DNA from: Odontesthes bonariensis
Taxonomy: Eukaryota; Chordata; Actinopteri; Atheriniformes; Atherinopsidae
Assembly: GCF_027942865.1 (NCBI RefSeq)
Contig: NC_134510.1
Location: 22,003,209 to 22,067,208, forward strand
Direction: 5' to 3'
DNA: 64,000 nt
Below, one piece after another: positions 1-64,000 of the stretch. Within the stretch, counting starts at the first letter, position 1; every line of letters starts with the position of its first letter. A model generated the notes under the pieces. That model was not told the DNA's origin, searched no databases, and saw nothing but the letters and a program-made list of their open reading frames with translations. A program made the position numbers and the translations under genes.

Positions 1-62
1 TCACTTTACTAACATGGACTTTGTTTCCCTCTTGACAAACATCCACAATTCATAGTAGTCTT

Positions 63-135
63 TGCCGAAACACGGAATTGAACCAGGGACCTTCAGATCT
101 TCAGTCTGATGCTCTCCCAACTGAGCTTTTTCGGC
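63..135 (-). tRNA. tRNA-Phe-like, GAA, class F1a
   Basis: Acceptor stem and anticodon stem pair fully. The last T-loop base is T instead of C, which also changes the B box. Position 8 is A rather than the near-universal U. Its flank is duplicated 1303 bp downstream. Confidence 0.5.
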
Positions 136-185
136 TACAAAGGGCTAAAATGGCCGTTTTCATTTGGAAAGTAAAACCAGGAACT

Positions 186-199
186 CGCTCCGTGGAGCG
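186..199. other. Hairpin in the tRNA 5' flank (example)
   Basis: CGCTCC-GT-GGAGCG is a six-pair inverted repeat 51-64 nt upstream of the tRNA 5' end. Nearly every unit has it; in many the last arm is GGAGTG, which keeps a G-T pair. Confidence 0.6.
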
Positions 200-715
200 T
201 AGACGACAAAGCTGTGGAGCCAGATAAAGGCCACAAAATCGCAATAATTGACTGTTGTAGCTGAGGAAGAAGCCTCCTGTGTTTTCATTAATCTAGGTTT
301 TTCGATATGATTCCTTTTTGCCAGTTCAATTTCCTAACATGGTTTGTGTTCCCCTCTAGAAAAACATCCACAATTCATAGTAGTCTTTTCTAAAAGCTGG
401 GATTGAACCAGAGACCTTCAGATCTTCAGTCTGACGCTCCCCCAACTGAGCTATTTTGGCTACAAAGGGTTAAAATGGCAGCTTTCATTTGGAAAGTGAA
501 ACCAGGAACTCGCTCCGTGGAGTGTAGACGACAAAGCTGGGGAGCCAGATAAAGGCCACAAAAAAAATGCAATAACTGACTGTTGTAGCTGAGGAAGAAG
601 CCTCCTGTGTTTTCATCAATCTTGGTTTTTTGAGATGATTCCTTTTGAACAATTCACTTCCCTAACATGGGCTGTTGTTCCCTCTTGACAAACATCCACA
701 ATTCATAGTAGTCTT

Positions 716-748
716 TGCCGAAACCCAGGATTGAACGAGGGACCTTCT

Positions 749-780
<32 letters not shown>

Positions 781-788
781 TTTTCGGC
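716..788 (-). tRNA. tRNA-Phe-like, GAA, class F2
   Basis: The acceptor stem pairs fully. The anticodon stem is TCAGA/TCAGA with a central A-A mismatch, the T stem CCTCG/CTGGG has one mismatch, and position 8 is A. Anticodon GAA, G20 and A73 are kept. This describes class F2 as a whole. Confidence 0.5.
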
Positions 789-1040
789 TACAAAGGGCTA
801 AAATGGCAGCTTTCATTTTGAAACTAAAACCAGGAACTCGCTCCGTGGAGCGTAGACGACAAAGCTGTGGAGCCAGATAAAGGCCACAAAATCGCAATAA
901 TTGACTGTTGTAGATTAGGAAGAAGCCTCCTGTGTTTTCATCAATCTTGGTTTTTTGAGATGATTCCTTTTGAACAATTCACTTCCCTAACATGGGCTGT
1001 TGTTCCCTCTTGACAAACATCCACAATTCATAGTAGTCTT

Positions 1041-1073
1041 TGCCGAAACCCAGGATTGAACGAGGGACCTTCG

Positions 1074-1105
<32 letters not shown>

Positions 1106-1113
1106 TTTTCGGC
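1041..1113 (-). tRNA. tRNA-Phe-like, GAA, class F2
   Basis: Class F2, with an A-C rather than A-A mismatch in the anticodon stem. The same form is at 18261, 19564, 27690 and 28993. Confidence 0.5.
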
Positions 1114-1365
1114 TACAAAGGGCTAAAATGGCAGCTTTCATTTTGAAACTAAAACCAGGAACTCGCTCCGTGGAGCGTAGACGACAAAGCTGTGGAGCCA
1201 GATAAAGGCCACAAAATCGCAATAATTGACTGTTGTAGCTGAGGAAGAAGCCTCCTGTGTTTTCATTAATCTTGGTTTTTTGAGATGATTCCTTTTGACC
1301 AGTTCACTTTACTAACATGGACTGTGTTTCCCTCTTGACAAACATCCACAATTCATAGTAGTCTT

Positions 1366-1438
1366 TGCCGAAACACGGAATTGAACCAGGGACCTTCAGA
1401 TCTTCAGTCTGATGCTCTCCCAACTGAGCTTTTTCGGC
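1366..1438 (-). tRNA. tRNA-Phe-like, GAA, class F1a
   Basis: Same form as the copy at 63, which lies exactly 1303 bp (four units) upstream. Confidence 0.5.
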
Positions 1439-1715
1439 TACAAAGGGCTAAAATGGCCGTTTTCATTTGGAAAGTAAAACCAGGAACTCGCTCCGTGGAG
1501 CGTAGACGACAAAGCTGTGGAGCCAGATAAAGGCCACAAAATCGCAATAATTGACTGTTGTAGCTGAGGAAGAAGCCTCCTGTGTTTTCATTAATCTAGG
1601 TTTTTCGATATGATTCCTTTTTGCCAGTTCAATTTCCTAACATGGTTTGTGTTCCCCTCTAGAAAAACATCCACAATTCATAGTAGTCTTTTCTAAAAGC
1701 TGGGATTGAACCAGA

Positions 1716-1757
<42 letters not shown>

Positions 1758-2038
1758 TTTGGCTACAAAGGGTTAAAATGGCAGCTTTCATTTGGAAAGT
1801 GAAACCAGGAACTCGCTCCGTGGAGTGTAGACGACAAAGCTGTAGAGCCAGATAAAGGCCACAAAAAAATGCAATAATTGACTGTTGTAGCTGAGGAAGA
1901 AGCCTCCTGTGTTTTCATTAATCTAGTTTATTTTTGATGATTCCTTTTGACCAGTTCACTGTCCTAACATGGGCTTTGTTTCCCTCTTGACAAACATCCA
2001 CAATTCATAGCAGTCTTTGCCGAAACACGGGATTGACA

Positions 2039-2083
<45 letters not shown>

Positions 2084-2362
2084 TTTGGCTACAAAGGGTT
2101 AAAATGGCCGTTTTCATTTGGAAAGTAAAACCAGGAACTCGCTCCGTGGAGCGTAGACGACAAACCTGTGGAGCCAGATAAAGGCCACAAAATCGCAATA
2201 ATTGACTGTTGTAGCTGAGGAAGAAGCCTCCTGTGTTTTCATTAATCTAGGTTTTTTGAGATGATTCCTTTTGACTAGTTCACTTTCCTAACATTGGCTG
2301 TGTTTCCCTCTTGACAAACATCCACAATTCATAGTAGTCTTTGCCGAAACACGGGATTGACA

Positions 2363-2407
<45 letters not shown>

Positions 2408-2665
2408 TTTGGCTACAAAGGGTTAAAATGGCCGTTTTCATTTGGAATGTAAAACCAGGAGCTCGCTCCGTGGAGCGTAGACGACAAACCTGTGGAGCCA
2501 GATAAAGGCCACAAAATCGCAATAATTGACTGTTGTAGCTGAGGAAGAAGCCTCCTGTGTTTTCATTAATCTAGGTTTTTTGAGATGATTCCTTTTGACC
2601 AGTTCACTTTCCTAACATGGGCTGTGTTCCCCTCTTGACAAACATCCACAATTCATAGTAGTCTT

Positions 2666-2738
2666 TGCTGAAAGCTGGGATTGAACCAGCAACCTTCAAA
2701 TCTTAAGTCTGACGCTCTACCAACTGAGCTATTTTGGC
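2666..2738 (-). tRNA. tRNA-like, anticodon TAA, class L
   Basis: A 73-nt cloverleaf with loop CTTAAGA, so the anticodon is TAA (reads UUA, Leu). Anticodon stem TCAGA/TTTGA pairs with one wobble; T stem GCTGG/CCAGC is perfect around TTCAATC; U8 and a full A box are present. The acceptor stem has two mismatches (3-70 and 4-69). The variable arm is five bases, whereas eukaryotic tRNA-Leu has a long one. Position 20 is T, so both the G20 and GAA identity bases of tRNA-Phe are missing. It could be a pseudogene, a rewired Phe gene, or a relic of another short-arm tRNA. This describes class L as a whole. Confidence 0.6.
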
Positions 2739-3009
2739 TACAAAGGGTTAAAATGGCCGTTTTCATTTGGAATGTAAAACCAGGAGCTCGCTCCATGGAG
2801 CGTAGACGACAAAGCTGTGGAGCCAGATAAAGGCCACAAAATCGCAATAATTGACTGTTGTAGCTGAGGAAGAAGCCTCCTGTGTTTTCATTAATCTAGG
2901 TTTTTTGATATGATTCCTTTTTGCCAGTTCAATTTACTAACATGGTTTGTGTTCCCCTCTAGACAAACATCCACAATACATAGTCTTTGCCGAAACACGG
3001 GATTGAACG

Positions 3010-3054
<45 letters not shown>

Positions 3055-3329
3055 TTGGGCTACAAAAGGCTAAAATGGCAGCTTTCATTTGGAAAGTAAA
3101 ACCAGGAACTCGCTCCGTGGAGTGTAGACGACAAAGCTGGGGAGCCAGATAAAGGCCACAAAATCGCAATAATTGACTGTTGTAGCTGAGGAAGAAGCCT
3201 CCTTTGTTTTCATTAATCTAGGTTTATTGAGATGATTCCTTTTGACCAATTCACTTTCCTAACATGGGCTGTGTTTCCCTCTTGACAAACATCCAAAATT
3301 CATAGTAGTCTTTTCTGAAAGCTGGGATT

Positions 3330-3379
<50 letters not shown>

Positions 3380-3637
3380 TTTGGCTACAAAGGGTTAAAA
3401 TGGCCGTTTTCATTTGGAAAGTGAAACCAGGAACTCGCTCCGTGGAGCGTAGACAACAAAGCTGTGGAGCCAGATAAAGGCCACAAAATCGTAATAATTG
3501 ACTGTTGTAGCTGAGGAAGAAGCCTCCTGTGTTTTCATTAATCTAGTTTTTTTGAGATGATTCCTTTTGACCAGTTCACTTTCCTAACATGGGCTGTGTT
3601 TCCCTCTTGACAAACATCCAAAATTCATAGTAGTCTT

Positions 3638-3710
3638 TGCTGAAAGCTGGGATTGAACCAGCAACCTTCAAATCTTAAGTCTGACGCTCTACCAACTGAG
3701 CTATTTTGGC
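3638..3710 (-). tRNA. tRNA-like, anticodon TAA, class L
   Basis: Class L, 972 bp (three units) after 2666. Confidence 0.58.
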
Positions 3711-4288
3711 TACAAAGGGTTAAAATGGCCGTTTTCATTTGGAAAGTAAAACCAGGAGCTCGCTCCGTGGAGCGTAGACGACAAAGCTGTGGAGCCAGAT
3801 AAAGGCCACAAAATCGCAATAATTGACTGTTGTAGCTGAGGAAGAAGCCTCCTGTGTTATCGTTAATGCAGATTTTTTGGAGTTTATGCCTTTTTACCGG
3901 TTCAATTTCCTAACATGGGCTGTTGTTCCCTCTTGACAAACATCCACAATTCATAGTAGTCTTTGCCGAAACACGGGATTGAACCAGGGACCTTCAGATC
4001 TTCAGCCTGACGCTCTCCCAACTGAGCTATTTGGGCTACAAAAGGCTAAAATGGCAGCTTTCATTTGGAAAGTAAAACCAGGAACTCGCTCCGTGGAGTG
4101 TAGACAACAAAGCTGGGGAGCCAGATAAAGGCCACAAAATCGCAATAATTGACTGTTGTAGCTGAGGAAGAAGCCTCCTGTGTTTTCATCAATCTTGGTT
4201 TTTTGAGATGATTCCTTTTGAACAATTCACTTCCCTAACATGGGCTGTTGTTCCCTCTTGACAAACATCCACAATTCATAGTAGTCTT

Positions 4289-4321
4289 TGCCGAAACCCA
4301 GGATTGAACGAGGGACCTTCT

Positions 4322-4353
<32 letters not shown>

Positions 4354-4361
4354 TTTTCAGC
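4289..4361 (-). tRNA. tRNA-Phe-like, GAA, class F2
   Basis: Class F2 with C3 changed to T, giving a wobble pair at 3-70. Confidence 0.45.
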
Positions 4362-4613
4362 TACAAAGGGCTAAAATGGCAGCTTTCATTTTGAAACTAA
4401 AACCAGGAACTCGCTCCGTGGAGCGTAGACGACAAAGCTGTGGAGCCAGATAAAGGCCACAAAATCGCAATAATTGACTGTTGTAGCTGAGGAAGAAGCC
4501 TCCTGTGTTTTCATTAATCTTGGTTTTTTGAGATGATTCCTTTTGACCAGTTCACTTTACTAACATGGACTGTGTTTCCCTCTTGACAAACATCCACAAT
4601 TCATAGTAGTCTT

Positions 4614-4686
4614 TGCCGAAACACGGGATTAAACCAGGGACCTTCAGATCTTCAGTCTGATGCTCTCCCAACTGAGCTTTTTCGGC
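4614..4686 (-). tRNA. tRNA-Phe-like, GAA, class F1b
   Basis: Acceptor and anticodon stems pair. C56 of the T loop is T, so the B box reads GGTTTAATCC; C56 normally pairs with G19 and is important for TFIIIC binding, so function is doubtful. Confidence 0.45.
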
Positions 4687-4910
4687 TACAAAGGGCTAAA
4701 ATGGCCGTTTTCATTTGGAAAGTAAAACCAGGAACTCGCTCCGTGGAGCGTAGACGACAAAGCTGTGGAGCCAGATAAAGGCCACAAAATCGCAATAATT
4801 GACTGTTGTAGCTGAGGAAGAAGCCTCCTGTGTTTTCATTAATCTAGGTTTTTCGATATGATTCCTTTTTGCCAGTTCAATTTCCTAACATGGTTTGTGT
4901 TCCCCTCTAG

Positions 4911-4915
4911 AAAAA
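4911..4915 (-). terminator. T5 run, possible Pol III terminator
   Basis: Five T on the minus strand, 20 nt past the tRNA at 4936. The equivalent run occurs in 19 units that share the CTCTAGAAAAAC flank. Confidence 0.45.
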
Positions 4916-4935
4916 CATCCACAATACATAGTCTT

Positions 4936-4968
4936 TGCCGAAACCCGGGATTGAACGAGGGACCTTCT

Positions 4969-5000
<32 letters not shown>

Positions 5001-5008
5001 TTTTCGGC
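4936..5008 (-). tRNA. tRNA-Phe-like, GAA, class F3
   Basis: Acceptor stem perfect. T stem CCTCG/CCGGG has one C-C mismatch, the anticodon stem one A-A mismatch, and position 8 is A. Five T on the minus strand at 4911-4915 follow 20 nt downstream. Confidence 0.5.
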
Positions 5009-5285
5009 TACAAAGGGCTAAAATGGCAGCTTTCATTTGGAAAGTAAAACCAGGAACTCGCTCCGTGGAGTGTAGACGACAAAGCTGGGGAGCCAGATAA
5101 AGGCCACAAAATCGCAATAATTGACTGTTGTAGCTGAGGAAGAAGCCTCCTTTGTTTTCATTAATCTAGGTTTTTTGAGATGATTCCTTTTGACCAATTC
5201 ACTTTACTAACATGGGCTTTGTTTCCCTCTTGACAAACATCCACAATTCATAGTAGTCTTTTCTAAAAGCTGGGATTGAACCAGA

Positions 5286-5327
<42 letters not shown>

Positions 5328-5584
5328 TTTGGCTACAAAGGGTTAAAATGGCCGTTTTCATTTGGAAAGTGAAACCAGGAACTCGCTCCGTGGAGTGTAG
5401 ACGACAAAGCTGTAGAGCCAGATAAAGGCCACAAAAAAATGCAATAATTGACTGTTGTAGCTGAGGAAGAAGCCTCCTGTGTTTTCATTAATCTAGTTTA
5501 TTTGAGATGATTCCTTTTGACCAGTTCACTGTCCTAACATGGGCTTTGTTTCCCTCTTGACAAACATCCACAATTCATAGTCTT

Positions 5585-5617
5585 TGCCGAAACCCAGGAT
5601 TGAACGAGGGACCTTCT

Positions 5618-5649
<32 letters not shown>

Positions 5650-5657
5650 TTTTCGGC
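5585..5657 (-). tRNA. tRNA-Phe-like, GAA, class F2
   Basis: Class F2, in a unit with GGATCC in the 5' flank. Confidence 0.5.
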
Positions 5658-5942
5658 TACAAAGGGCTAAAATGGCAGCTTTCATTTTGAAACTAAAACC
5701 AGGAACTCGCTCCGTGGAGCGTAGACGACAAAGCTGTGGATCCAGATAAAGGCCACAAAATCGCAATAACTGACTGTTGTAGCTGAGGAAGAAGCCTCCT
5801 GTGTTTTCATTAATCTTGGTTTTTTGAGATGATTCCTTTTGACCAGTTCACTTTACTAACATGGACTGTGTTTCCCTCTTGACAAACATCCACAATTCAT
5901 AGTAGTCTTTGCTGAAACCTGGGATTGAACCAGGGACCTTCT

Positions 5943-5976
<34 letters not shown>

Positions 5977-6238
5977 TTGGGCTACAAAGGGCTAAAATGG
6001 CAGTTTTCATTTGGAAAGTAAAACCAGGAACTCGCTCCGTGGAGTGTAGACGACAAAGCTGGGGAGCCAGATAAAGGCCACAAAAAAAATGCAATAATTG
6101 ACTGTTGTAGCTGAGGAAGAAGCCTCCTGTGTTTTCGTTAATGCAGATTTTTTGGAGTTTATGCCTTTTTACCGGTTCACTTTCCTAACATGGGCTGTTG
6201 TTCCCTCTTGACAAACATCCACAATTCATAGTAGTCTT

Positions 6239-6311
6239 TGCCGAAACACGGGATTGAACCAGGGACCTTCAGATCTTCAGTCTGATGCTCTCCCAACTGA
6301 GCTTTTTCGGC
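6239..6311 (-). tRNA. tRNA-Phe, GAA, class F1
   Basis: All seven acceptor pairs form (GCCGAAA with TTTCGGC), the anticodon stem TCAGA/TCTGA pairs fully, the loop CTGAAGA carries GAA, and the T loop is TTCAATC. The T stem has one C-T mismatch. Position 20 is G and position 73 is A, both known tRNA-Phe identity bases. Position 8 is A, not U, which weakens the first base of the A box. This describes class F1 as a whole. Confidence 0.65.
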
Positions 6312-6912
6312 TACAAAGGGCTAAAATGGCCGTTTTCATTTGGAAAGTGAAACCAGGAACTCGCTCCGTGGAGCGTACACAACAAAGCTGTGGAGCCAGA
6401 TAAAGGCCACAAAATCGTAATAATTGACTGTTGTAGCTGAGGAAGAAGCCTCCTGTGTTTTCATTAATCTAGTTTTTTTGAGATGATTCCTTTTGACCAG
6501 TTCACTTTCCTAACATGGGCTGTGTTTCCCTCTTGACAAACATCCACAATTCATAGTAGTCTTTGCTGAAACCTTGGATTGAACGAGGGACCTTCAGATC
6601 TTCAGTCTGATGCTCTCCCAACTGAGCTATTTGGGCTACAAAGGGCTAAAATGGCAGCTTTCATTTGGAAAGTAAAACCAGGAACTCGCTCCGTGGAGTG
6701 TAGACGACAAAGCTGGGGAGCCAGATAAAGGCCACAAAAAAAATGCAATAATTGACTGTTGTAGCTGAGGAAGAAGCCTCCTGTGTTTTCATTAATCTAG
6801 GTTTTTTGAGATGATTCCTTTTGACTAGTTCACTTTCCTAACATTGGCTGTGTTTCCCTCTTGACAAACATCCACAATTCATAGTAGTCTTTGCCGAAAC
6901 ACGGGATTGACA

Positions 6913-6957
<45 letters not shown>

Positions 6958-7215
6958 TTTGGCTACAAAGGGTTAAAATGGCCGTTTTCATTTGGAATGT
7001 AAAACCAGGAGCTCGCTCCGTGGAGCGTAGACGACAAACCTGTGGAGCCAGATAAAGGCCACAAAATCGCAAAAATTGACTGCTGTAGCTGAGGAAGAAG
7101 CCTCCTGTGTTTTCATTAATCTAGGTTTTTTGAGATGATTCCTTTTGACCAGTTCACTTTCCTAACATGGGCTGTGTTCCCCTCTTGACAAACATCCACA
7201 ATTCATAGTAGTCTT

Positions 7216-7288
7216 TGCTGAAAGCTGGGATTGAACCAGCAACCTTCAAATCTTAAGTCTGACGCTCTACCAACTGAGCTATTTTGGC
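7216..7288 (-). tRNA. tRNA-like, anticodon TAA, class L
   Basis: Class L, in a flank with GGAATGTAAAACC. Confidence 0.58.
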
Positions 7289-7557
7289 TACAAAGGGTTA
7301 AAATGGCCGTTTTCATTTGGAATGTAAAACCAGGAGCTCGCTCCGTGGAGCGTAGACGACAAAGCTGTGGAGCCAGATAAAGGCCACAAAATCGCAATAA
7401 TTGACTGTTGTAGCTGAGGAAGAAGCCTCCTGTGTTTTCATTAATCTAGGTTTTTCGATATGATTCCTTTTTGCCAGTTCAATTTACTAACATGGTTTGT
7501 GTTCCCCTCTAGACAAACATCCACAATACAGTCTTTGCCGAAACCCGGGATTGAACG

Positions 7558-7602
<45 letters not shown>

Positions 7603-7877
7603 TTGGGCTACAAAAGGCTAAAATGGCAGCTTTCATTTGGAAAGTAAAACCAGGAACTCGCTCCGTGGAGTGTAGACGACAAAGCTGGGGAGCCAGATAA
7701 AGGCCACAAAATCGCAATAATTGACTGTTGTAGCTGAGGAAGAAGCCTCCTTTGTTTTCATTAATCTAGGTTTTTTGAGATGATTCCTTTTGACCAATTC
7801 ACTTTCCTAACATGGGCTTTGTTTCCCTCTTGACAAACATCCACAATTCATAGTAGCCTTTTCTGAAAGCTGGGATT

Positions 7878-7927
<50 letters not shown>

Positions 7928-8185
7928 TTTGGCTACAAAGGGTTAAAATGGCCGTTTTCATTTGGAAAGTGAAACCAGGAACTCGCTCCGTGGAGCGTAG
8001 ACAACAAAGCTGTGGAGCCAGATAAAGGCCACAAAATCGTAATAATTGACTGTTGTAGCTGAGGAAGAAGCCTCCTGTGTTTTCATTAATCTAGTTTTTT
8101 TTAGATGATTCCTTTTGACCAGTTCACTTTCCTAACATGGGCTGTGTTTCCCTCTTGACAAACATCCACAATTCATAGTAGTCTT

Positions 8186-8258
8186 TGCTGAAAGCTGGGA
8201 TTGAACCAGCAACCTTCAAATCTTAAGTCTGACGCTCTACCAACTGAGCTATTTTGGC
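8186..8258 (-). tRNA. tRNA-like, anticodon TAA, class L
   Basis: Class L, 970 bp after 7216. Confidence 0.58.
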
Positions 8259-8511
8259 TACAAAGGGTAAAAATGGCCGTTTTCATTTGGAAAGTAAAAC
8301 CAGGAACTCGCTCCGTGGAGCGTAGACGACAAAGCTGTGGAGCCAGATAAAGGCCACAAAATCGCAATAATTGACTGTTGTAGCTGAGGAAGAAGCCTCC
8401 TGTGTTATCGTTAATGCAGATTTTTTGGAGTTTATGCCTTTTTACCGGTTCAATTTCCTAACATGGGCTGTTGTTCCCTCTTGACAAACATCCACAATTC
8501 ATAGTAGTCTT

Positions 8512-8544
8512 TGCCGAAACCCAGGATTGAACGAGGGACCTTCT

Positions 8545-8576
<32 letters not shown>

Positions 8577-8584
8577 TTTTCGGC
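8512..8584 (-). tRNA. tRNA-Phe-like, GAA, class F2
   Basis: Class F2, preceded by an ATGCAG-type spacer. Confidence 0.5.
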
Positions 8585-9158
8585 TACAAAGGGCTAAAAT
8601 GGCAGCTTTCATTTTGAAACTAAAACCAGGAACTCGCTCCGTGGAGCGTAGACGACAAAGCTGTGGAGCCAGATAAAGGCCACAAAATCGCAATAATTGA
8701 CTGTTGTAGCTGAGGAAGAAGCCTCCTGTGTTTTCATTAATCTTGGTTTTTTGAGATGATTCCTTTTGACCAGTTCACTTTACTAACATGGACTGTGTTT
8801 CCCTCTTGACAAACATCCACAATTCATAGTAGTCTTTGCCGAAACACGGGATTGAACCAGGGACCTTCAGATCTTCATCCTGACACTCTCCCAACTGAGC
8901 TATTTTGGCTACAAAGGGTTAAAATGGCCGTTTTCATTTGGAATGTAAAACCAGGAGCTCGCTCCGTGGAGCGTAGACGACAAACCTGTGGAGCCAGATA
9001 AAGGCCACAAAATCGCAATAATTGACTGTTGTAGCTGAGGAAGAAGCCTCCTGTGTTTTCATTAATCTAGGTTTTTTGAGATGATTCCTTTTGACCAGTT
9101 CACTTTCCTAACATGGGCTGTGTTCCCCTCTTGACAAACATCCACAATTCATAGTCTT

Positions 9159-9191
9159 TGCCGAAACCCAGGATTAAACGAGGGACCTTCT

Positions 9192-9225
<34 letters not shown>

Positions 9226-9231
9226 TTCGGC
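9159..9231 (-). tRNA. tRNA-Phe-like, GAA, class U8
   Basis: The acceptor stem pairs fully and U8 is present, but the T loop has T at position 56, the T stem has a mismatch, and the anticodon stem has a central A-A mismatch. Confidence 0.45.
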
Positions 9232-9510
9232 TAAAAAAGGCTAAAATGGCAGCTTTCATTTGGAAAGTAAAACCAGGAACTCGCTCCGTGGAGTGTAGAC
9301 GACAAAGCTGGGGAGCCAGATAAAGGCCACAAAATCGCAATAATTGACTGTTGTAGCTGAGGAAGAAGCCTCCATTGTTTTCATTAATCTTGGTTTATTG
9401 AGATGATTCCTTTTGACCAGTTCACTTTACTAACATGGACTGTGTTTCCCTCTTGACAAACATCCACAATTCATAGTAGTCTTTGCTGAAACCTAGGATT
9501 GAACCAGGGC

Positions 9511-9550
<40 letters not shown>

Positions 9551-9811
9551 TTGGGCTACAAAGGGCTAAAATGGCAGCTTTCATTTGGAAAGTAAAACCA
9601 GGAACTCGCTCCGTGGAGTGTAGACGACAAAGCTGGGGAGCCAGATAAAGGCCACAAAAAAAATGCAATAATTGACTGTTGTAGCTGAGGAAGAAGCCTC
9701 CTGTGTTTTCATTAATCTAGGTTTTTTGAGATGATTCCTTTTTACCAGTTCACTTTCCTAACATGGTTTGTGTTTCCCTCTTGACAAACATCCACAATTC
9801 ATAGTAGTCTT

Positions 9812-9884
9812 TGCTGAAAGCTGGGATTGAACCAGCAACCTTCAAATCTTAAGTCTGACGCTCTACCAACTGAGCTATTTTGGC
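9812..9884 (-). tRNA. tRNA-like, anticodon TAA, class L
   Basis: Class L; with 10137 it forms the only directly adjacent pair of class L copies. Confidence 0.58.
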
Positions 9885-10136
9885 TACAAAGGGTTAAAAT
9901 GGCCGTTTTCATTTGGAAAGTAAAACCAGGAACTCGCTCCATGGAGCGTAGACGACAAACCTGTGGAGCCAGATAAAGGCCACAAAATCGCAATAATTGA
10001 CTGTTGTAGCTGAGGAAGAAGCCTTCTGTGTTTTCATTTATCTAGTTTTTTTGAGATGATTCCTTTTGACCAGTTCACTTTCCTAACATGGGCTGTGTTC
10101 CCCTCTTGACAAACATCCACAATTCATAGTAGTCTT

Positions 10137-10209
10137 TGCTGAAAGCTGGGATTGAACCAGCAACCTTCAAATCTTAAGTCTGACGCTCTACCAACTGAGC
10201 TATTTTGGC
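10137..10209 (-). tRNA. tRNA-like, anticodon TAA, class L
   Basis: Class L, one unit (325 bp) after 9812. Confidence 0.58.
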
Positions 10210-10494
10210 TACAAAGGGTTAAAATGGCCGTTTTCATTTGGAAAGTAAAACCAGGAACTCGCTCCGTGGAGCGTAGACGACAAACCTGTGGAGCCAGATA
10301 AAGGCCACAAAATCGCAATAATTGACTGTTGTAGCTGAGGAAGAAGCCTCCTGTGTTTTCATTAATCTAGGTTTTTTGAGATGATTCCTTTTGACTAGTT
10401 CACTTTCCTAACATTGGCTGTGTTTCCCTCTTGACAAACATCCACAATTCATAGTAGTCTTTGCTGAAACCTAGGATTGAACCAGGGCCCTTCT

Positions 10495-10528
<34 letters not shown>

Positions 10529-10790
10529 TTGGGCTACAAAGGGCTAAAATGGCAGTTTTCATTTGGAAAGTAAAACCAGGAACTCGCTCCGTGGAGTGTA
10601 GACGACAAAGCTGGGGAGCCAGATAAAGGCCACAAAAAAAATGCAATAATTGACTGTTGTAGCTGAGGAAGAAGCCTCCTGTGTTTTCGTTAATGCAGAT
10701 TTTTTGGAGTTTATGCCTTTTTACCGGTTCACTTTCCTAACATGGGCTGTTGTTCCCTCTTGACAAACATCCACAATTCATAGTAGTCTT

Positions 10791-10863
10791 TGCCGAAACA
10801 CGGGATTGAACCAGGGACCTTCAGATCTTCAGTCTGATGCTCTCCCAACTGAGCTTTTTCGGC
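10791..10863 (-). tRNA. tRNA-Phe, GAA, class F1
   Basis: Class F1. Its spacer is of the ATGCAG type and its 5' flank has CGTACACAAC in place of CGTAGACGAC. Confidence 0.6.
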
Positions 10864-11145
10864 TACAAAGGGCTAAAATGGCCGTTTTCATTTGGAAAGT
10901 GAAACCAGGAACTCGCTCCGTGGAGCGTACACAACAAAGCTGTGGAGCCAGATAAAGGCCACAAAATCGTAATAATTGACTGTTGTAGCTGAGGAAGAAG
11001 CCTCCTTTGTTTTCATTAATCTAGTTTATTTGAGATGATTCCTTTTGACCAGTTCACTGTCCTAACATGGGCTTTGTTTCCCTCTTGACAAACATCCACA
11101 ATTCATAGTCTTTGCCGAAACCCAGGATTGAACGAGGGACCTTCT

Positions 11146-11179
<34 letters not shown>

Positions 11180-12417
11180 TTTGGCTACAAAGGGTTAAAA
11201 TGGCCGTTTTCATTTGGAATGTAAAACCAGGAGCTCGCTCCGTGGAGTGTAGACGACAAAGCTGTAGAGCCAGAAAAAGGCCACAAAAAAATGCAATAAT
11301 TGACTGTTGTAGCTGAGGAAGAAGCCTCCTGTGTTTTCATTAATCTAGGTTTTTTGAGATGATTCCTTTTGACCAGTTCACTTTCCTAACATGGGCTGTG
11401 TTTCCCTCTTGACAAACATCCACAATTCATAGTAGTCTTTGCTGAAACCTGGGATTGAACCAGGGACCTTCTGATCTTCAGTCTGACGCTCTCCCAAATG
11501 AGCTATTTGGGCTAAAAAGGGCTAAAATGGCAGTTTTCATTTGGAAAGTAAAACCAGGAACTCGCTCCATGGAGTGTAGACGACAAAGCTGGGGAGCCAG
11601 ATAAAGGCCACAAAAAAAATGCAATAATTGACTGTTGTAGCTGAGGAAGAAGCCTCCTGTGTTTTCGTTAATGCAGATTTTTTGGAGTTTATGCCTTTTT
11701 ACCGGTTCACTTTCCTAACATGGGCTGTTGTTCCCTCTTGACAAACATCCACAAATCATAGTAGTCTTTGCTGAAACCTTGGATTGAACCAGGGACCTTC
11801 AGATCTTCAGTCTGATGCTCTCCCAACTGAGCTATTTGGGCTACAAAGGGCTAAAATGGCAGCTTTCATTTGGAAAGTAAAACCAGGAACTCGCTCCGTG
11901 GAGCGTAGACGACAAACCTGTGGAGCCAGATAAAGGCCACAAAATCGCAATAATTGACTGTTGTAGCTGAGGAAGAAGCCTCCTGTGTTTTCATTAATCT
12001 AGGTTTTTTGAGATGATTCCTTTTGACTAGTTCACTTTCCTAACATTGGCTGTGTTTCCCTCTTGACAAACATCCACAATTCATAGTAGTCTTTGCCGAA
12101 ACACGGGATTGACAAGGGACCTTCAGATCTTCAGTCTGATGCTCTCCCAACTGAGCTATTTTGGCTACAAAGGGTTAAAATGGCCGTTTTCATTTGGAAT
12201 GTAAAACCAGGAGCTCGCTCCGTGGAGCGTAGACGACAAACCTGTGGAGCCAGATAAAGGCCACAAAATCGCAATAATTGACTGTTGTAGCTGAGGAAGA
12301 AGCCTCCTGTGTTTTCATTAATCTAGGTTTTTTGAGATGATTCCTTTTGACCAGTTCACTTTCCTAACATGGGCTGTGTTTCCCTCTTGACAAACATCCA
12401 CAATTCATAGTAGTCTT

Positions 12418-12490
12418 TGCTGAAAGCTGGGATTGAACCAGCAACCTTCAAATCTTAAGTCTGACGCTCTACCAACTGAGCTATTTTGGC
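12418..12490 (-). tRNA. tRNA-like, anticodon TAA, class L
   Basis: Class L. The 5' flank reads AATCTTAATAATT instead of the usual AATCGCAATAATT. Confidence 0.58.
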
Positions 12491-12743
12491 TACAAAGGGT
12501 TAAAATGGCCGTTTTCATTTGGAAAGTAAAACCAGGAACTCGCTCCGTGGAGCGTAGACGACAAACCTGTGGAGCCAGATAAAGGCCACAAAATCTTAAT
12601 AATTGACTGTTGTAGCTGAGGAAGAAGCCTCCTGTGTTATCGTTAATGCAGATTTTTTGGAGTTTATGCCTTTTTACCGGTTCAATTTCCTAACATGGGC
12701 TGTTGTTCCCTCTTGACAAACATCCACAATTCATAGTAGTCTT

Positions 12744-12776
12744 TGCCGAAACCCAGGATTGAACGAGGGACCTTCT

Positions 12777-12808
<32 letters not shown>

Positions 12809-12816
12809 TTTTCGGC
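12744..12816 (-). tRNA. tRNA-Phe-like, GAA, class F2
   Basis: Class F2, just right of the class L copy at 12418. Confidence 0.5.
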
Positions 12817-13101
12817 TACAAAGGGCTAAAATGGCAGCTTTCATTTTGAAACTAAAACCAGGAACTCGCTCCGTGGAGCGTAGACGACAAACCTGTGGAG
12901 CCAGATAAAGGCCAGAAAATCGCAATAATTGACTGTTGTAGCTGAGGAAGAAGCCTCCTGTGTTTTCATTAATCTTGGTTTTTTGAGATGATTCCTTTTG
13001 ACCAGTTCACTTTACTAACATGGACTGTGTTTCCCTCTTGACAAACATCCACAATTCATAGTAGTCTTTGCTGAAACCTGGGATTGAACCAGGGACCTTC
13101 T

Positions 13102-13135
<34 letters not shown>

Positions 13136-13425
13136 TTGGGCTACAAAGGGCTAAAATGGCCGTTTTCATTTGGAAAGTGAAACCAGGAACTCGCTCAGTG
13201 GAGTGTAGACGACAAAGCTGTAGAGCCAGAAAAAGGCCACAAAAAAATGCAATAATTGACTGTTGTAGCTGAGGAAGAAGCCTCCTGTGTTTTCATTAAT
13301 CTAGTTTATTTGAGATGATTCCTTTTGACCAGTTCACTGTCCTAACATGGGCTTTGTTTCCCTCTTGACAAACATCCACAATTCATAGTCTTTGCCGAAA
13401 CCCAGGATTGAACGAGGGACCTTCT

Positions 13426-13459
<34 letters not shown>

Positions 13460-14042
13460 TTGGGCTACAAAGGGCTAAAATGGCAGTTTTCATTTGGAAA
13501 GTAAAACCAGGAACTCGCTCCGTGGAGTGTAGACGACAAAGCTGGGGAGCCAGATAAAGGCCACAAAATCGCAATAATTGACTGTTGTAGCTGAGGAAGA
13601 AGCCTCCTGTGTTTTCATCAATCTTGGTTTTTTGAGATGATTCCTTTTGAACAATTCACTTCCCTAACATGGGCTGTTGTTCCCTCTTGACAAACATCCA
13701 CAATTCATAGTAGTCTTTGCCGAAACACAGGATTGAACGAGGGACCTTCAGATCTTCAGCCTGACGCTCTCCCAACTGAGCTACTTGGGCTACAAAAGGC
13801 TAAAATGGCAGCTTTCATTTGGAAAGTAAAACCAGGAACTCGCTCCGTGGAGTGTAGACGACAAAGCTGGGGAGCCAGATAAAGGCCACAAAATCGCAAT
13901 AATTGACTGTTGTAGCTGAGGAAGAAGCCTCCTGTGTTTTCATCAATCTTGGTTTTTTGAGATGATTCCTTTTGAACAATTCACTTCCCTAACATGGGCT
14001 GTTGTTCCCTCTTGACAAACATCCACAATTCATAGTAGTCTT

Positions 14043-14075
14043 TGCCGAAACCCAGGATTGAACGAGGGACCTTCT

Positions 14076-14107
<32 letters not shown>

Positions 14108-14115
14108 TTTTCGGC
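14043..14115 (-). tRNA. tRNA-Phe-like, GAA, class F2
   Basis: Class F2; repeated 1299 bp on at 15342. Confidence 0.5.
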
Positions 14116-14400
14116 TACAAAGGGCTAAAATGGCAGCTTTCATTTTGAAACTAAAACCAGGAACTCGCTCCGTGGAGCGTAGACGACAAAGCTGGGGAGC
14201 CAGATAAAGGCCAGAAAATCGCAATAATTGACTGTTGTAGCTGAGGAAGAAGCCTCCTGTGTTTTCATTAATCTTGGTTTTTTGAGATGATTCCTTTTGA
14301 CCAGTTCACTTTACTAACATGGACTGTGTTTCCCTCTTGACAAACATCCACAATTCATAGTAGTCTTTGCTGAAACCTGGGATTGAACCAGGGACCTTCT

Positions 14401-14434
<34 letters not shown>

Positions 14435-14724
14435 TTGGGCTACAAAGGGCTAAAATGGCCGTTTTCATTTGGAAAGTGAAACCAGGAACTCGCTCAGTGG
14501 AGTGTAGACGACAAAGCTGTAGAGCCAGAAAAAGGCCACAAAAAAATGCAATAATTGACTGTTGTAGCTGAGGAAGAAGCCTCCTGTGTTTTCATTAATC
14601 TAGTTTATTTGAGATGATTCCTTTTGACCAGTTCACTGTCCTAACATGGGCTTTGTTTCCCTCTTGACAAACATCCACAATTCATAGTCTTTGCCGAAAC
14701 CCAGGATTGAACGAGGGACCTTCT

Positions 14725-14758
<34 letters not shown>

Positions 14759-15341
14759 TTGGGCTACAAAGGGCTAAAATGGCAGTTTTCATTTGGAAAG
14801 TAAAACCAGGAACTCGCTCCGTGGAGTGTAGACGACAAAGCTGGGGAGCCAGATAAAGGCCACAAAATCGCAATAATTGACTGTTGTAGCTGAGGAAGAA
14901 GCCTCCTGTGTTTTCATCAATCTTGGTTTTTTGAGATGATTCCTTTTGAACAATTCACTTCCCTAACATGGGCTGTTGTTCCCTCTTGACAAACATCCAC
15001 AATTCATAGTAGTCTTTGCCGAAACACAGGATTGAACGAGGGACCTTCAGATCTTCAGCCTGACGCTCTCCCAACTGAGCTACTTGGGCTACAAAAGGCT
15101 AAAATGGCAGCTTTCATTTGGAAAGTAAAACCAGGAACTCGCTCCGTGGAGTGTAGACGACAAAGCTGGGGAGCCAGATAAAGGCCACAAAATCGCAATA
15201 ATTGACTGTTGTAGCTGAGGAAGAAGCCTCCTGTGTTTTCATCAATCTTGGTTTTTTGAGATGATTCCTTTTGAACAATTCACTTCCCTAACATGGGCTG
15301 TTGTTCCCTCTTGACAAACATCCACAATTCATAGTAGTCTT

Positions 15342-15374
15342 TGCCGAAACCCAGGATTGAACGAGGGACCTTCT

Positions 15375-15406
<32 letters not shown>

Positions 15407-15414
15407 TTTTCGGC
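15342..15414 (-). tRNA. tRNA-Phe-like, GAA, class F2
   Basis: Class F2; second member of the 1299-bp pair with 14043. Confidence 0.5.
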
Positions 15415-15699
15415 TACAAAGGGCTAAAATGGCAGCTTTCATTTTGAAACTAAAACCAGGAACTCGCTCCGTGGAGCGTAGACGACAAAGCTGGGGAGCC
15501 AGATAAAGGCCAGAAAATCGCAATAATTGACTGTTGTAGCTGAGGAAGAAGCCTCCTGTGTTTTCATTAATCTTGGTTTTTTGAGATGATTCCTTTTGAC
15601 CAGTTCACTTTACTAACATGGACTGTGTTTCCCTCTTGACAAACATCCACAATTCATAGTAGTCTTTGCTGAAACCTGGGATTGAACCAGGGACCTTCT

Positions 15700-15733
<34 letters not shown>

Positions 15734-16028
15734 TTGGGCTAAAAAGGGCTAAAATGGCCGTTTTCATTTGGAAAGTAAAACCAGGAACTCACTCCATGGA
15801 GTGTAGACGACAAAGCTGGGGAGCCAGATAAAGGCCACAAAAAAAATGCAATAATTGACTGTTGTAGCTGAGGAAGAAGCCTCCTGTGTTTTCGTTAATG
15901 CAGATTTTTTGGAGTTTATGCCTTTTTACCGGTTCACTTTCCTAACATGGGCTGTTGTTCCCTCTTGACAAACATCCACAAATCATAGTAGTCTTTGCTG
16001 AAACCTTGGATTGAACGAGGGACCTTCT

Positions 16029-16062
<34 letters not shown>

Positions 16063-16342
16063 TTGGTTTACAAAGGGCTAAAATGGCAGCTTTCATTTTG
16101 AAACTAAAACCAGGAACTCGCTCCGTGGAGCGTAGACGACAAACCTGTGGAGCCAGATAATCGCAATAATTGACTGTTGTAGCTGAGGAAGAAGCCTCCT
16201 GTGTTTTCATTAATCTTGGTTTTTTGAGATGATTCCTTTTGACCAGTTCACTTTACTAACATGGACTGTGTTTCCCTCTTGACAAACATCCACAATTCAT
16301 AGTAGTCTTTGCTGAAACCTGGGATTGAACCAGGGACCTTCT

Positions 16343-16376
<34 letters not shown>

Positions 16377-16666
16377 TTGGGCTACAAAGGGCTAAAATGG
16401 CCGTTTTCATTTGGAAAGTGAAACCAGGAACTCGCTCAGTGGAGTGTAGACGACAAAGCTGTAGAGCCAGAAAAAGGCCACAAAAAAATGCAATAATTGA
16501 CTGTTGTAGCTGAGGAAGAAGCCTCCTGTGTTTTCATTAATCTAGTTTATTTGAGATGATTCCTTTTGACCAGTTCACTGTCCTAACATGGGCTTTGTTT
16601 CCCTCTTGACAAACATCCACAATTCATAGTCTTTGCCGAAACCCAGGATTGAACGAGGGACCTTCT

Positions 16667-16700
<34 letters not shown>

Positions 16701-16958
16701 TTGGGCTACAAAGGGCTAAAATGGCAGTTTTCATTTGGAAAGTAAAACCAGGAACTCGCTCCGTGGAGTGTAGACGACAAAGCTGGGGAGCCAGATAAAG
16801 GCCACAAAATCGCAATAATTGACTGTTGTAGCTGAGGAAGAAGCCTCCTGTGTTTTCATCAATCTTGGTTTTTTGAGATGATTCCTTTTGAACAATTCAC
16901 TTCCCTAACATGGGCTGTTGTTCCCTCTTGACAAACATCCACAATTCATAGTAGTCTT

Positions 16959-16991
16959 TGCCGAAACCCAGGATTGAACGAGGGACCTTCT

Positions 16992-17023
<32 letters not shown>

Positions 17024-17031
17024 TTTTCGGC
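16959..17031 (-). tRNA. tRNA-Phe-like, GAA, class F2
   Basis: Class F2, in the first copy of the 9.1-kb duplication. Confidence 0.5.
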
Positions 17032-17316
17032 TACAAAGGGCTAAAATGGCAGCTTTCATTTTGAAACTAAAACCAGGAACTCGCTCCGTGGAGCGTAGAC
17101 GACAAAGCTGGGGAGCCAGATAAAGGCCAGAAAATCGCAATAATTGACTGTTGTAGCTGAGGAAGAAGCCTCCTGTGTTTTCATTAATCTTGGTTTTTTG
17201 AGATGATTCCTTTTGACCAGTTCACTTTACTAACATGGACTGTGTTTCCCTCTTGACAAACATCCACAATTCATAGTAGTCTTTGCTGAAACCTGGGATT
17301 GAACCAGGGACCTTCT

Positions 17317-17350
<34 letters not shown>

Positions 17351-17640
17351 TTGGGCTACAAAGGGCTAAAATGGCCGTTTTCATTTGGAAAGTGAAACCA
17401 GGAACTCGCTCCGTGGAGTGTAGACGACAAAGCTGTAGAGCCAGAAAAAGGCCACAAAAAAATGCAATAATTGACTGTTGTAGCTGAGGAAGAAGCCTCC
17501 TGTGTTTTCATTAATCTAGTTTATTTGAGATGATTCCTTTTGACCAGTTCACTGTCCTAACATGGGCTTTGTTTCCCTCTTGACAAACATCCACAATTCA
17601 TAGTCTTTGCCGAAACCCAGGATTGAACGAGGGACCTTCT

Positions 17641-17674
<34 letters not shown>

Positions 17675-17935
17675 TTGGGCTACAAAGGACTAAAATGGCA
17701 GTTTTCATTTGGAAAGTAAAACCAGGAACTCGCTCCGTGGAGTGTAGACGACAAAGCTGGGGAGCCAGATAAAGGCCACAAAAAAAATGCAATAACTGAC
17801 TGTTGTAGCTGAGGAAGAAGCCTCCTGTGTTTTCATCAATCTTGGTTTTTTGAGATGATTCCTTTTGAACAATTCACTTCCCTAACATGGGCTGTTGTTC
17901 CCTCTTGACAAACATCCACAATTCATAGTAGTCTT

Positions 17936-17968
17936 TGCCGAAACCCAGGATTGAACGAGGGACCTTCT

Positions 17969-18000
<32 letters not shown>

Positions 18001-18008
18001 TTTTCGGC
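17936..18008 (-). tRNA. tRNA-Phe-like, GAA, class F2
   Basis: Class F2; partner at 27365 (offset 9429). Confidence 0.5.
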
Positions 18009-18260
18009 TACAAAGGGCTAAAATGGCAGCTTTCATTTTGAAACTAAAACCAGGAACTCGCTCCGTGGAGCGTAGACGACAAAGCTGTGGAGCCAGATAA
18101 AGGCCACAAAATCGCAATAATTGACTGTTGTAGATTAGGAAGAAGCCTCCTGTGTTTTCATCAATCTTGGTTTTTTGAGATGATTCCTTTTGAACAATTC
18201 ACTTCCCTAACATGGGCTGTTGTTCCCTCTTGACAAACATCCACAATTCATAGTAGTCTT

Positions 18261-18293
18261 TGCCGAAACCCAGGATTGAACGAGGGACCTTCG

Positions 18294-18325
<32 letters not shown>

Positions 18326-18333
18326 TTTTCGGC
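18261..18333 (-). tRNA. tRNA-Phe-like, GAA, class F2
   Basis: Class F2 with the A-C anticodon-stem mismatch; partner at 27690. Confidence 0.5.
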
Positions 18334-18585
18334 TACAAAGGGCTAAAATGGCAGCTTTCATTTTGAAACTAAAACCAGGAACTCGCTCCGTGGAGCGTAG
18401 ACGACAAAGCTGTGGAGCCAGATAAAGGCCACAAAATCGCAATAATTGACTGTTGTAGCTGAGGAAGAAGCCTCCTGTGTTTTCATTAATCTTGGTTTTT
18501 TGAGATGATTCCTTTTGACCAGTTCACTTTACTAACATGGACTGTGTTTCCCTCTTGACAAACATCCACAATTCATAGTAGTCTT

Positions 18586-18658
18586 TGCCGAAACACGGAA
18601 TTGAACCAGGGACCTTCAGATCTTCAGTCTGATGCTCTCCCAACTGAGCTTTTTCGGC
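18586..18658 (-). tRNA. tRNA-Phe-like, GAA, class F1a
   Basis: Counterpart of the copy at 63 in the second large block (offset 18523). Confidence 0.5.
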
Positions 18659-18935
18659 TACAAAGGGCTAAAATGGCCGTTTTCATTTGGAAAGTAAAAC
18701 CAGGAACTCGCTCCGTGGAGCGTAGACGACAAAGCTGTGGAGCCAGATAAAGGCCACAAAATCGCAATAATTGACTGTTGTAGCTGAGGAAGAAGCCTCC
18801 TGTGTTTTCATTAATCTAGGTTTTTCGATATGATTCCTTTTTGCCAGTTCAATTTCCTAACATGGTTTGTGTTCCCCTCTAGAAAAACATCCACAATTCA
18901 TAGTAGTCTTTTCTAAAAGCTGGGATTGAACCAGA

Positions 18936-18977
<42 letters not shown>

Positions 18978-19238
18978 TTTGGCTACAAAGGGTTAAAATG
19001 GCAGCTTTCATTTGGAAAGTGAAACCAGGAACTCGCTCCGTGGAGTGTAGACGACAAAGCTGGGGAGCCAGATAAAGGCCACAAAAAAAATGCAATAACT
19101 GACTGTTGTAGCTGAGGAAGAAGCCTCCTGTGTTTTCATCAATCTTGGTTTTTTGAGATGATTCCTTTTGAACAATTCACTTCCCTAACATGGGCTGTTG
19201 TTCCCTCTTGACAAACATCCACAATTCATAGTAGTCTT

Positions 19239-19271
19239 TGCCGAAACCCAGGATTGAACGAGGGACCTTCT

Positions 19272-19303
<32 letters not shown>

Positions 19304-19311
19304 TTTTCGGC
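19239..19311 (-). tRNA. tRNA-Phe-like, GAA, class F2
   Basis: Class F2, 1303 bp after 17936. Confidence 0.5.
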
Positions 19312-19563
19312 TACAAAGGGCTAAAATGGCAGCTTTCATTTTGAAACTAAAACCAGGAACTCGCTCCGTGGAGCGTAGACGACAAAGCTGTGGAGCCAGA
19401 TAAAGGCCACAAAATCGCAATAATTGACTGTTGTAGATTAGGAAGAAGCCTCCTGTGTTTTCATCAATCTTGGTTTTTTGAGATGATTCCTTTTGAACAA
19501 TTCACTTCCCTAACATGGGCTGTTGTTCCCTCTTGACAAACATCCACAATTCATAGTAGTCTT

Positions 19564-19596
19564 TGCCGAAACCCAGGATTGAACGAGGGACCTTCG

Positions 19597-19628
<32 letters not shown>

Positions 19629-19636
19629 TTTTCGGC
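19564..19636 (-). tRNA. tRNA-Phe-like, GAA, class F2
   Basis: Class F2 with the A-C mismatch, 1303 bp after 18261. Confidence 0.5.
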
Positions 19637-19888
19637 TACAAAGGGCTAAAATGGCAGCTTTCATTTTGAAACTAAAACCAGGAACTCGCTCCGTGGAGCG
19701 TAGACGACAAAGCTGTGGAGCCAGATAAAGGCCACAAAATCGCAATAATTGACTGTTGTAGCTGAGGAAGAAGCCTCCTGTGTTTTCATTAATCTTGGTT
19801 TTTTGAGATGATTCCTTTTGACCAGTTCACTTTACTAACATGGACTGTGTTTCCCTCTTGACAAACATCCACAATTCATAGTAGTCTT

Positions 19889-19961
19889 TGCCGAAACACG
19901 GAATTGAACCAGGGACCTTCAGATCTTCAGTCTGATGCTCTCCCAACTGAGCTTTTTCGGC
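19889..19961 (-). tRNA. tRNA-Phe-like, GAA, class F1a
   Basis: Counterpart of the copy at 1366 (offset 18523), again 1303 bp after its partner. Confidence 0.5.
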
Positions 19962-20238
19962 TACAAAGGGCTAAAATGGCCGTTTTCATTTGGAAAGTAA
20001 AACCAGGAACTCGCTCCGTGGAGCGTAGACGACAAAGCTGTGGAGCCAGATAAAGGCCACAAAATCGCAATAATTGACTGTTGTAGCTGAGGAAGAAGCC
20101 TCCTGTGTTTTCATTAATCTAGGTTTTTCGATATGATTCCTTTTTGCCAGTTCAATTTCCTAACATGGTTTGTGTTCCCCTCTAGAAAAACATCCACAAT
20201 TCATAGTAGTCTTTTCTAAAAGCTGGGATTGAACCAGA

Positions 20239-20280
<42 letters not shown>

Positions 20281-20561
20281 TTTGGCTACAAAGGGTTAAA
20301 ATGGCAGCTTTCATTTGGAAAGTGAAACCAGGAACTCGCTCCGTGGAGTGTAGACGACAAAGCTGTAGAGCCAGATAAAGGCCACAAAAAAATGCAATAA
20401 TTGACTGTTGTAGCTGAGGAAGAAGCCTCCTGTGTTTTCATTAATCTAGTTTATTTTTGATGATTCCTTTTGACCAGTTCACTGTCCTAACATGGGCTTT
20501 GTTTCCCTCTTGACAAACATCCACAATTCATAGCAGTCTTTGCCGAAACACGGGATTGACA

Positions 20562-20606
<45 letters not shown>

Positions 20607-20885
20607 TTTGGCTACAAAGGGTTAAAATGGCCGTTTTCATTTGGAAAGTAAAACCAGGAACTCGCTCCGTGGAGCGTAGACGACAAACCTGTGGAGCCAG
20701 ATAAAGGCCACAAAATCGCAATAATTGACTGTTGTAGCTGAGGAAGAAGCCTCCTGTGTTTTCATTAATCTAGGTTTTTTGAGATGATTCCTTTTGACTA
20801 GTTCACTTTCCTAACATTGGCTGTGTTTCCCTCTTGACAAACATCCACAATTCATAGTAGTCTTTGCCGAAACACGGGATTGACA

Positions 20886-20928
<43 letters not shown>

Positions 20929-21213
20929 TTTTCGGCTACAAAGGGCTAAAATGGCCGTTTTCATTTGGAAAGTAAAACCAGGAACTCGCTCCGTGGAGCG
21001 TAGACGACAAAGCTGTGGAGCCAGATAAAGGCCACAAAATCGCAATAATTGACTGTTGTAGCTGAGGAAGAAGCCTCCTGTGTTTTCATTAATCTAGGTT
21101 TTTCGATATGATTCCTTTTTGCCAGTTCAATTTCCTAACATGGTTTGTGTTCCCCTCTAGAAAAACATCCACAATTCATAGTAGTCTTTTCTAAAAGCTG
21201 GGATTGAACCAGA

Positions 21214-21255
<42 letters not shown>

Positions 21256-21536
21256 TTTGGCTACAAAGGGTTAAAATGGCAGCTTTCATTTGGAAAGTGA
21301 AACCAGGAACTCGCTCCGTGGAGTGTAGACGACAAAGCTGTAGAGCCAGATAAAGGCCACAAAAAAATGCAATAATTGACTGTTGTAGCTGAGGAAGAAG
21401 CCTCCTGTGTTTTCATTAATCTAGTTTATTTTTGATGATTCCTTTTGACCAGTTCACTGTCCTAACATGGGCTTTGTTTCCCTCTTGACAAACATCCACA
21501 ATTCATAGCAGTCTTTGCCGAAACACGGGATTGACA

Positions 21537-21581
<45 letters not shown>

Positions 21582-21860
21582 TTTGGCTACAAAGGGTTAA
21601 AATGGCCGTTTTCATTTGGAAAGTAAAACCAGGAACTCGCTCCGTGGAGCGTAGACGACAAACCTGTGGAGCCAGATAAAGGCCACAAAATCGCAATAAT
21701 TGACTGTTGTAGCTGAGGAAGAAGCCTCCTGTGTTTTCATTAATCTAGGTTTTTTGAGATGATTCCTTTTGACTAGTTCACTTTCCTAACATTGGCTGTG
21801 TTTCCCTCTTGACAAACATCCACAATTCATAGTAGTCTTTGCCGAAACACGGGATTGACA

Positions 21861-21905
<45 letters not shown>

Positions 21906-22163
21906 TTTGGCTACAAAGGGTTAAAATGGCCGTTTTCATTTGGAATGTAAAACCAGGAGCTCGCTCCGTGGAGCGTAGACGACAAACCTGTGGAGCCAGA
22001 TAAAGGCCACAAAATCGCAATAATTGACTGTTGTAGCTGAGGAAGAAGCCTCCTGTGTTTTCATTAATCTAGGTTTTTTGAGATGATTCCTTTTGACCAG
22101 TTCACTTTCCTAACATGGGCTGTGTTCCCCTCTTGACAAACATCCACAATTCATAGTAGTCTT

Positions 22164-22236
22164 TGCTGAAAGCTGGGATTGAACCAGCAACCTTCAAATC
22201 TTAAGTCTGACGCTCTACCAACTGAGCTATTTTGGC
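22164..22236 (-). tRNA. tRNA-like, anticodon TAA, class L
   Basis: Class L; block counterpart of 2666 (offset 19498). Confidence 0.58.
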
Positions 22237-22507
22237 TACAAAGGGTTAAAATGGCCGTTTTCATTTGGAATGTAAAACCAGGAGCTCGCTCCGTGGAGCG
22301 TAGACGACAAAGCTGTGGAGCCAGATAAAGGCCACAAAATCGCAATAATTGACTGTTGTAGCTGAGGAAGAAGCCTCCTGTGTTTTCATTAATCTAGGTT
22401 TTTCGATATGATTCCTTTTTGCCAGTTCAATTTACTAACATGGTTTGTGTTCCCCTCTAGACAAACATCCACAATACATAGTCTTTGCCGAAACACGGGA
22501 TTGAACG

Positions 22508-22552
<45 letters not shown>

Positions 22553-22827
22553 TTGGGCTACAAAAGGCTAAAATGGCAGCTTTCATTTGGAAAGTAAAAC
22601 CAGGAACTCGCTCCGTGGAGTGTAGACGACAAAGCTGGGGAGCCAGATAAAGGCCACAAAATCGCAATAATTGACTGTTGTAGCTGAGGAAGAAGCCTCC
22701 TTTGTTTTCATTAATCTAGGTTTTTTGAGATGATTCCTTTTGACCAATTCACTTTCCTAACATGGGCTTTGTTTCCCTCTTGACAAACATCCACAATTCA
22801 TAGTAGCCTTTTCTGAAAGCTGGGATT

Positions 22828-22877
<50 letters not shown>

Positions 22878-23135
22878 TTTGGCTACAAAGGGTTAAAATG
22901 GCCGTTTTCATTTGGAAAGTGAAACCAGGAACTCGCTCCGTGGAGCGTAGACAACAAAGCTGTGGAGCCAGATAAAGGCCACAAAATCGTAATAATTGAC
23001 TGTTGTAGCTGAGGAAGAAGCCTCCTGTGTTTTCATTAATCTAGTTTTTTTGAGATGATTCCTTTTGACCAGTTCACTTTCCTAACATGGGCTGTGTTTC
23101 CCTCTTGACAAACATCCAAAATTCATAGTAGTCTT

Positions 23136-23208
23136 TGCTGAAAGCTGGGATTGAACCAGCAACCTTCAAATCTTAAGTCTGACGCTCTACCAACTGAGCT
23201 ATTTTGGC
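23136..23208 (-). tRNA. tRNA-like, anticodon TAA, class L
   Basis: Class L; block counterpart of 3638. Confidence 0.58.
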
Positions 23209-23786
23209 TACAAAGGGTTAAAATGGCCGTTTTCATTTGGAAAGTAAAACCAGGAACTCGCTCCGTGGAGCGTAGACGACAAAGCTGTGGAGCCAGATAA
23301 AGGCCACAAAATCGCAATAATTGACTGTTGTAGCTGAGGAAGAAGCCTCCTGTGTTATCGTTAATGCAGATTTTTTGGAGTTTATGCCTTTTTACCGGTT
23401 CAATTTCCTAACATGGGCTGTTGTTCCCTCTTGACAAACATCCACAATTCATAGTAGTCTTTGCCGAAACACGGGATTGAACCAGGGACCTTCAGATCTT
23501 CAGCCTGACGCTCTCCCAACTGAGCTATTTGGGCTACAAAAGGCTAAAATGGCAGCTTTCATTTGGAAAGTAAAACCAGGAACTCGCTCCGTGGAGTGTA
23601 GACAACAAAGCTGGGGAGCCAGATAAAGGCCACAAAATCGCAATAATTGACTGTTGTAGCTGAGGAAGAAGCCTCCTGTGTTTTCATCAATCTTGGTTTT
23701 TTGAGATGATTCCTTTTGAACAATTCACTTCCCTAACATGGGCTGTTGTTCCCTCTTGACAAACATCCACAATTCATAGTAGTCTT

Positions 23787-23819
23787 TGCCGAAACCCAGG
23801 ATTGAACGAGGGACCTTCT

Positions 23820-23851
<32 letters not shown>

Positions 23852-23859
23852 TTTTCGGC
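23787..23859 (-). tRNA. tRNA-Phe-like, GAA, class F2
   Basis: Class F2; block counterpart of 4289, but with the normal C3. Confidence 0.5.
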
Positions 23860-24111
23860 TACAAAGGGCTAAAATGGCAGCTTTCATTTTGAAACTAAAA
23901 CCAGGAACTCGCTCCGTGGAGCGTAGACGACAAAGCTGTGGAGCCAGATAAAGGCCACAAAATCGCAATAATTGACTGTTGTAGCTGAGGAAGAAGCCTC
24001 CTGTGTTTTCATTAATCTTGGTTTTTTGAGATGATTCCTTTTGACCAGTTCACTTTACTAACATGGACTGTGTTTCCCTCTTGACAAACATCCACAATTC
24101 ATAGTAGTCTT

Positions 24112-24184
24112 TGCCGAAACACGGGATTAAACCAGGGACCTTCAGATCTTCAGTCTGATGCTCTCCCAACTGAGCTTTTTCGGC
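24112..24184 (-). tRNA. tRNA-Phe-like, GAA, class F1b
   Basis: Block copy of the 4614 sequence (offset 19498) with the same C56 change. Confidence 0.45.
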
Positions 24185-24433
24185 TACAAAGGGCTAAAAT
24201 GGCCGTTTTCATTTGGAAAGTAAAACCAGGAACTCGCTCCGTGGAGCGTAGACGACAAAGCTGTGGAGCCAGATAAAGGCCACAAAATCGCAATAATTGA
24301 CTGTTGTAGCTGAGGAAGAAGCCTCCTGTGTTTTCATTAATCTAGGTTTTTCGATATGATTCCTTTTTGCCAGTTCAATTTCCTAACATGGTTTGTGTTC
24401 CCCTCTAGAAAAACATCCACAATACATAGTCTT

Positions 24434-24466
24434 TGCCGAAACCCGGGATTGAACGAGGGACCTTCT

Positions 24467-24498
<32 letters not shown>

Positions 24499-24506
24499 TT
24501 TTCGGC
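24434..24506 (-). tRNA. tRNA-Phe-like, GAA, class F3
   Basis: Block copy of 4936 (offset 19498). A T5 run lies at 24409-24413. Confidence 0.5.
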
Positions 24507-24791
24507 TACAAAGGGCTAAAATGGCAGCTTTCATTTGGAAAGTAAAACCAGGAACTCGCTCCGTGGAGTGTAGACGACAAAGCTGGGGAGCCAGATAAAG
24601 GCCACAAAATCGCAATAATTGACTGTTGTAGCTGAGGAAGAAGCCTCCTTTGTTTTCATTAATCTAGGTTTTTTGAGATGATTCCTTTTGACCAATTCAC
24701 TTTACTAACATGGGCTTTGTTTCCCTCTTGACAAACATCCACAATTCATAGTAGTCTTTTCTAAAAGCTGGGATTGAACCAGGGACCTTCT

Positions 24792-24825
<34 letters not shown>

Positions 24826-25120
24826 TTGGGCTACAAAGGGCTAAAATGGCCGTTTTCATTTGGAAAGTAAAACCAGGAACTCGCTCCGTGGAGTGTAGAC
24901 GACAAAGCTGGGGAGCCAGATAAAGGCCACAAAAAAAATGCAATAATTGACTGTTGTAGCTGAGGAAGAAGCCTCCTGTGTTTTCGTTAATGCAGATTTT
25001 TTGGAGTTTATGCCTTTTTACCGGTTCACTTTCCTAACATGGGCTGTTGTTCCCTCTTGACAAACATCCACAAATCATAGTAGTCTTTGCTGAAACCTTG
25101 GATTGAACGAGGGACCTTCT

Positions 25121-25154
<34 letters not shown>

Positions 25155-25445
25155 TTGGGCTACAAAGGGCTAAAATGGCAGCTTTCATTTTGAAACTAAA
25201 ACCAGGAACTCGCTCCGTGGAGCGTAGACGACAAACCTGTGGAGCCAGATAAAGGCCAGAAAATCGCAATAATTGACTGTTGTAGCTGAGGAAGAAGCCT
25301 CCTGTGTTTTCATTAATCTTGGTTTTTTGAGATGATTCCTTTTGACCAGTTCACTTTACTAACATGGACTGTGTTTCCCTCTTGACAAACATCCACAATT
25401 CATAGTAGTCTTTGCTGAAACCTGGGATTGAACCAGGGACCTTCT

Positions 25446-25479
<34 letters not shown>

Positions 25480-25769
25480 TTGGGCTACAAAGGGCTAAAA
25501 TGGCCGTTTTCATTTGGAAAGTGAAACCAGGAACTCGCTCAGTGGAGTGTAGACGACAAAGCTGTAGAGCCAGAAAAAGGCCACAAAAAAATGCAATAAT
25601 TGACTGTTGTAGCTGAGGAAGAAGCCTCCTGTGTTTTCATTAATCTAGTTTATTTGAGATGATTCCTTTTGACCAGTTCACTGTCCTAACATGGGCTTTG
25701 TTTCCCTCTTGACAAACATCCACAATTCATAGTCTTTGCCGAAACCCAGGATTGAACGAGGGACCTTCT

Positions 25770-25803
<34 letters not shown>

Positions 25804-26387
25804 TTGGGCTACAAAGGGCTAAAATGGCAGTTTTCATTTGGAAAGTAAAACCAGGAACTCGCTCCGTGGAGTGTAGACGACAAAGCTGGGGAGCCAGATA
25901 AAGGCCACAAAATCGCAATAATTGACTGTTGTAGCTGAGGAAGAAGCCTCCTGTGTTTTCATCAAATCTTGGTTTTTTGAGATGATTCCTTTTGAACAAT
26001 TCACTTCCCTAACATGGGCTGTTGTTCCCTCTTGACAAACATCCACAATTCATAGTAGTCTTTGCCGAAACACAGGATTGAACCAGGGACCTTCAGATCT
26101 TCAGCCTGACGCTCTCCCAACTGAGCTACTTGGGCTACAAAAGGCTAAAATGGCAGCTTTCATTTGGAAAGTAAAACCAGGAACTCGCTCCGTGGAGTGT
26201 AGACGACAAAGCTGGGGAGCCAGATAAAGGCCACAAAATCGCAATAATTGACTGTTGTAGCTGAGGAAGAAGCCTCCTGTGTTTTCATCAATCTTGGTTT
26301 TTTGAGATGATTCCTTTTGAACAATTCACTTCCCTAACATGGGCTGTTGTTCCCTCTTGACAAACATCCACAATTCATAGTAGTCTT

Positions 26388-26420
26388 TGCCGAAACCCAG
26401 GATTGAACGAGGGACCTTCT

Positions 26421-26452
<32 letters not shown>

Positions 26453-26460
26453 TTTTCGGC
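26388..26460 (-). tRNA. tRNA-Phe-like, GAA, class F2
   Basis: Class F2, in the second copy of the 9.1-kb duplication; partner of 16959. Confidence 0.5.
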
Positions 26461-26745
26461 TACAAAGGGCTAAAATGGCAGCTTTCATTTTGAAACTAAA
26501 ACCAGGAACTCGCTCCGTGGAGCGTAGACGACAAAGCTGGGGAGCCAGATAAAGGCCAGAAAATCGCAATAATTGACTGTTGTAGCTGAGGAAGAAGCCT
26601 CCTGTGTTTTCATTAATCTTGGTTTTTTGAGATGATTCCTTTTGACCAGTTCACTTTACTAACATGGACTGTGTTTCCCTCTTGACAAACATCCACAATT
26701 CATAGTAGTCTTTGCTGAAACCTGGGATTGAACCAGGGACCTTCT

Positions 26746-26779
<34 letters not shown>

Positions 26780-27069
26780 TTGGGCTACAAAGGGCTAAAA
26801 TGGCCGTTTTCATTTGGAAAGTGAAACCAGGAACTCGCTCCGTGGAGTGTAGACGACAAAGCTGTAGAGCCAGAAAAAGGCCACAAAAAAATGCAATAAT
26901 TGACTGTTGTAGCTGAGGAAGAAGCCTCCTGTGTTTTCATTAATCTAGTTTATTTGAGATGATTCCTTTTGACCAGTTCACTGTCCTAACATGGGCTTTG
27001 TTTCCCTCTTGACAAACATCCACAATTCATAGTCTTTGCCGAAACCCAGGATTGAACGAGGGACCTTCT

Positions 27070-27103
<34 letters not shown>

Positions 27104-27364
27104 TTGGGCTACAAAGGACTAAAATGGCAGTTTTCATTTGGAAAGTAAAACCAGGAACTCGCTCCGTGGAGTGTAGACGACAAAGCTGGGGAGCCAGATA
27201 AAGGCCACAAAAAAAATGCAATAACTGACTGTTGTAGCTGAGGAAGAAGCCTCCTGTGTTTTCATCAATCTTGGTTTTTTGAGATGATTCCTTTTGAACA
27301 ATTCACTTCCCTAACATGGGCTGTTGTTCCCTCTTGACAAACATCCACAATTCATAGTAGTCTT

Positions 27365-27397
27365 TGCCGAAACCCAGGATTGAACGAGGGACCTTCT

Positions 27398-27429
<32 letters not shown>

Positions 27430-27437
27430 TTTTCGGC
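27365..27437 (-). tRNA. tRNA-Phe-like, GAA, class F2
   Basis: Class F2; partner of 17936. Confidence 0.5.
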
Positions 27438-27689
27438 TACAAAGGGCTAAAATGGCAGCTTTCATTTTGAAACTAAAACCAGGAACTCGCTCCGTGGAGC
27501 GTAGACGACAAAGCTGTGGAGCCAGATAAAGGCCACAAAATCGCAATAATTGACTGTTGTAGATTAGGAAGAAGCCTCCTGTGTTTTCATCAATCTTGGT
27601 TTTTTGAGATGATTCCTTTTGAACAATTCACTTCCCTAACATGGGCTGTTGTTCCCTCTTGACAAACATCCACAATTCATAGTAGTCTT

Positions 27690-27722
27690 TGCCGAAACCC
27701 AGGATTGAACGAGGGACCTTCG

Positions 27723-27754
<32 letters not shown>

Positions 27755-27762
27755 TTTTCGGC
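27690..27762 (-). tRNA. tRNA-Phe-like, GAA, class F2
   Basis: Class F2 with the A-C mismatch; partner of 18261. Confidence 0.5.
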
Positions 27763-28014
27763 TACAAAGGGCTAAAATGGCAGCTTTCATTTTGAAACTA
27801 AAACCAGAAACTCGCTCCGTGGAGCGTAGACGACAAAGCTGTGGAGCCAGATAAAGGCCACAAAATCGCAATAATTGACTGTTGTAGCTGAGGAAGAAGC
27901 CTCCTGTGTTTTCATTAATCTTGGTTTTTTGAGATGATTCCTTTTGACCAGTTCACTTTACTAACATGGACTGTGTTTCCCTCTTGACAAACATCCACAA
28001 TTCATAGTAGTCTT

Positions 28015-28087
28015 TGCCGAAACACGGAATTGAACCAGGGACCTTCAGATCTTCAGTCTGATGCTCTCCCAACTGAGCTTTTTCGGC
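28015..28087 (-). tRNA. tRNA-Phe-like, GAA, class F1a
   Basis: Counterpart of the copy at 63 in the third block (offset 27952). Confidence 0.5.
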
Positions 28088-28364
28088 TACAAAGGGCTAA
28101 AATGGCCGTTTTCATTTGGAAAGTAAAACCAGGAACTCGCTCCGTGGAGCGTAGACGACAAAGCTGTGGAGCCAGATAAAGGCCACAAAATCGCAATAAT
28201 TGACTGTTGTAGCTGAGGAAGAAGCCTCCTGTGTTTTCATTAATCTAGGTTTTTCGATATGATTCCTTTTTGCCAGTTCAATTTCCTAACATGGTTTGTG
28301 TTCCCCTCTAGAAAAACATCCACAATTCATAGTAGTCTTTTCTAAAAGCTGGGATTGAACCAGA

Positions 28365-28406
<42 letters not shown>

Positions 28407-28667
28407 TTTGGCTACAAAGGGTTAAAATGGCAGCTTTCATTTGGAAAGTGAAACCAGGAACTCGCTCCGTGGAGTGTAGACGACAAAGCTGGGGAGCCAG
28501 ATAAAGGCCACAAAAAAAATGCAATAACTGACTGTTGTAGCTGAGGAAGAAGCCTCCTGTGTTTTCATCAATCTTGGTTTTTTGAGATGATTCCTTTTGA
28601 ACAATTCACTTCCCTAACATGGGCTGTTGTTCCCTCTTGACAAACATCCACAATTCATAGTAGTCTT

Positions 28668-28701
28668 TGCCGAAACCCAGGATTGAACGAGGGACCTTCT
28701 A

Positions 28702-28732
<31 letters not shown>

Positions 28733-28740
28733 TTTTCGGC
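28668..28740 (-). tRNA. tRNA-Phe-like, GAA, class F2
   Basis: Class F2 with one extra change that turns an anticodon-stem pair (30-40) into a G-T wobble; partner of 19239. Confidence 0.5.
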
Positions 28741-28992
28741 TACAAAGGGCTAAAATGGCAGCTTTCATTTTGAAACTAAAACCAGGAACTCGCTCCGTGG
28801 AGCGTAGACGACAAAGCTGTGGAGCCAGATAAAGGCCACAAAATCGCAATAATTGACTGTTGTAGATTAGGAAGAAGCCTCCTGTGTTTTCATCAATCTT
28901 GGTTTTTTGAGATGATTCCTTTTGAACAATTCACTTCCCTAACATGGGCTGTTGTTCCCTCTTGACAAACATCCACAATTCATAGTAGTCTT

Positions 28993-29025
28993 TGCCGAAA
29001 CCCAGGATTGAACGAGGGACCTTCG

Positions 29026-29057
<32 letters not shown>

Positions 29058-29065
29058 TTTTCGGC
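28993..29065 (-). tRNA. tRNA-Phe-like, GAA, class F2
   Basis: Class F2 with the A-C mismatch; partner of 19564. Confidence 0.5.
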
Positions 29066-29317
29066 TACAAAGGGCTAAAATGGCAGCTTTCATTTTGAAA
29101 CTAAAACCAGGAACTCGCTCCGTGGAGCGTAGACGACAAAGCTGTGGAGCCAGATAAAGGCCACAAAATCGCAATAATTGACTGTTGTAGCTGAGGAAGA
29201 AGCCTCCTGTGTTTTCATTAATCTTGGTTTTTTGAGATGATTCCTTTTGACCAGTTCACTTTACTAACATGGACTGTGTTTCCCTCTTGACAAACATCCA
29301 CAATTCATAGTAGTCTT

Positions 29318-29390
29318 TGCCGAAACACGGAATTGAACCAGGGACCTTCAGATCTTCAGTCTGATGCTCTCCCAACTGAGCTTTTTCGGC
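29318..29390 (-). tRNA. tRNA-Phe-like, GAA, class F1a
   Basis: Counterpart of the copy at 1366 in the third block (offset 27952). Confidence 0.5.
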
Positions 29391-29667
29391 TACAAAGGGC
29401 TAAAATGGCCGTTTTCATTTGGAAAGTAAAACCAGGAACTCGCTCCGTGGAGCGTAGACGACAAAGCTGTGGAGCCAGATAAAGGCCACAAAATCGCAAT
29501 AATTGACTGTTGTAGCTGAGGAAGAAGCCTCCTGTGTTTTCATTAATCTAGGTTTTTCGATATGATTCCTTTTTGCCAGTTCAATTTCCTAACATGGTTT
29601 GTGTTCCCCTCTAGAAAAACATCCACAATTCATAGTAGTCTTTTCTAAAAGCTGGGATTGAACCAGA

Positions 29668-29709
<42 letters not shown>

Positions 29710-29990
29710 TTTGGCTACAAAGGGTTAAAATGGCAGCTTTCATTTGGAAAGTGAAACCAGGAACTCGCTCCGTGGAGTGTAGACGACAAAGCTGTAGAGC
29801 CAGATAAAGGCCACAAAAAAATGCAATAATTGACTGTTGTAGCTGAGGAAGAAGCCTCCTGTGTTTTCATTAATCTAGTTTATTTTTGATGATTCCTTTT
29901 GACCAGTTCACTGTCCTAACATGGGCTTTGTTTCCCTCTTGACAAACATCCACAATTCATAGTAGTCTTTGCCGAAACACGGGATTGACA

Positions 29991-30035
<45 letters not shown>

Positions 30036-30314
30036 TTTGGCTACAAAGGGTTAAAATGGCCGTTTTCATTTGGAAAGTAAAACCAGGAACTCGCTCCGTG
30101 GAGCGTAGACGACAAACCTGTGGAGCCAGATAAAGGCCACAAAATCGCAATAATTGACTGTTGTAGCTGAGGAAGAAGCCTCCTGTGTTTTCATTAATCT
30201 AGGTTTTTTGAGATGATTCCTTTTGACTAGTTCACTTTCCTAACATTGGCTGTGTTTCCCTCTTGACAAACATCCACAATTCATAGTAGTCTTTGCCGAA
30301 ACACGGGATTGACA

Positions 30315-30359
<45 letters not shown>

Positions 30360-30617
30360 TTTGGCTACAAAGGGTTAAAATGGCCGTTTTCATTTGGAAT
30401 GTAAAACCAGGAGCTCGCTCCGTGGAGCGTAGACGACAAACCTGTGGAGCCAGATAAAGGCCACAAAATCGCAATAATTGACTGTTGTAGCTGAGGAAGA
30501 AGCCTCCTGTGTTTTCATTAATCTAGGTTTTTTGAGATGATTCCTTTTGACCAGTTCACTTTCCTAACATGGGCTGTGTTCCCCTCTTGACAAACATCCA
30601 CAATTCATAGTAGTCTT

Positions 30618-30690
30618 TGCTGAAAGCTGGGATTGAACCAGCAACCTTCAAATCTTAAGTCTGACGCTCTACCAACTGAGCTATTTTGGC
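30618..30690 (-). tRNA. tRNA-like, anticodon TAA, class L
   Basis: Class L; block counterpart of 2666 (offset 27952). Confidence 0.58.
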
Positions 30691-30961
30691 TACAAAGGGT
30701 TAAAATGGCCGTTTTCATTTGGAATGTAAAACCAGGAGCTCGCTCCGTGGAGCGTAGACGACAAAGCTGTGGAGCCAGATAAAGGCCACAAAATCGCAAT
30801 AATTGACTGTTGTAGCTGAGGAAGAAGCCTCCTGTGTTTTCATTAATCTAGGTTTTTCGATATGATTCCTTTTTGCCAGTTCAATTTACTAACATGGTTT
30901 GTGTTCCCCTCTAGACAAACATCCACAATACATAGTCTTTGCCGAAACACGGGATTGAACG

Positions 30962-31006
<45 letters not shown>

Positions 31007-31281
31007 TTGGGCTACAAAAGGCTAAAATGGCAGCTTTCATTTGGAAAGTAAAACCAGGAACTCGCTCCGTGGAGTGTAGACGACAAAGCTGGGGAGCCAG
31101 ATAAAGGCCACAAAATCGCAATAATTGACTGTTGTAGCTGAGGAAGAAGCCTCCTTTGTTTTCATTAATCTAGGTTTTTTGAGATGATTCCTTTTGACCA
31201 ATTCACTTTCCTAACATGGGCTTTGTTTCCCTCTTGACAAACATCCACAATTCATAGTAGCCTTTTCTGAAAGCTGGGATT

Positions 31282-31331
<50 letters not shown>

Positions 31332-31589
31332 TTTGGCTACAAAGGGTTAAAATGGCCGTTTTCATTTGGAAAGTGAAACCAGGAACTCGCTCCGTGGAGC
31401 GTAGACAACAAAGCTGTGGAGCCAGATAAAGGCCACAAAATCGTAATAATTGACTGTTGTAGCTGAGGAAGAAGCCTCCTGTGTTTTCATTAATCTAGTT
31501 TTTTTGAGATGATTCCTTTTGACCAGTTCACTTTCCTAACATGGGCTGTGTTTCCCTCTTGACAAACATCCAAAATTCATAGTAGTCTT

Positions 31590-31662
31590 TGCTGAAAGCT
31601 GGGATTGAACCAGCAACCTTCAAATCTTAAGTCTGACGCTCTACCAACTGAGCTATTTTGGC
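31590..31662 (-). tRNA. tRNA-like, anticodon TAA, class L
   Basis: Class L; block counterpart of 3638, repeated 1626 bp on at 33216. Confidence 0.58.
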
Positions 31663-32240
31663 TACAAAGGGTTAAAATGGCCGTTTTCATTTGGAAAGTA
31701 AAACCAGGAACTCGCTCCGTGGAGCGTAGACGACAAAGCTGTGGAGCCAGATAAAGGCCACAAAATCGCAATAATTGACTGTTGTAGCTGAGGAAGAAGC
31801 CTCCTGTGTTATCGTTAATGCAGATTTTTTGGAGTTTATGCCTTTTTACCGGTTCAATTTCCTAACATGGGCTGTTGTTCCCTCTTGACAAACATCCACA
31901 ATTCATAGTAGTCTTTGCCGAAACACGGGATTGAACCAGGGACCTTCAGATCTTCAGCCTGACGCTCTCCCAACTGAGCTATTTGGGCTACAAAAGGCTA
32001 AAATGGCAGCTTTCATTTGGAAAGTAAAACCAGGAACTCGCTCCGTGGAGTGTAGACAACAAAGCTGGGGAGCCAGATAAAGGCCACAAAATCGCAATAA
32101 TTGACTGTTGTAGCTGAGGAAGAAGCCTCCTGTGTTTTCATCAATCTTGGTTTTTTGAGATGATTCCTTTTGAACAATTCACTTCCCTAACATGGGCTGT
32201 TGTTCCCTCTTGACAAACATCCACAATTCATAGTAGTCTT

Positions 32241-32273
32241 TGCCGAAACCCAGGATTGAACGAGGGACCTTCT

Positions 32274-32305
<32 letters not shown>

Positions 32306-32313
32306 TTTTCGGC
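32241..32313 (-). tRNA. tRNA-Phe-like, GAA, class F2
   Basis: Class F2; repeated 1626 bp on at 33867. Confidence 0.5.
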
Positions 32314-32565
32314 TACAAAGGGCTAAAATGGCAGCTTTCATTTTGAAACTAAAACCAGGAACTCGCTCCGTGGAGCGTAGACGACAAAGCTGTGGAGCCA
32401 GATAAAGGCCACAAAATCGCAATAATTGACTGTTGTAGCTGAGGAAGAAGCCTCCTGTGTTTTCATTAATCTTGGTTTTTTGAGATGATTCCTTTTGACC
32501 AGTTCACTTTACTAACATGGACTGTGTTTCCCTCTTGACAAACATCCACAATTCATAGTAGTCTT

Positions 32566-32638
32566 TGCCGAAACACGGGATTAAACCAGGGACCTTCAGA
32601 TCTTCAGTCTGATGCTCTCCCAACTGAGCTTTTTCGGC
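32566..32638 (-). tRNA. tRNA-Phe-like, GAA, class F1b
   Basis: Lies at the start of the five-unit expansion unique to the third block and repeats 1626 bp later at 34192. Confidence 0.45.
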
Positions 32639-32907
32639 TACAAAGGGCTAAAATGGCAGCTTTCATTTGGAAAGTAAAACCAGGAACTCGCTCCGTGGAG
32701 TGTAGACGACAAAGCTGGGGAGCCAGATAAAGGCCACAAAATCGCAATAATTGACTGTTGTAGCTGAGGAAGAAGCCTCCTTTGTTTTCATTAATCTAGG
32801 TTTTTTGAGATGATTCCTTTTGACCAATTCACTTTCCTAACATGGGCTGTTGTTCCCTCTTGACAAACATCCACAATTCATAGTAGCCTTTTCTGAAAGC
32901 TGGGATT

Positions 32908-32957
<50 letters not shown>

Positions 32958-33215
32958 TTTGGCTACAAAGGGTTAAAATGGCCGTTTTCATTTGGAAAGT
33001 GAAACCAGGAACTCGCTCCGTGGAGCGTAGACAACAAAGCTGTGGAGCCAGATAAAGGCCACAAAATCGTAATAATTGACTGTTGTAGCTGAGGAAGAAG
33101 CCTCCTGTGTTTTCATTAATCTAGTTTTTTTGAGATGATTCCTTTTGACCAGTTCACTTTCCTAACATGGGCTGTGTTTCCCTCTTGACAAACATCCAAA
33201 ATTCATAGTAGTCTT

Positions 33216-33288
33216 TGCTGAAAGCTGGGATTGAACCAGCAACCTTCAAATCTTAAGTCTGACGCTCTACCAACTGAGCTATTTTGGC
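33216..33288 (-). tRNA. tRNA-like, anticodon TAA, class L
   Basis: Class L; extra copy created by the 1626-bp expansion. Confidence 0.58.
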
Positions 33289-33866
33289 TACAAAGGGTTA
33301 AAATGGCCGTTTTCATTTGGAAAGTAAAACCAGGAACTCGCTCCGTGGAGCGTAGACGACAAAGCTGTGGAGCCAGATAAAGGCCACAAAATCGCAATAA
33401 TTGACTGTTGTAGCTGAGGAAGAAGCCTCCTGTGTTATCGTTAATGCAGATTTTTTGGAGTTTATGCCTTTTTACCGGTTCAATTTCCTAACATGGGCTG
33501 TTGTTCCCTCTTGACAAACATCCACAATTCATAGTAGTCTTTGCCGAAACACGGGATTGAACCAGGGACCTTCAGATCTTCAGCCTGACGCTCTCCCAAC
33601 TGAGCTATTTGGGCTACAAAAGGCTAAAATGGCAGCTTTCATTTGGAAAGTAAAACCAGGAACTCGCTCCGTGGAGTGTAGACAACAAAGCTGGGGAGCC
33701 AGATAAAGGCCACAAAATCGCAATAATTGACTGTTGTAGCTGAGGAAGAAGCCTCCTGTGTTTTCATCAATCTTGGTTTTTTGAGATGATTCCTTTTGAA
33801 CAATTCACTTCCCTAACATGGGCTGTTGTTCCCTCTTGACAAACATCCACAATTCATAGTAGTCTT

Positions 33867-33899
33867 TGCCGAAACCCAGGATTGAACGAGGGACCTTCT

Positions 33900-33931
<32 letters not shown>

Positions 33932-33939
33932 TTTTCGGC
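33867..33939 (-). tRNA. tRNA-Phe-like, GAA, class F2
   Basis: Class F2; second member of the 1626-bp pair with 32241. Confidence 0.5.
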
Positions 33940-34191
33940 TACAAAGGGCTAAAATGGCAGCTTTCATTTTGAAACTAAAACCAGGAACTCGCTCCGTGGA
34001 GCGTAGACGACAAAGCTGTGGAGCCAGATAAAGGCCACAAAATCGCAATAATTGACTGTTGTAGCTGAGGAAGAAGCCTCCTGTGTTTTCATTAATCTTG
34101 GTTTTTTGAGATGATTCCTTTTGACCAGTTCACTTTACTAACATGGACTGTGTTTCCCTCTTGACAAACATCCACAATTCATAGTAGTCTT

Positions 34192-34264
34192 TGCCGAAAC
34201 ACGGGATTAAACCAGGGACCTTCAGATCTTCAGTCTGATGCTCTCCCAACTGAGCTTTTTCGGC
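34192..34264 (-). tRNA. tRNA-Phe-like, GAA, class F1b
   Basis: Second member of the 1626-bp pair; counterpart of 4614 at offset 29578. Confidence 0.45.
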
Positions 34265-34513
34265 TACAAAGGGCTAAAATGGCCGTTTTCATTTGGAAAG
34301 TAAAACCAGGAACTCGCTCCGTGGAGCGTAGACGACAAAGCTGTGGAGCCAGATAAAGGCCACAAAATCGCAATAATTGACTGTTGTAGCTGAGGAAGAA
34401 GCCTCCTGTGTTTTCATTAATCTAGGTTTTTCGATATGATTCCTTTTTGCCAGTTCAATTTCCTAACATGGTTTGTGTTCCCCTCTAGAAAAACATCCAC
34501 AATACATAGTCTT

Positions 34514-34546
34514 TGCCGAAACCCGGGATTGAACGAGGGACCTTCT

Positions 34547-34578
<32 letters not shown>

Positions 34579-34586
34579 TTTTCGGC
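34514..34586 (-). tRNA. tRNA-Phe-like, GAA, class F3
   Basis: Block copy of 4936 (offset 29578). A T5 run lies at 34489-34493. Confidence 0.5.
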
Positions 34587-34863
34587 TACAAAGGGCTAAA
34601 ATGGCAGCTTTCATTTGGAAAGTAAAACCAGGAACTCGCTCCGTGGAGTGTAGACGACAAAGCTGGGGAGCCAGATAAAGGCCACAAAATCGCAATAATT
34701 GACTGTTGTAGCTGAGGAAGAAGCCTCCTTTGTTTTCATTAATCTAGGTTTTTTGAGATGATTCCTTTTGACCAATTCACTTTACTAACATGGGCTTTGT
34801 TTCCCTCTTGACAAACATCCACAATTCATAGTAGTCTTTTCTAAAAGCTGGGATTGAACCAGA

Positions 34864-34905
<42 letters not shown>

Positions 34906-35162
34906 TTTGGCTACAAAGGGTTAAAATGGCCGTTTTCATTTGGAAAGTGAAACCAGGAACTCGCTCCGTGGAGTGTAGACGACAAAGCTGTAGAGCCAGA
35001 TAAAGGCCACAAAAAAATGCAATAATTGACTGTTGTAGCTGAGGAAGAAGCCTCCTGTGTTTTCATTAATCTAGTTTATTTGAGATGATTCCTTTTGACC
35101 AGTTCACTGTCCTAACATGGGCTTTGTTTCCCTCTTGACAAACATCCACAATTCATAGTCTT

Positions 35163-35195
35163 TGCCGAAACCCAGGATTGAACGAGGGACCTTCT

Positions 35196-35227
<32 letters not shown>

Positions 35228-35235
35228 TTTTCGGC
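35163..35235 (-). tRNA. tRNA-Phe-like, GAA, class F2
   Basis: Class F2; block counterpart of 5585, with the same GGATCC flank. Confidence 0.5.
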
Positions 35236-35520
35236 TACAAAGGGCTAAAATGGCAGCTTTCATTTTGAAACTAAAACCAGGAACTCGCTCCGTGGAGCGT
35301 AGACGACAAAGCTGTGGATCCAGATAAAGGCCACAAAATCGCAATAACTGACTGTTGTAGCTGAGGAAGAAGCCTCCTGTGTTTTCATTAATCTTGGTTT
35401 TTTGAGATGATTCCTTTTGACCAGTTCACTTTACTAACATGGACTGTGTTTCCCTCTTGACAAACATCCACAATTCATAGTAGTCTTTGCTGAAACCTGG
35501 GATTGAACCAGGGACCTTCT

Positions 35521-35554
<34 letters not shown>

Positions 35555-35816
35555 TTGGGCTACAAAGGGCTAAAATGGCAGTTTTCATTTGGAAAGTAAA
35601 ACCAGGAACTCGCTCCGTGGAGTGTAGACGACAAAGCTGGGGAGCCAGATAAAGGCCACAAAAAAAATGCAATAATTGACTGTTGTAGCTGAGGAAGAAG
35701 CCTCCTGTGTTTTCGTTAATGCAGATTTTTTGGAGTTTATGCCTTTTTACCGGTTCACTTTCCTAACATGGGCTGTTGTTCCCTCTTGACAAACATCCAC
35801 AATTCATAGTAGTCTT

Positions 35817-35889
35817 TGCCGAAACACGGGATTGAACCAGGGACCTTCAGATCTTCAGTCTGATGCTCTCCCAACTGAGCTTTTTCGGC
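35817..35889 (-). tRNA. tRNA-Phe, GAA, class F1
   Basis: Class F1; block counterpart of the 6239 copy (offset 29578). Confidence 0.6.
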
Positions 35890-36490
35890 TACAAAGGGCT
35901 AAAATGGCCGTTTTCATTTGGAAAGTGAAACCAGGAACTCGCTCCGTGGAGCGTACACAACAAAGCTGTGGAGCCAGATAAAGGCCACAAAATCGTAATA
36001 ATTGACTGTTGTAGCTGAGGAAGAAGCCTCCTGTGTTTTCATTAATCTAGTTTTTTTGAGATGATTCCTTTTGACCAGTTCACTTTCCTAACATGGGCTG
36101 TGTTTCCCTCTTGACAAACATCCACAATTCATAGTAGTCTTTGCTGAAACCTTGGATTGAACGAGGGACCTTCAGATCTTCAGTCTGATGCTCTCCCAAC
36201 TGAGCTATTTGGGCTACAAAGGGCTAAAATGGCAGCTTTCATTTGGAAAGTAAAACCAGGAACTCGCTCCGTGGAGTGTAGACGACAAAGCTGGGGAGCC
36301 AGATAAAGGCCACAAAAAAAATGCAATAATTGACTGTTGTAGCTGAGGAAGAAGCCTCCTGTGTTTTCATTAATCTAGGTTTTTTGAGATGATTCCTTTT
36401 GACTAGTTCACTTTCCTAACATTGGCTGTGTTTCCCTCTTGACAAACATCCACAATTCATAGTAGTCTTTGCCGAAACACGGGATTGACA

Positions 36491-36535
<45 letters not shown>

Positions 36536-36793
36536 TTTGGCTACAAAGGGTTAAAATGGCCGTTTTCATTTGGAAAGTAAAACCAGGAACTCGCTCCATG
36601 GAGCGTAGACGACAAACCTGTGGAGCCAGATAAAGGCCACAAAATCGCAATAATTGACTGTTGTAGCTGAGGAAGAAGCCTTCTGTGTTTTCATTTATCT
36701 AGGTTTTTTGAGATGATTCCTTTTGACCAGTTCACTTTCCTAACATGGGCTGTGTTCCCCTCTTGACAAACATCCACAATTCATAGTAGTCTT

Positions 36794-36866
36794 TGCTGAA
36801 AGCTGGGATTGAACCAGCAACCTTCAAATCTTAAGTCTGACGCTCTACCAACTGAGCTATTTTGGC
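36794..36866 (-). tRNA. tRNA-like, anticodon TAA, class L
   Basis: Class L; block counterpart of 7216 (offset 29578). Confidence 0.58.
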
Positions 36867-37151
36867 TACAAAGGGTTAAAATGGCCGTTTTCATTTGGAA
36901 AGTAAAACCAGGAACTCGCTCCGTGGAGCGTAGACGACAAACCTGTGGAGCCAGATAAAGGCCACAAAATCGCAATAATTGACTGTTGTAGCTGAGGAAG
37001 AAGCCTCCTGTGTTTTCATTAATCTAGGTTTTTTGAGATGATTCCTTTTGACTAGTTCACTTTCCTAACATTGGCTGTGTTTCCCTCTTGACAAACATCC
37101 ACAATTCATAGTAGTCTTTGCTGAAACCTAGGATTGAACCAGGGCCCTTCT

Positions 37152-37185
<34 letters not shown>

Positions 37186-37447
37186 TTGGGCTACAAAGGG
37201 CTAAAATTTCAGTTTTCATTTGGAAAGTAAAACCAGGAACTCGCTCCGTGGAGTGTAGACGACAAAGCTGGGGAGCCAGATAAAGGCCACAAAAAAAATG
37301 CAATAATTGACTGTTGTAGCTGAGGAAGAAGCCTCCTGTGTTTTCGTTAATGCAGATTTTTTGGAGTTTATGCCTTTTTACCGGTTCACTTTCCTAACAT
37401 GGGCTGTTGTTCCCTCTTGACAAACATCCACAATTCATAGTAGTCTT

Positions 37448-37520
37448 TGCCGAAACACGGGATTGAACCAGGGACCTTCAGATCTTCAGTCTGATGCTCT
37501 CCCAACTGAGCTTTTTCGGC
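37448..37520 (-). tRNA. tRNA-Phe, GAA, class F1
   Basis: Class F1, with the CGTACACAAC flank also seen at 6239 and 10791. Confidence 0.6.
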
Positions 37521-38121
37521 TACAAAGGGCTAAAATGGCCGTTTTCATTTGGAAAGTGAAACCAGGAACTCGCTCCGTGGAGCGTACACAACAAAGCTGT
37601 GGAGCCAGATAAAGGCCACAAAATCGTAATAATTGACTGTTGTAGCTGAGGAAGAAGCCTCCTGTGTTTTCATTAATCTAGTTTTTTTGAGATGATTCCT
37701 TTTGACCAGTTCACTTTCCTAACATGGGCTGTGTTTCCCTCTTGACAAACATCCACAAATCATAGTAGTCTTTGCTGAAACCTGGGATTGAACCAGGGAC
37801 CTTCAGATCTTCAGTCTGATGCTCTCCCAACTGAGCTATTTGGGCTACAAAGGGCTAAAATGGCAGCTTTCATTTGGAAAGTAAAACCAGGAACTCGCTC
37901 CGTGGAGTGTAGACGACAAAGCTGGGGAGCCAGATAAAGGCCACAAAAAAAATGCAATAATTGACTGTTGTAGCTGAGGAAGAAGCCTCCTGTGTTTTCA
38001 TTAATCTAGGTTTTTTGAGATGATTCCTTTTTACCAGTTCACTTTCCTAACATGGTTTGTGTTTCCCTCTTGACAAACATCCACAATTCATAGTAGTCTT
38101 TGCCGAAACACGGGATTGACA

Positions 38122-38166
<45 letters not shown>

Positions 38167-38424
38167 TTTGGCTACAAAGGGTTAAAATGGCCGTTTTCAT
38201 TTGGAAAGTAAAACCAGGAACTCGCTCCGTGGAGCGTAGACGACAAACCTGTGGAGCCAGATAAAGGCCACAAAATCGCAATAATTGACTGTTGTAGCTG
38301 AGGAAGAAGCCTTCTGTGTTTTCATTTATCTAGGTTTTTTGAGATGATTCCTTTTGACCAGTTCACTTTCCTAACATGGGCTGTGTTTCCCTCTTGACAA
38401 ACATCCACAATTCATAGTAGTCTT

Positions 38425-38497
38425 TGCTGAAAGCTGGGATTGAACCAGCAACCTTCAAATCTTAAGTCTGACGCTCTACCAACTGAGCTATTTTGGC
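38425..38497 (-). tRNA. tRNA-like, anticodon TAA, class L
   Basis: Class L, 1631 bp after 36794. Confidence 0.58.
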
Positions 38498-38770
38498 TAC
38501 AAAGGGTTAAAATGGCCGTTTTCATTTGGAAAGTAAAACCAGGAACTCGCTCCGTGGAGCGTAGACGACAAACCTGTGGAGCCAGATAAAGGCCACAAAA
38601 TCGCAATAATTGACTGTTGTAGCTGAGGAAGAAGCCTCCTGTGTTTTCATTAATCTAGGTTTTTTGAGATGATTCCTTTTGACCAGTACACTTTCCTAAC
38701 ATTGGCTGTGTTTCCCTCTTGACAAACATCCACAATTCATAGTAGTCTTTGCCGAAACACGGGATTGACA

Positions 38771-38815
<45 letters not shown>

Positions 38816-39103
38816 TTTGGCTACAAAGGGTTAAAATGGCCGTTTTCATTTGGAAAGTAAAACCAGGAACTCGCTCCGTGGAGCGTAGACGAAAAACCTG
38901 TGGAGCCAGATAAAGGCCACAAAATCGCAATAATTGACTGTTGTAGCTGAGGAAGAAGCCTCCTGTGTTTTCATTAATCTAGGTTTTTCGATATGATTCC
39001 TTTTTGCCAGTTCAATTTCCTAACATGGTTTGTGTTCCCCTCTAGAAAAACATCCACAATACATAGTCTTTGCCGAAACCCGGGATTGAACGAGGGACCT
39101 TCT

Positions 39104-39137
<34 letters not shown>

Positions 39138-39420
39138 TTGGGCTACAAAAGGCTAAAATGGCAGCTTTCATTTGGAAAGTAAAACCAGGAACTCGCTCCG
39201 TGGAGTGTAGACGACAAAGCTGGGGAGCCAGATAAAGGCCACAAAATCGCAATAATTGACTGTTGTAGCTGAGGAAGAAGCCTCCTGTGTTTTTATTAAT
39301 CTAGGTTTTTTGAGATGATTCCTTTTGACCAATTCACTTTACTAACATGGGCTTTGTTTCCCTCTTGACAAACATCCACAATTCATAGTAGTCTTTTCTA
39401 AAAGCTGGGATTGAACCAGA

Positions 39421-39462
<42 letters not shown>

Positions 39463-39719
39463 TTTGGCTACAAAGGGTTAAAATGGCCGTTTTCATTTGG
39501 AAAGTGAAACCAGGAACTCGCTCCGTGGAGTGTAGACGACAAAGCTGTAGAGCCAGATAAAGGCCACAAAAAAATGCAATAATTGACTGTTGTAGCTGAG
39601 GAAGAAGCCTCCTGTGTTTTCATTAATCTAGTTTATTTGAGATGATTCCTTTTGACCAGTTCACTGTCCTAACATGGGCTTTGTTTCCCTCTTGACAAAC
39701 ATCCACAATTCATAGTCTT

Positions 39720-39752
39720 TGCCGAAACCCAGGATTGAACGAGGGACCTTCT

Positions 39753-39784
<32 letters not shown>

Positions 39785-39792
39785 TTTTCGGC
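39720..39792 (-). tRNA. tRNA-Phe-like, GAA, class F2
   Basis: Class F2 with the GGATCC flank. Confidence 0.5.
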
Positions 39793-40077
39793 TACAAAGG
39801 GCTAAAATGGCAGCTTTCATTTTGAAACTAAAACCAGGAACTCGCTCCGTGGAGCGTAGACGACAAAGCTGTGGATCCAGATAAAGGCCACGAAATCGCA
39901 ATAACTGACTGTTGTAGCTGAGGAAGAAGCCTCCTGTGTTTTCATTAATCTTGGTTTTTTGAGATGATTCCTTTTGACCAGTTCACTTTACTAACATGGA
40001 CTGTGTTTCCCTCTTGACAAACATCCACAATTCATAGTAGTCTTTGCTGAAACCTGGGATTGAACCAGGGCCCTTCT

Positions 40078-40111
<34 letters not shown>

Positions 40112-40373
40112 TTGGGCTACAAAGGGCTAAAATGGCAGTTTTCATTTGGAAAGTAAAACCAGGAACTCGCTCCGTGGAGTGTAGACGACAAAGCTGGGGA
40201 GCCAGATAAAGGCCACAAAAAAAATGTAATAATTGACTGTTGTAGCTGAGGAAGAAGCCTCCTGTGTTTTCGTTAATGCAGATTTTTTGGAGTTTATGCC
40301 TTTTTACCGGTTCACTTTCCTAACATGGGCTGTTGTTCCCTCTTGACAAACATCCACAATTCATAGTAGTCTT

Positions 40374-40446
40374 TGCCGAAACACGGGATTGAACCAGGGA
40401 CCTTCAGATCTTCAGTCTGATGCTCTCCCAACTGAGCTTTTTCGGC
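40374..40446 (-). tRNA. tRNA-Phe, GAA, class F1
   Basis: Class F1, but the 5' flank changes to the GTGTAGACGAC/GGGGAGCC type, so this unit looks recombinant relative to 37448. Confidence 0.6.
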
Positions 40447-40729
40447 TACAAAGGGCTAAAATGGCCGTTTTCATTTGGAAAGTGAAACCAGGAACTCGCT
40501 CCGTGGAGTGTAGACGACAAAGCTGGGGAGCCAGATAAAGGCCACAAAAAAAATGCAATAATTGACTGTTGTAGCTGAGGAAGAAGCCTCCTGTGTTTTC
40601 ATTAATCTAGGTTTTTTGAGATGATTCCTTTTGACCAGTTCACTTTCCTAACATGGGCTGTGTTTCCCTCTTGACAAACATCCACAATTCATAGTAGTCT
40701 TTGCCGAAACACGGGATTGACAAGGGACA

Positions 40730-40767
<38 letters not shown>

Positions 40768-41047
40768 TTTGGCTACAAAGGGTAAAAATGGCCGTTTTCA
40801 TTTGGAAAGTAAAACCAGGAACTTGCTCCGTGGAGCGTAGACGACAAAGCTGGGGAGCCAGATAAAGGCCACAAAAAAAATGCAATAATTGACTGTTGTA
40901 GCTGAGGAAGAAGCCTCCTGTGTTTTCATTAATCTAGGTTTTTCGATATGATTCCTTTTTGCCAGTTCAATTTCCTAACATGGTTTGTGTTCCCCTCTAG
41001 ACAAACATCCACAATACATAGTCTTTGCCGAAACCCGGGATTGAACG

Positions 41048-41092
<45 letters not shown>

Positions 41093-41371
41093 TTGGGCTA
41101 CAAAAGGCTAAAATGGCAGCTTTCATTTGGAAAGTAAAACCAGGAACTCGCTCCGTGGAGTGTAGACGACAAAGCTGGGGAGCCAGATAAAGGCCACAAA
41201 ATCGCAATAATTGACTGTTGTAGCTGAGGAAGAAGCCTCCTGTGTTTTCATTAATCTAGGTTTTTTGAGATGATTCCTTTTGACCAGTTCACTTTCCTAA
41301 CATTGGCTGTGTTTCCCTCTTGACAAACATCCACAATTCATAGTAGTCTTTGCCGAAACACGGGATTGACA

Positions 41372-41416
<45 letters not shown>

Positions 41417-42003
41417 TTTGGCTACAAAGGGTAAAAATGGCCGTTTTCATTTGGAAAGTAAAACCAGGAACTTGCTCCGTGGAGCGTAAACGACAAAGCT
41501 GGGGAGCCAGATAAAGGCCACAAAAAAAATGCAATAATTGACTGTTGTAGCTGAGGAAGAAGCCTCCTGTGTTATCGTTAATGCAGATTTTTTGGAGTTG
41601 ATGCCTTTTTACCGGTTCAATTTCCTAACATGGGCTGTTGTTCCCTCTTGACAAACATCAACAATTCATAGTAGTCTTTGCCAAAACACGGGATTGAACC
41701 AGAGACCTTCAGATCTTCAGCCTGACGCTCTCCCAACTGAGCTATTTGGGCTAAAAAAGGCTAAAATGGCAGCTTTCATTTGGAAAGTAAAACCAGGAAC
41801 TCGCTCCGTGGAGTGTAGACGACAAAGCTGGGGAGCCAGATAAAGGCCACAAAATCGCAATAATTGACTGTTGTAGCTGAGGAAGAAGCCTCCTGTGTTT
41901 TCATCAATCTTGGTTTTTTGAGATGATTCCTTTTGAACAATTCACTTCCCTAACATGGGCTGTTGTTCCCTCTTGACAAACATCCACAATTCATAGTAGT
42001 CTT

Positions 42004-42036
42004 TGCCGAAACCCAGGATTGAACGAGGGACCTTCT

Positions 42037-42068
<32 letters not shown>

Positions 42069-42076
42069 TTTTCGGC
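42004..42076 (-). tRNA. tRNA-Phe-like, GAA, class F2
   Basis: Class F2, between class E and class F1 copies. Confidence 0.5.
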
Positions 42077-42328
42077 TACAAAGGGCTAAAATGGCAGCTT
42101 TCATTTTGAAACTAAAACCAGGAACTCGCTCCGTGGAGCGTAGACGACAAAGCTGTGGAGCCAGATAAAGGCCACAAAATCGCAATAATTGACTGTTGTA
42201 GCTGAGGAAGAAGCCTCCTTTGTTTTCATTAATCTAGGTTTTTTGAGATGATTCCTTTTGACCAATTCACTTTCCTAACATGGGCTGTGTTTCCCTCTTG
42301 ACAAACATCCACAATTCATAGTAGTCTT

Positions 42329-42401
42329 TGCCGAAACACGGGATTGAACCAGGGACCTTCAGATCTTCAGTCTGATGCTCTCCCAACTGAGCTTTTTCGG
42401 C
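42329..42401 (-). tRNA. tRNA-Phe, GAA, class F1
   Basis: Class F1 with the CGTACACAAC flank but an ATCTAG-type spacer, another mix of unit parts. Confidence 0.6.
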
Positions 42402-42996
42402 TACAAAGGGCTAAAATGGCCGTTTTCATTTGGAAAGTGAAACCAGGAACTCGCTCCGTGGAGCGTACACAACAAAGCTGTGGAGCCAGATAAAGGCCAC
42501 AAAATCGTAATAATTGACTGTTGTAGCTGAGGAAGAAGCCTCCTGTGTTTTCATTAATCTAGGTTTTTTGAGATGATTCCTTTTGACTAGTACACTTTCC
42601 TAACATTGGCTGTGTTTCCCTCTTGACAAACATCCACAATTCATAGTAGTCTTTGCCGAAACACGGGATTGACAAGGGACCTTCAGATCTTCAGTCTGAC
42701 GTTCTCCCAACTGAGCTATTTTGGCTACAAAGGGTTAAAATGGCCGTTTTCATTTGGAAAGTAAAACCAGGAACTCGCTCCGTGGAGCGTAGACGACAAA
42801 CCTGCGGAGCCAGATAAAGGCCACAAAATCGCAATAATTGACTGTTGTAGCTGAGGAAGAAGCCTCCTGTGTTTTCATTAATCTAGGTTTTTCGATATGA
42901 TTCCTTTTTGCCAGTTCAATTTCCTAACATGGTTTGTGTTCCCCTCTAGACAAACATCCACAATACATAGTCTTTGCCGAAACCCGGGATTGAACG

Positions 42997-43041
<45 letters not shown>

Positions 43042-43316
43042 TTGGGCTACAAAAGGCTAAAATGGCAGCTTTCATTTGGAAAGTAAAACCAGGAACTCGC
43101 TCCGTGGAGTGTAGACGACAAAGCTGGGGAGCCAGATAAAGGCCACAAAATCGCAATAATTGACTGTTGTAGCTGAGGAAGAAGCCTCCTTTGTTTTCAT
43201 TAATCTAGGTTTTTTGAGATGATTCCTTTTGACCAATTCACTTTCCTAACATGGGCTTTGTTTCCCTCTTGACAAACATCCACAATTCATAGTAGCCTTT
43301 TCTGAAAGCTGGGATT

Positions 43317-43366
<50 letters not shown>

Positions 43367-43624
43367 TTTGGCTACAAAGGGTTAAAATGGCCGTTTTCAT
43401 TTGGAAAGTAAAACCAGGAACTCGCTCCGTGGAGCGTAGACGACAAACCTGTGGAGCCAGATAAAGGCCACAAAATCGCAATAATTGACTGTTGTAGCTG
43501 AGGAAGAAGCCTCCTGTGTTTTCATTAATCTAGGTTTTTTGAGATGATTCCTTTTGACTAGTACACTTTCCTAACATTGGCTGTGTTTCCCTCTTGACAA
43601 ACATCCACAATTCATAGTAGTCTT

Positions 43625-43697
43625 TGCCGAAACACGGGATTGAACCAGGGACCTTCAGATCTTCAGTCTGATGCTCTCCCAACTGAGCTTTTTCGGC
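43625..43697 (-). tRNA. tRNA-Phe, GAA, class F1
   Basis: Class F1; repeated 1944 bp on at 45569 within the six-unit higher-order repeat. Confidence 0.6.
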
Positions 43698-43979
43698 TAC
43701 AAAGGGCTAAAATGGCCGTTTTCATTTGGAAAGTAAAACCAGGAACTCGCTCCGTGGAGCGTAGACGACAAAGCTGTGGAGCCAGATAAAGGCCACAAAA
43801 TCGCAATAATTGACTGTTGTAGCTGAGGAAGAAGCCTCCTGTGTTTTCATTAATCTAGGTTTTTCGATATGATTCCTTTTTGCCAGTTCAATTTCCTAAC
43901 ATGGTTTGTGTTCCCCTCTAGAAAAACATCCACAATACATAGTCTTTGCCGAAACCCGGGATTGAACGAGGGACCTTCT

Positions 43980-44013
<34 letters not shown>

Positions 44014-44296
44014 TTTGGCTACAAAAGGCTAAAATGGCAGCTTTCATTTGGAAAGTAAAACCAGGAACTCGCTCCGTGGAGTGTAGACGACAAAGCTGGG
44101 GAGCCAGATAAAGGCCACAAAATCGCAATAATTGACTGTTGTAGCTGAGGAAGAAGCCTCCTGTGTTTTTATTAATCTAGGTTTTTTGAGATGATTCCTT
44201 TTGACCAATTCACTTTACTAACATGGGCTTTGTTTCCCTCTTGACAAACATCCACAATTCATAGTAGTCTTTTCTAAAAGCTGGGATTGAACCAGA

Positions 44297-44338
<42 letters not shown>

Positions 44339-44596
44339 TTTGGCTACAAAGGGTTAAAATGGCCGTTTTCATTTTGAAACTAAAACCAGGAACTCGCTCC
44401 GTGGAGCGTAGACGACAAAGCTGTGGATCCAGATAAAGGCCACAAAATCGCAATAACTGACTGTTGTAGCTGAGGAAGAAGCCTCCTGTGTTTTCATTAA
44501 TCTTGGTTTTTTGAGATGATTCCTTTTGACCAATTCACTTTACTAACATGGGCTTTGTTTCCCTCTTGACAAACATCCACGATTCATAGTAGTCTT

Positions 44597-44669
44597 TGCC
44601 GAAACACGGGATTGAACCAGGGACCTTCAGATCTTCAGTCTGATGCTCTCCCAACTGAGCTTTTTCGGC
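44597..44669 (-). tRNA. tRNA-Phe, GAA, class F1
   Basis: Class F1; repeated 1944 bp on at 46541. Its 3' flank has a single private base change (CACGATTC) absent from the partner. Confidence 0.6.
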
Positions 44670-44940
44670 TACAAAGGGCTAAAATGGCCGTTTTCATTTG
44701 GAAAGTAAAACCAGGAACTCGCTCCGTGGAGCGTAGACGACAAAGCTGTGGAGCCAGATAAAGGCCACAAAATCGCAATAATTGACTGTTGTAGCTGAGG
44801 AAGAAGCCTCCTGTGTTTTCATTAATCTAGGTTTTTCGATATGATTCCTTTTTGCCAGTTCAATTTCCTAACATGGTTTGTGTTCCCCTCTAGAAAAACA
44901 TCCACAATACATAGTCTTTGCCGAAACCCGGGATTGAACG

Positions 44941-44985
<45 letters not shown>

Positions 44986-45260
44986 TTTGGCTACAAAAGG
45001 CTAAAATGGCAGCTTTCATTTGGAAAGTAAAACCAGGAACTCGCTCCGTGGAGTGTAGACGACAAAGCTGGGGAGCCAGATAAAGGCCACAAAATCGCAA
45101 TAATTGACTGTTGTAGCTGAGGAAGAAGCCTCCTTTGTTTTCATTAATCTAGGTTTTTTGAGATGATTCCTTTTGACCAATTCACTTTCCTAACATGGGC
45201 TTTGTTTCCCTCTTGACAAACATCCACAATTCATAGTAGCCTTTTCTGAAAGCTGGGATT

Positions 45261-45310
<50 letters not shown>

Positions 45311-45568
45311 TTTGGCTACAAAGGGTTAAAATGGCCGTTTTCATTTGGAAAGTAAAACCAGGAACTCGCTCCGTGGAGCGTAGACGACAAACCTGTGGAG
45401 CCAGATAAAGGCCACAAAATCGCAATAATTGACTGTTGTAGCTGAGGAAGAAGCCTCCTGTGTTTTCATTAATCTAGGTTTTTTGAGATGATTCCTTTTG
45501 ACTAGTACACTTTCCTAACATTGGCTGTGTTTCCCTCTTGACAAACATCCACAATTCATAGTAGTCTT

Positions 45569-45641
45569 TGCCGAAACACGGGATTGAACCAGGGACCTTC
45601 AGATCTTCAGTCTGATGCTCTCCCAACTGAGCTTTTTCGGC
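45569..45641 (-). tRNA. tRNA-Phe, GAA, class F1
   Basis: Class F1; second higher-order-repeat copy of 43625. Confidence 0.6.
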
Positions 45642-45923
45642 TACAAAGGGCTAAAATGGCCGTTTTCATTTGGAAAGTAAAACCAGGAACTCGCTCCGTG
45701 GAGCGTAGACGACAAAGCTGTGGAGCCAGATAAAGGCCACAAAATCGCAATAATTGACTGTTGTAGCTGAGGAAGAAGCCTCCTGTGTTTTCATTAATCT
45801 AGGTTTTTCGATATGATTCCTTTTTGCCAGTTCAATTTCCTAACATGGTTTGTGTTCCCCTCTAGAAAAACATCCACAATACATAGTCTTTGCCGAAACC
45901 CGGGATTGAACGAGGGACCTTCT

Positions 45924-45957
<34 letters not shown>

Positions 45958-46240
45958 TTTGGCTACAAAAGGCTAAAATGGCAGCTTTCATTTGGAAAGT
46001 AAAACCAGGAACTCGCTCCGTGGAGTGTAGACGACAAAGCTGGGGAGCCAGATAAAGGCCACAAAATCGCAATAATTGACTGTTGTAGCTGAGGAAGAAG
46101 CCTCCTGTGTTTTTATTAATCTAGGTTTTTTGAGATTATTCCTTTTGACCAATTCACTTTACTAACATGGGCTTTGTTTCCCTCTTGACAAACATCCACA
46201 ATTCATAGTAGTCTTTTCTAAAAGCTGGGATTGAACCAGA

Positions 46241-46282
<42 letters not shown>

Positions 46283-46540
46283 TTTGGCTACAAAGGGTTA
46301 AAATGGCCGTTTTCATTTTGAAACTAAAACCAGGAACTCGCTCCGTGGAGCGTAGACGACAAAGCTGTGGATCCAGATAAAGGCCACAAAATCGCAATAA
46401 CTGACTGTTGTAGCTGAGGAAGAAGCCTCCTGTGTTTTCATTAATCTTGGTTTTTTGAGATGATTCCTTTTGACCAATTCACTTTACTAACATGGGCTTT
46501 GTTTCCCTCTTGACAAACATCCACAATTCATAGTAGTCTT

Positions 46541-46613
46541 TGCCGAAACACGGGATTGAACCAGGGACCTTCAGATCTTCAGTCTGATGCTCTCCCAACT
46601 GAGCTTTTTCGGC
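46541..46613 (-). tRNA. tRNA-Phe, GAA, class F1
   Basis: Class F1; second higher-order-repeat copy of 44597. Confidence 0.6.
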
Positions 46614-46884
46614 TACAAAGGGCTAAAATGGCCGTTTTCATTTGGAAAGTAAAACCAGGAACTCGCTCCGTGGAGCGTAGACGACAAAGCTGTGGAGCCA
46701 GATAAAGGCCACAAAATCGCAATAATTGACTGTTGTAGCTGAGGAAGAAGCCTCCTGTGTTTTCATTAATCTAGGTTTTTCGATATGATTCCTTTTTGCC
46801 AGTTCAATTTCCTAACATGGTTTGTGTTCCCCTCTAGAAAAACATCCACAATACATAGTCTTTGCCGAAACCCGGGATTGAACG

Positions 46885-46929
<45 letters not shown>

Positions 46930-47204
46930 TTTGGCTACAAAAGGCTAAAATGGCAGCTTTCATTTGGAAAGTAAAACCAGGAACTCGCTCCGTGGAGTGT
47001 AGACGACAAAGCTGGGGAGCCAGATAAAGGCCACAAAATCGCAATAATTGACTGTTGTAGCTGAGGAAGAAGCCTCCTTTGTTTTCATTAATCTAGGTTT
47101 TTTGAGATGATTCCTTTTGACCAATTCACTTTCCTAACATGGGCTTTGTTTCCCTCTTGACAAACATCCACAATTCATAGTAGCCTTTTCTGAAAGCTGG
47201 GATT

Positions 47205-47254
<50 letters not shown>

Positions 47255-47533
47255 TTTGGCTACAAAGGGTTAAAATGGCCGTTTTCATTTGGAAAGTAAA
47301 ACCAGGAACTCGCTCCGTGGAGCGTAGACGACAAACCTGTGGAGCCAGATAAAGGCCACAAAATCGCAATAATTGACTGTTGTAGCTGAGGAAGAAGCCT
47401 CCTGTGTTTTCATTAATCTAGGTTTTTTGAGATGATTCCTTTTGACTAGTACACTTTCCTAACATTGGCTGTGTTTCCCTCTTGACAAACATCCACAATT
47501 CATAGTAGTCTTTGCCGAAACACGGGATTGACA

Positions 47534-47578
<45 letters not shown>

Positions 47579-47857
47579 TTTGGCTACAAAGGGTTAAAAT
47601 GGCCGTTTTCATTTGGAAAGTAAAACCAGGAACTCGCTCCGTGGAGCGTAGACGACAAACCTGTGGAGCCAGATAAAGGCCACAAAATCGCAATAATTGA
47701 CTGTTGTAGCTGAGGAAGAAGCCTCCTGTGTTTTCATTAATCTAGGTTTTTTGAGATGATTCCTTTTGACTAGTTCACTTTCCTAACATTGGCTGTGTTT
47801 CCCTCTTGACAAACATCCACAATTCATAGTAGTCTTTGCCGAAACACGGGATTGACA

Positions 47858-47902
<45 letters not shown>

Positions 47903-48160
47903 TTTGGCTACAAAGGGTTAAAATGGCCGTTTTCATTTGGAAAGTAAAACCAGGAACTTGCTCCGTGGAGCGTAGACGACAAACCTGTGGAGCCAGATAA
48001 AGGCCACAAAATCGCAATAATTGACTGTTGTAGCTGAGGAAGAAGCCTCCTGTGTTTTCATTAATCTAGGTTTTTTGAGATGATTCCTTTTGACCAGTTC
48101 ACTTTCCTAACATGGGCTGTGTTTCCCTCTTGACAAACATCCACAATTCATAGTAGTCTT

Positions 48161-48233
48161 TGCTGAAAGCTGGGATTGAACCAGCAACCTTCAAATCTTA
48201 AGTCTGACGCTCTACCAACTGAGCTATTTTGGC
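48161..48233 (-). tRNA. tRNA-like, anticodon TAA, class L
   Basis: Class L; the first one after a ~9.7-kb stretch with none. Confidence 0.58.
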
Positions 48234-48811
48234 TACAAAGGGTTAAAATGGCCGTTTTCATTTGGAAAGTAAAACCAGGAACTCGCTCCGTGGAGCGTAG
48301 ACGACAAAGCTGTGGAGCCAGATAAAGGCCACAAAATCGCAATAATTGACTGTTGTAGCTGAGGAAGAAGCCTCCTGTGTTATCGTTAATGCAGATTTTT
48401 TGGAGTTTATGCCTTTTTACCGGTTCAATTTCCTAACATGGGCTGTTGTTCCCTCTTGACAAACATCCACAATTCATAGTAGTCTTTGTCGAAACACGGG
48501 ATTGAACCAGGGACCTTCAGATCTTCAGCCTGACGCTCTCCCAACTGAGCTATTTGGGCTAAAAAAGGCTAAAATGGCAGCTTTCATTTGGAAAGTAAAA
48601 CCAGGAACTCGCTCCGTGGAGTGTAGACGACAAAGCTGGGGAGCCAGATAAAGGCCACAAAATCGCAATAATTGACTGTTGTAGCTGAGGAAGAAGCCTC
48701 CTGTGTTTTCATTAATCTAGGTTTTTCGATATGATTCCTTTTTGCCAGTTCAATTTCCTAACATGGGCTGTTGTTCCCTCTTGACAAACATCCACAATAC
48801 ATAGTAGTCTT

Positions 48812-48884
48812 TGCTGAAAGCTGGGATTGAACCAGCAACCTTCAAATCTTAAGTCTGACGCTCTACCAACTGAGCTATTTTGGC
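48812..48884 (-). tRNA. tRNA-like, anticodon TAA, class L, mosaic unit
   Basis: The tRNA is class L, but both flanks are of the type normally joined to class E copies (GGCTAAAAAAGG on one side, ACAATACATAG on the other). This suggests exchange within or close to the tRNA. Confidence 0.58.
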
Positions 48885-49133
48885 TAAAAAAGGCTAAAAT
48901 GGCAGCTTTCATTTGGAAAGTAAAACCAGGAACTCGCTCCGTGGAGTGTAGACGACAAAGCTGTGGAGCCAGATAAAGGCCACAAAATCGCAATAATTGA
49001 CTGTTGTAGCTGAGGAAGAAGCCTCCTGTGTTTTCATTAATCTAGGTTTTTCGATATGATTCCTTTTTGCCAGTTCAATTTCCTAACATGGTTTGTGTTC
49101 CCCTCTAGACAAACATCCACAATACATAGTCTT

Positions 49134-49150
49134 TGCCGAAACCCGGGATT

Positions 49151-49200
<50 letters not shown>

Positions 49201-49206
49201 TTGGGC
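49134..49206 (-). tRNA. tRNA-Phe, GAA, near-complete class E copy
   Basis: U8, G20 and A73 are present, the anticodon stem pairs fully, and the T stem CCTGG/CCGGG matches the usual vertebrate tRNA-Phe form. The single defect is a C-C mismatch at 4-69 (5' strand GCCCAAA). The 3' flank has ACAAAC where other units have AAAAAC, so it lacks the near T5 run. Confidence 0.68.
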
Positions 49207-49479
49207 TACAAAAGGCTAAAATGGCAGCTTTCATTTGGAAAGTAAAACCAGGAACTCGCTCCGTGGAGTGTAGACGACAAAGCTGGGGAGCCAGATAAAG
49301 GCCACAAAATCGCAATAATTGACTGTTGTAGCTGAGGAAGAAGCCTCCTGTGTTTTCATTAATCTAGGTTTTTTGAGATGATTCCTTTTGACCATTTCAC
49401 TTTCCTAACATTGGCTGTGTTTCCCTCTTGACAAACATCCACAATTCATAGTAGTCTTTGCCGAAACACGGGATTGACA

Positions 49480-49524
<45 letters not shown>

Positions 49525-49786
49525 TTTGGCTACAAAGGGTAAAAATGGCCGTTTTCATTTGGAAAGTAAAACCAGGAACTTGCTCCGTGGAGCGTAAACG
49601 ACAAAGCTGGGGAGCCAGATAAAGGCCACAAAAAAAATGCAATAATTGACTGTTGTAGCTGAGGAAGAAGCCTCCTGTGTTTTCGTTAATGCAGATTTTT
49701 TGGAGTTTATGCCTTTTTACCGGTTCACTTTCCTAACATGGGCTGTTGTTCCCTCTTGACAAACATCCACAATTCATAGTAGTCTT

Positions 49787-49859
49787 TGCCGAAACACGGG
49801 ATTGAACCAGGGACCTTCAGATCTTCAGTCTGATGCTCTCCCAACTGAGCTTTTTCGGC
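49787..49859 (-). tRNA. tRNA-Phe, GAA, class F1
   Basis: Class F1. The next unit to the right has lost its tRNA; the same arrangement recurs 4003 bp away with 53790. Confidence 0.6.
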
Positions 49860-49979
49860 TACAAAGGGCTAAAATGGCCGTTTTCATTTGGAAAGTGAAA
49901 CCAGGAACTCGCTCCGTGGAGCGTACACAACAAAGCTGTGGAGCCATATAAAGGCCACAAAATCGTAATAATTGACTGT

Positions 49980-50080
49980 TGTAGCTGAGGAAGAAGCCTC
50001 CTGTGTTTTCATTAATCTAGTTTTTTTGAGATGATTCCTTTTGACCAGTTCACTTTCACAAAAAAAATGCAATAATTGAC
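49980..50080. repeat. Short unit lacking its tRNA (1)
   Basis: The spacer breaks at CACTTTC (50057) and resumes at ACAAAAAAAATGC, so about 220 bp including the whole tRNA is missing. Confidence 0.8.
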
Positions 50081-50571
50081 TGTTGTAGCTGAGGAAGAAG
50101 CCTCCTGTGTTATCGTTAATGCAGATTTTTTGGAGTTTATGCCTTTTTACCGGTTCAATTTCCTAAAATGGGCTGTTGTTCCCTCTTGACAAACATCCAC
50201 AATTCATAGTGGTCTTTGCCAAAAGACGGGATTGAACCAGGGACCTTCAGATCTTCAGCCTGACACTCTCCCAACTGAGCTATTTTGGCTACAAAGGGCT
50301 AAAATGGCCGTTTTCATTTGGAAAGTAAAACCAGGAACTCGCTCCGTGGAGCGTAGACGACAAAGCTGGGGAGCCAGATAAAGGCCACAAAATCGCAATA
50401 ATTGACTGTTGTAGCTGAGGAAGAAGCCTCCTGTGTTTTCATTAATCTAGGTTTTTCGATATGATTCCTTTTTGCCAGTTCAATTTCCTAACATGGTTTG
50501 TGTTCCCCTCTAGAAAAACATCCACAATACATAGTCTTTGCCGAAACCCGGGATTGAACGAGGGACCTTCT

Positions 50572-50605
<34 letters not shown>

Positions 50606-51187
50606 TTGGGCTACAAAAGGCTAAAATGGCAGCTTTCATTTGGAAAGTAAAACCAGGAACTCGCTCCGTGGAGTGTAGACGACAAAGCTGGGGAGCCAGA
50701 TAAAGGCCACAAAATCGCAATAATTGACTGTTGTAGCTGAGGAAGAAGCCTCCTGTGTTTTTATTAATCTAGGTTTTTTGAGATGATTCCTTTTGACCAA
50801 TTCACTTTACTAACATGGGCTTTGTTTCCCTCTTGACAAACATCCACAATTCATAGTAGTCTTTTCTAAAAGCTGGGATTGAACCAGAGACCTTCAGATC
50901 TTCAGTCTGACGCCCTCCCAACTGAGCTATTTTGGCTACAAAGGGTTAAAATGGCCGTTTTCATTTGGAAAGTGAAACCAGGAACTCGCTCCGTGGAGTG
51001 TAGACGACAAAGCTGTAGAGCCAGATAAAGGCCACAAAAAAATGCAATAATTGACTGTTGTAGCTGAGGAAGAAGCCTCCTGTGTTTTCATTAATCTAGT
51101 TTATTTGAGATGATTCCTTTTGACCAGTTCACTGTCCTAACATGGGCTTTGTTTCCCTCTTGACAAACATCCACAATTCATAGTCTT

Positions 51188-51220
51188 TGCCGAAACCCAG
51201 GATTGAACGAGGGACCTTCT

Positions 51221-51252
<32 letters not shown>

Positions 51253-51260
51253 TTTTTGGC
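51188..51260 (-). tRNA. tRNA-Phe-like, GAA, class F2 variant
   Basis: Class F2 with A at position 4, so the acceptor stem has one A-C mismatch; repeated 1295 bp on at 52483. Confidence 0.4.
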
Positions 51261-51533
51261 TACAAAGGGCTAAAATGGCAGCTTTCATTTTGAAACTAAA
51301 ACCAGGAACTCGCTCCGTGGAGTGTAGACGACAAAGCTGTGGATCCAGATAAAGGCCACAAAATCGCAATAACTGACTGTTGTAGCTGAGGAAGAAGCCT
51401 CCTGTGTTTTCATTAATCTAGGTTTTTTGAGATGATTCCTTTTGACTAGTTCACTTTCCTAACATTGGCTGTGTTTCCCTCTTGACAAACATCCACAATT
51501 CATAGTAGTCTTTGCCGAAACACGGGATTGACA

Positions 51534-51578
<45 letters not shown>

Positions 51579-51866
51579 TTTGGCTACAAAGGGCTAAAAT
51601 GGCCGTTTTCATTTGGAAAGTAAAACCAGGAACTCGCTCCGTGGAGCGTAGACGACAAAGCTGGGGAGCCAGATAAAGGCCACAAAATCGCAATAATTGA
51701 CTGTTGTAGCTGAGGAAGAAGCCTCCTGTGTTTTAATTAATCTAGGTTTTTCGATATGATTCCTTTTTGCCAGTTCAATTTCCTAACATGGTTTGTGTTC
51801 CCCTCTAGAAAAACATCCACAATACATAGTCTTTGCCGAAACCCGGGATTGAACGAGGGACCTTCT

Positions 51867-51900
<34 letters not shown>

Positions 51901-52482
51901 TTGGGCTACAAAAGGCTAAAATGGCAGCTTTCATTTGGAAAGTAAAACCAGGAACTCGCTCCGTGGAGTGTAGACGACAAAGCTGGGGAGCCAGATAAAG
52001 GCCACAAAATCGCAATAATTGACTGTTGTAGCTGAGGAAGAAGCCTCCTGTGTTTTTATTAATCTAGGTTTTTTGAGATGATTCCTTTTGACCAATTCAC
52101 TTTACTAACATGGGCTTTGTTTCCCTCTTGACAAACATCCACAATTCATAGTAGTCTTTTCTAAAAGCTGGGATTGAACCAGAGACCTTCAGATCTTCAG
52201 TCTGACGCCCTCCCAACTGAGCTATTTTGGCTACAAAGGGTTAAAATGGCCGTTTTCATTTGGAAAGTGAAACCAGGAACTCGCTCCGTGGAGTGTAGAC
52301 GACAAAGCTGTAGAGCCAGATAAAGGCCACAAAAAAATGCAATAATTGACTGTTGTAGCTGAGGAAGAAGCCTCCTGTGTTTTCATTAATCTAGTTTATT
52401 TGAGATGATTCCTTTTGACCAGTTCACTGTCCTAACATGGGCTTTGTTTCCCTCTTGACAAACATCCACAATTCATAGTCTT

Positions 52483-52515
52483 TGCCGAAACCCAGGATTG
52501 AACGAGGGACCTTCT

Positions 52516-52547
<32 letters not shown>

Positions 52548-52555
52548 TTTTTGGC
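52483..52555 (-). tRNA. tRNA-Phe-like, GAA, class F2 variant
   Basis: Duplicate of the 51188 copy with the same position-4 change. Confidence 0.4.
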
Positions 52556-52828
52556 TACAAAGGGCTAAAATGGCAGCTTTCATTTTGAAACTAAAACCAG
52601 GAACTCGCTCCGTGGAGTGTAGACGACAAAGCTGTGGATCCAGATAAAGGCCACAAAATCGCAATAACTGACTGTTGTAGCTGAGGAAGAAGCCTCCTGT
52701 GTTTTCATTAATCTAGGTTTTTTGAGATGATTCCTTTTGACTAGTTCACTTTCCTAACATTGGCTGTGTTTCCCTCTTGACAAACATCCACAATTCATAG
52801 TAGTCTTTGCCGAAACACGGGATTGACA

Positions 52829-52873
<45 letters not shown>

Positions 52874-53460
52874 TTTGGCTACAAAGGGTTAAAATGGCCG
52901 TTTTCATTTGGAATGTAAAACCAGGAGCTCGCTCCGTGGAGCGTAGACGACAAAGCTGTGGAACCAGATAAAGGCCACAAAATCGCAATAATTGACTGTT
53001 GTAGCTGAGGAAGAAGCCTCCTGTGTTTTCATTAATCTAGGTTTTTTGAGATGATTCCTTTTGACCAGTTCACTTTCCTAACATGGTCTGTGTTTCCCTC
53101 TTGACAAACATCCACAATTCATAGTAGTCTTTGCTGAAACCTGGGATTGAACCAGGGACCTTCAGATCTTCAGTCTGATGCTCTCCCAACTGAGCTATTT
53201 GGGCTACAAAGGGCTAAAATGGCAGCTTTCATTTGGAAAGTAAAACCAGGAACTCGCTCCGTGGAGTGTAGACGACAAAGCTGGGGAGCCAGATAAAGGC
53301 CACAAAAAAAATGCAATAATTGACTGTTGTAGCTGAGGAAGAAGCCTCCTGTGTTATCGTTAATGCAGATTTTTTGGAGTTTATGCCTTTTTACCGGTTC
53401 AATTTCCTAACATGGGCTGTTGTTCCCTCTTGACAAACATCCACAATTCATAGTAGTCTT

Positions 53461-53477
53461 TGCCAAAACACGGGATT

Positions 53478-53525
<48 letters not shown>

Positions 53526-53533
53526 TTTTCGGC
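53461..53533 (-). tRNA. tRNA-Phe, GAA, class F1 variant
   Basis: The 3' acceptor strand is TTTTGGC, giving a G-T wobble at 4-69. Otherwise class F1, with G at position 26 instead of A. Confidence 0.6.
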
Positions 53534-53789
53534 TACAAAGGGCTAAAATGGCAGCTTTCATTTTGAAACTAAAACCAGGAACTCGCTCCGTGGAGTGTAG
53601 ACGACAAAGCTGGGGAGCCAGATAAAGGCCACAAAAAAAATGCAATAATTGACTGTTGTAGCTGAGGAAGAAGCCTCCTGTGTTTTCGTTAATGCAGATT
53701 TTTTGGAGTTTATGCCTTTTTACCGGTTCACTTTCCTAACATGGGCTGTTGTTCCCTCTTGACAAACATCCACAATTCATAGTAGTCTT

Positions 53790-53862
53790 TGCCGAAACAC
53801 GGGATTGAACCAGGGACCTTCAGATCTTCAGTCTGATGCTCTCCCAACTGAGCTTTTTCGGC
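53790..53862 (-). tRNA. tRNA-Phe, GAA, class F1
   Basis: Class F1; counterpart of 49787 in the 4003-bp duplication. Confidence 0.6.
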
Positions 53863-53982
53863 TACAAAGGGCTAAAATGGCCGTTTTCATTTGGAAAGTG
53901 AAACCAGGAACTCGCTCCGTGGAGCGTACACAACAAAGCTGTGGAGCCAGATAAAGGCCACAAAATCGTAATAATTGACTGT

Positions 53983-54083
53983 TGTAGCTGAGGAAGAAGC
54001 CTCCTGTGTTTTCATTAATCTAGTTTTTTTGAGATGATTCCTTTTGACCAGTTCACTTTCACAAAAAAAATGCAATAATTGAC
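53983..54083. repeat. Short unit lacking its tRNA (2)
   Basis: Same deletion junction at 54060, exactly 4003 bp from the first, so one deletion was later duplicated. Confidence 0.8.
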
Positions 54084-54565
54084 TGTTGTAGCTGAGGAAG
54101 AAGCCTCCTGTGTTATCGTTAATGCAGATTTTTTGGAGTTTATGCCTTTTTACCGGTTCAATTTCCTAACATGGGCTGTTGTTCCCTCTTGACAAACATC
54201 CACAATTCATAGTAGTCTTTGCCAAAACACGGGATTGAACCAGGGACCTTCAGATCTTCAGCCTGACACTCTCCCAACTGAGCTATTTTGGCTACAAAGG
54301 GTTAAAATGGCCGTTTTCATTTGGAAAGTAAAACCAGGAACTCGCTCCGTGGAGCGTAGACGACAAACCTGTGGAGCCAGATAAAGGCCACAAAATCGCA
54401 ATAATTGACTGTTGTAGCTGAGGAAGAAGCCTCCTGTGTTTTCATTAATCTAGGTTTTTTGAGATGATTCCTTTTGACTAGTTCACTTTCCTAACATTGG
54501 CTGTGTTTCCCTCTTGACAAACATCCACAATTCATAGTAGTCTTTGCCGAAACACGGGATTGACA

Positions 54566-54610
<45 letters not shown>

Positions 54611-54868
54611 TTTGGCTACAAAGGGTTAAAATGGCCGTTTTCATTTGGAATGTAAAACCAGGAGCTCGCTCCGTGGAGCGTAGACGACAAAGCTGTGGAG
54701 CCAGATAAAGGCCACAAAATCGCAATAATTGACTGTTGTAGCTGAGGAAGAAGCCTTCTGTGTTTTCATTAATCTAGGTTTTTTGAGATGATTCCTTTTG
54801 ACCAGTTCACTTTCCTAACATGGGCTGTGTTTCCCTCTTGACAAACATCCACAATTCATAGTAGTCTT

Positions 54869-54941
54869 TGCTGAAAGCTGGGATTGAACCAGCAACCTTC
54901 AAATCTTAAGTCTGACGCTCTACCAACTGAGCTATTTTGGC
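54869..54941 (-). tRNA. tRNA-like, anticodon TAA, class L
   Basis: Class L. The base just outside the 5' end region differs (CTACGAAGG). Confidence 0.58.
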
Positions 54942-55214
54942 TACGAAGGGTTAAAATGGCCGTTTTCATTTGGAAAGTAAAACCAGGAACTCGCTCCGTG
55001 GAGCGTAGACGACAAACCTGTGGAGCCAGATAAAGGCCACAAAATCGCAATAATTGACTGTTGTAGCTGAGGAAGAAGCCTCCTGTGTTTTCATTAATCT
55101 AGTTTTTTTGAGATGATTCCTTTTGACTAGTTCACTTTCCTAACATTGGCTGTGTTTCCCTCTTGACAAACATCCACAATTCATAGTAGTCTTTGCCGAA
55201 ACACGGGATTGACA

Positions 55215-55259
<45 letters not shown>

Positions 55260-56503
55260 TTTGGCTACAAAGGGTTAAAATGGCCGTTTTCATTTGGAAT
55301 GTAAAACCAGGAGCTCGCTCCGTGGAGCGTAGACGACAAAGCTGGGGAGCCAGATAAAGGCCACAAAAAAAATGCAATAATTGACTGTTGTAGCTGAGGA
55401 AGAAGCCTCCTGTGTTTTCATTAATCTAGGTTTTTTGAGATGATTCCTTTTGACCAGTTCACTTTCCTAACATGGGCTGTGTTCCCCTCTTGACAAACAT
55501 CCACAATTCATAGTAGTCTTTGCTGAAACCTGGGATTGAACCAGGGACCTTCAGATCTTCAGTCTGATGCTCTCCCAACTGAGCTATTTGGGCTACAAAG
55601 GGCTAAAATGGCAGCTTTCATTTGGAAAGTAAAACCAGGAACTCGCTCCGTGGAGTGTAGACGACAAAGCTGGGGAGCCAGATAAAGGCCACAAAAAAAA
55701 TGCAATAATTGACTGTTGTAGCTGAGGAAGAAGCCTCCTGTGTTATCGTTAATGCAGATTTTTTGGAGTTTATGCCTTTTTACCGGTTCAATTTCCTAAC
55801 ATGGGCTGTTGTTCCCTCTTGACAAACATCCACAATTCATAGTAGTCTTTGCCAAAACACGGGATTGAACCAGGGACCTTCAGATCTTCAGCCTGACGCT
55901 CTCCCAACTGAGCTATTTTGGCTACAAAGGGTTAAAATGGCCGTTTTCATTTGGAAAGTAAAACCAGGAACTCGCTCCGTGGAGCGTAGACGACAAACCT
56001 GTGGAGCCAGATAAAGGCCACAAAATCGCAATAATTGACTGTTGTAGCTGAGGAAGAAGCCTCCTGTGTTTTCATTAATCTAGGTTTTTTGAGATGATTC
56101 CTTTTGACCAGTTCACTTTACTAACATTGGCTGTGTTTCCCTCTTGACAAACATCCACAATTCATAGTAGTCTTTGCTGAAACACGGGATTGAACCAGGG
56201 ACCTTCAGATCTTCAGCCTGACGCTCTCCCAACTGAGCTATTTTGGCTACAAAGGGCTAAAATGGCAGCTTTCATTTGGAAAGTAAAACCAGGAACTCGC
56301 TCCGTGGAGCGTAGACGACAAAGCTGGGGAGCCAGATAAAGGCCACAAAAAAAATGCAATAATTGACTGTTGTAGCTGAGGAAGAAGCCTCCTGTGTTTT
56401 CGTTAATGCAGATTTTTTGGAGTTTATGCCTTTTTACCGGTTCACTTTCCTAACATGGGCTGTTGTTCCCTCTTGACAAACATCCACAATTCATAGTAGT
56501 CTT

Positions 56504-56576
56504 TGCCGAAACACGGGATTGAACCAGGGACCTTCAGATCTTCAGTCTGATGCTCTCCCAACTGAGCTTTTTCGGC
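56504..56576 (-). tRNA. tRNA-Phe, GAA, class F1
   Basis: Class F1. Its 5' flank is the CTTTTGGAAAATAAAAC variant shared with 58779 and 63657. Confidence 0.6.
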
Positions 56577-56851
56577 TACAAAGGGCTAAAATGGCCGTTT
56601 TCTTTTGGAAAATAAAACCAGGAACTCCCTCCATGGAGTGTAGACGACAAAGCTGTAGAGCCAGATAAAGGCCACAAAAAAATGCAATAATTGACTGTTG
56701 TAGCTGAGGAAGAAGCCTCCTGTGTTTTCATTAATCTAGGTTTTTTGAGATGATTCCTTTTGACCAGTTCACTTTCCTAACATTGGCTGTGTTTCCCTCT
56801 TGACAAACATCCACAATTCATAGTAGTCTTTGCCGAAACACGGGATTGACA

Positions 56852-56896
<45 letters not shown>

Positions 56897-57126
56897 TTTG
56901 GCTACAAAGGGTTAAAATGGCCGTTTTCATTTGGAAAGTAAAACCAGGAACTCGCTCCGTGGAGCGTAGACGACAAAGCTGTGGAGCCAGATAAAGGCCA
57001 CAAAATCGCAATAATTGACTGTTGTAGCTGAGGAAGAAGCCTCCTGTGTTTTCATTAATCTAGTTTTTTTGAAATGATTCCTTTTTGCCAGTTCAATTTC
57101 CTAACATGGTTTGTGTTCCCCTCTAG

Positions 57127-57131
57127 AAAAA
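57127..57131 (-). terminator. T5 run, possible Pol III terminator
   Basis: Five T on the minus strand, 23 nt past the 3' end of the tRNA at 57155. Most units lack any T4 run this close. Confidence 0.5.
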
Positions 57132-57154
57132 CATCCACAATTCATAGTAGTCTT

Positions 57155-57171
57155 TGCTGAAACCTGGGATT

Positions 57172-57221
<50 letters not shown>

Positions 57222-57227
57222 TTCGGC
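57155..57227 (-). tRNA. tRNA-Phe, GAA, class U8, best copy
   Basis: This is one of the most complete cloverleaves in the window. Position 8 is U, the A box is TAGCTCAGTTGG, G20 and A73 are present, the anticodon stem pairs fully, and the T stem CCTGG/CCAGG is perfect around TTCAATC. The only defect I find is a C-A pair at 3-70 (3' strand TTTCAGC). A run of five T on the minus strand (57127-57131) lies 23 nt beyond the 3' end and could terminate Pol III. I rate it the likeliest working gene together with 49134 and 59753. Confidence 0.72.
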
Positions 57228-57476
57228 TACAAAGGGCCAAAATGGCAGCTTTCATTTGGAAAGTAAAACCAGGAACTCGCTCCATGGAGCGTAGATGACA
57301 AAGCTGTGGAGCCAGATAAAGGCAAAAAAATCGCAATAATTGACTGTTGTAGCTGAGGAAGAAGCCTACTGTGTTTTCATTAATCTAGGTTTTTCGATAT
57401 GATTCCTTTTTGCCAGTTCAATTTCCTAACATGGTTTGTGTTCCCCTCTAGACAAACATCCACAATACATAGTCTT

Positions 57477-57549
57477 TGCTGAAACCCGGGATTGAACGAG
57501 GGACCTTCTTATCCTCAGCCTGACGCTCTCCCAACTGAGCTATTTTGGC
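57477..57549 (-). pseudogene. tRNA-like, anticodon GAG
   Basis: The anticodon loop reads CTGAGGA (GAG), and the anticodon stem has several mismatches. The acceptor stem has a C-A mismatch at 3-70 and an A-C mismatch at 4-69. It is most likely a decayed Phe copy, not a Leu gene. Confidence 0.55.
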
Positions 57550-57822
57550 TATAAAGGGTTAAAATGGCCGTTTTCATTTGGAAAGTAAAACCAGGAACTC
57601 GCTCCGTGGAGCGTAGACGACAAACCTGTGGAGCCAGATAAAGGCCACAAAATCGCAATAATTGACTGTTGTAGCTGAGGAAGAAGCCTCCTGTGTTTTC
57701 ATTAATCTAGGTTTTTTGAGATGATTCCTTTTGACTAGTTCACTTTCCTAACATTGGCTGTGTTTCCCTCTTGACAAACATCCACAATTCATAGTAGTCT
57801 TTGCCGAAACACGGGATTGACA

Positions 57823-57867
<45 letters not shown>

Positions 57868-58125
57868 TTTGGCTACAAAGGGTTAAAATGGCCGTTTTCA
57901 TTTGGAATGTAAAACCAGGAGCTCGCTCCGTGGAGCGTAGACGACAAACCTGTGGAGCCAGATAAAGGCCACAAAATCGCAATAATTGACTGTTGTAGCT
58001 GAGGAAGAAGCCTCCTGTGTTTTCATTAATCTAGGTTTTTTGAGATGATTCCTTTTGACCAGTTCACTTTCCTAACATGGGCTGTGTTCCCCTCTTGACA
58101 AACATCCACAATTCATAGTAGTCTT

Positions 58126-58198
58126 TGCTGAAAGCTGGGATTGAACCAGCAACCTTCAAATCTTAAGTCTGACGCTCTACCAACTGAGCTATTTTGGC
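58126..58198 (-). tRNA. tRNA-like, anticodon TAA, class L
   Basis: Class L; repeated 1302 bp on at 59428. Confidence 0.58.
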
Positions 58199-58778
58199 TA
58201 CAAAGGGTTAAAAGGGCCGTTTTCATTTGGAAAGTAAAACCAGGAACTTGCTCCGTGGAGCGTAGACGACAAAGCTGTGGAGCCAGATAAAGGCCACAAA
58301 ATCGCAATAATTGACTGTTGTAGCTGAGGAAGAAGCCTCCTGTGTTTTCATTAATCTAGGTTTTTTGAGATGATTCCTTTTGACCAGTTCACTTTACTAA
58401 CATTGGCTGTGTTTCCCTCTTGACAAACATCCACAATTCATAGTAGTCTTTGCTGAAACACGGGATTGAACCAGGGACCTTCAGATCTTCAGCCTGACGC
58501 TCTCCCAACTGAGCTATTTTGGCTACAAAGGGCTAAAATGGCAGCTTTCATTTGGAAAGTAAAACCAGGAACTCGCTCCGTGGAGAGTAGATGACAAAGC
58601 TGGGGAGCCAGATAAAGGCCACAAAAAAATGCAATAATTGACTGTTGGAGCTGAGGAAGAAGCCTCCTGTGTTTTCGTTAATGCAGATTTTTTGGAGTTT
58701 ATGCCTTTTTACCGGTTCACTTTCCTAACATGGGCTGTTGTTCCCTCTTGACAAACATCCACAATTCATAGTAGTCTT

Positions 58779-58851
58779 TGCCGAAACACGGGATTGAACC
58801 AGGGACCTTCAGATCTTCAGTCTGATGCTCTCCCAACTGAGCTTTTTCGGC
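58779..58851 (-). tRNA. tRNA-Phe, GAA, class F1
   Basis: Class F1, with the same variant 5' flank as 56504. Confidence 0.6.
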
Positions 58852-59124
58852 TACAAAGGGCTAAAATGGCCGTTTTCTTTTGGAAAATAAAACAAGGAAC
58901 TCCCTCCATGGAGTGTAGACGACAAAGCTGTAGAGCCAGATAAAGGCCACAAAATCGCAATAATTGACTGTTGTAGCTGAGGAAGAAGCCTCCTGTGTTT
59001 TCATTAATCTAGGTTTTTTGAGATGATTCCTTTTGACTAGTTCACTTTCCTAACATTGGCTGTGTTTCCCTCTTGACAAACATCCACAATTCATAGTAGT
59101 CTTTGCCGAAACACGGGATTGACA

Positions 59125-59169
<45 letters not shown>

Positions 59170-59427
59170 TTTGGCTACAAAGGGTTAAAATGGCCGTTTT
59201 CATTTGGAATGTAAAACCAGGAGCTCGCTCCGTGGAGCGTAGACGACAAACCTGTGGAGCCAGATAAAGGCCACAAAATCGCAATAATTGACTGTTGTAG
59301 CTGAGGAAGAAGCCTCCTGTGTTTTCATTAATCTAGGTTTTTTGAGATGATTCCTTTTGACCAGTTCACTTTCCTAACATGGGCTGTGTTCCCCTCTTGA
59401 CAAACATCCACAATTCATAGTAGTCTT

Positions 59428-59500
59428 TGCTGAAAGCTGGGATTGAACCAGCAACCTTCAAATCTTAAGTCTGACGCTCTACCAACTGAGCTATTTTGGC
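59428..59500 (-). tRNA. tRNA-like, anticodon TAA, class L
   Basis: Class L, the last one in the window, one unit left of the class U8 copy at 59753. Confidence 0.58.
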
Positions 59501-59724
59501 TACAAAGGGTTAAAATGGCCGTTTTCATTTGGAAAGTAAAACCAGGAACTCGCTCCGTGGAGCGTAGACGACAAAGCTGTGGAGCCAGATAAAGGCCACA
59601 AAATCGCAATAATTGACTGTTGTAGCTGAGGAAGAAGCCTCCTGTGTTTTCATTAATCTAGTTTTTTTGAAATGATTCCTTTTTGCCAGTTCAATTTCCT
59701 AACATGGTTTGTGTTCCCCTCTAG

Positions 59725-59729
59725 AAAAA
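59725..59729 (-). terminator. T5 run, possible Pol III terminator
   Basis: Five T on the minus strand, 23 nt past the tRNA at 59753. Confidence 0.5.
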
Positions 59730-59752
59730 CATCCACAATTCATAGTAGTCTT

Positions 59753-59769
59753 TGCTGAAACCTTGGATT

Positions 59770-59819
<50 letters not shown>

Positions 59820-59825
59820 TTCGGC
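59753..59825 (-). tRNA. tRNA-Phe, GAA, class U8
   Basis: Duplicate of the 57155 unit (2598 bp apart). It differs by one T-stem mismatch (CCTGG with CAAGG) in addition to the C-A pair at 3-70. U8, G20, A73 and the paired anticodon stem are kept, and a T5 run follows. Confidence 0.65.
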
Positions 59826-60074
59826 TACAAAGGGCCAAAATGGCAGCTTTCATTTGGAAAGTAAAACCAGGAACTCGCTCCATGGAGCGTAGATGACAAA
59901 GCTGTGGAGCCAGATAAAGGCAAAAAAATCGCAATAATTGACTGTTGTAGCTGAGGAAGAAGCCTACTGTGTTTTCATTAATCTAGGTTTTTCGATATGA
60001 TTCCTTTTTGCCAGTTCAATTTCCTAACATGGTTTGTGTTCCCCTCTAGACAAACATCCACAATACATAGTCTT

Positions 60075-60147
60075 TGCTGAAACCCGGGATTGAACGAGGG
60101 ACCTTCTTATCCTCAGTCTGACGCTCTCCCAACTGAGCTATTTCGGC
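60075..60147 (-). pseudogene. tRNA-like, anticodon GAG
   Basis: Duplicate of the 57477 copy (2598 bp apart) with the same GAG loop and mispaired anticodon stem. Its 5' acceptor strand is GCCGAAA with U8. Confidence 0.55.
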
Positions 60148-60628
60148 TACAAAGGGCTAAAATGGCAGCTTTCATTTGGAAAGTAAAACCAGGAACTCGC
60201 TCCGTGGAGTGTAGACGACAAAGCTGGGGAGCCAGATAAAGGCCACAAAATCGCAATAATTGACTGTTGTAGCTGAGGAAGAAGCCTCCTTTGTTTTCAT
60301 TAATCTAGGTTTTTTGAGATGATTCCTTTTGACCAATTCACTTTCCTAACATGGGCTTTGTTTCCCTCTTGACAAACATCCACAATTCATACTAGTCTTT
60401 GCTGAAACCTTGGATTGAACCAGGGACCTTCAGATCTTCAGTCTGATGCTCTCCCAACTGAGCTATTTGGGCTACAAAGGGCTAAAATGGCAGCTTTCAT
60501 TTGGAAAGTAAAACCAGGAACTCGCTCCGTGGAGTGTAGACGACAAAGCTGTGGATCCAGATAAAGGCCACAAAATCGCAATAATTGACTGTTGTAGCTG
60601 AGGAAGAAGCCTCCTGTGTTTTCATTAA

Positions 60629-60645
60629 CCTTTGATGCGCAACAT
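60629..60645 (+). repeat. Left terminal inverted repeat
   Basis: Seventeen bases, CCTTTGATGCGCAACAT, directly after TTAA; one C shorter than the right end. Confidence 0.85.
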
Positions 60646-60672
60646 ATGCACACCCCCTGTAATGCACAACAT

Positions 60673-60905
60673 GGGTCAAAAATGACCCGCATTCATTTCC
60701 AAGGTAATTTCATGCTGGCTGAGTTTCTCTTTGTTCTATCTTTTGAAATCAATTTAATTTATGATTGAATATTCCAAGTATTCTTTAAATATCTTGTTTT
60801 TGATCACCACTGATCATTATTTTCATTTTTACTTTCATACTTTATAAGCAAAAGTAGTTTTTATATTACTACATCGAATTTACACACATGGGTCAAAAAT
60901 GACCC
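60673..60905 (+). repeat. Left subterminal arm bounded by two palindromes
   Basis: It starts and ends with GGGTCAAAAATGACCC (60673-60688 and 60890-60905). Shared landmarks with the right arm include GCATTCATTT, GGCTGAG, AAATATCTTGTTTTTG and TTTACACACATGGGTC. Confidence 0.75.
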
Positions 60906-61041
60906 ATTCATCCAAATGTGACATAAAATAAAGTAACTTAATACTATTTAACTCTTTTCAAGTAGTTACTTTAGCAGTGAGTGGGGCCAAACAATTATTT
61001 AGTATTTGCAACATGTTTGTCATTTTTTCACACGCACATAC
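60906..61041. other. Unassigned transposon interior, left
   Basis: AT-rich sequence between the left arm and the nested repeat. I see no gene or motif in it. Confidence 0.5.
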
Positions 61042-61555
61042 TGTCAGGTTTTTGGGGTGGCAAAGCAGGTGGACCCACATGCAGACACTGCAGGCTGAAC
61101 AAAGCATCTTTAATATAACCAAAAAGGGTTATAGGCAAGATCCAAAAACAGAAAATGGAAGAACAAGGCAAATAGGGAAAACATGACTATGACTTTGACT
61201 ATGACGACTACAATACAAATACAACTACCAGACAAAGACCAGAACGGCAAGACTTACTTTGGAAGACTAATGACGCAACAACAAAATAAATAACTTAAAT
61301 ACAAAGGGGAAGAAGAACAGGTGAAGAGAGGGAGGAGAAGCTCAGGTGAGGGGAGTGAGCAGAATATGGATTGGTGGGGAAAACACCAGGAGGCAGGGAT
61401 GAACAAACAATACAACAAGACAGAGGTGTGAGCAATCAAAAACGAGCAGGAAAAAGACAAAGACAGAAAGTGAACAGAACACAAGAGGACAACCACTACA
61501 AAAACAGGAACTAAACAATAGAACCAAGACAGGAAATAACATAACCATGATAACA
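61042..61555. mobile_element. Nested interspersed repeat of uncertain class
   Basis: Base composition changes sharply to an A-rich (plus strand) stretch of about 514 bp, starting TGTCAGGTTTTTGGGGTGG and ending near CATGATAACA, the latter a possible decayed inverted match to TGTCA. The motifs GGACCCACATGCAGAC and CTCAGGTGAGGGG resemble a repeat I remember as common in teleost genomes, but I cannot name the family. No coding region or clear target duplication is visible. Confidence 0.35.
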
Positions 61556-61821
61556 GTTAACACATAACCCTACCCTAACGACTAACTAAAATAGAATATG
61601 TCAACAGCTAGCTAATAATAATTATTTGTAACTTTCTGACAAGTAATGTACTCACTCTCAAGGTAACCTAAACCTAATCATCATATAATGTAATGTAATG
61701 TTATCTTTCACTACTGTCATCAAGAAATCTCTAAAGTAATATTAGTACAATTGAAAAACAAAACTTACTGTGCTTATGTGTGATGGGAGCTGTGCTGAGC
61801 TGTGAAATGGTAAATGCATGC
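61556..61821. other. Unassigned transposon interior, right
   Basis: AT-rich sequence between the nested repeat and the right inner arm, with a short ATGTAATGTAATGTTA stretch. No gene seen. Confidence 0.5.
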
Positions 61822-62055
61822 GGGTCCTGTCTGACCCATGTGTGTAAACTGGATGTAGCAATACAAAAGCTGTGCTTCTTCATAAAGTAAGAGAGGAAAA
61901 TAAAAATAAAGATTTGTGCTGAACAAAAACAAGATATTTACTGCATACTTGGAATAGAAAATGATTGATGATTAATTTATTTCAGAGATATATCATAGAA
62001 ACCCTCAGCCATACATCAAGTAACATAGAAAATGAATGCGGGTCATTTTTGACCC
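61822..62055 (-). repeat. Right inner arm, inverted relative to the left arm
   Basis: Bounded by a decayed palindrome at 61822-61837 and an intact one at 62040-62055. It matches the left arm on the opposite strand over its full length, with many differences. Confidence 0.75.
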
Positions 62056-62244
62056 ATGTTGCGCATTAGAGGGGTAGTGATTCAAAAAGGGTTTTTATTC
62101 AAAAAGTAAGAAAGGAAAAAATAAAATAAGGATGCATGATGATTAAAAACAAGTTAATTGAGGAATACCTTGAATATTGAATGATAAAGTTAATTTATTG
62201 CAAAGATATGGAAAATTAAAACTCAGCCGGGTCACTTTTGACCC
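62056..62244 (-). repeat. Right outer arm
   Basis: A shorter, further diverged arm ending in the palindrome GGGTCACTTTTGACCC at 62229-62244. It shares GGCTGAG, the AATAAATTAA stretch and the CTTGTTTTT landmark with the other arms. Confidence 0.6.
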
Positions 62245-62262
62245 ATGTTGCGCATCAAAGGG
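62245..62262 (-). repeat. Right terminal inverted repeat
   Basis: Eighteen bases, reading CCCTTTGATGCGCAACAT on the minus strand, directly before TTAA. Confidence 0.85.
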
Positions 62263-62383
62263 TTAATCTAGGTTTTTTGAGATGATTCCTTTTGACCAGT
62301 TCACTTTCCTAACATTGGCTGTGTTTCCCTCTTGACAAACATCCACAATTCATAGTAGTCTTTGCCGAAACACGGGATTGACA

Positions 62384-62428
<45 letters not shown>

Positions 62429-63036
62429 TTTGGCTACAAAGGGTTAAAATGGCCGTTTTCATTTGGAAAGTAAAACCAGGAACTTGCTCCGTGGAGCGTA
62501 GACGACAAAGCTGGGGAGCCAGATAAAGGCCACAAAAAAAATGCAATAATTGACTGTTGTAGCTGAGGAAGAAGCCTCCTGTGTTATCGTTAATGCAGAT
62601 TTTTTGGAGTTTATGCCTTTTTACCGGTTCAATTTCCTAACATGGGCTGTTGTTCCCTCTTGACAAACATCCACAATTCATAGTAGTCTTTGCCGAAACA
62701 CGGGATTGAACCAGGGACCTTCAGATCTTCAGCCTGACGCTCTCCCAACTGAGCTATTTTGGCTATAAAGGGTTAAAATGGCCGTTTTCATTTGGAAAGT
62801 AAAACCAGGAACTCGCTCCGTGGAGCGTAGACGACAAACCTGTGGAGCCAGATAAAGGCCACAAAATCGCAATAATTGACTGTTGTAGCTGAGGAAGAAG
62901 CCTCCTGTGTTTTCATTAATCTAGGTTTTTTGAGATGATTCCTTTTGACCAGTTCACTTTCCTAACATTGGCTGTGTTTCCCTCTTGACAAACATCCACA
63001 ATTCATAGTAGTCTTTGCCGAAACACGGGATTGACA

Positions 63037-63081
<45 letters not shown>

Positions 63082-63656
63082 TTTGGCTACAAAGGGTTAA
63101 AATGGCCGTTTTCATTTGGAAAGTAAAACCAGGAACTCGCTCCATGGAGCGTAGACGACAAAGCTGTGGAGCCAGATAAAGGCCACAAAATCGCAATAAT
63201 TGACTGTTGTAGCCTCCTGTGTTTTCATTAATCTAGTTTTTTTGAGATGATTCCTTTTGACCAGTTCACTTTACTAACATTGGCTGTGTTTCCCTCTTGA
63301 CAAACATCCACAATTCATAGTAGTCTTTGCTGAAACACGGGATTGAACCAGGGACCTTCAGATCTTCAGTCTGATGCTCTCCCAACTGAGCTATTTTGGC
63401 TACAAAGGGCTAAAATGGCAGCTTTCATTTGGAAAGTAAAACCAGGAACTCGCTCCGTGGAGCGTAGACGACAAAGCTGGGGAGCCAGATAAAGGCCACA
63501 AAAAAAATGCAATAATTGACTGTTGTAGCTGAGGAAGAAGCCTCCTGTGTTTTCGTTAATGCAGATTTTTTGGAGTTTATGCCTTTTTACCGGTTCACTT
63601 TCCTAACATGGGCTGTTGTTCCCTCTTGACAAACATCCACAATTCATAGTAGTCTT

Positions 63657-63729
63657 TGCCGAAACACGGGATTGAACCAGGGACCTTCAGATCTTCAGTC
63701 TGATGCTCTCCCAACTGAGCTTTTTCGGC
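63657..63729 (-). tRNA. tRNA-Phe, GAA, class F1
   Basis: Class F1, right of the transposon, with the same variant 5' flank as 56504 and 58779. Confidence 0.6.
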
Positions 63730-63983
63730 TACAAAGGGCTAAAATGGCCGTTTTCTTTTGGAAAATAAAACCAGGAACTCCCTCCATGGAGTGTAGACGA
63801 CAAAGCTGTAGAGCCAGATAAAGGCCACAAAAAAATGCAATAATTGACTGTTGTAGCTGAGGAAGAAGCCTCCTGTGTTTTCATTAATCTAGGTTTTTTG
63901 AGATGATTCCTTTTGACCAGTTCACTTTCCTAACATTGGCTGTGTTTCCCTCTTGACAAACATCCACAATTCATAGTAGTCTT

Positions 63984-64000
63984 TGCCGAAACACGGGATT
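63984..64000 (-). tRNA. tRNA-like copy cut by the window edge
   Basis: Only the 3' acceptor strand and the start of the T arm are inside the window; the class cannot be assigned. Confidence 0.6.

Follow-up and report, generated by a model that had tools for sequence, protein, structure and literature searches.

Is a long tandem series of tRNA-Phe-like segments in the fish Odontesthes bonariensis a working gene array, or a satellite built from one? An earlier note, made from the letters of the window (the whole stretch of DNA analysed, 64,000 nucleotides), had described a ~325-bp tRNA-Phe satellite of 192 copies, each unit carrying one minus-strand tRNA-Phe-like segment. Independent searches agree with this description. 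TRF, a tandem-repeat finder of the kind the note had proposed as a check, returns a period of 325 bp with 185.9 copies over 1-60628 and a period of 329 bp with 5.4 copies over 62263-64000. Rfam finds 190 tRNA segments at the gathering score, with RF00005 on the minus strand in every one of the 150 matches listed of these 190. nhmmer finds 191 tRNA-Phe-like segments in the window, all on the minus strand, as are all 140 ARAGORN tRNA calls. A 28-base spacer word has 192 matches in the window (at most 2 mismatches); read backwards, it has 0 matches in the entire genome. The series is also unbroken but for one insert, as had been claimed: in an nhmmer search with a unit seed, 60638-62261 is the sole interruption longer than 5 bp within the window. 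The features of the array in the window are as follows.

1..60637, minus strand: left part of the array, ~325-bp units with one tRNA-Phe-like segment each (TRF, nhmmer, Rfam)
1366..1438, minus strand: representative tRNA-Phe-like segment with anticodon GAA, from the class whose tRNA position 8 is A (ARAGORN; Rfam 61.3 bits)
2666..2738, minus strand: representative copy whose Phe body has anticodon TAA (ARAGORN)
49860..50289, minus strand: one of two long units, 430 bp (spacing list)
60638..62261, strand not applicable: 1.6-kb insert flanked by TTAA, with termini CC(C)TTTGATGCGCAACAT / ATGTTGCGCATCAAAGGG (array gap, junctions)
62262..64000, minus strand: right part of the array (TRF, nhmmer gap list)

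The window is the middle portion of a larger array of 128.8 kb and 368 segments by nhmmer (C6:21,975,205-22,103,990). The left part extends beyond the window start to the first of these positions and the right part past the window to the second, with a second insert of 6.4 kb. A beta2-chimaerin-like gene flanks the array on one side and a serine-carboxypeptidase gene on the other, and there are protein-gene exons ~15 kb from either array end. Across the C6 array, 360/367 segment spacings are 280-360 bp on a single strand, with a mean pairwise identity of 93%, forming the long head-to-tail series of similar units that characterizes a satellite. Five spacings in the window fall outside 318-332 bp: 314, 313, 430 (twice) and one that spans the insert; the second 430-bp unit ends at 54292. 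The TTAA-flanked insert at 60638-62261, in which there is no open frame of at least 110 aa, we take to be piggyBac-like. Anticodon TAA occurs on the Phe body of 19/191 window copies.

We then scored the segments with a strict structural check comprising all 21 stem pairs and the Pol III A and B boxes, the boxes being judged against a consensus. All 21 stem pairs are present in 0/368 C6 segments and 0/191 in the window, and the intact class that the earlier note had placed in the window is therefore not found there. The interleaving of classes it described holds for ARAGORN-callable (140) and uncallable copies, which are mixed along the array, but the callable ones carry mispairs too and none is strictly intact. 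Its estimate of about 190 A/B-box pairs is weakened as well: by the consensus used here, the A box is kept in 134/191 window copies, the B box in 101/191 and both in 78/191. A single mispair is the only one in 30/191 window copies, and one mispair is tolerable in a working tRNA. Old changes common to C6 copies are G4C or G4A, T8A, T41A, G52C and the loss of T54. Two window copies illustrate the state of the best-preserved sequences.

49134..49206, minus strand: window copy nearest to intact sister-array sequence; its one difference, G4C, breaks pair 4-69
57155..57227, minus strand: highest Rfam score among the window copies (67.6 bits), with two CpG-type changes, mispair 3-70 and a T4 run at +23

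Annotation calls for caution here, as ARAGORN reports 140 tRNA genes in the window, none of them fully paired.

CpG-type changes are in excess. Their rate per base and copy is 19.3%, compared with 0.95% for the remaining C>T/G>A changes; counted by site, the figures are 10/18 CpG vs 17/127 others (p 1.7e-4). This decay strikes the acceptor stem and T stem of the C6 copies, and the acceptor stem of tRNA-Phe contains two CpGs that are paired with each other. With a CpG o/e of 0.49, the window is on a par with its two flanks (0.49 and 0.51), which gives no sign of special silencing.

The C6 array is one member of a family. The spacer word has 1,505 matches genome-wide, and among the 100 listed, all lie in array-like series in C1, C2 and C6. 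C2 and the C1 array at 29.5 Mb still contain intact tRNA-Phe. A fully paired cloverleaf with both boxes, as a functional array should hold, is found in 32/140 copies of the C2 stretch examined and in 13/25 copies of 10 kb of C1, against 0/368 in C6. Without CpG columns, the tRNA/flank diversity ratio is 0.18 in C1 (a sample of 39 copies, 23 unique), 0.56 in C2 and 0.94 in C6, the intervals of C2 (0.22-1.14) and C6 (0.47-1.71) overlapping. A C6 ratio above those of C1 and C2 is what would be expected if selection had been lost in C6, where the tRNA segment is no better conserved than its flanks. With all columns the C6 ratio is 1.44; fast evolution of the tRNA (diversity 0.084 vs 0.063 for the spacer) was considered and rejected, as it vanishes once CpG columns are removed. 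Between C1 and C2 the tRNA differs by 3.7% and the flanks by 11.7%; within C6 the corresponding values are 8.6% and 5.7%. A midpoint-rooted FastTree tree groups the copies by array (368/368 C6, 139/139 C2 and 39/39 C1 at 29.5 Mb), with group support low for C6 (0.09) and reaching 0.72 for C2 and 0.83 for C1.

Copy number in C6 follows a different course from gene integrity. We found 92 recurring ordered runs of at least 3 units, whereas in 20 controls with the units shuffled there were 0-2 such runs, of no more than 3 units each, and block duplications reach 37 units. Such block-wise copying of units is a further mark of a satellite. Together with a tRNA no more conserved than its spacer, it upholds the earlier suggestion that copy number tracks block duplication and not preservation of the whole gene. 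Amplification of C6 driven by demand for tRNA is rejected, given that no segment is fully paired and that the tRNA is as variable as the spacer. The block duplications fit unequal exchange, which would be the underlying process.

The C6 array is thus most probably a retired tRNA-Phe gene array, now a satellite, that is copied in blocks while its sister arrays keep intact copies. A ~325-bp unit consisting of a tRNA-Phe gene and its spacer would have been amplified in tandem and have ended up on several chromosomes, after which the arrays would have been homogenised, each largely independently. C6 would have lost its intact copies while C1 and C2 retained many, and block copying in C6 would have continued after decay, with unequal exchange between chromatids as the simplest process. 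We infer that decay ran from intact to decayed, and the C6 copies presumably give little or no usable tRNA-Phe.

The position of the terminator bears on what the arrays may still transcribe. The first T-run lies 149 nt downstream of the tRNA segment in 114/191 window copies, as in the example copy:

1213..1216, minus strand: sense-strand T4 run, the first to follow, 149 nt past the example segment 1366..1438 (sequence reading)

A T-run within 40 nt of the gene is found in 24/191 window copies, and in 0/32 intact C2 copies within the 45 nt examined downstream. A missing near terminator was rejected as a sign of death: intact C1 and C2 sister copies mostly have none either, so dead and intact copies cannot be told apart by it. 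It is possible, if unlikely, that in this animal cytosolic tRNA-Phe comes almost only from the homogenised tandem arrays via long-trailer precursors (first T-run of the shared unit mostly ~145-285 nt downstream), and that C6, though retired, may still give Pol III satellite RNAs of ~220 nt with a tRNA-like head.

We think it improbable that the array is a stage-specific reservoir, supplying tRNA-Phe in oocytes or early embryos like the repetitive tRNA clusters of zebrafish. In zebrafish, egg-stage tRNAs are reported to come from repetitive regions and later ones from isolated genes (PMC11417395), and silent Arabidopsis tRNA clusters are reported to become active again in some cells even though methylated (PMC12308677); the 140 ARAGORN calls and the 78/191 copies with both boxes by our consensus would accord with such a role. 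Against it, 0/368 copies are strictly intact, the tRNA segments vary as much as the spacer, and the C1 and C2 arrays suit the role better. A selected chromatin domain, kept because TFIIIC would occupy its A/B boxes and so insulate or organise the surrounding region, seems quite improbable, and the TFIIIC-binding domain that the earlier note had suggested is weakened. By our consensus the B box persists in 101/191 window copies and both boxes in 78/191, and a human tRNA tandem repeat at 1q23.3 is implicated as a boundary by its CTCF motif (PMC4041453); the T arm, which holds the B box, nevertheless ranks with the most variable stretches of the unit (0.148 vs a spacer mean of 0.063), which would be unexpected if the B box were what is kept.

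Misassembly that inflated the copy number is very improbable. A 37-unit (12-kb) block to the right of the window is duplicated with 36/37 units exact, as an artefact might leave; yet 194/360 units are distinct, blocks vary in size and lag, each of the two inserts (1.6 kb and 6.4 kb) occurs once within the C6 array, the sister arrays have other unit lengths, and there is no N within the stretch. Least probable of all is a Pol III retroelement, such as a SINE with a tRNA head, that became tandem: the tRNA head, unrelated body and T-run ~149 nt past the head in most copies recall one, but complete tRNA-Phe stands with the same spacer in the sister arrays and, among the 100 listed of the 1,505 spacer matches, all are in arrays (C1, C2, C6) and none is dispersed. 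We also set aside a centromere satellite, which would sit oddly with protein-gene exons so near both array ends. The catfish Xba element was considered for its unit length alone and set beside the array by description only; it is reported to be centromeric, 321-325 bp, 65.5% AT and restricted to some ictalurids (PMC10071708).

We found no paper describing the C6 array in the open-access literature; the systems nearest to it are compared here. In zebrafish, repetitive clusters (chromosome 4 long arm) contain predicted tRNA genes by the thousand, with ~60% of the predicted genes on a heterochromatic chromosome and copy number uncoupled from tRNA level (PMC11574265, PMC11417395). These too are repetitive tRNA gene clusters of a fish, but they are mostly isotype-heterogeneous (PMC2888827), whereas C6 has one isotype per unit and lacks a strictly intact copy alongside intact sister arrays. 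The Arabidopsis SYY and tRNA-Cys clusters likewise repeat a short tRNA-bearing unit in tandem, SYY being largely silent and the Cys cluster having 0.4-kb units, a pseudogene and variable copy number (PMC12308677, PMC10701932); they differ in being from plants, in the far fewer copies of the Cys cluster and in SYY genes reported as functional. Human 1q23.3 is a tandem tRNA-bearing repeat of unstable copy number, but its units are GC-rich, 7.3 kb long and include a CTCF site besides several tRNA genes, at 9-43 units per allele (PMC4041453). In the protist Entamoeba, tandem tRNA arrays make up a sizeable share of the genome, but these are described as its regular tRNA genes, with up to 5 per unit and short internal repeats (PMC2652664). 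Harttia catfish have satellites partly derived from tRNA genes, which are reported to be mosaics that include SINE or LINE pieces (PMC11955569), whereas a C6 unit consists of a single tRNA segment plus its own spacer, and intact sister arrays exist.

Tandem arrays of tRNA genes are known, as are satellites that contain tRNA parts, but the transition from one to the other can rarely be observed. In this genome the same unit occurs in three states: C1 constrained, C2 mixed, and C6 without a strictly intact copy or detectable constraint. If the retirement of C6 is correct, the family would offer a natural series for when selection releases a multicopy gene and material on how exchange keeps copying dead genes, and would show how CpG decay harms a tRNA with two mutually pairing CpGs in its acceptor stem.

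When neighbouring stretches are added to the window, the array runs from 21,975,205 to 22,103,990 of C6, the contig that carries the window at 22,003,209-22,067,208 (genome of 945 Mb, 187 contigs). It contains 368 tRNA-like segments, every one on the minus strand, with 360 of 367 spacings falling within 280-360 bp and a mode of 325 bp (n = 164). TRF gives a period of 325 over window positions 1-60628 and 329 over 62263-64000. Within the window, ARAGORN recognized 140 tRNA segments, Rfam 190 at gathering score (all RF00005 among the 150 matches listed) and nhmmer 191, and a word taken from the spacer matched 192 times. The earlier note had described a tRNA-Phe gene turned into a ~325-bp satellite with 192 copies; the period and the copies found across the window bear this out, and the spacer word returns the same count. 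Nineteen of 191 window copies, including that at 2666-2738, carry the anticodon TAA (Leu codon UUA) on a Phe-like body, a class with an Rfam score of 64.2 bits and two acceptor mispairs in the alignment. Two elements break the array:

60638-62261 (in the window): insert between TTAA sequences
65505-71923 in window coordinates (right of the window): 6.4-kb insert; 8-bp duplication GTTTTCAT, element ends CAGAGGTGG/CCACCTCTG

We take the first to be piggyBac-like; it contains repeated GGGTCAAAAATGACCC-like stretches, and may have a nested element inside. The second, presumably hAT-like, has transposase-like open frames; the one compared with Pfam gave no match. Exon-like open frames lie beyond both ends of the array: those on the left match beta2-chimaerin, with a best E of 7e-43, and a GLTP domain, and those on the right serine carboxypeptidase and bZIP domains. 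Pfam matched four of the seven frames submitted to it; the three without a match include the beta2-chimaerin frame. With the closest of these exons standing off the array by ~15.6 kb on the left and ~14 kb on the right, the locus does not look like a centromere.

We scored each copy for 21 stem pairs (G-U accepted) and for the Pol III A and B boxes by consensus. None of the 368 C6 segments passed both tests, and the intact classes proposed in the earlier note are thus not found in this array. In the window, 30 of 191 copies have a single mispair and 133 have two to six; another 28 are 72-nt copies without one T-loop base, and were left out of pair scoring. The pairs most frequently broken among the 163 full-length window copies are 4-69 (89), 3-70 (72), 52-62 (61) and 29-41 (60). 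By this consensus, the A box is kept in 134/191 window copies, the B box in 101/191 and both in 78/191. Since one mispair is no proof of a dead tRNA, the exact claim for C6 is that none is strictly intact. The suggestion that the array could act as a TFIIIC domain is weakened.

The array also bears marks of amplification in blocks. Counting runs of at least three units that have a second occurrence in the array with an identity of at least 98.5%, we observed 92 recurring runs spanning 292/360 units; 20 shuffles of unit order gave 0-2 runs each, of at most 3 units. There are 194 distinct units among the 360. Runs fully within the window are 10 to 13 units long, and a 15-unit run starts just left of the window edge. 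Unequal exchange would most simply account for this recurrence, with other copying routes as an alternative. The longest run lies to the right, from window coordinate 73081: there a block of 37 units recurs immediately after itself (lag 37) with 36/37 exact, and this is either a very recent duplication or a duplication made by local assembly error.

The spacer is not confined to C6. With up to two mismatches allowed, the spacer word occurs 893 times forward and 612 times in reverse across the genome (control search: 0), and the 100 listed lie on contigs C1, C2 and C6. As the examined C6 stretch holds 372 of the total and the examined C2 stretch 95, ~1,040 lie elsewhere. When as many as three mismatches are allowed, a vertebrate-type tRNA-Phe pattern has 222 genome matches; each of the 100 listed has exactly three mismatches and one common sequence, with 94 in C1:29.49-29.63 Mb, 1 at C1:24.56 Mb and 5 in C2. 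Both match lists look mismatch-ordered, so closer copies are probably absent from the genome. The sister arrays include:

C1:29,489,926-29,626,310, plus strand: tRNA-Phe sister array
C2, from 16,547,034 to at least 16,620,000: sister array; exact spacer matches among those listed reach 16.625 Mb

The C1 array, with spacings of ~325, 370, 393 and 461 bp, accounts for 94 of the 100 listed matches, all with one intact sequence, and is probably the chief source of intact tRNA-Phe found to date. Of 30 stretches collected by the searches, some of them overlapping, four on C1 served for a count of intact copies, which number 13/25 in one 10-kb stretch, 3/8 and 4/7 in two shorter stretches, and 1/5 near C1:24.56 Mb. 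On C2, many units measure 325 bp plus multiples of 72 bp, the difference being a 72-bp sub-repeat multiplied within the spacer; of 140 copies in the part examined, 32 are intact, and 20 match one sequence exactly. A tRNA family search returned 59,621 first-look candidates genome-wide, and its best-scored matches are often in C16:24-33 Mb (a further contig) and C2:34-39 Mb, which may be further tRNA-rich regions.

Measured against the intact sequence, C6 copies have changed by 19.3% per base per copy at CpG-type positions and 0.95% at other C>T/G>A positions; the C2 values, from 81 of 95 then-known copies picked by full 3' end, are 6.3% and 0.6%. Because copies share mutations, we added a site-based count: 10/18 CpG bases carry a transition at 2% or more versus 17/127 other C/G (Fisher p 1.7e-4). 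Of the four CpGs in the tRNA, those at 3-4 and 69-70 pair together, so decay at either one disrupts the acceptor stem. CpG o/e in the window, 0.49, is at the level of its flanks (0.49, 0.51), and array cores have 0.49 on C6, 0.64 on C2 and 0.68 on C1. By this measure the C6 array looks like ordinary genome, and the higher values suggest that the C1 and C2 arrays are perhaps partly protected.

The first T-run in units from all three contigs is mostly at a common site far from the gene (GCGATTTTGTGG in C6, GCGTTTTTGTGG in C1), ~144-150 nt away in C6 and ~146-284 nt in C1, where it varies with sub-repeats. In window copies the first T4 run is at +149 in 114/191 and within 40 nt in 24/191; 29/95 C2 copies have no T-run within 330 nt. 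A nearby T4 occurs in 33/368 C6 copies (within 30 nt), 9/140 C2 copies (within 40 nt) and 6/25 copies of the C1 10-kb stretch (at +14). We regard the distal T-run as a putative terminator.

Zebrafish chromosome 4 holds ~60% of predicted tRNA genes and is called almost wholly heterochromatic (PMC11574265), zebrafish egg-stage tRNAs are encoded by repetitive regions (PMC11417395), tRNA gene clustering varies widely among teleosts (PMC2888827), tandem tRNA repeats occur at human 1q23.3 (PMC4041453) and in Arabidopsis (PMC12308677, PMC10701932), and satellites partly derived from tRNA are mentioned in work on Harttia (PMC11955569). Our search of open-access literature found no report of the C6 tRNA-Phe array.

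To compare the arrays, we placed 551 copies in a single alignment (368 from C6, 139 from C2, 39 from C1 29.5 Mb and 5 from C1 24.6 Mb). With CpG-capable columns excluded, the ratio of tRNA to flank diversity is 0.94 in C6 (95% 0.47-1.71) and 0.56 in C2 (95% 0.22-1.14), intervals that overlap, and 0.18 in C1 29.5 Mb (95% 0-0.59), a small sample of 39 copies, 23 of them unique. Ratios are 1.44, 0.69 and 0.54 over all columns, and 0.98, 0.65 and 0.20 for unique sequences outside CpG. The C6 values would fit a loss of constraint on the tRNA segment in that array. Between C1 and C2 the tRNA differs by 3.7% and the flanks by 11.7%; within C6 the values are 8.6% and 5.7%. A midpoint-rooted FastTree tree groups copies by array (C6 368/368, C2 139/139, C1 29.5 Mb 39/39, C1 24.6 Mb 4/5), although the C6 group has support of 0.09, against 0.72 for C2 and 0.83 for C1. 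Beyond the earlier note, the analysis adds sister arrays that show graded constraint within one genome.
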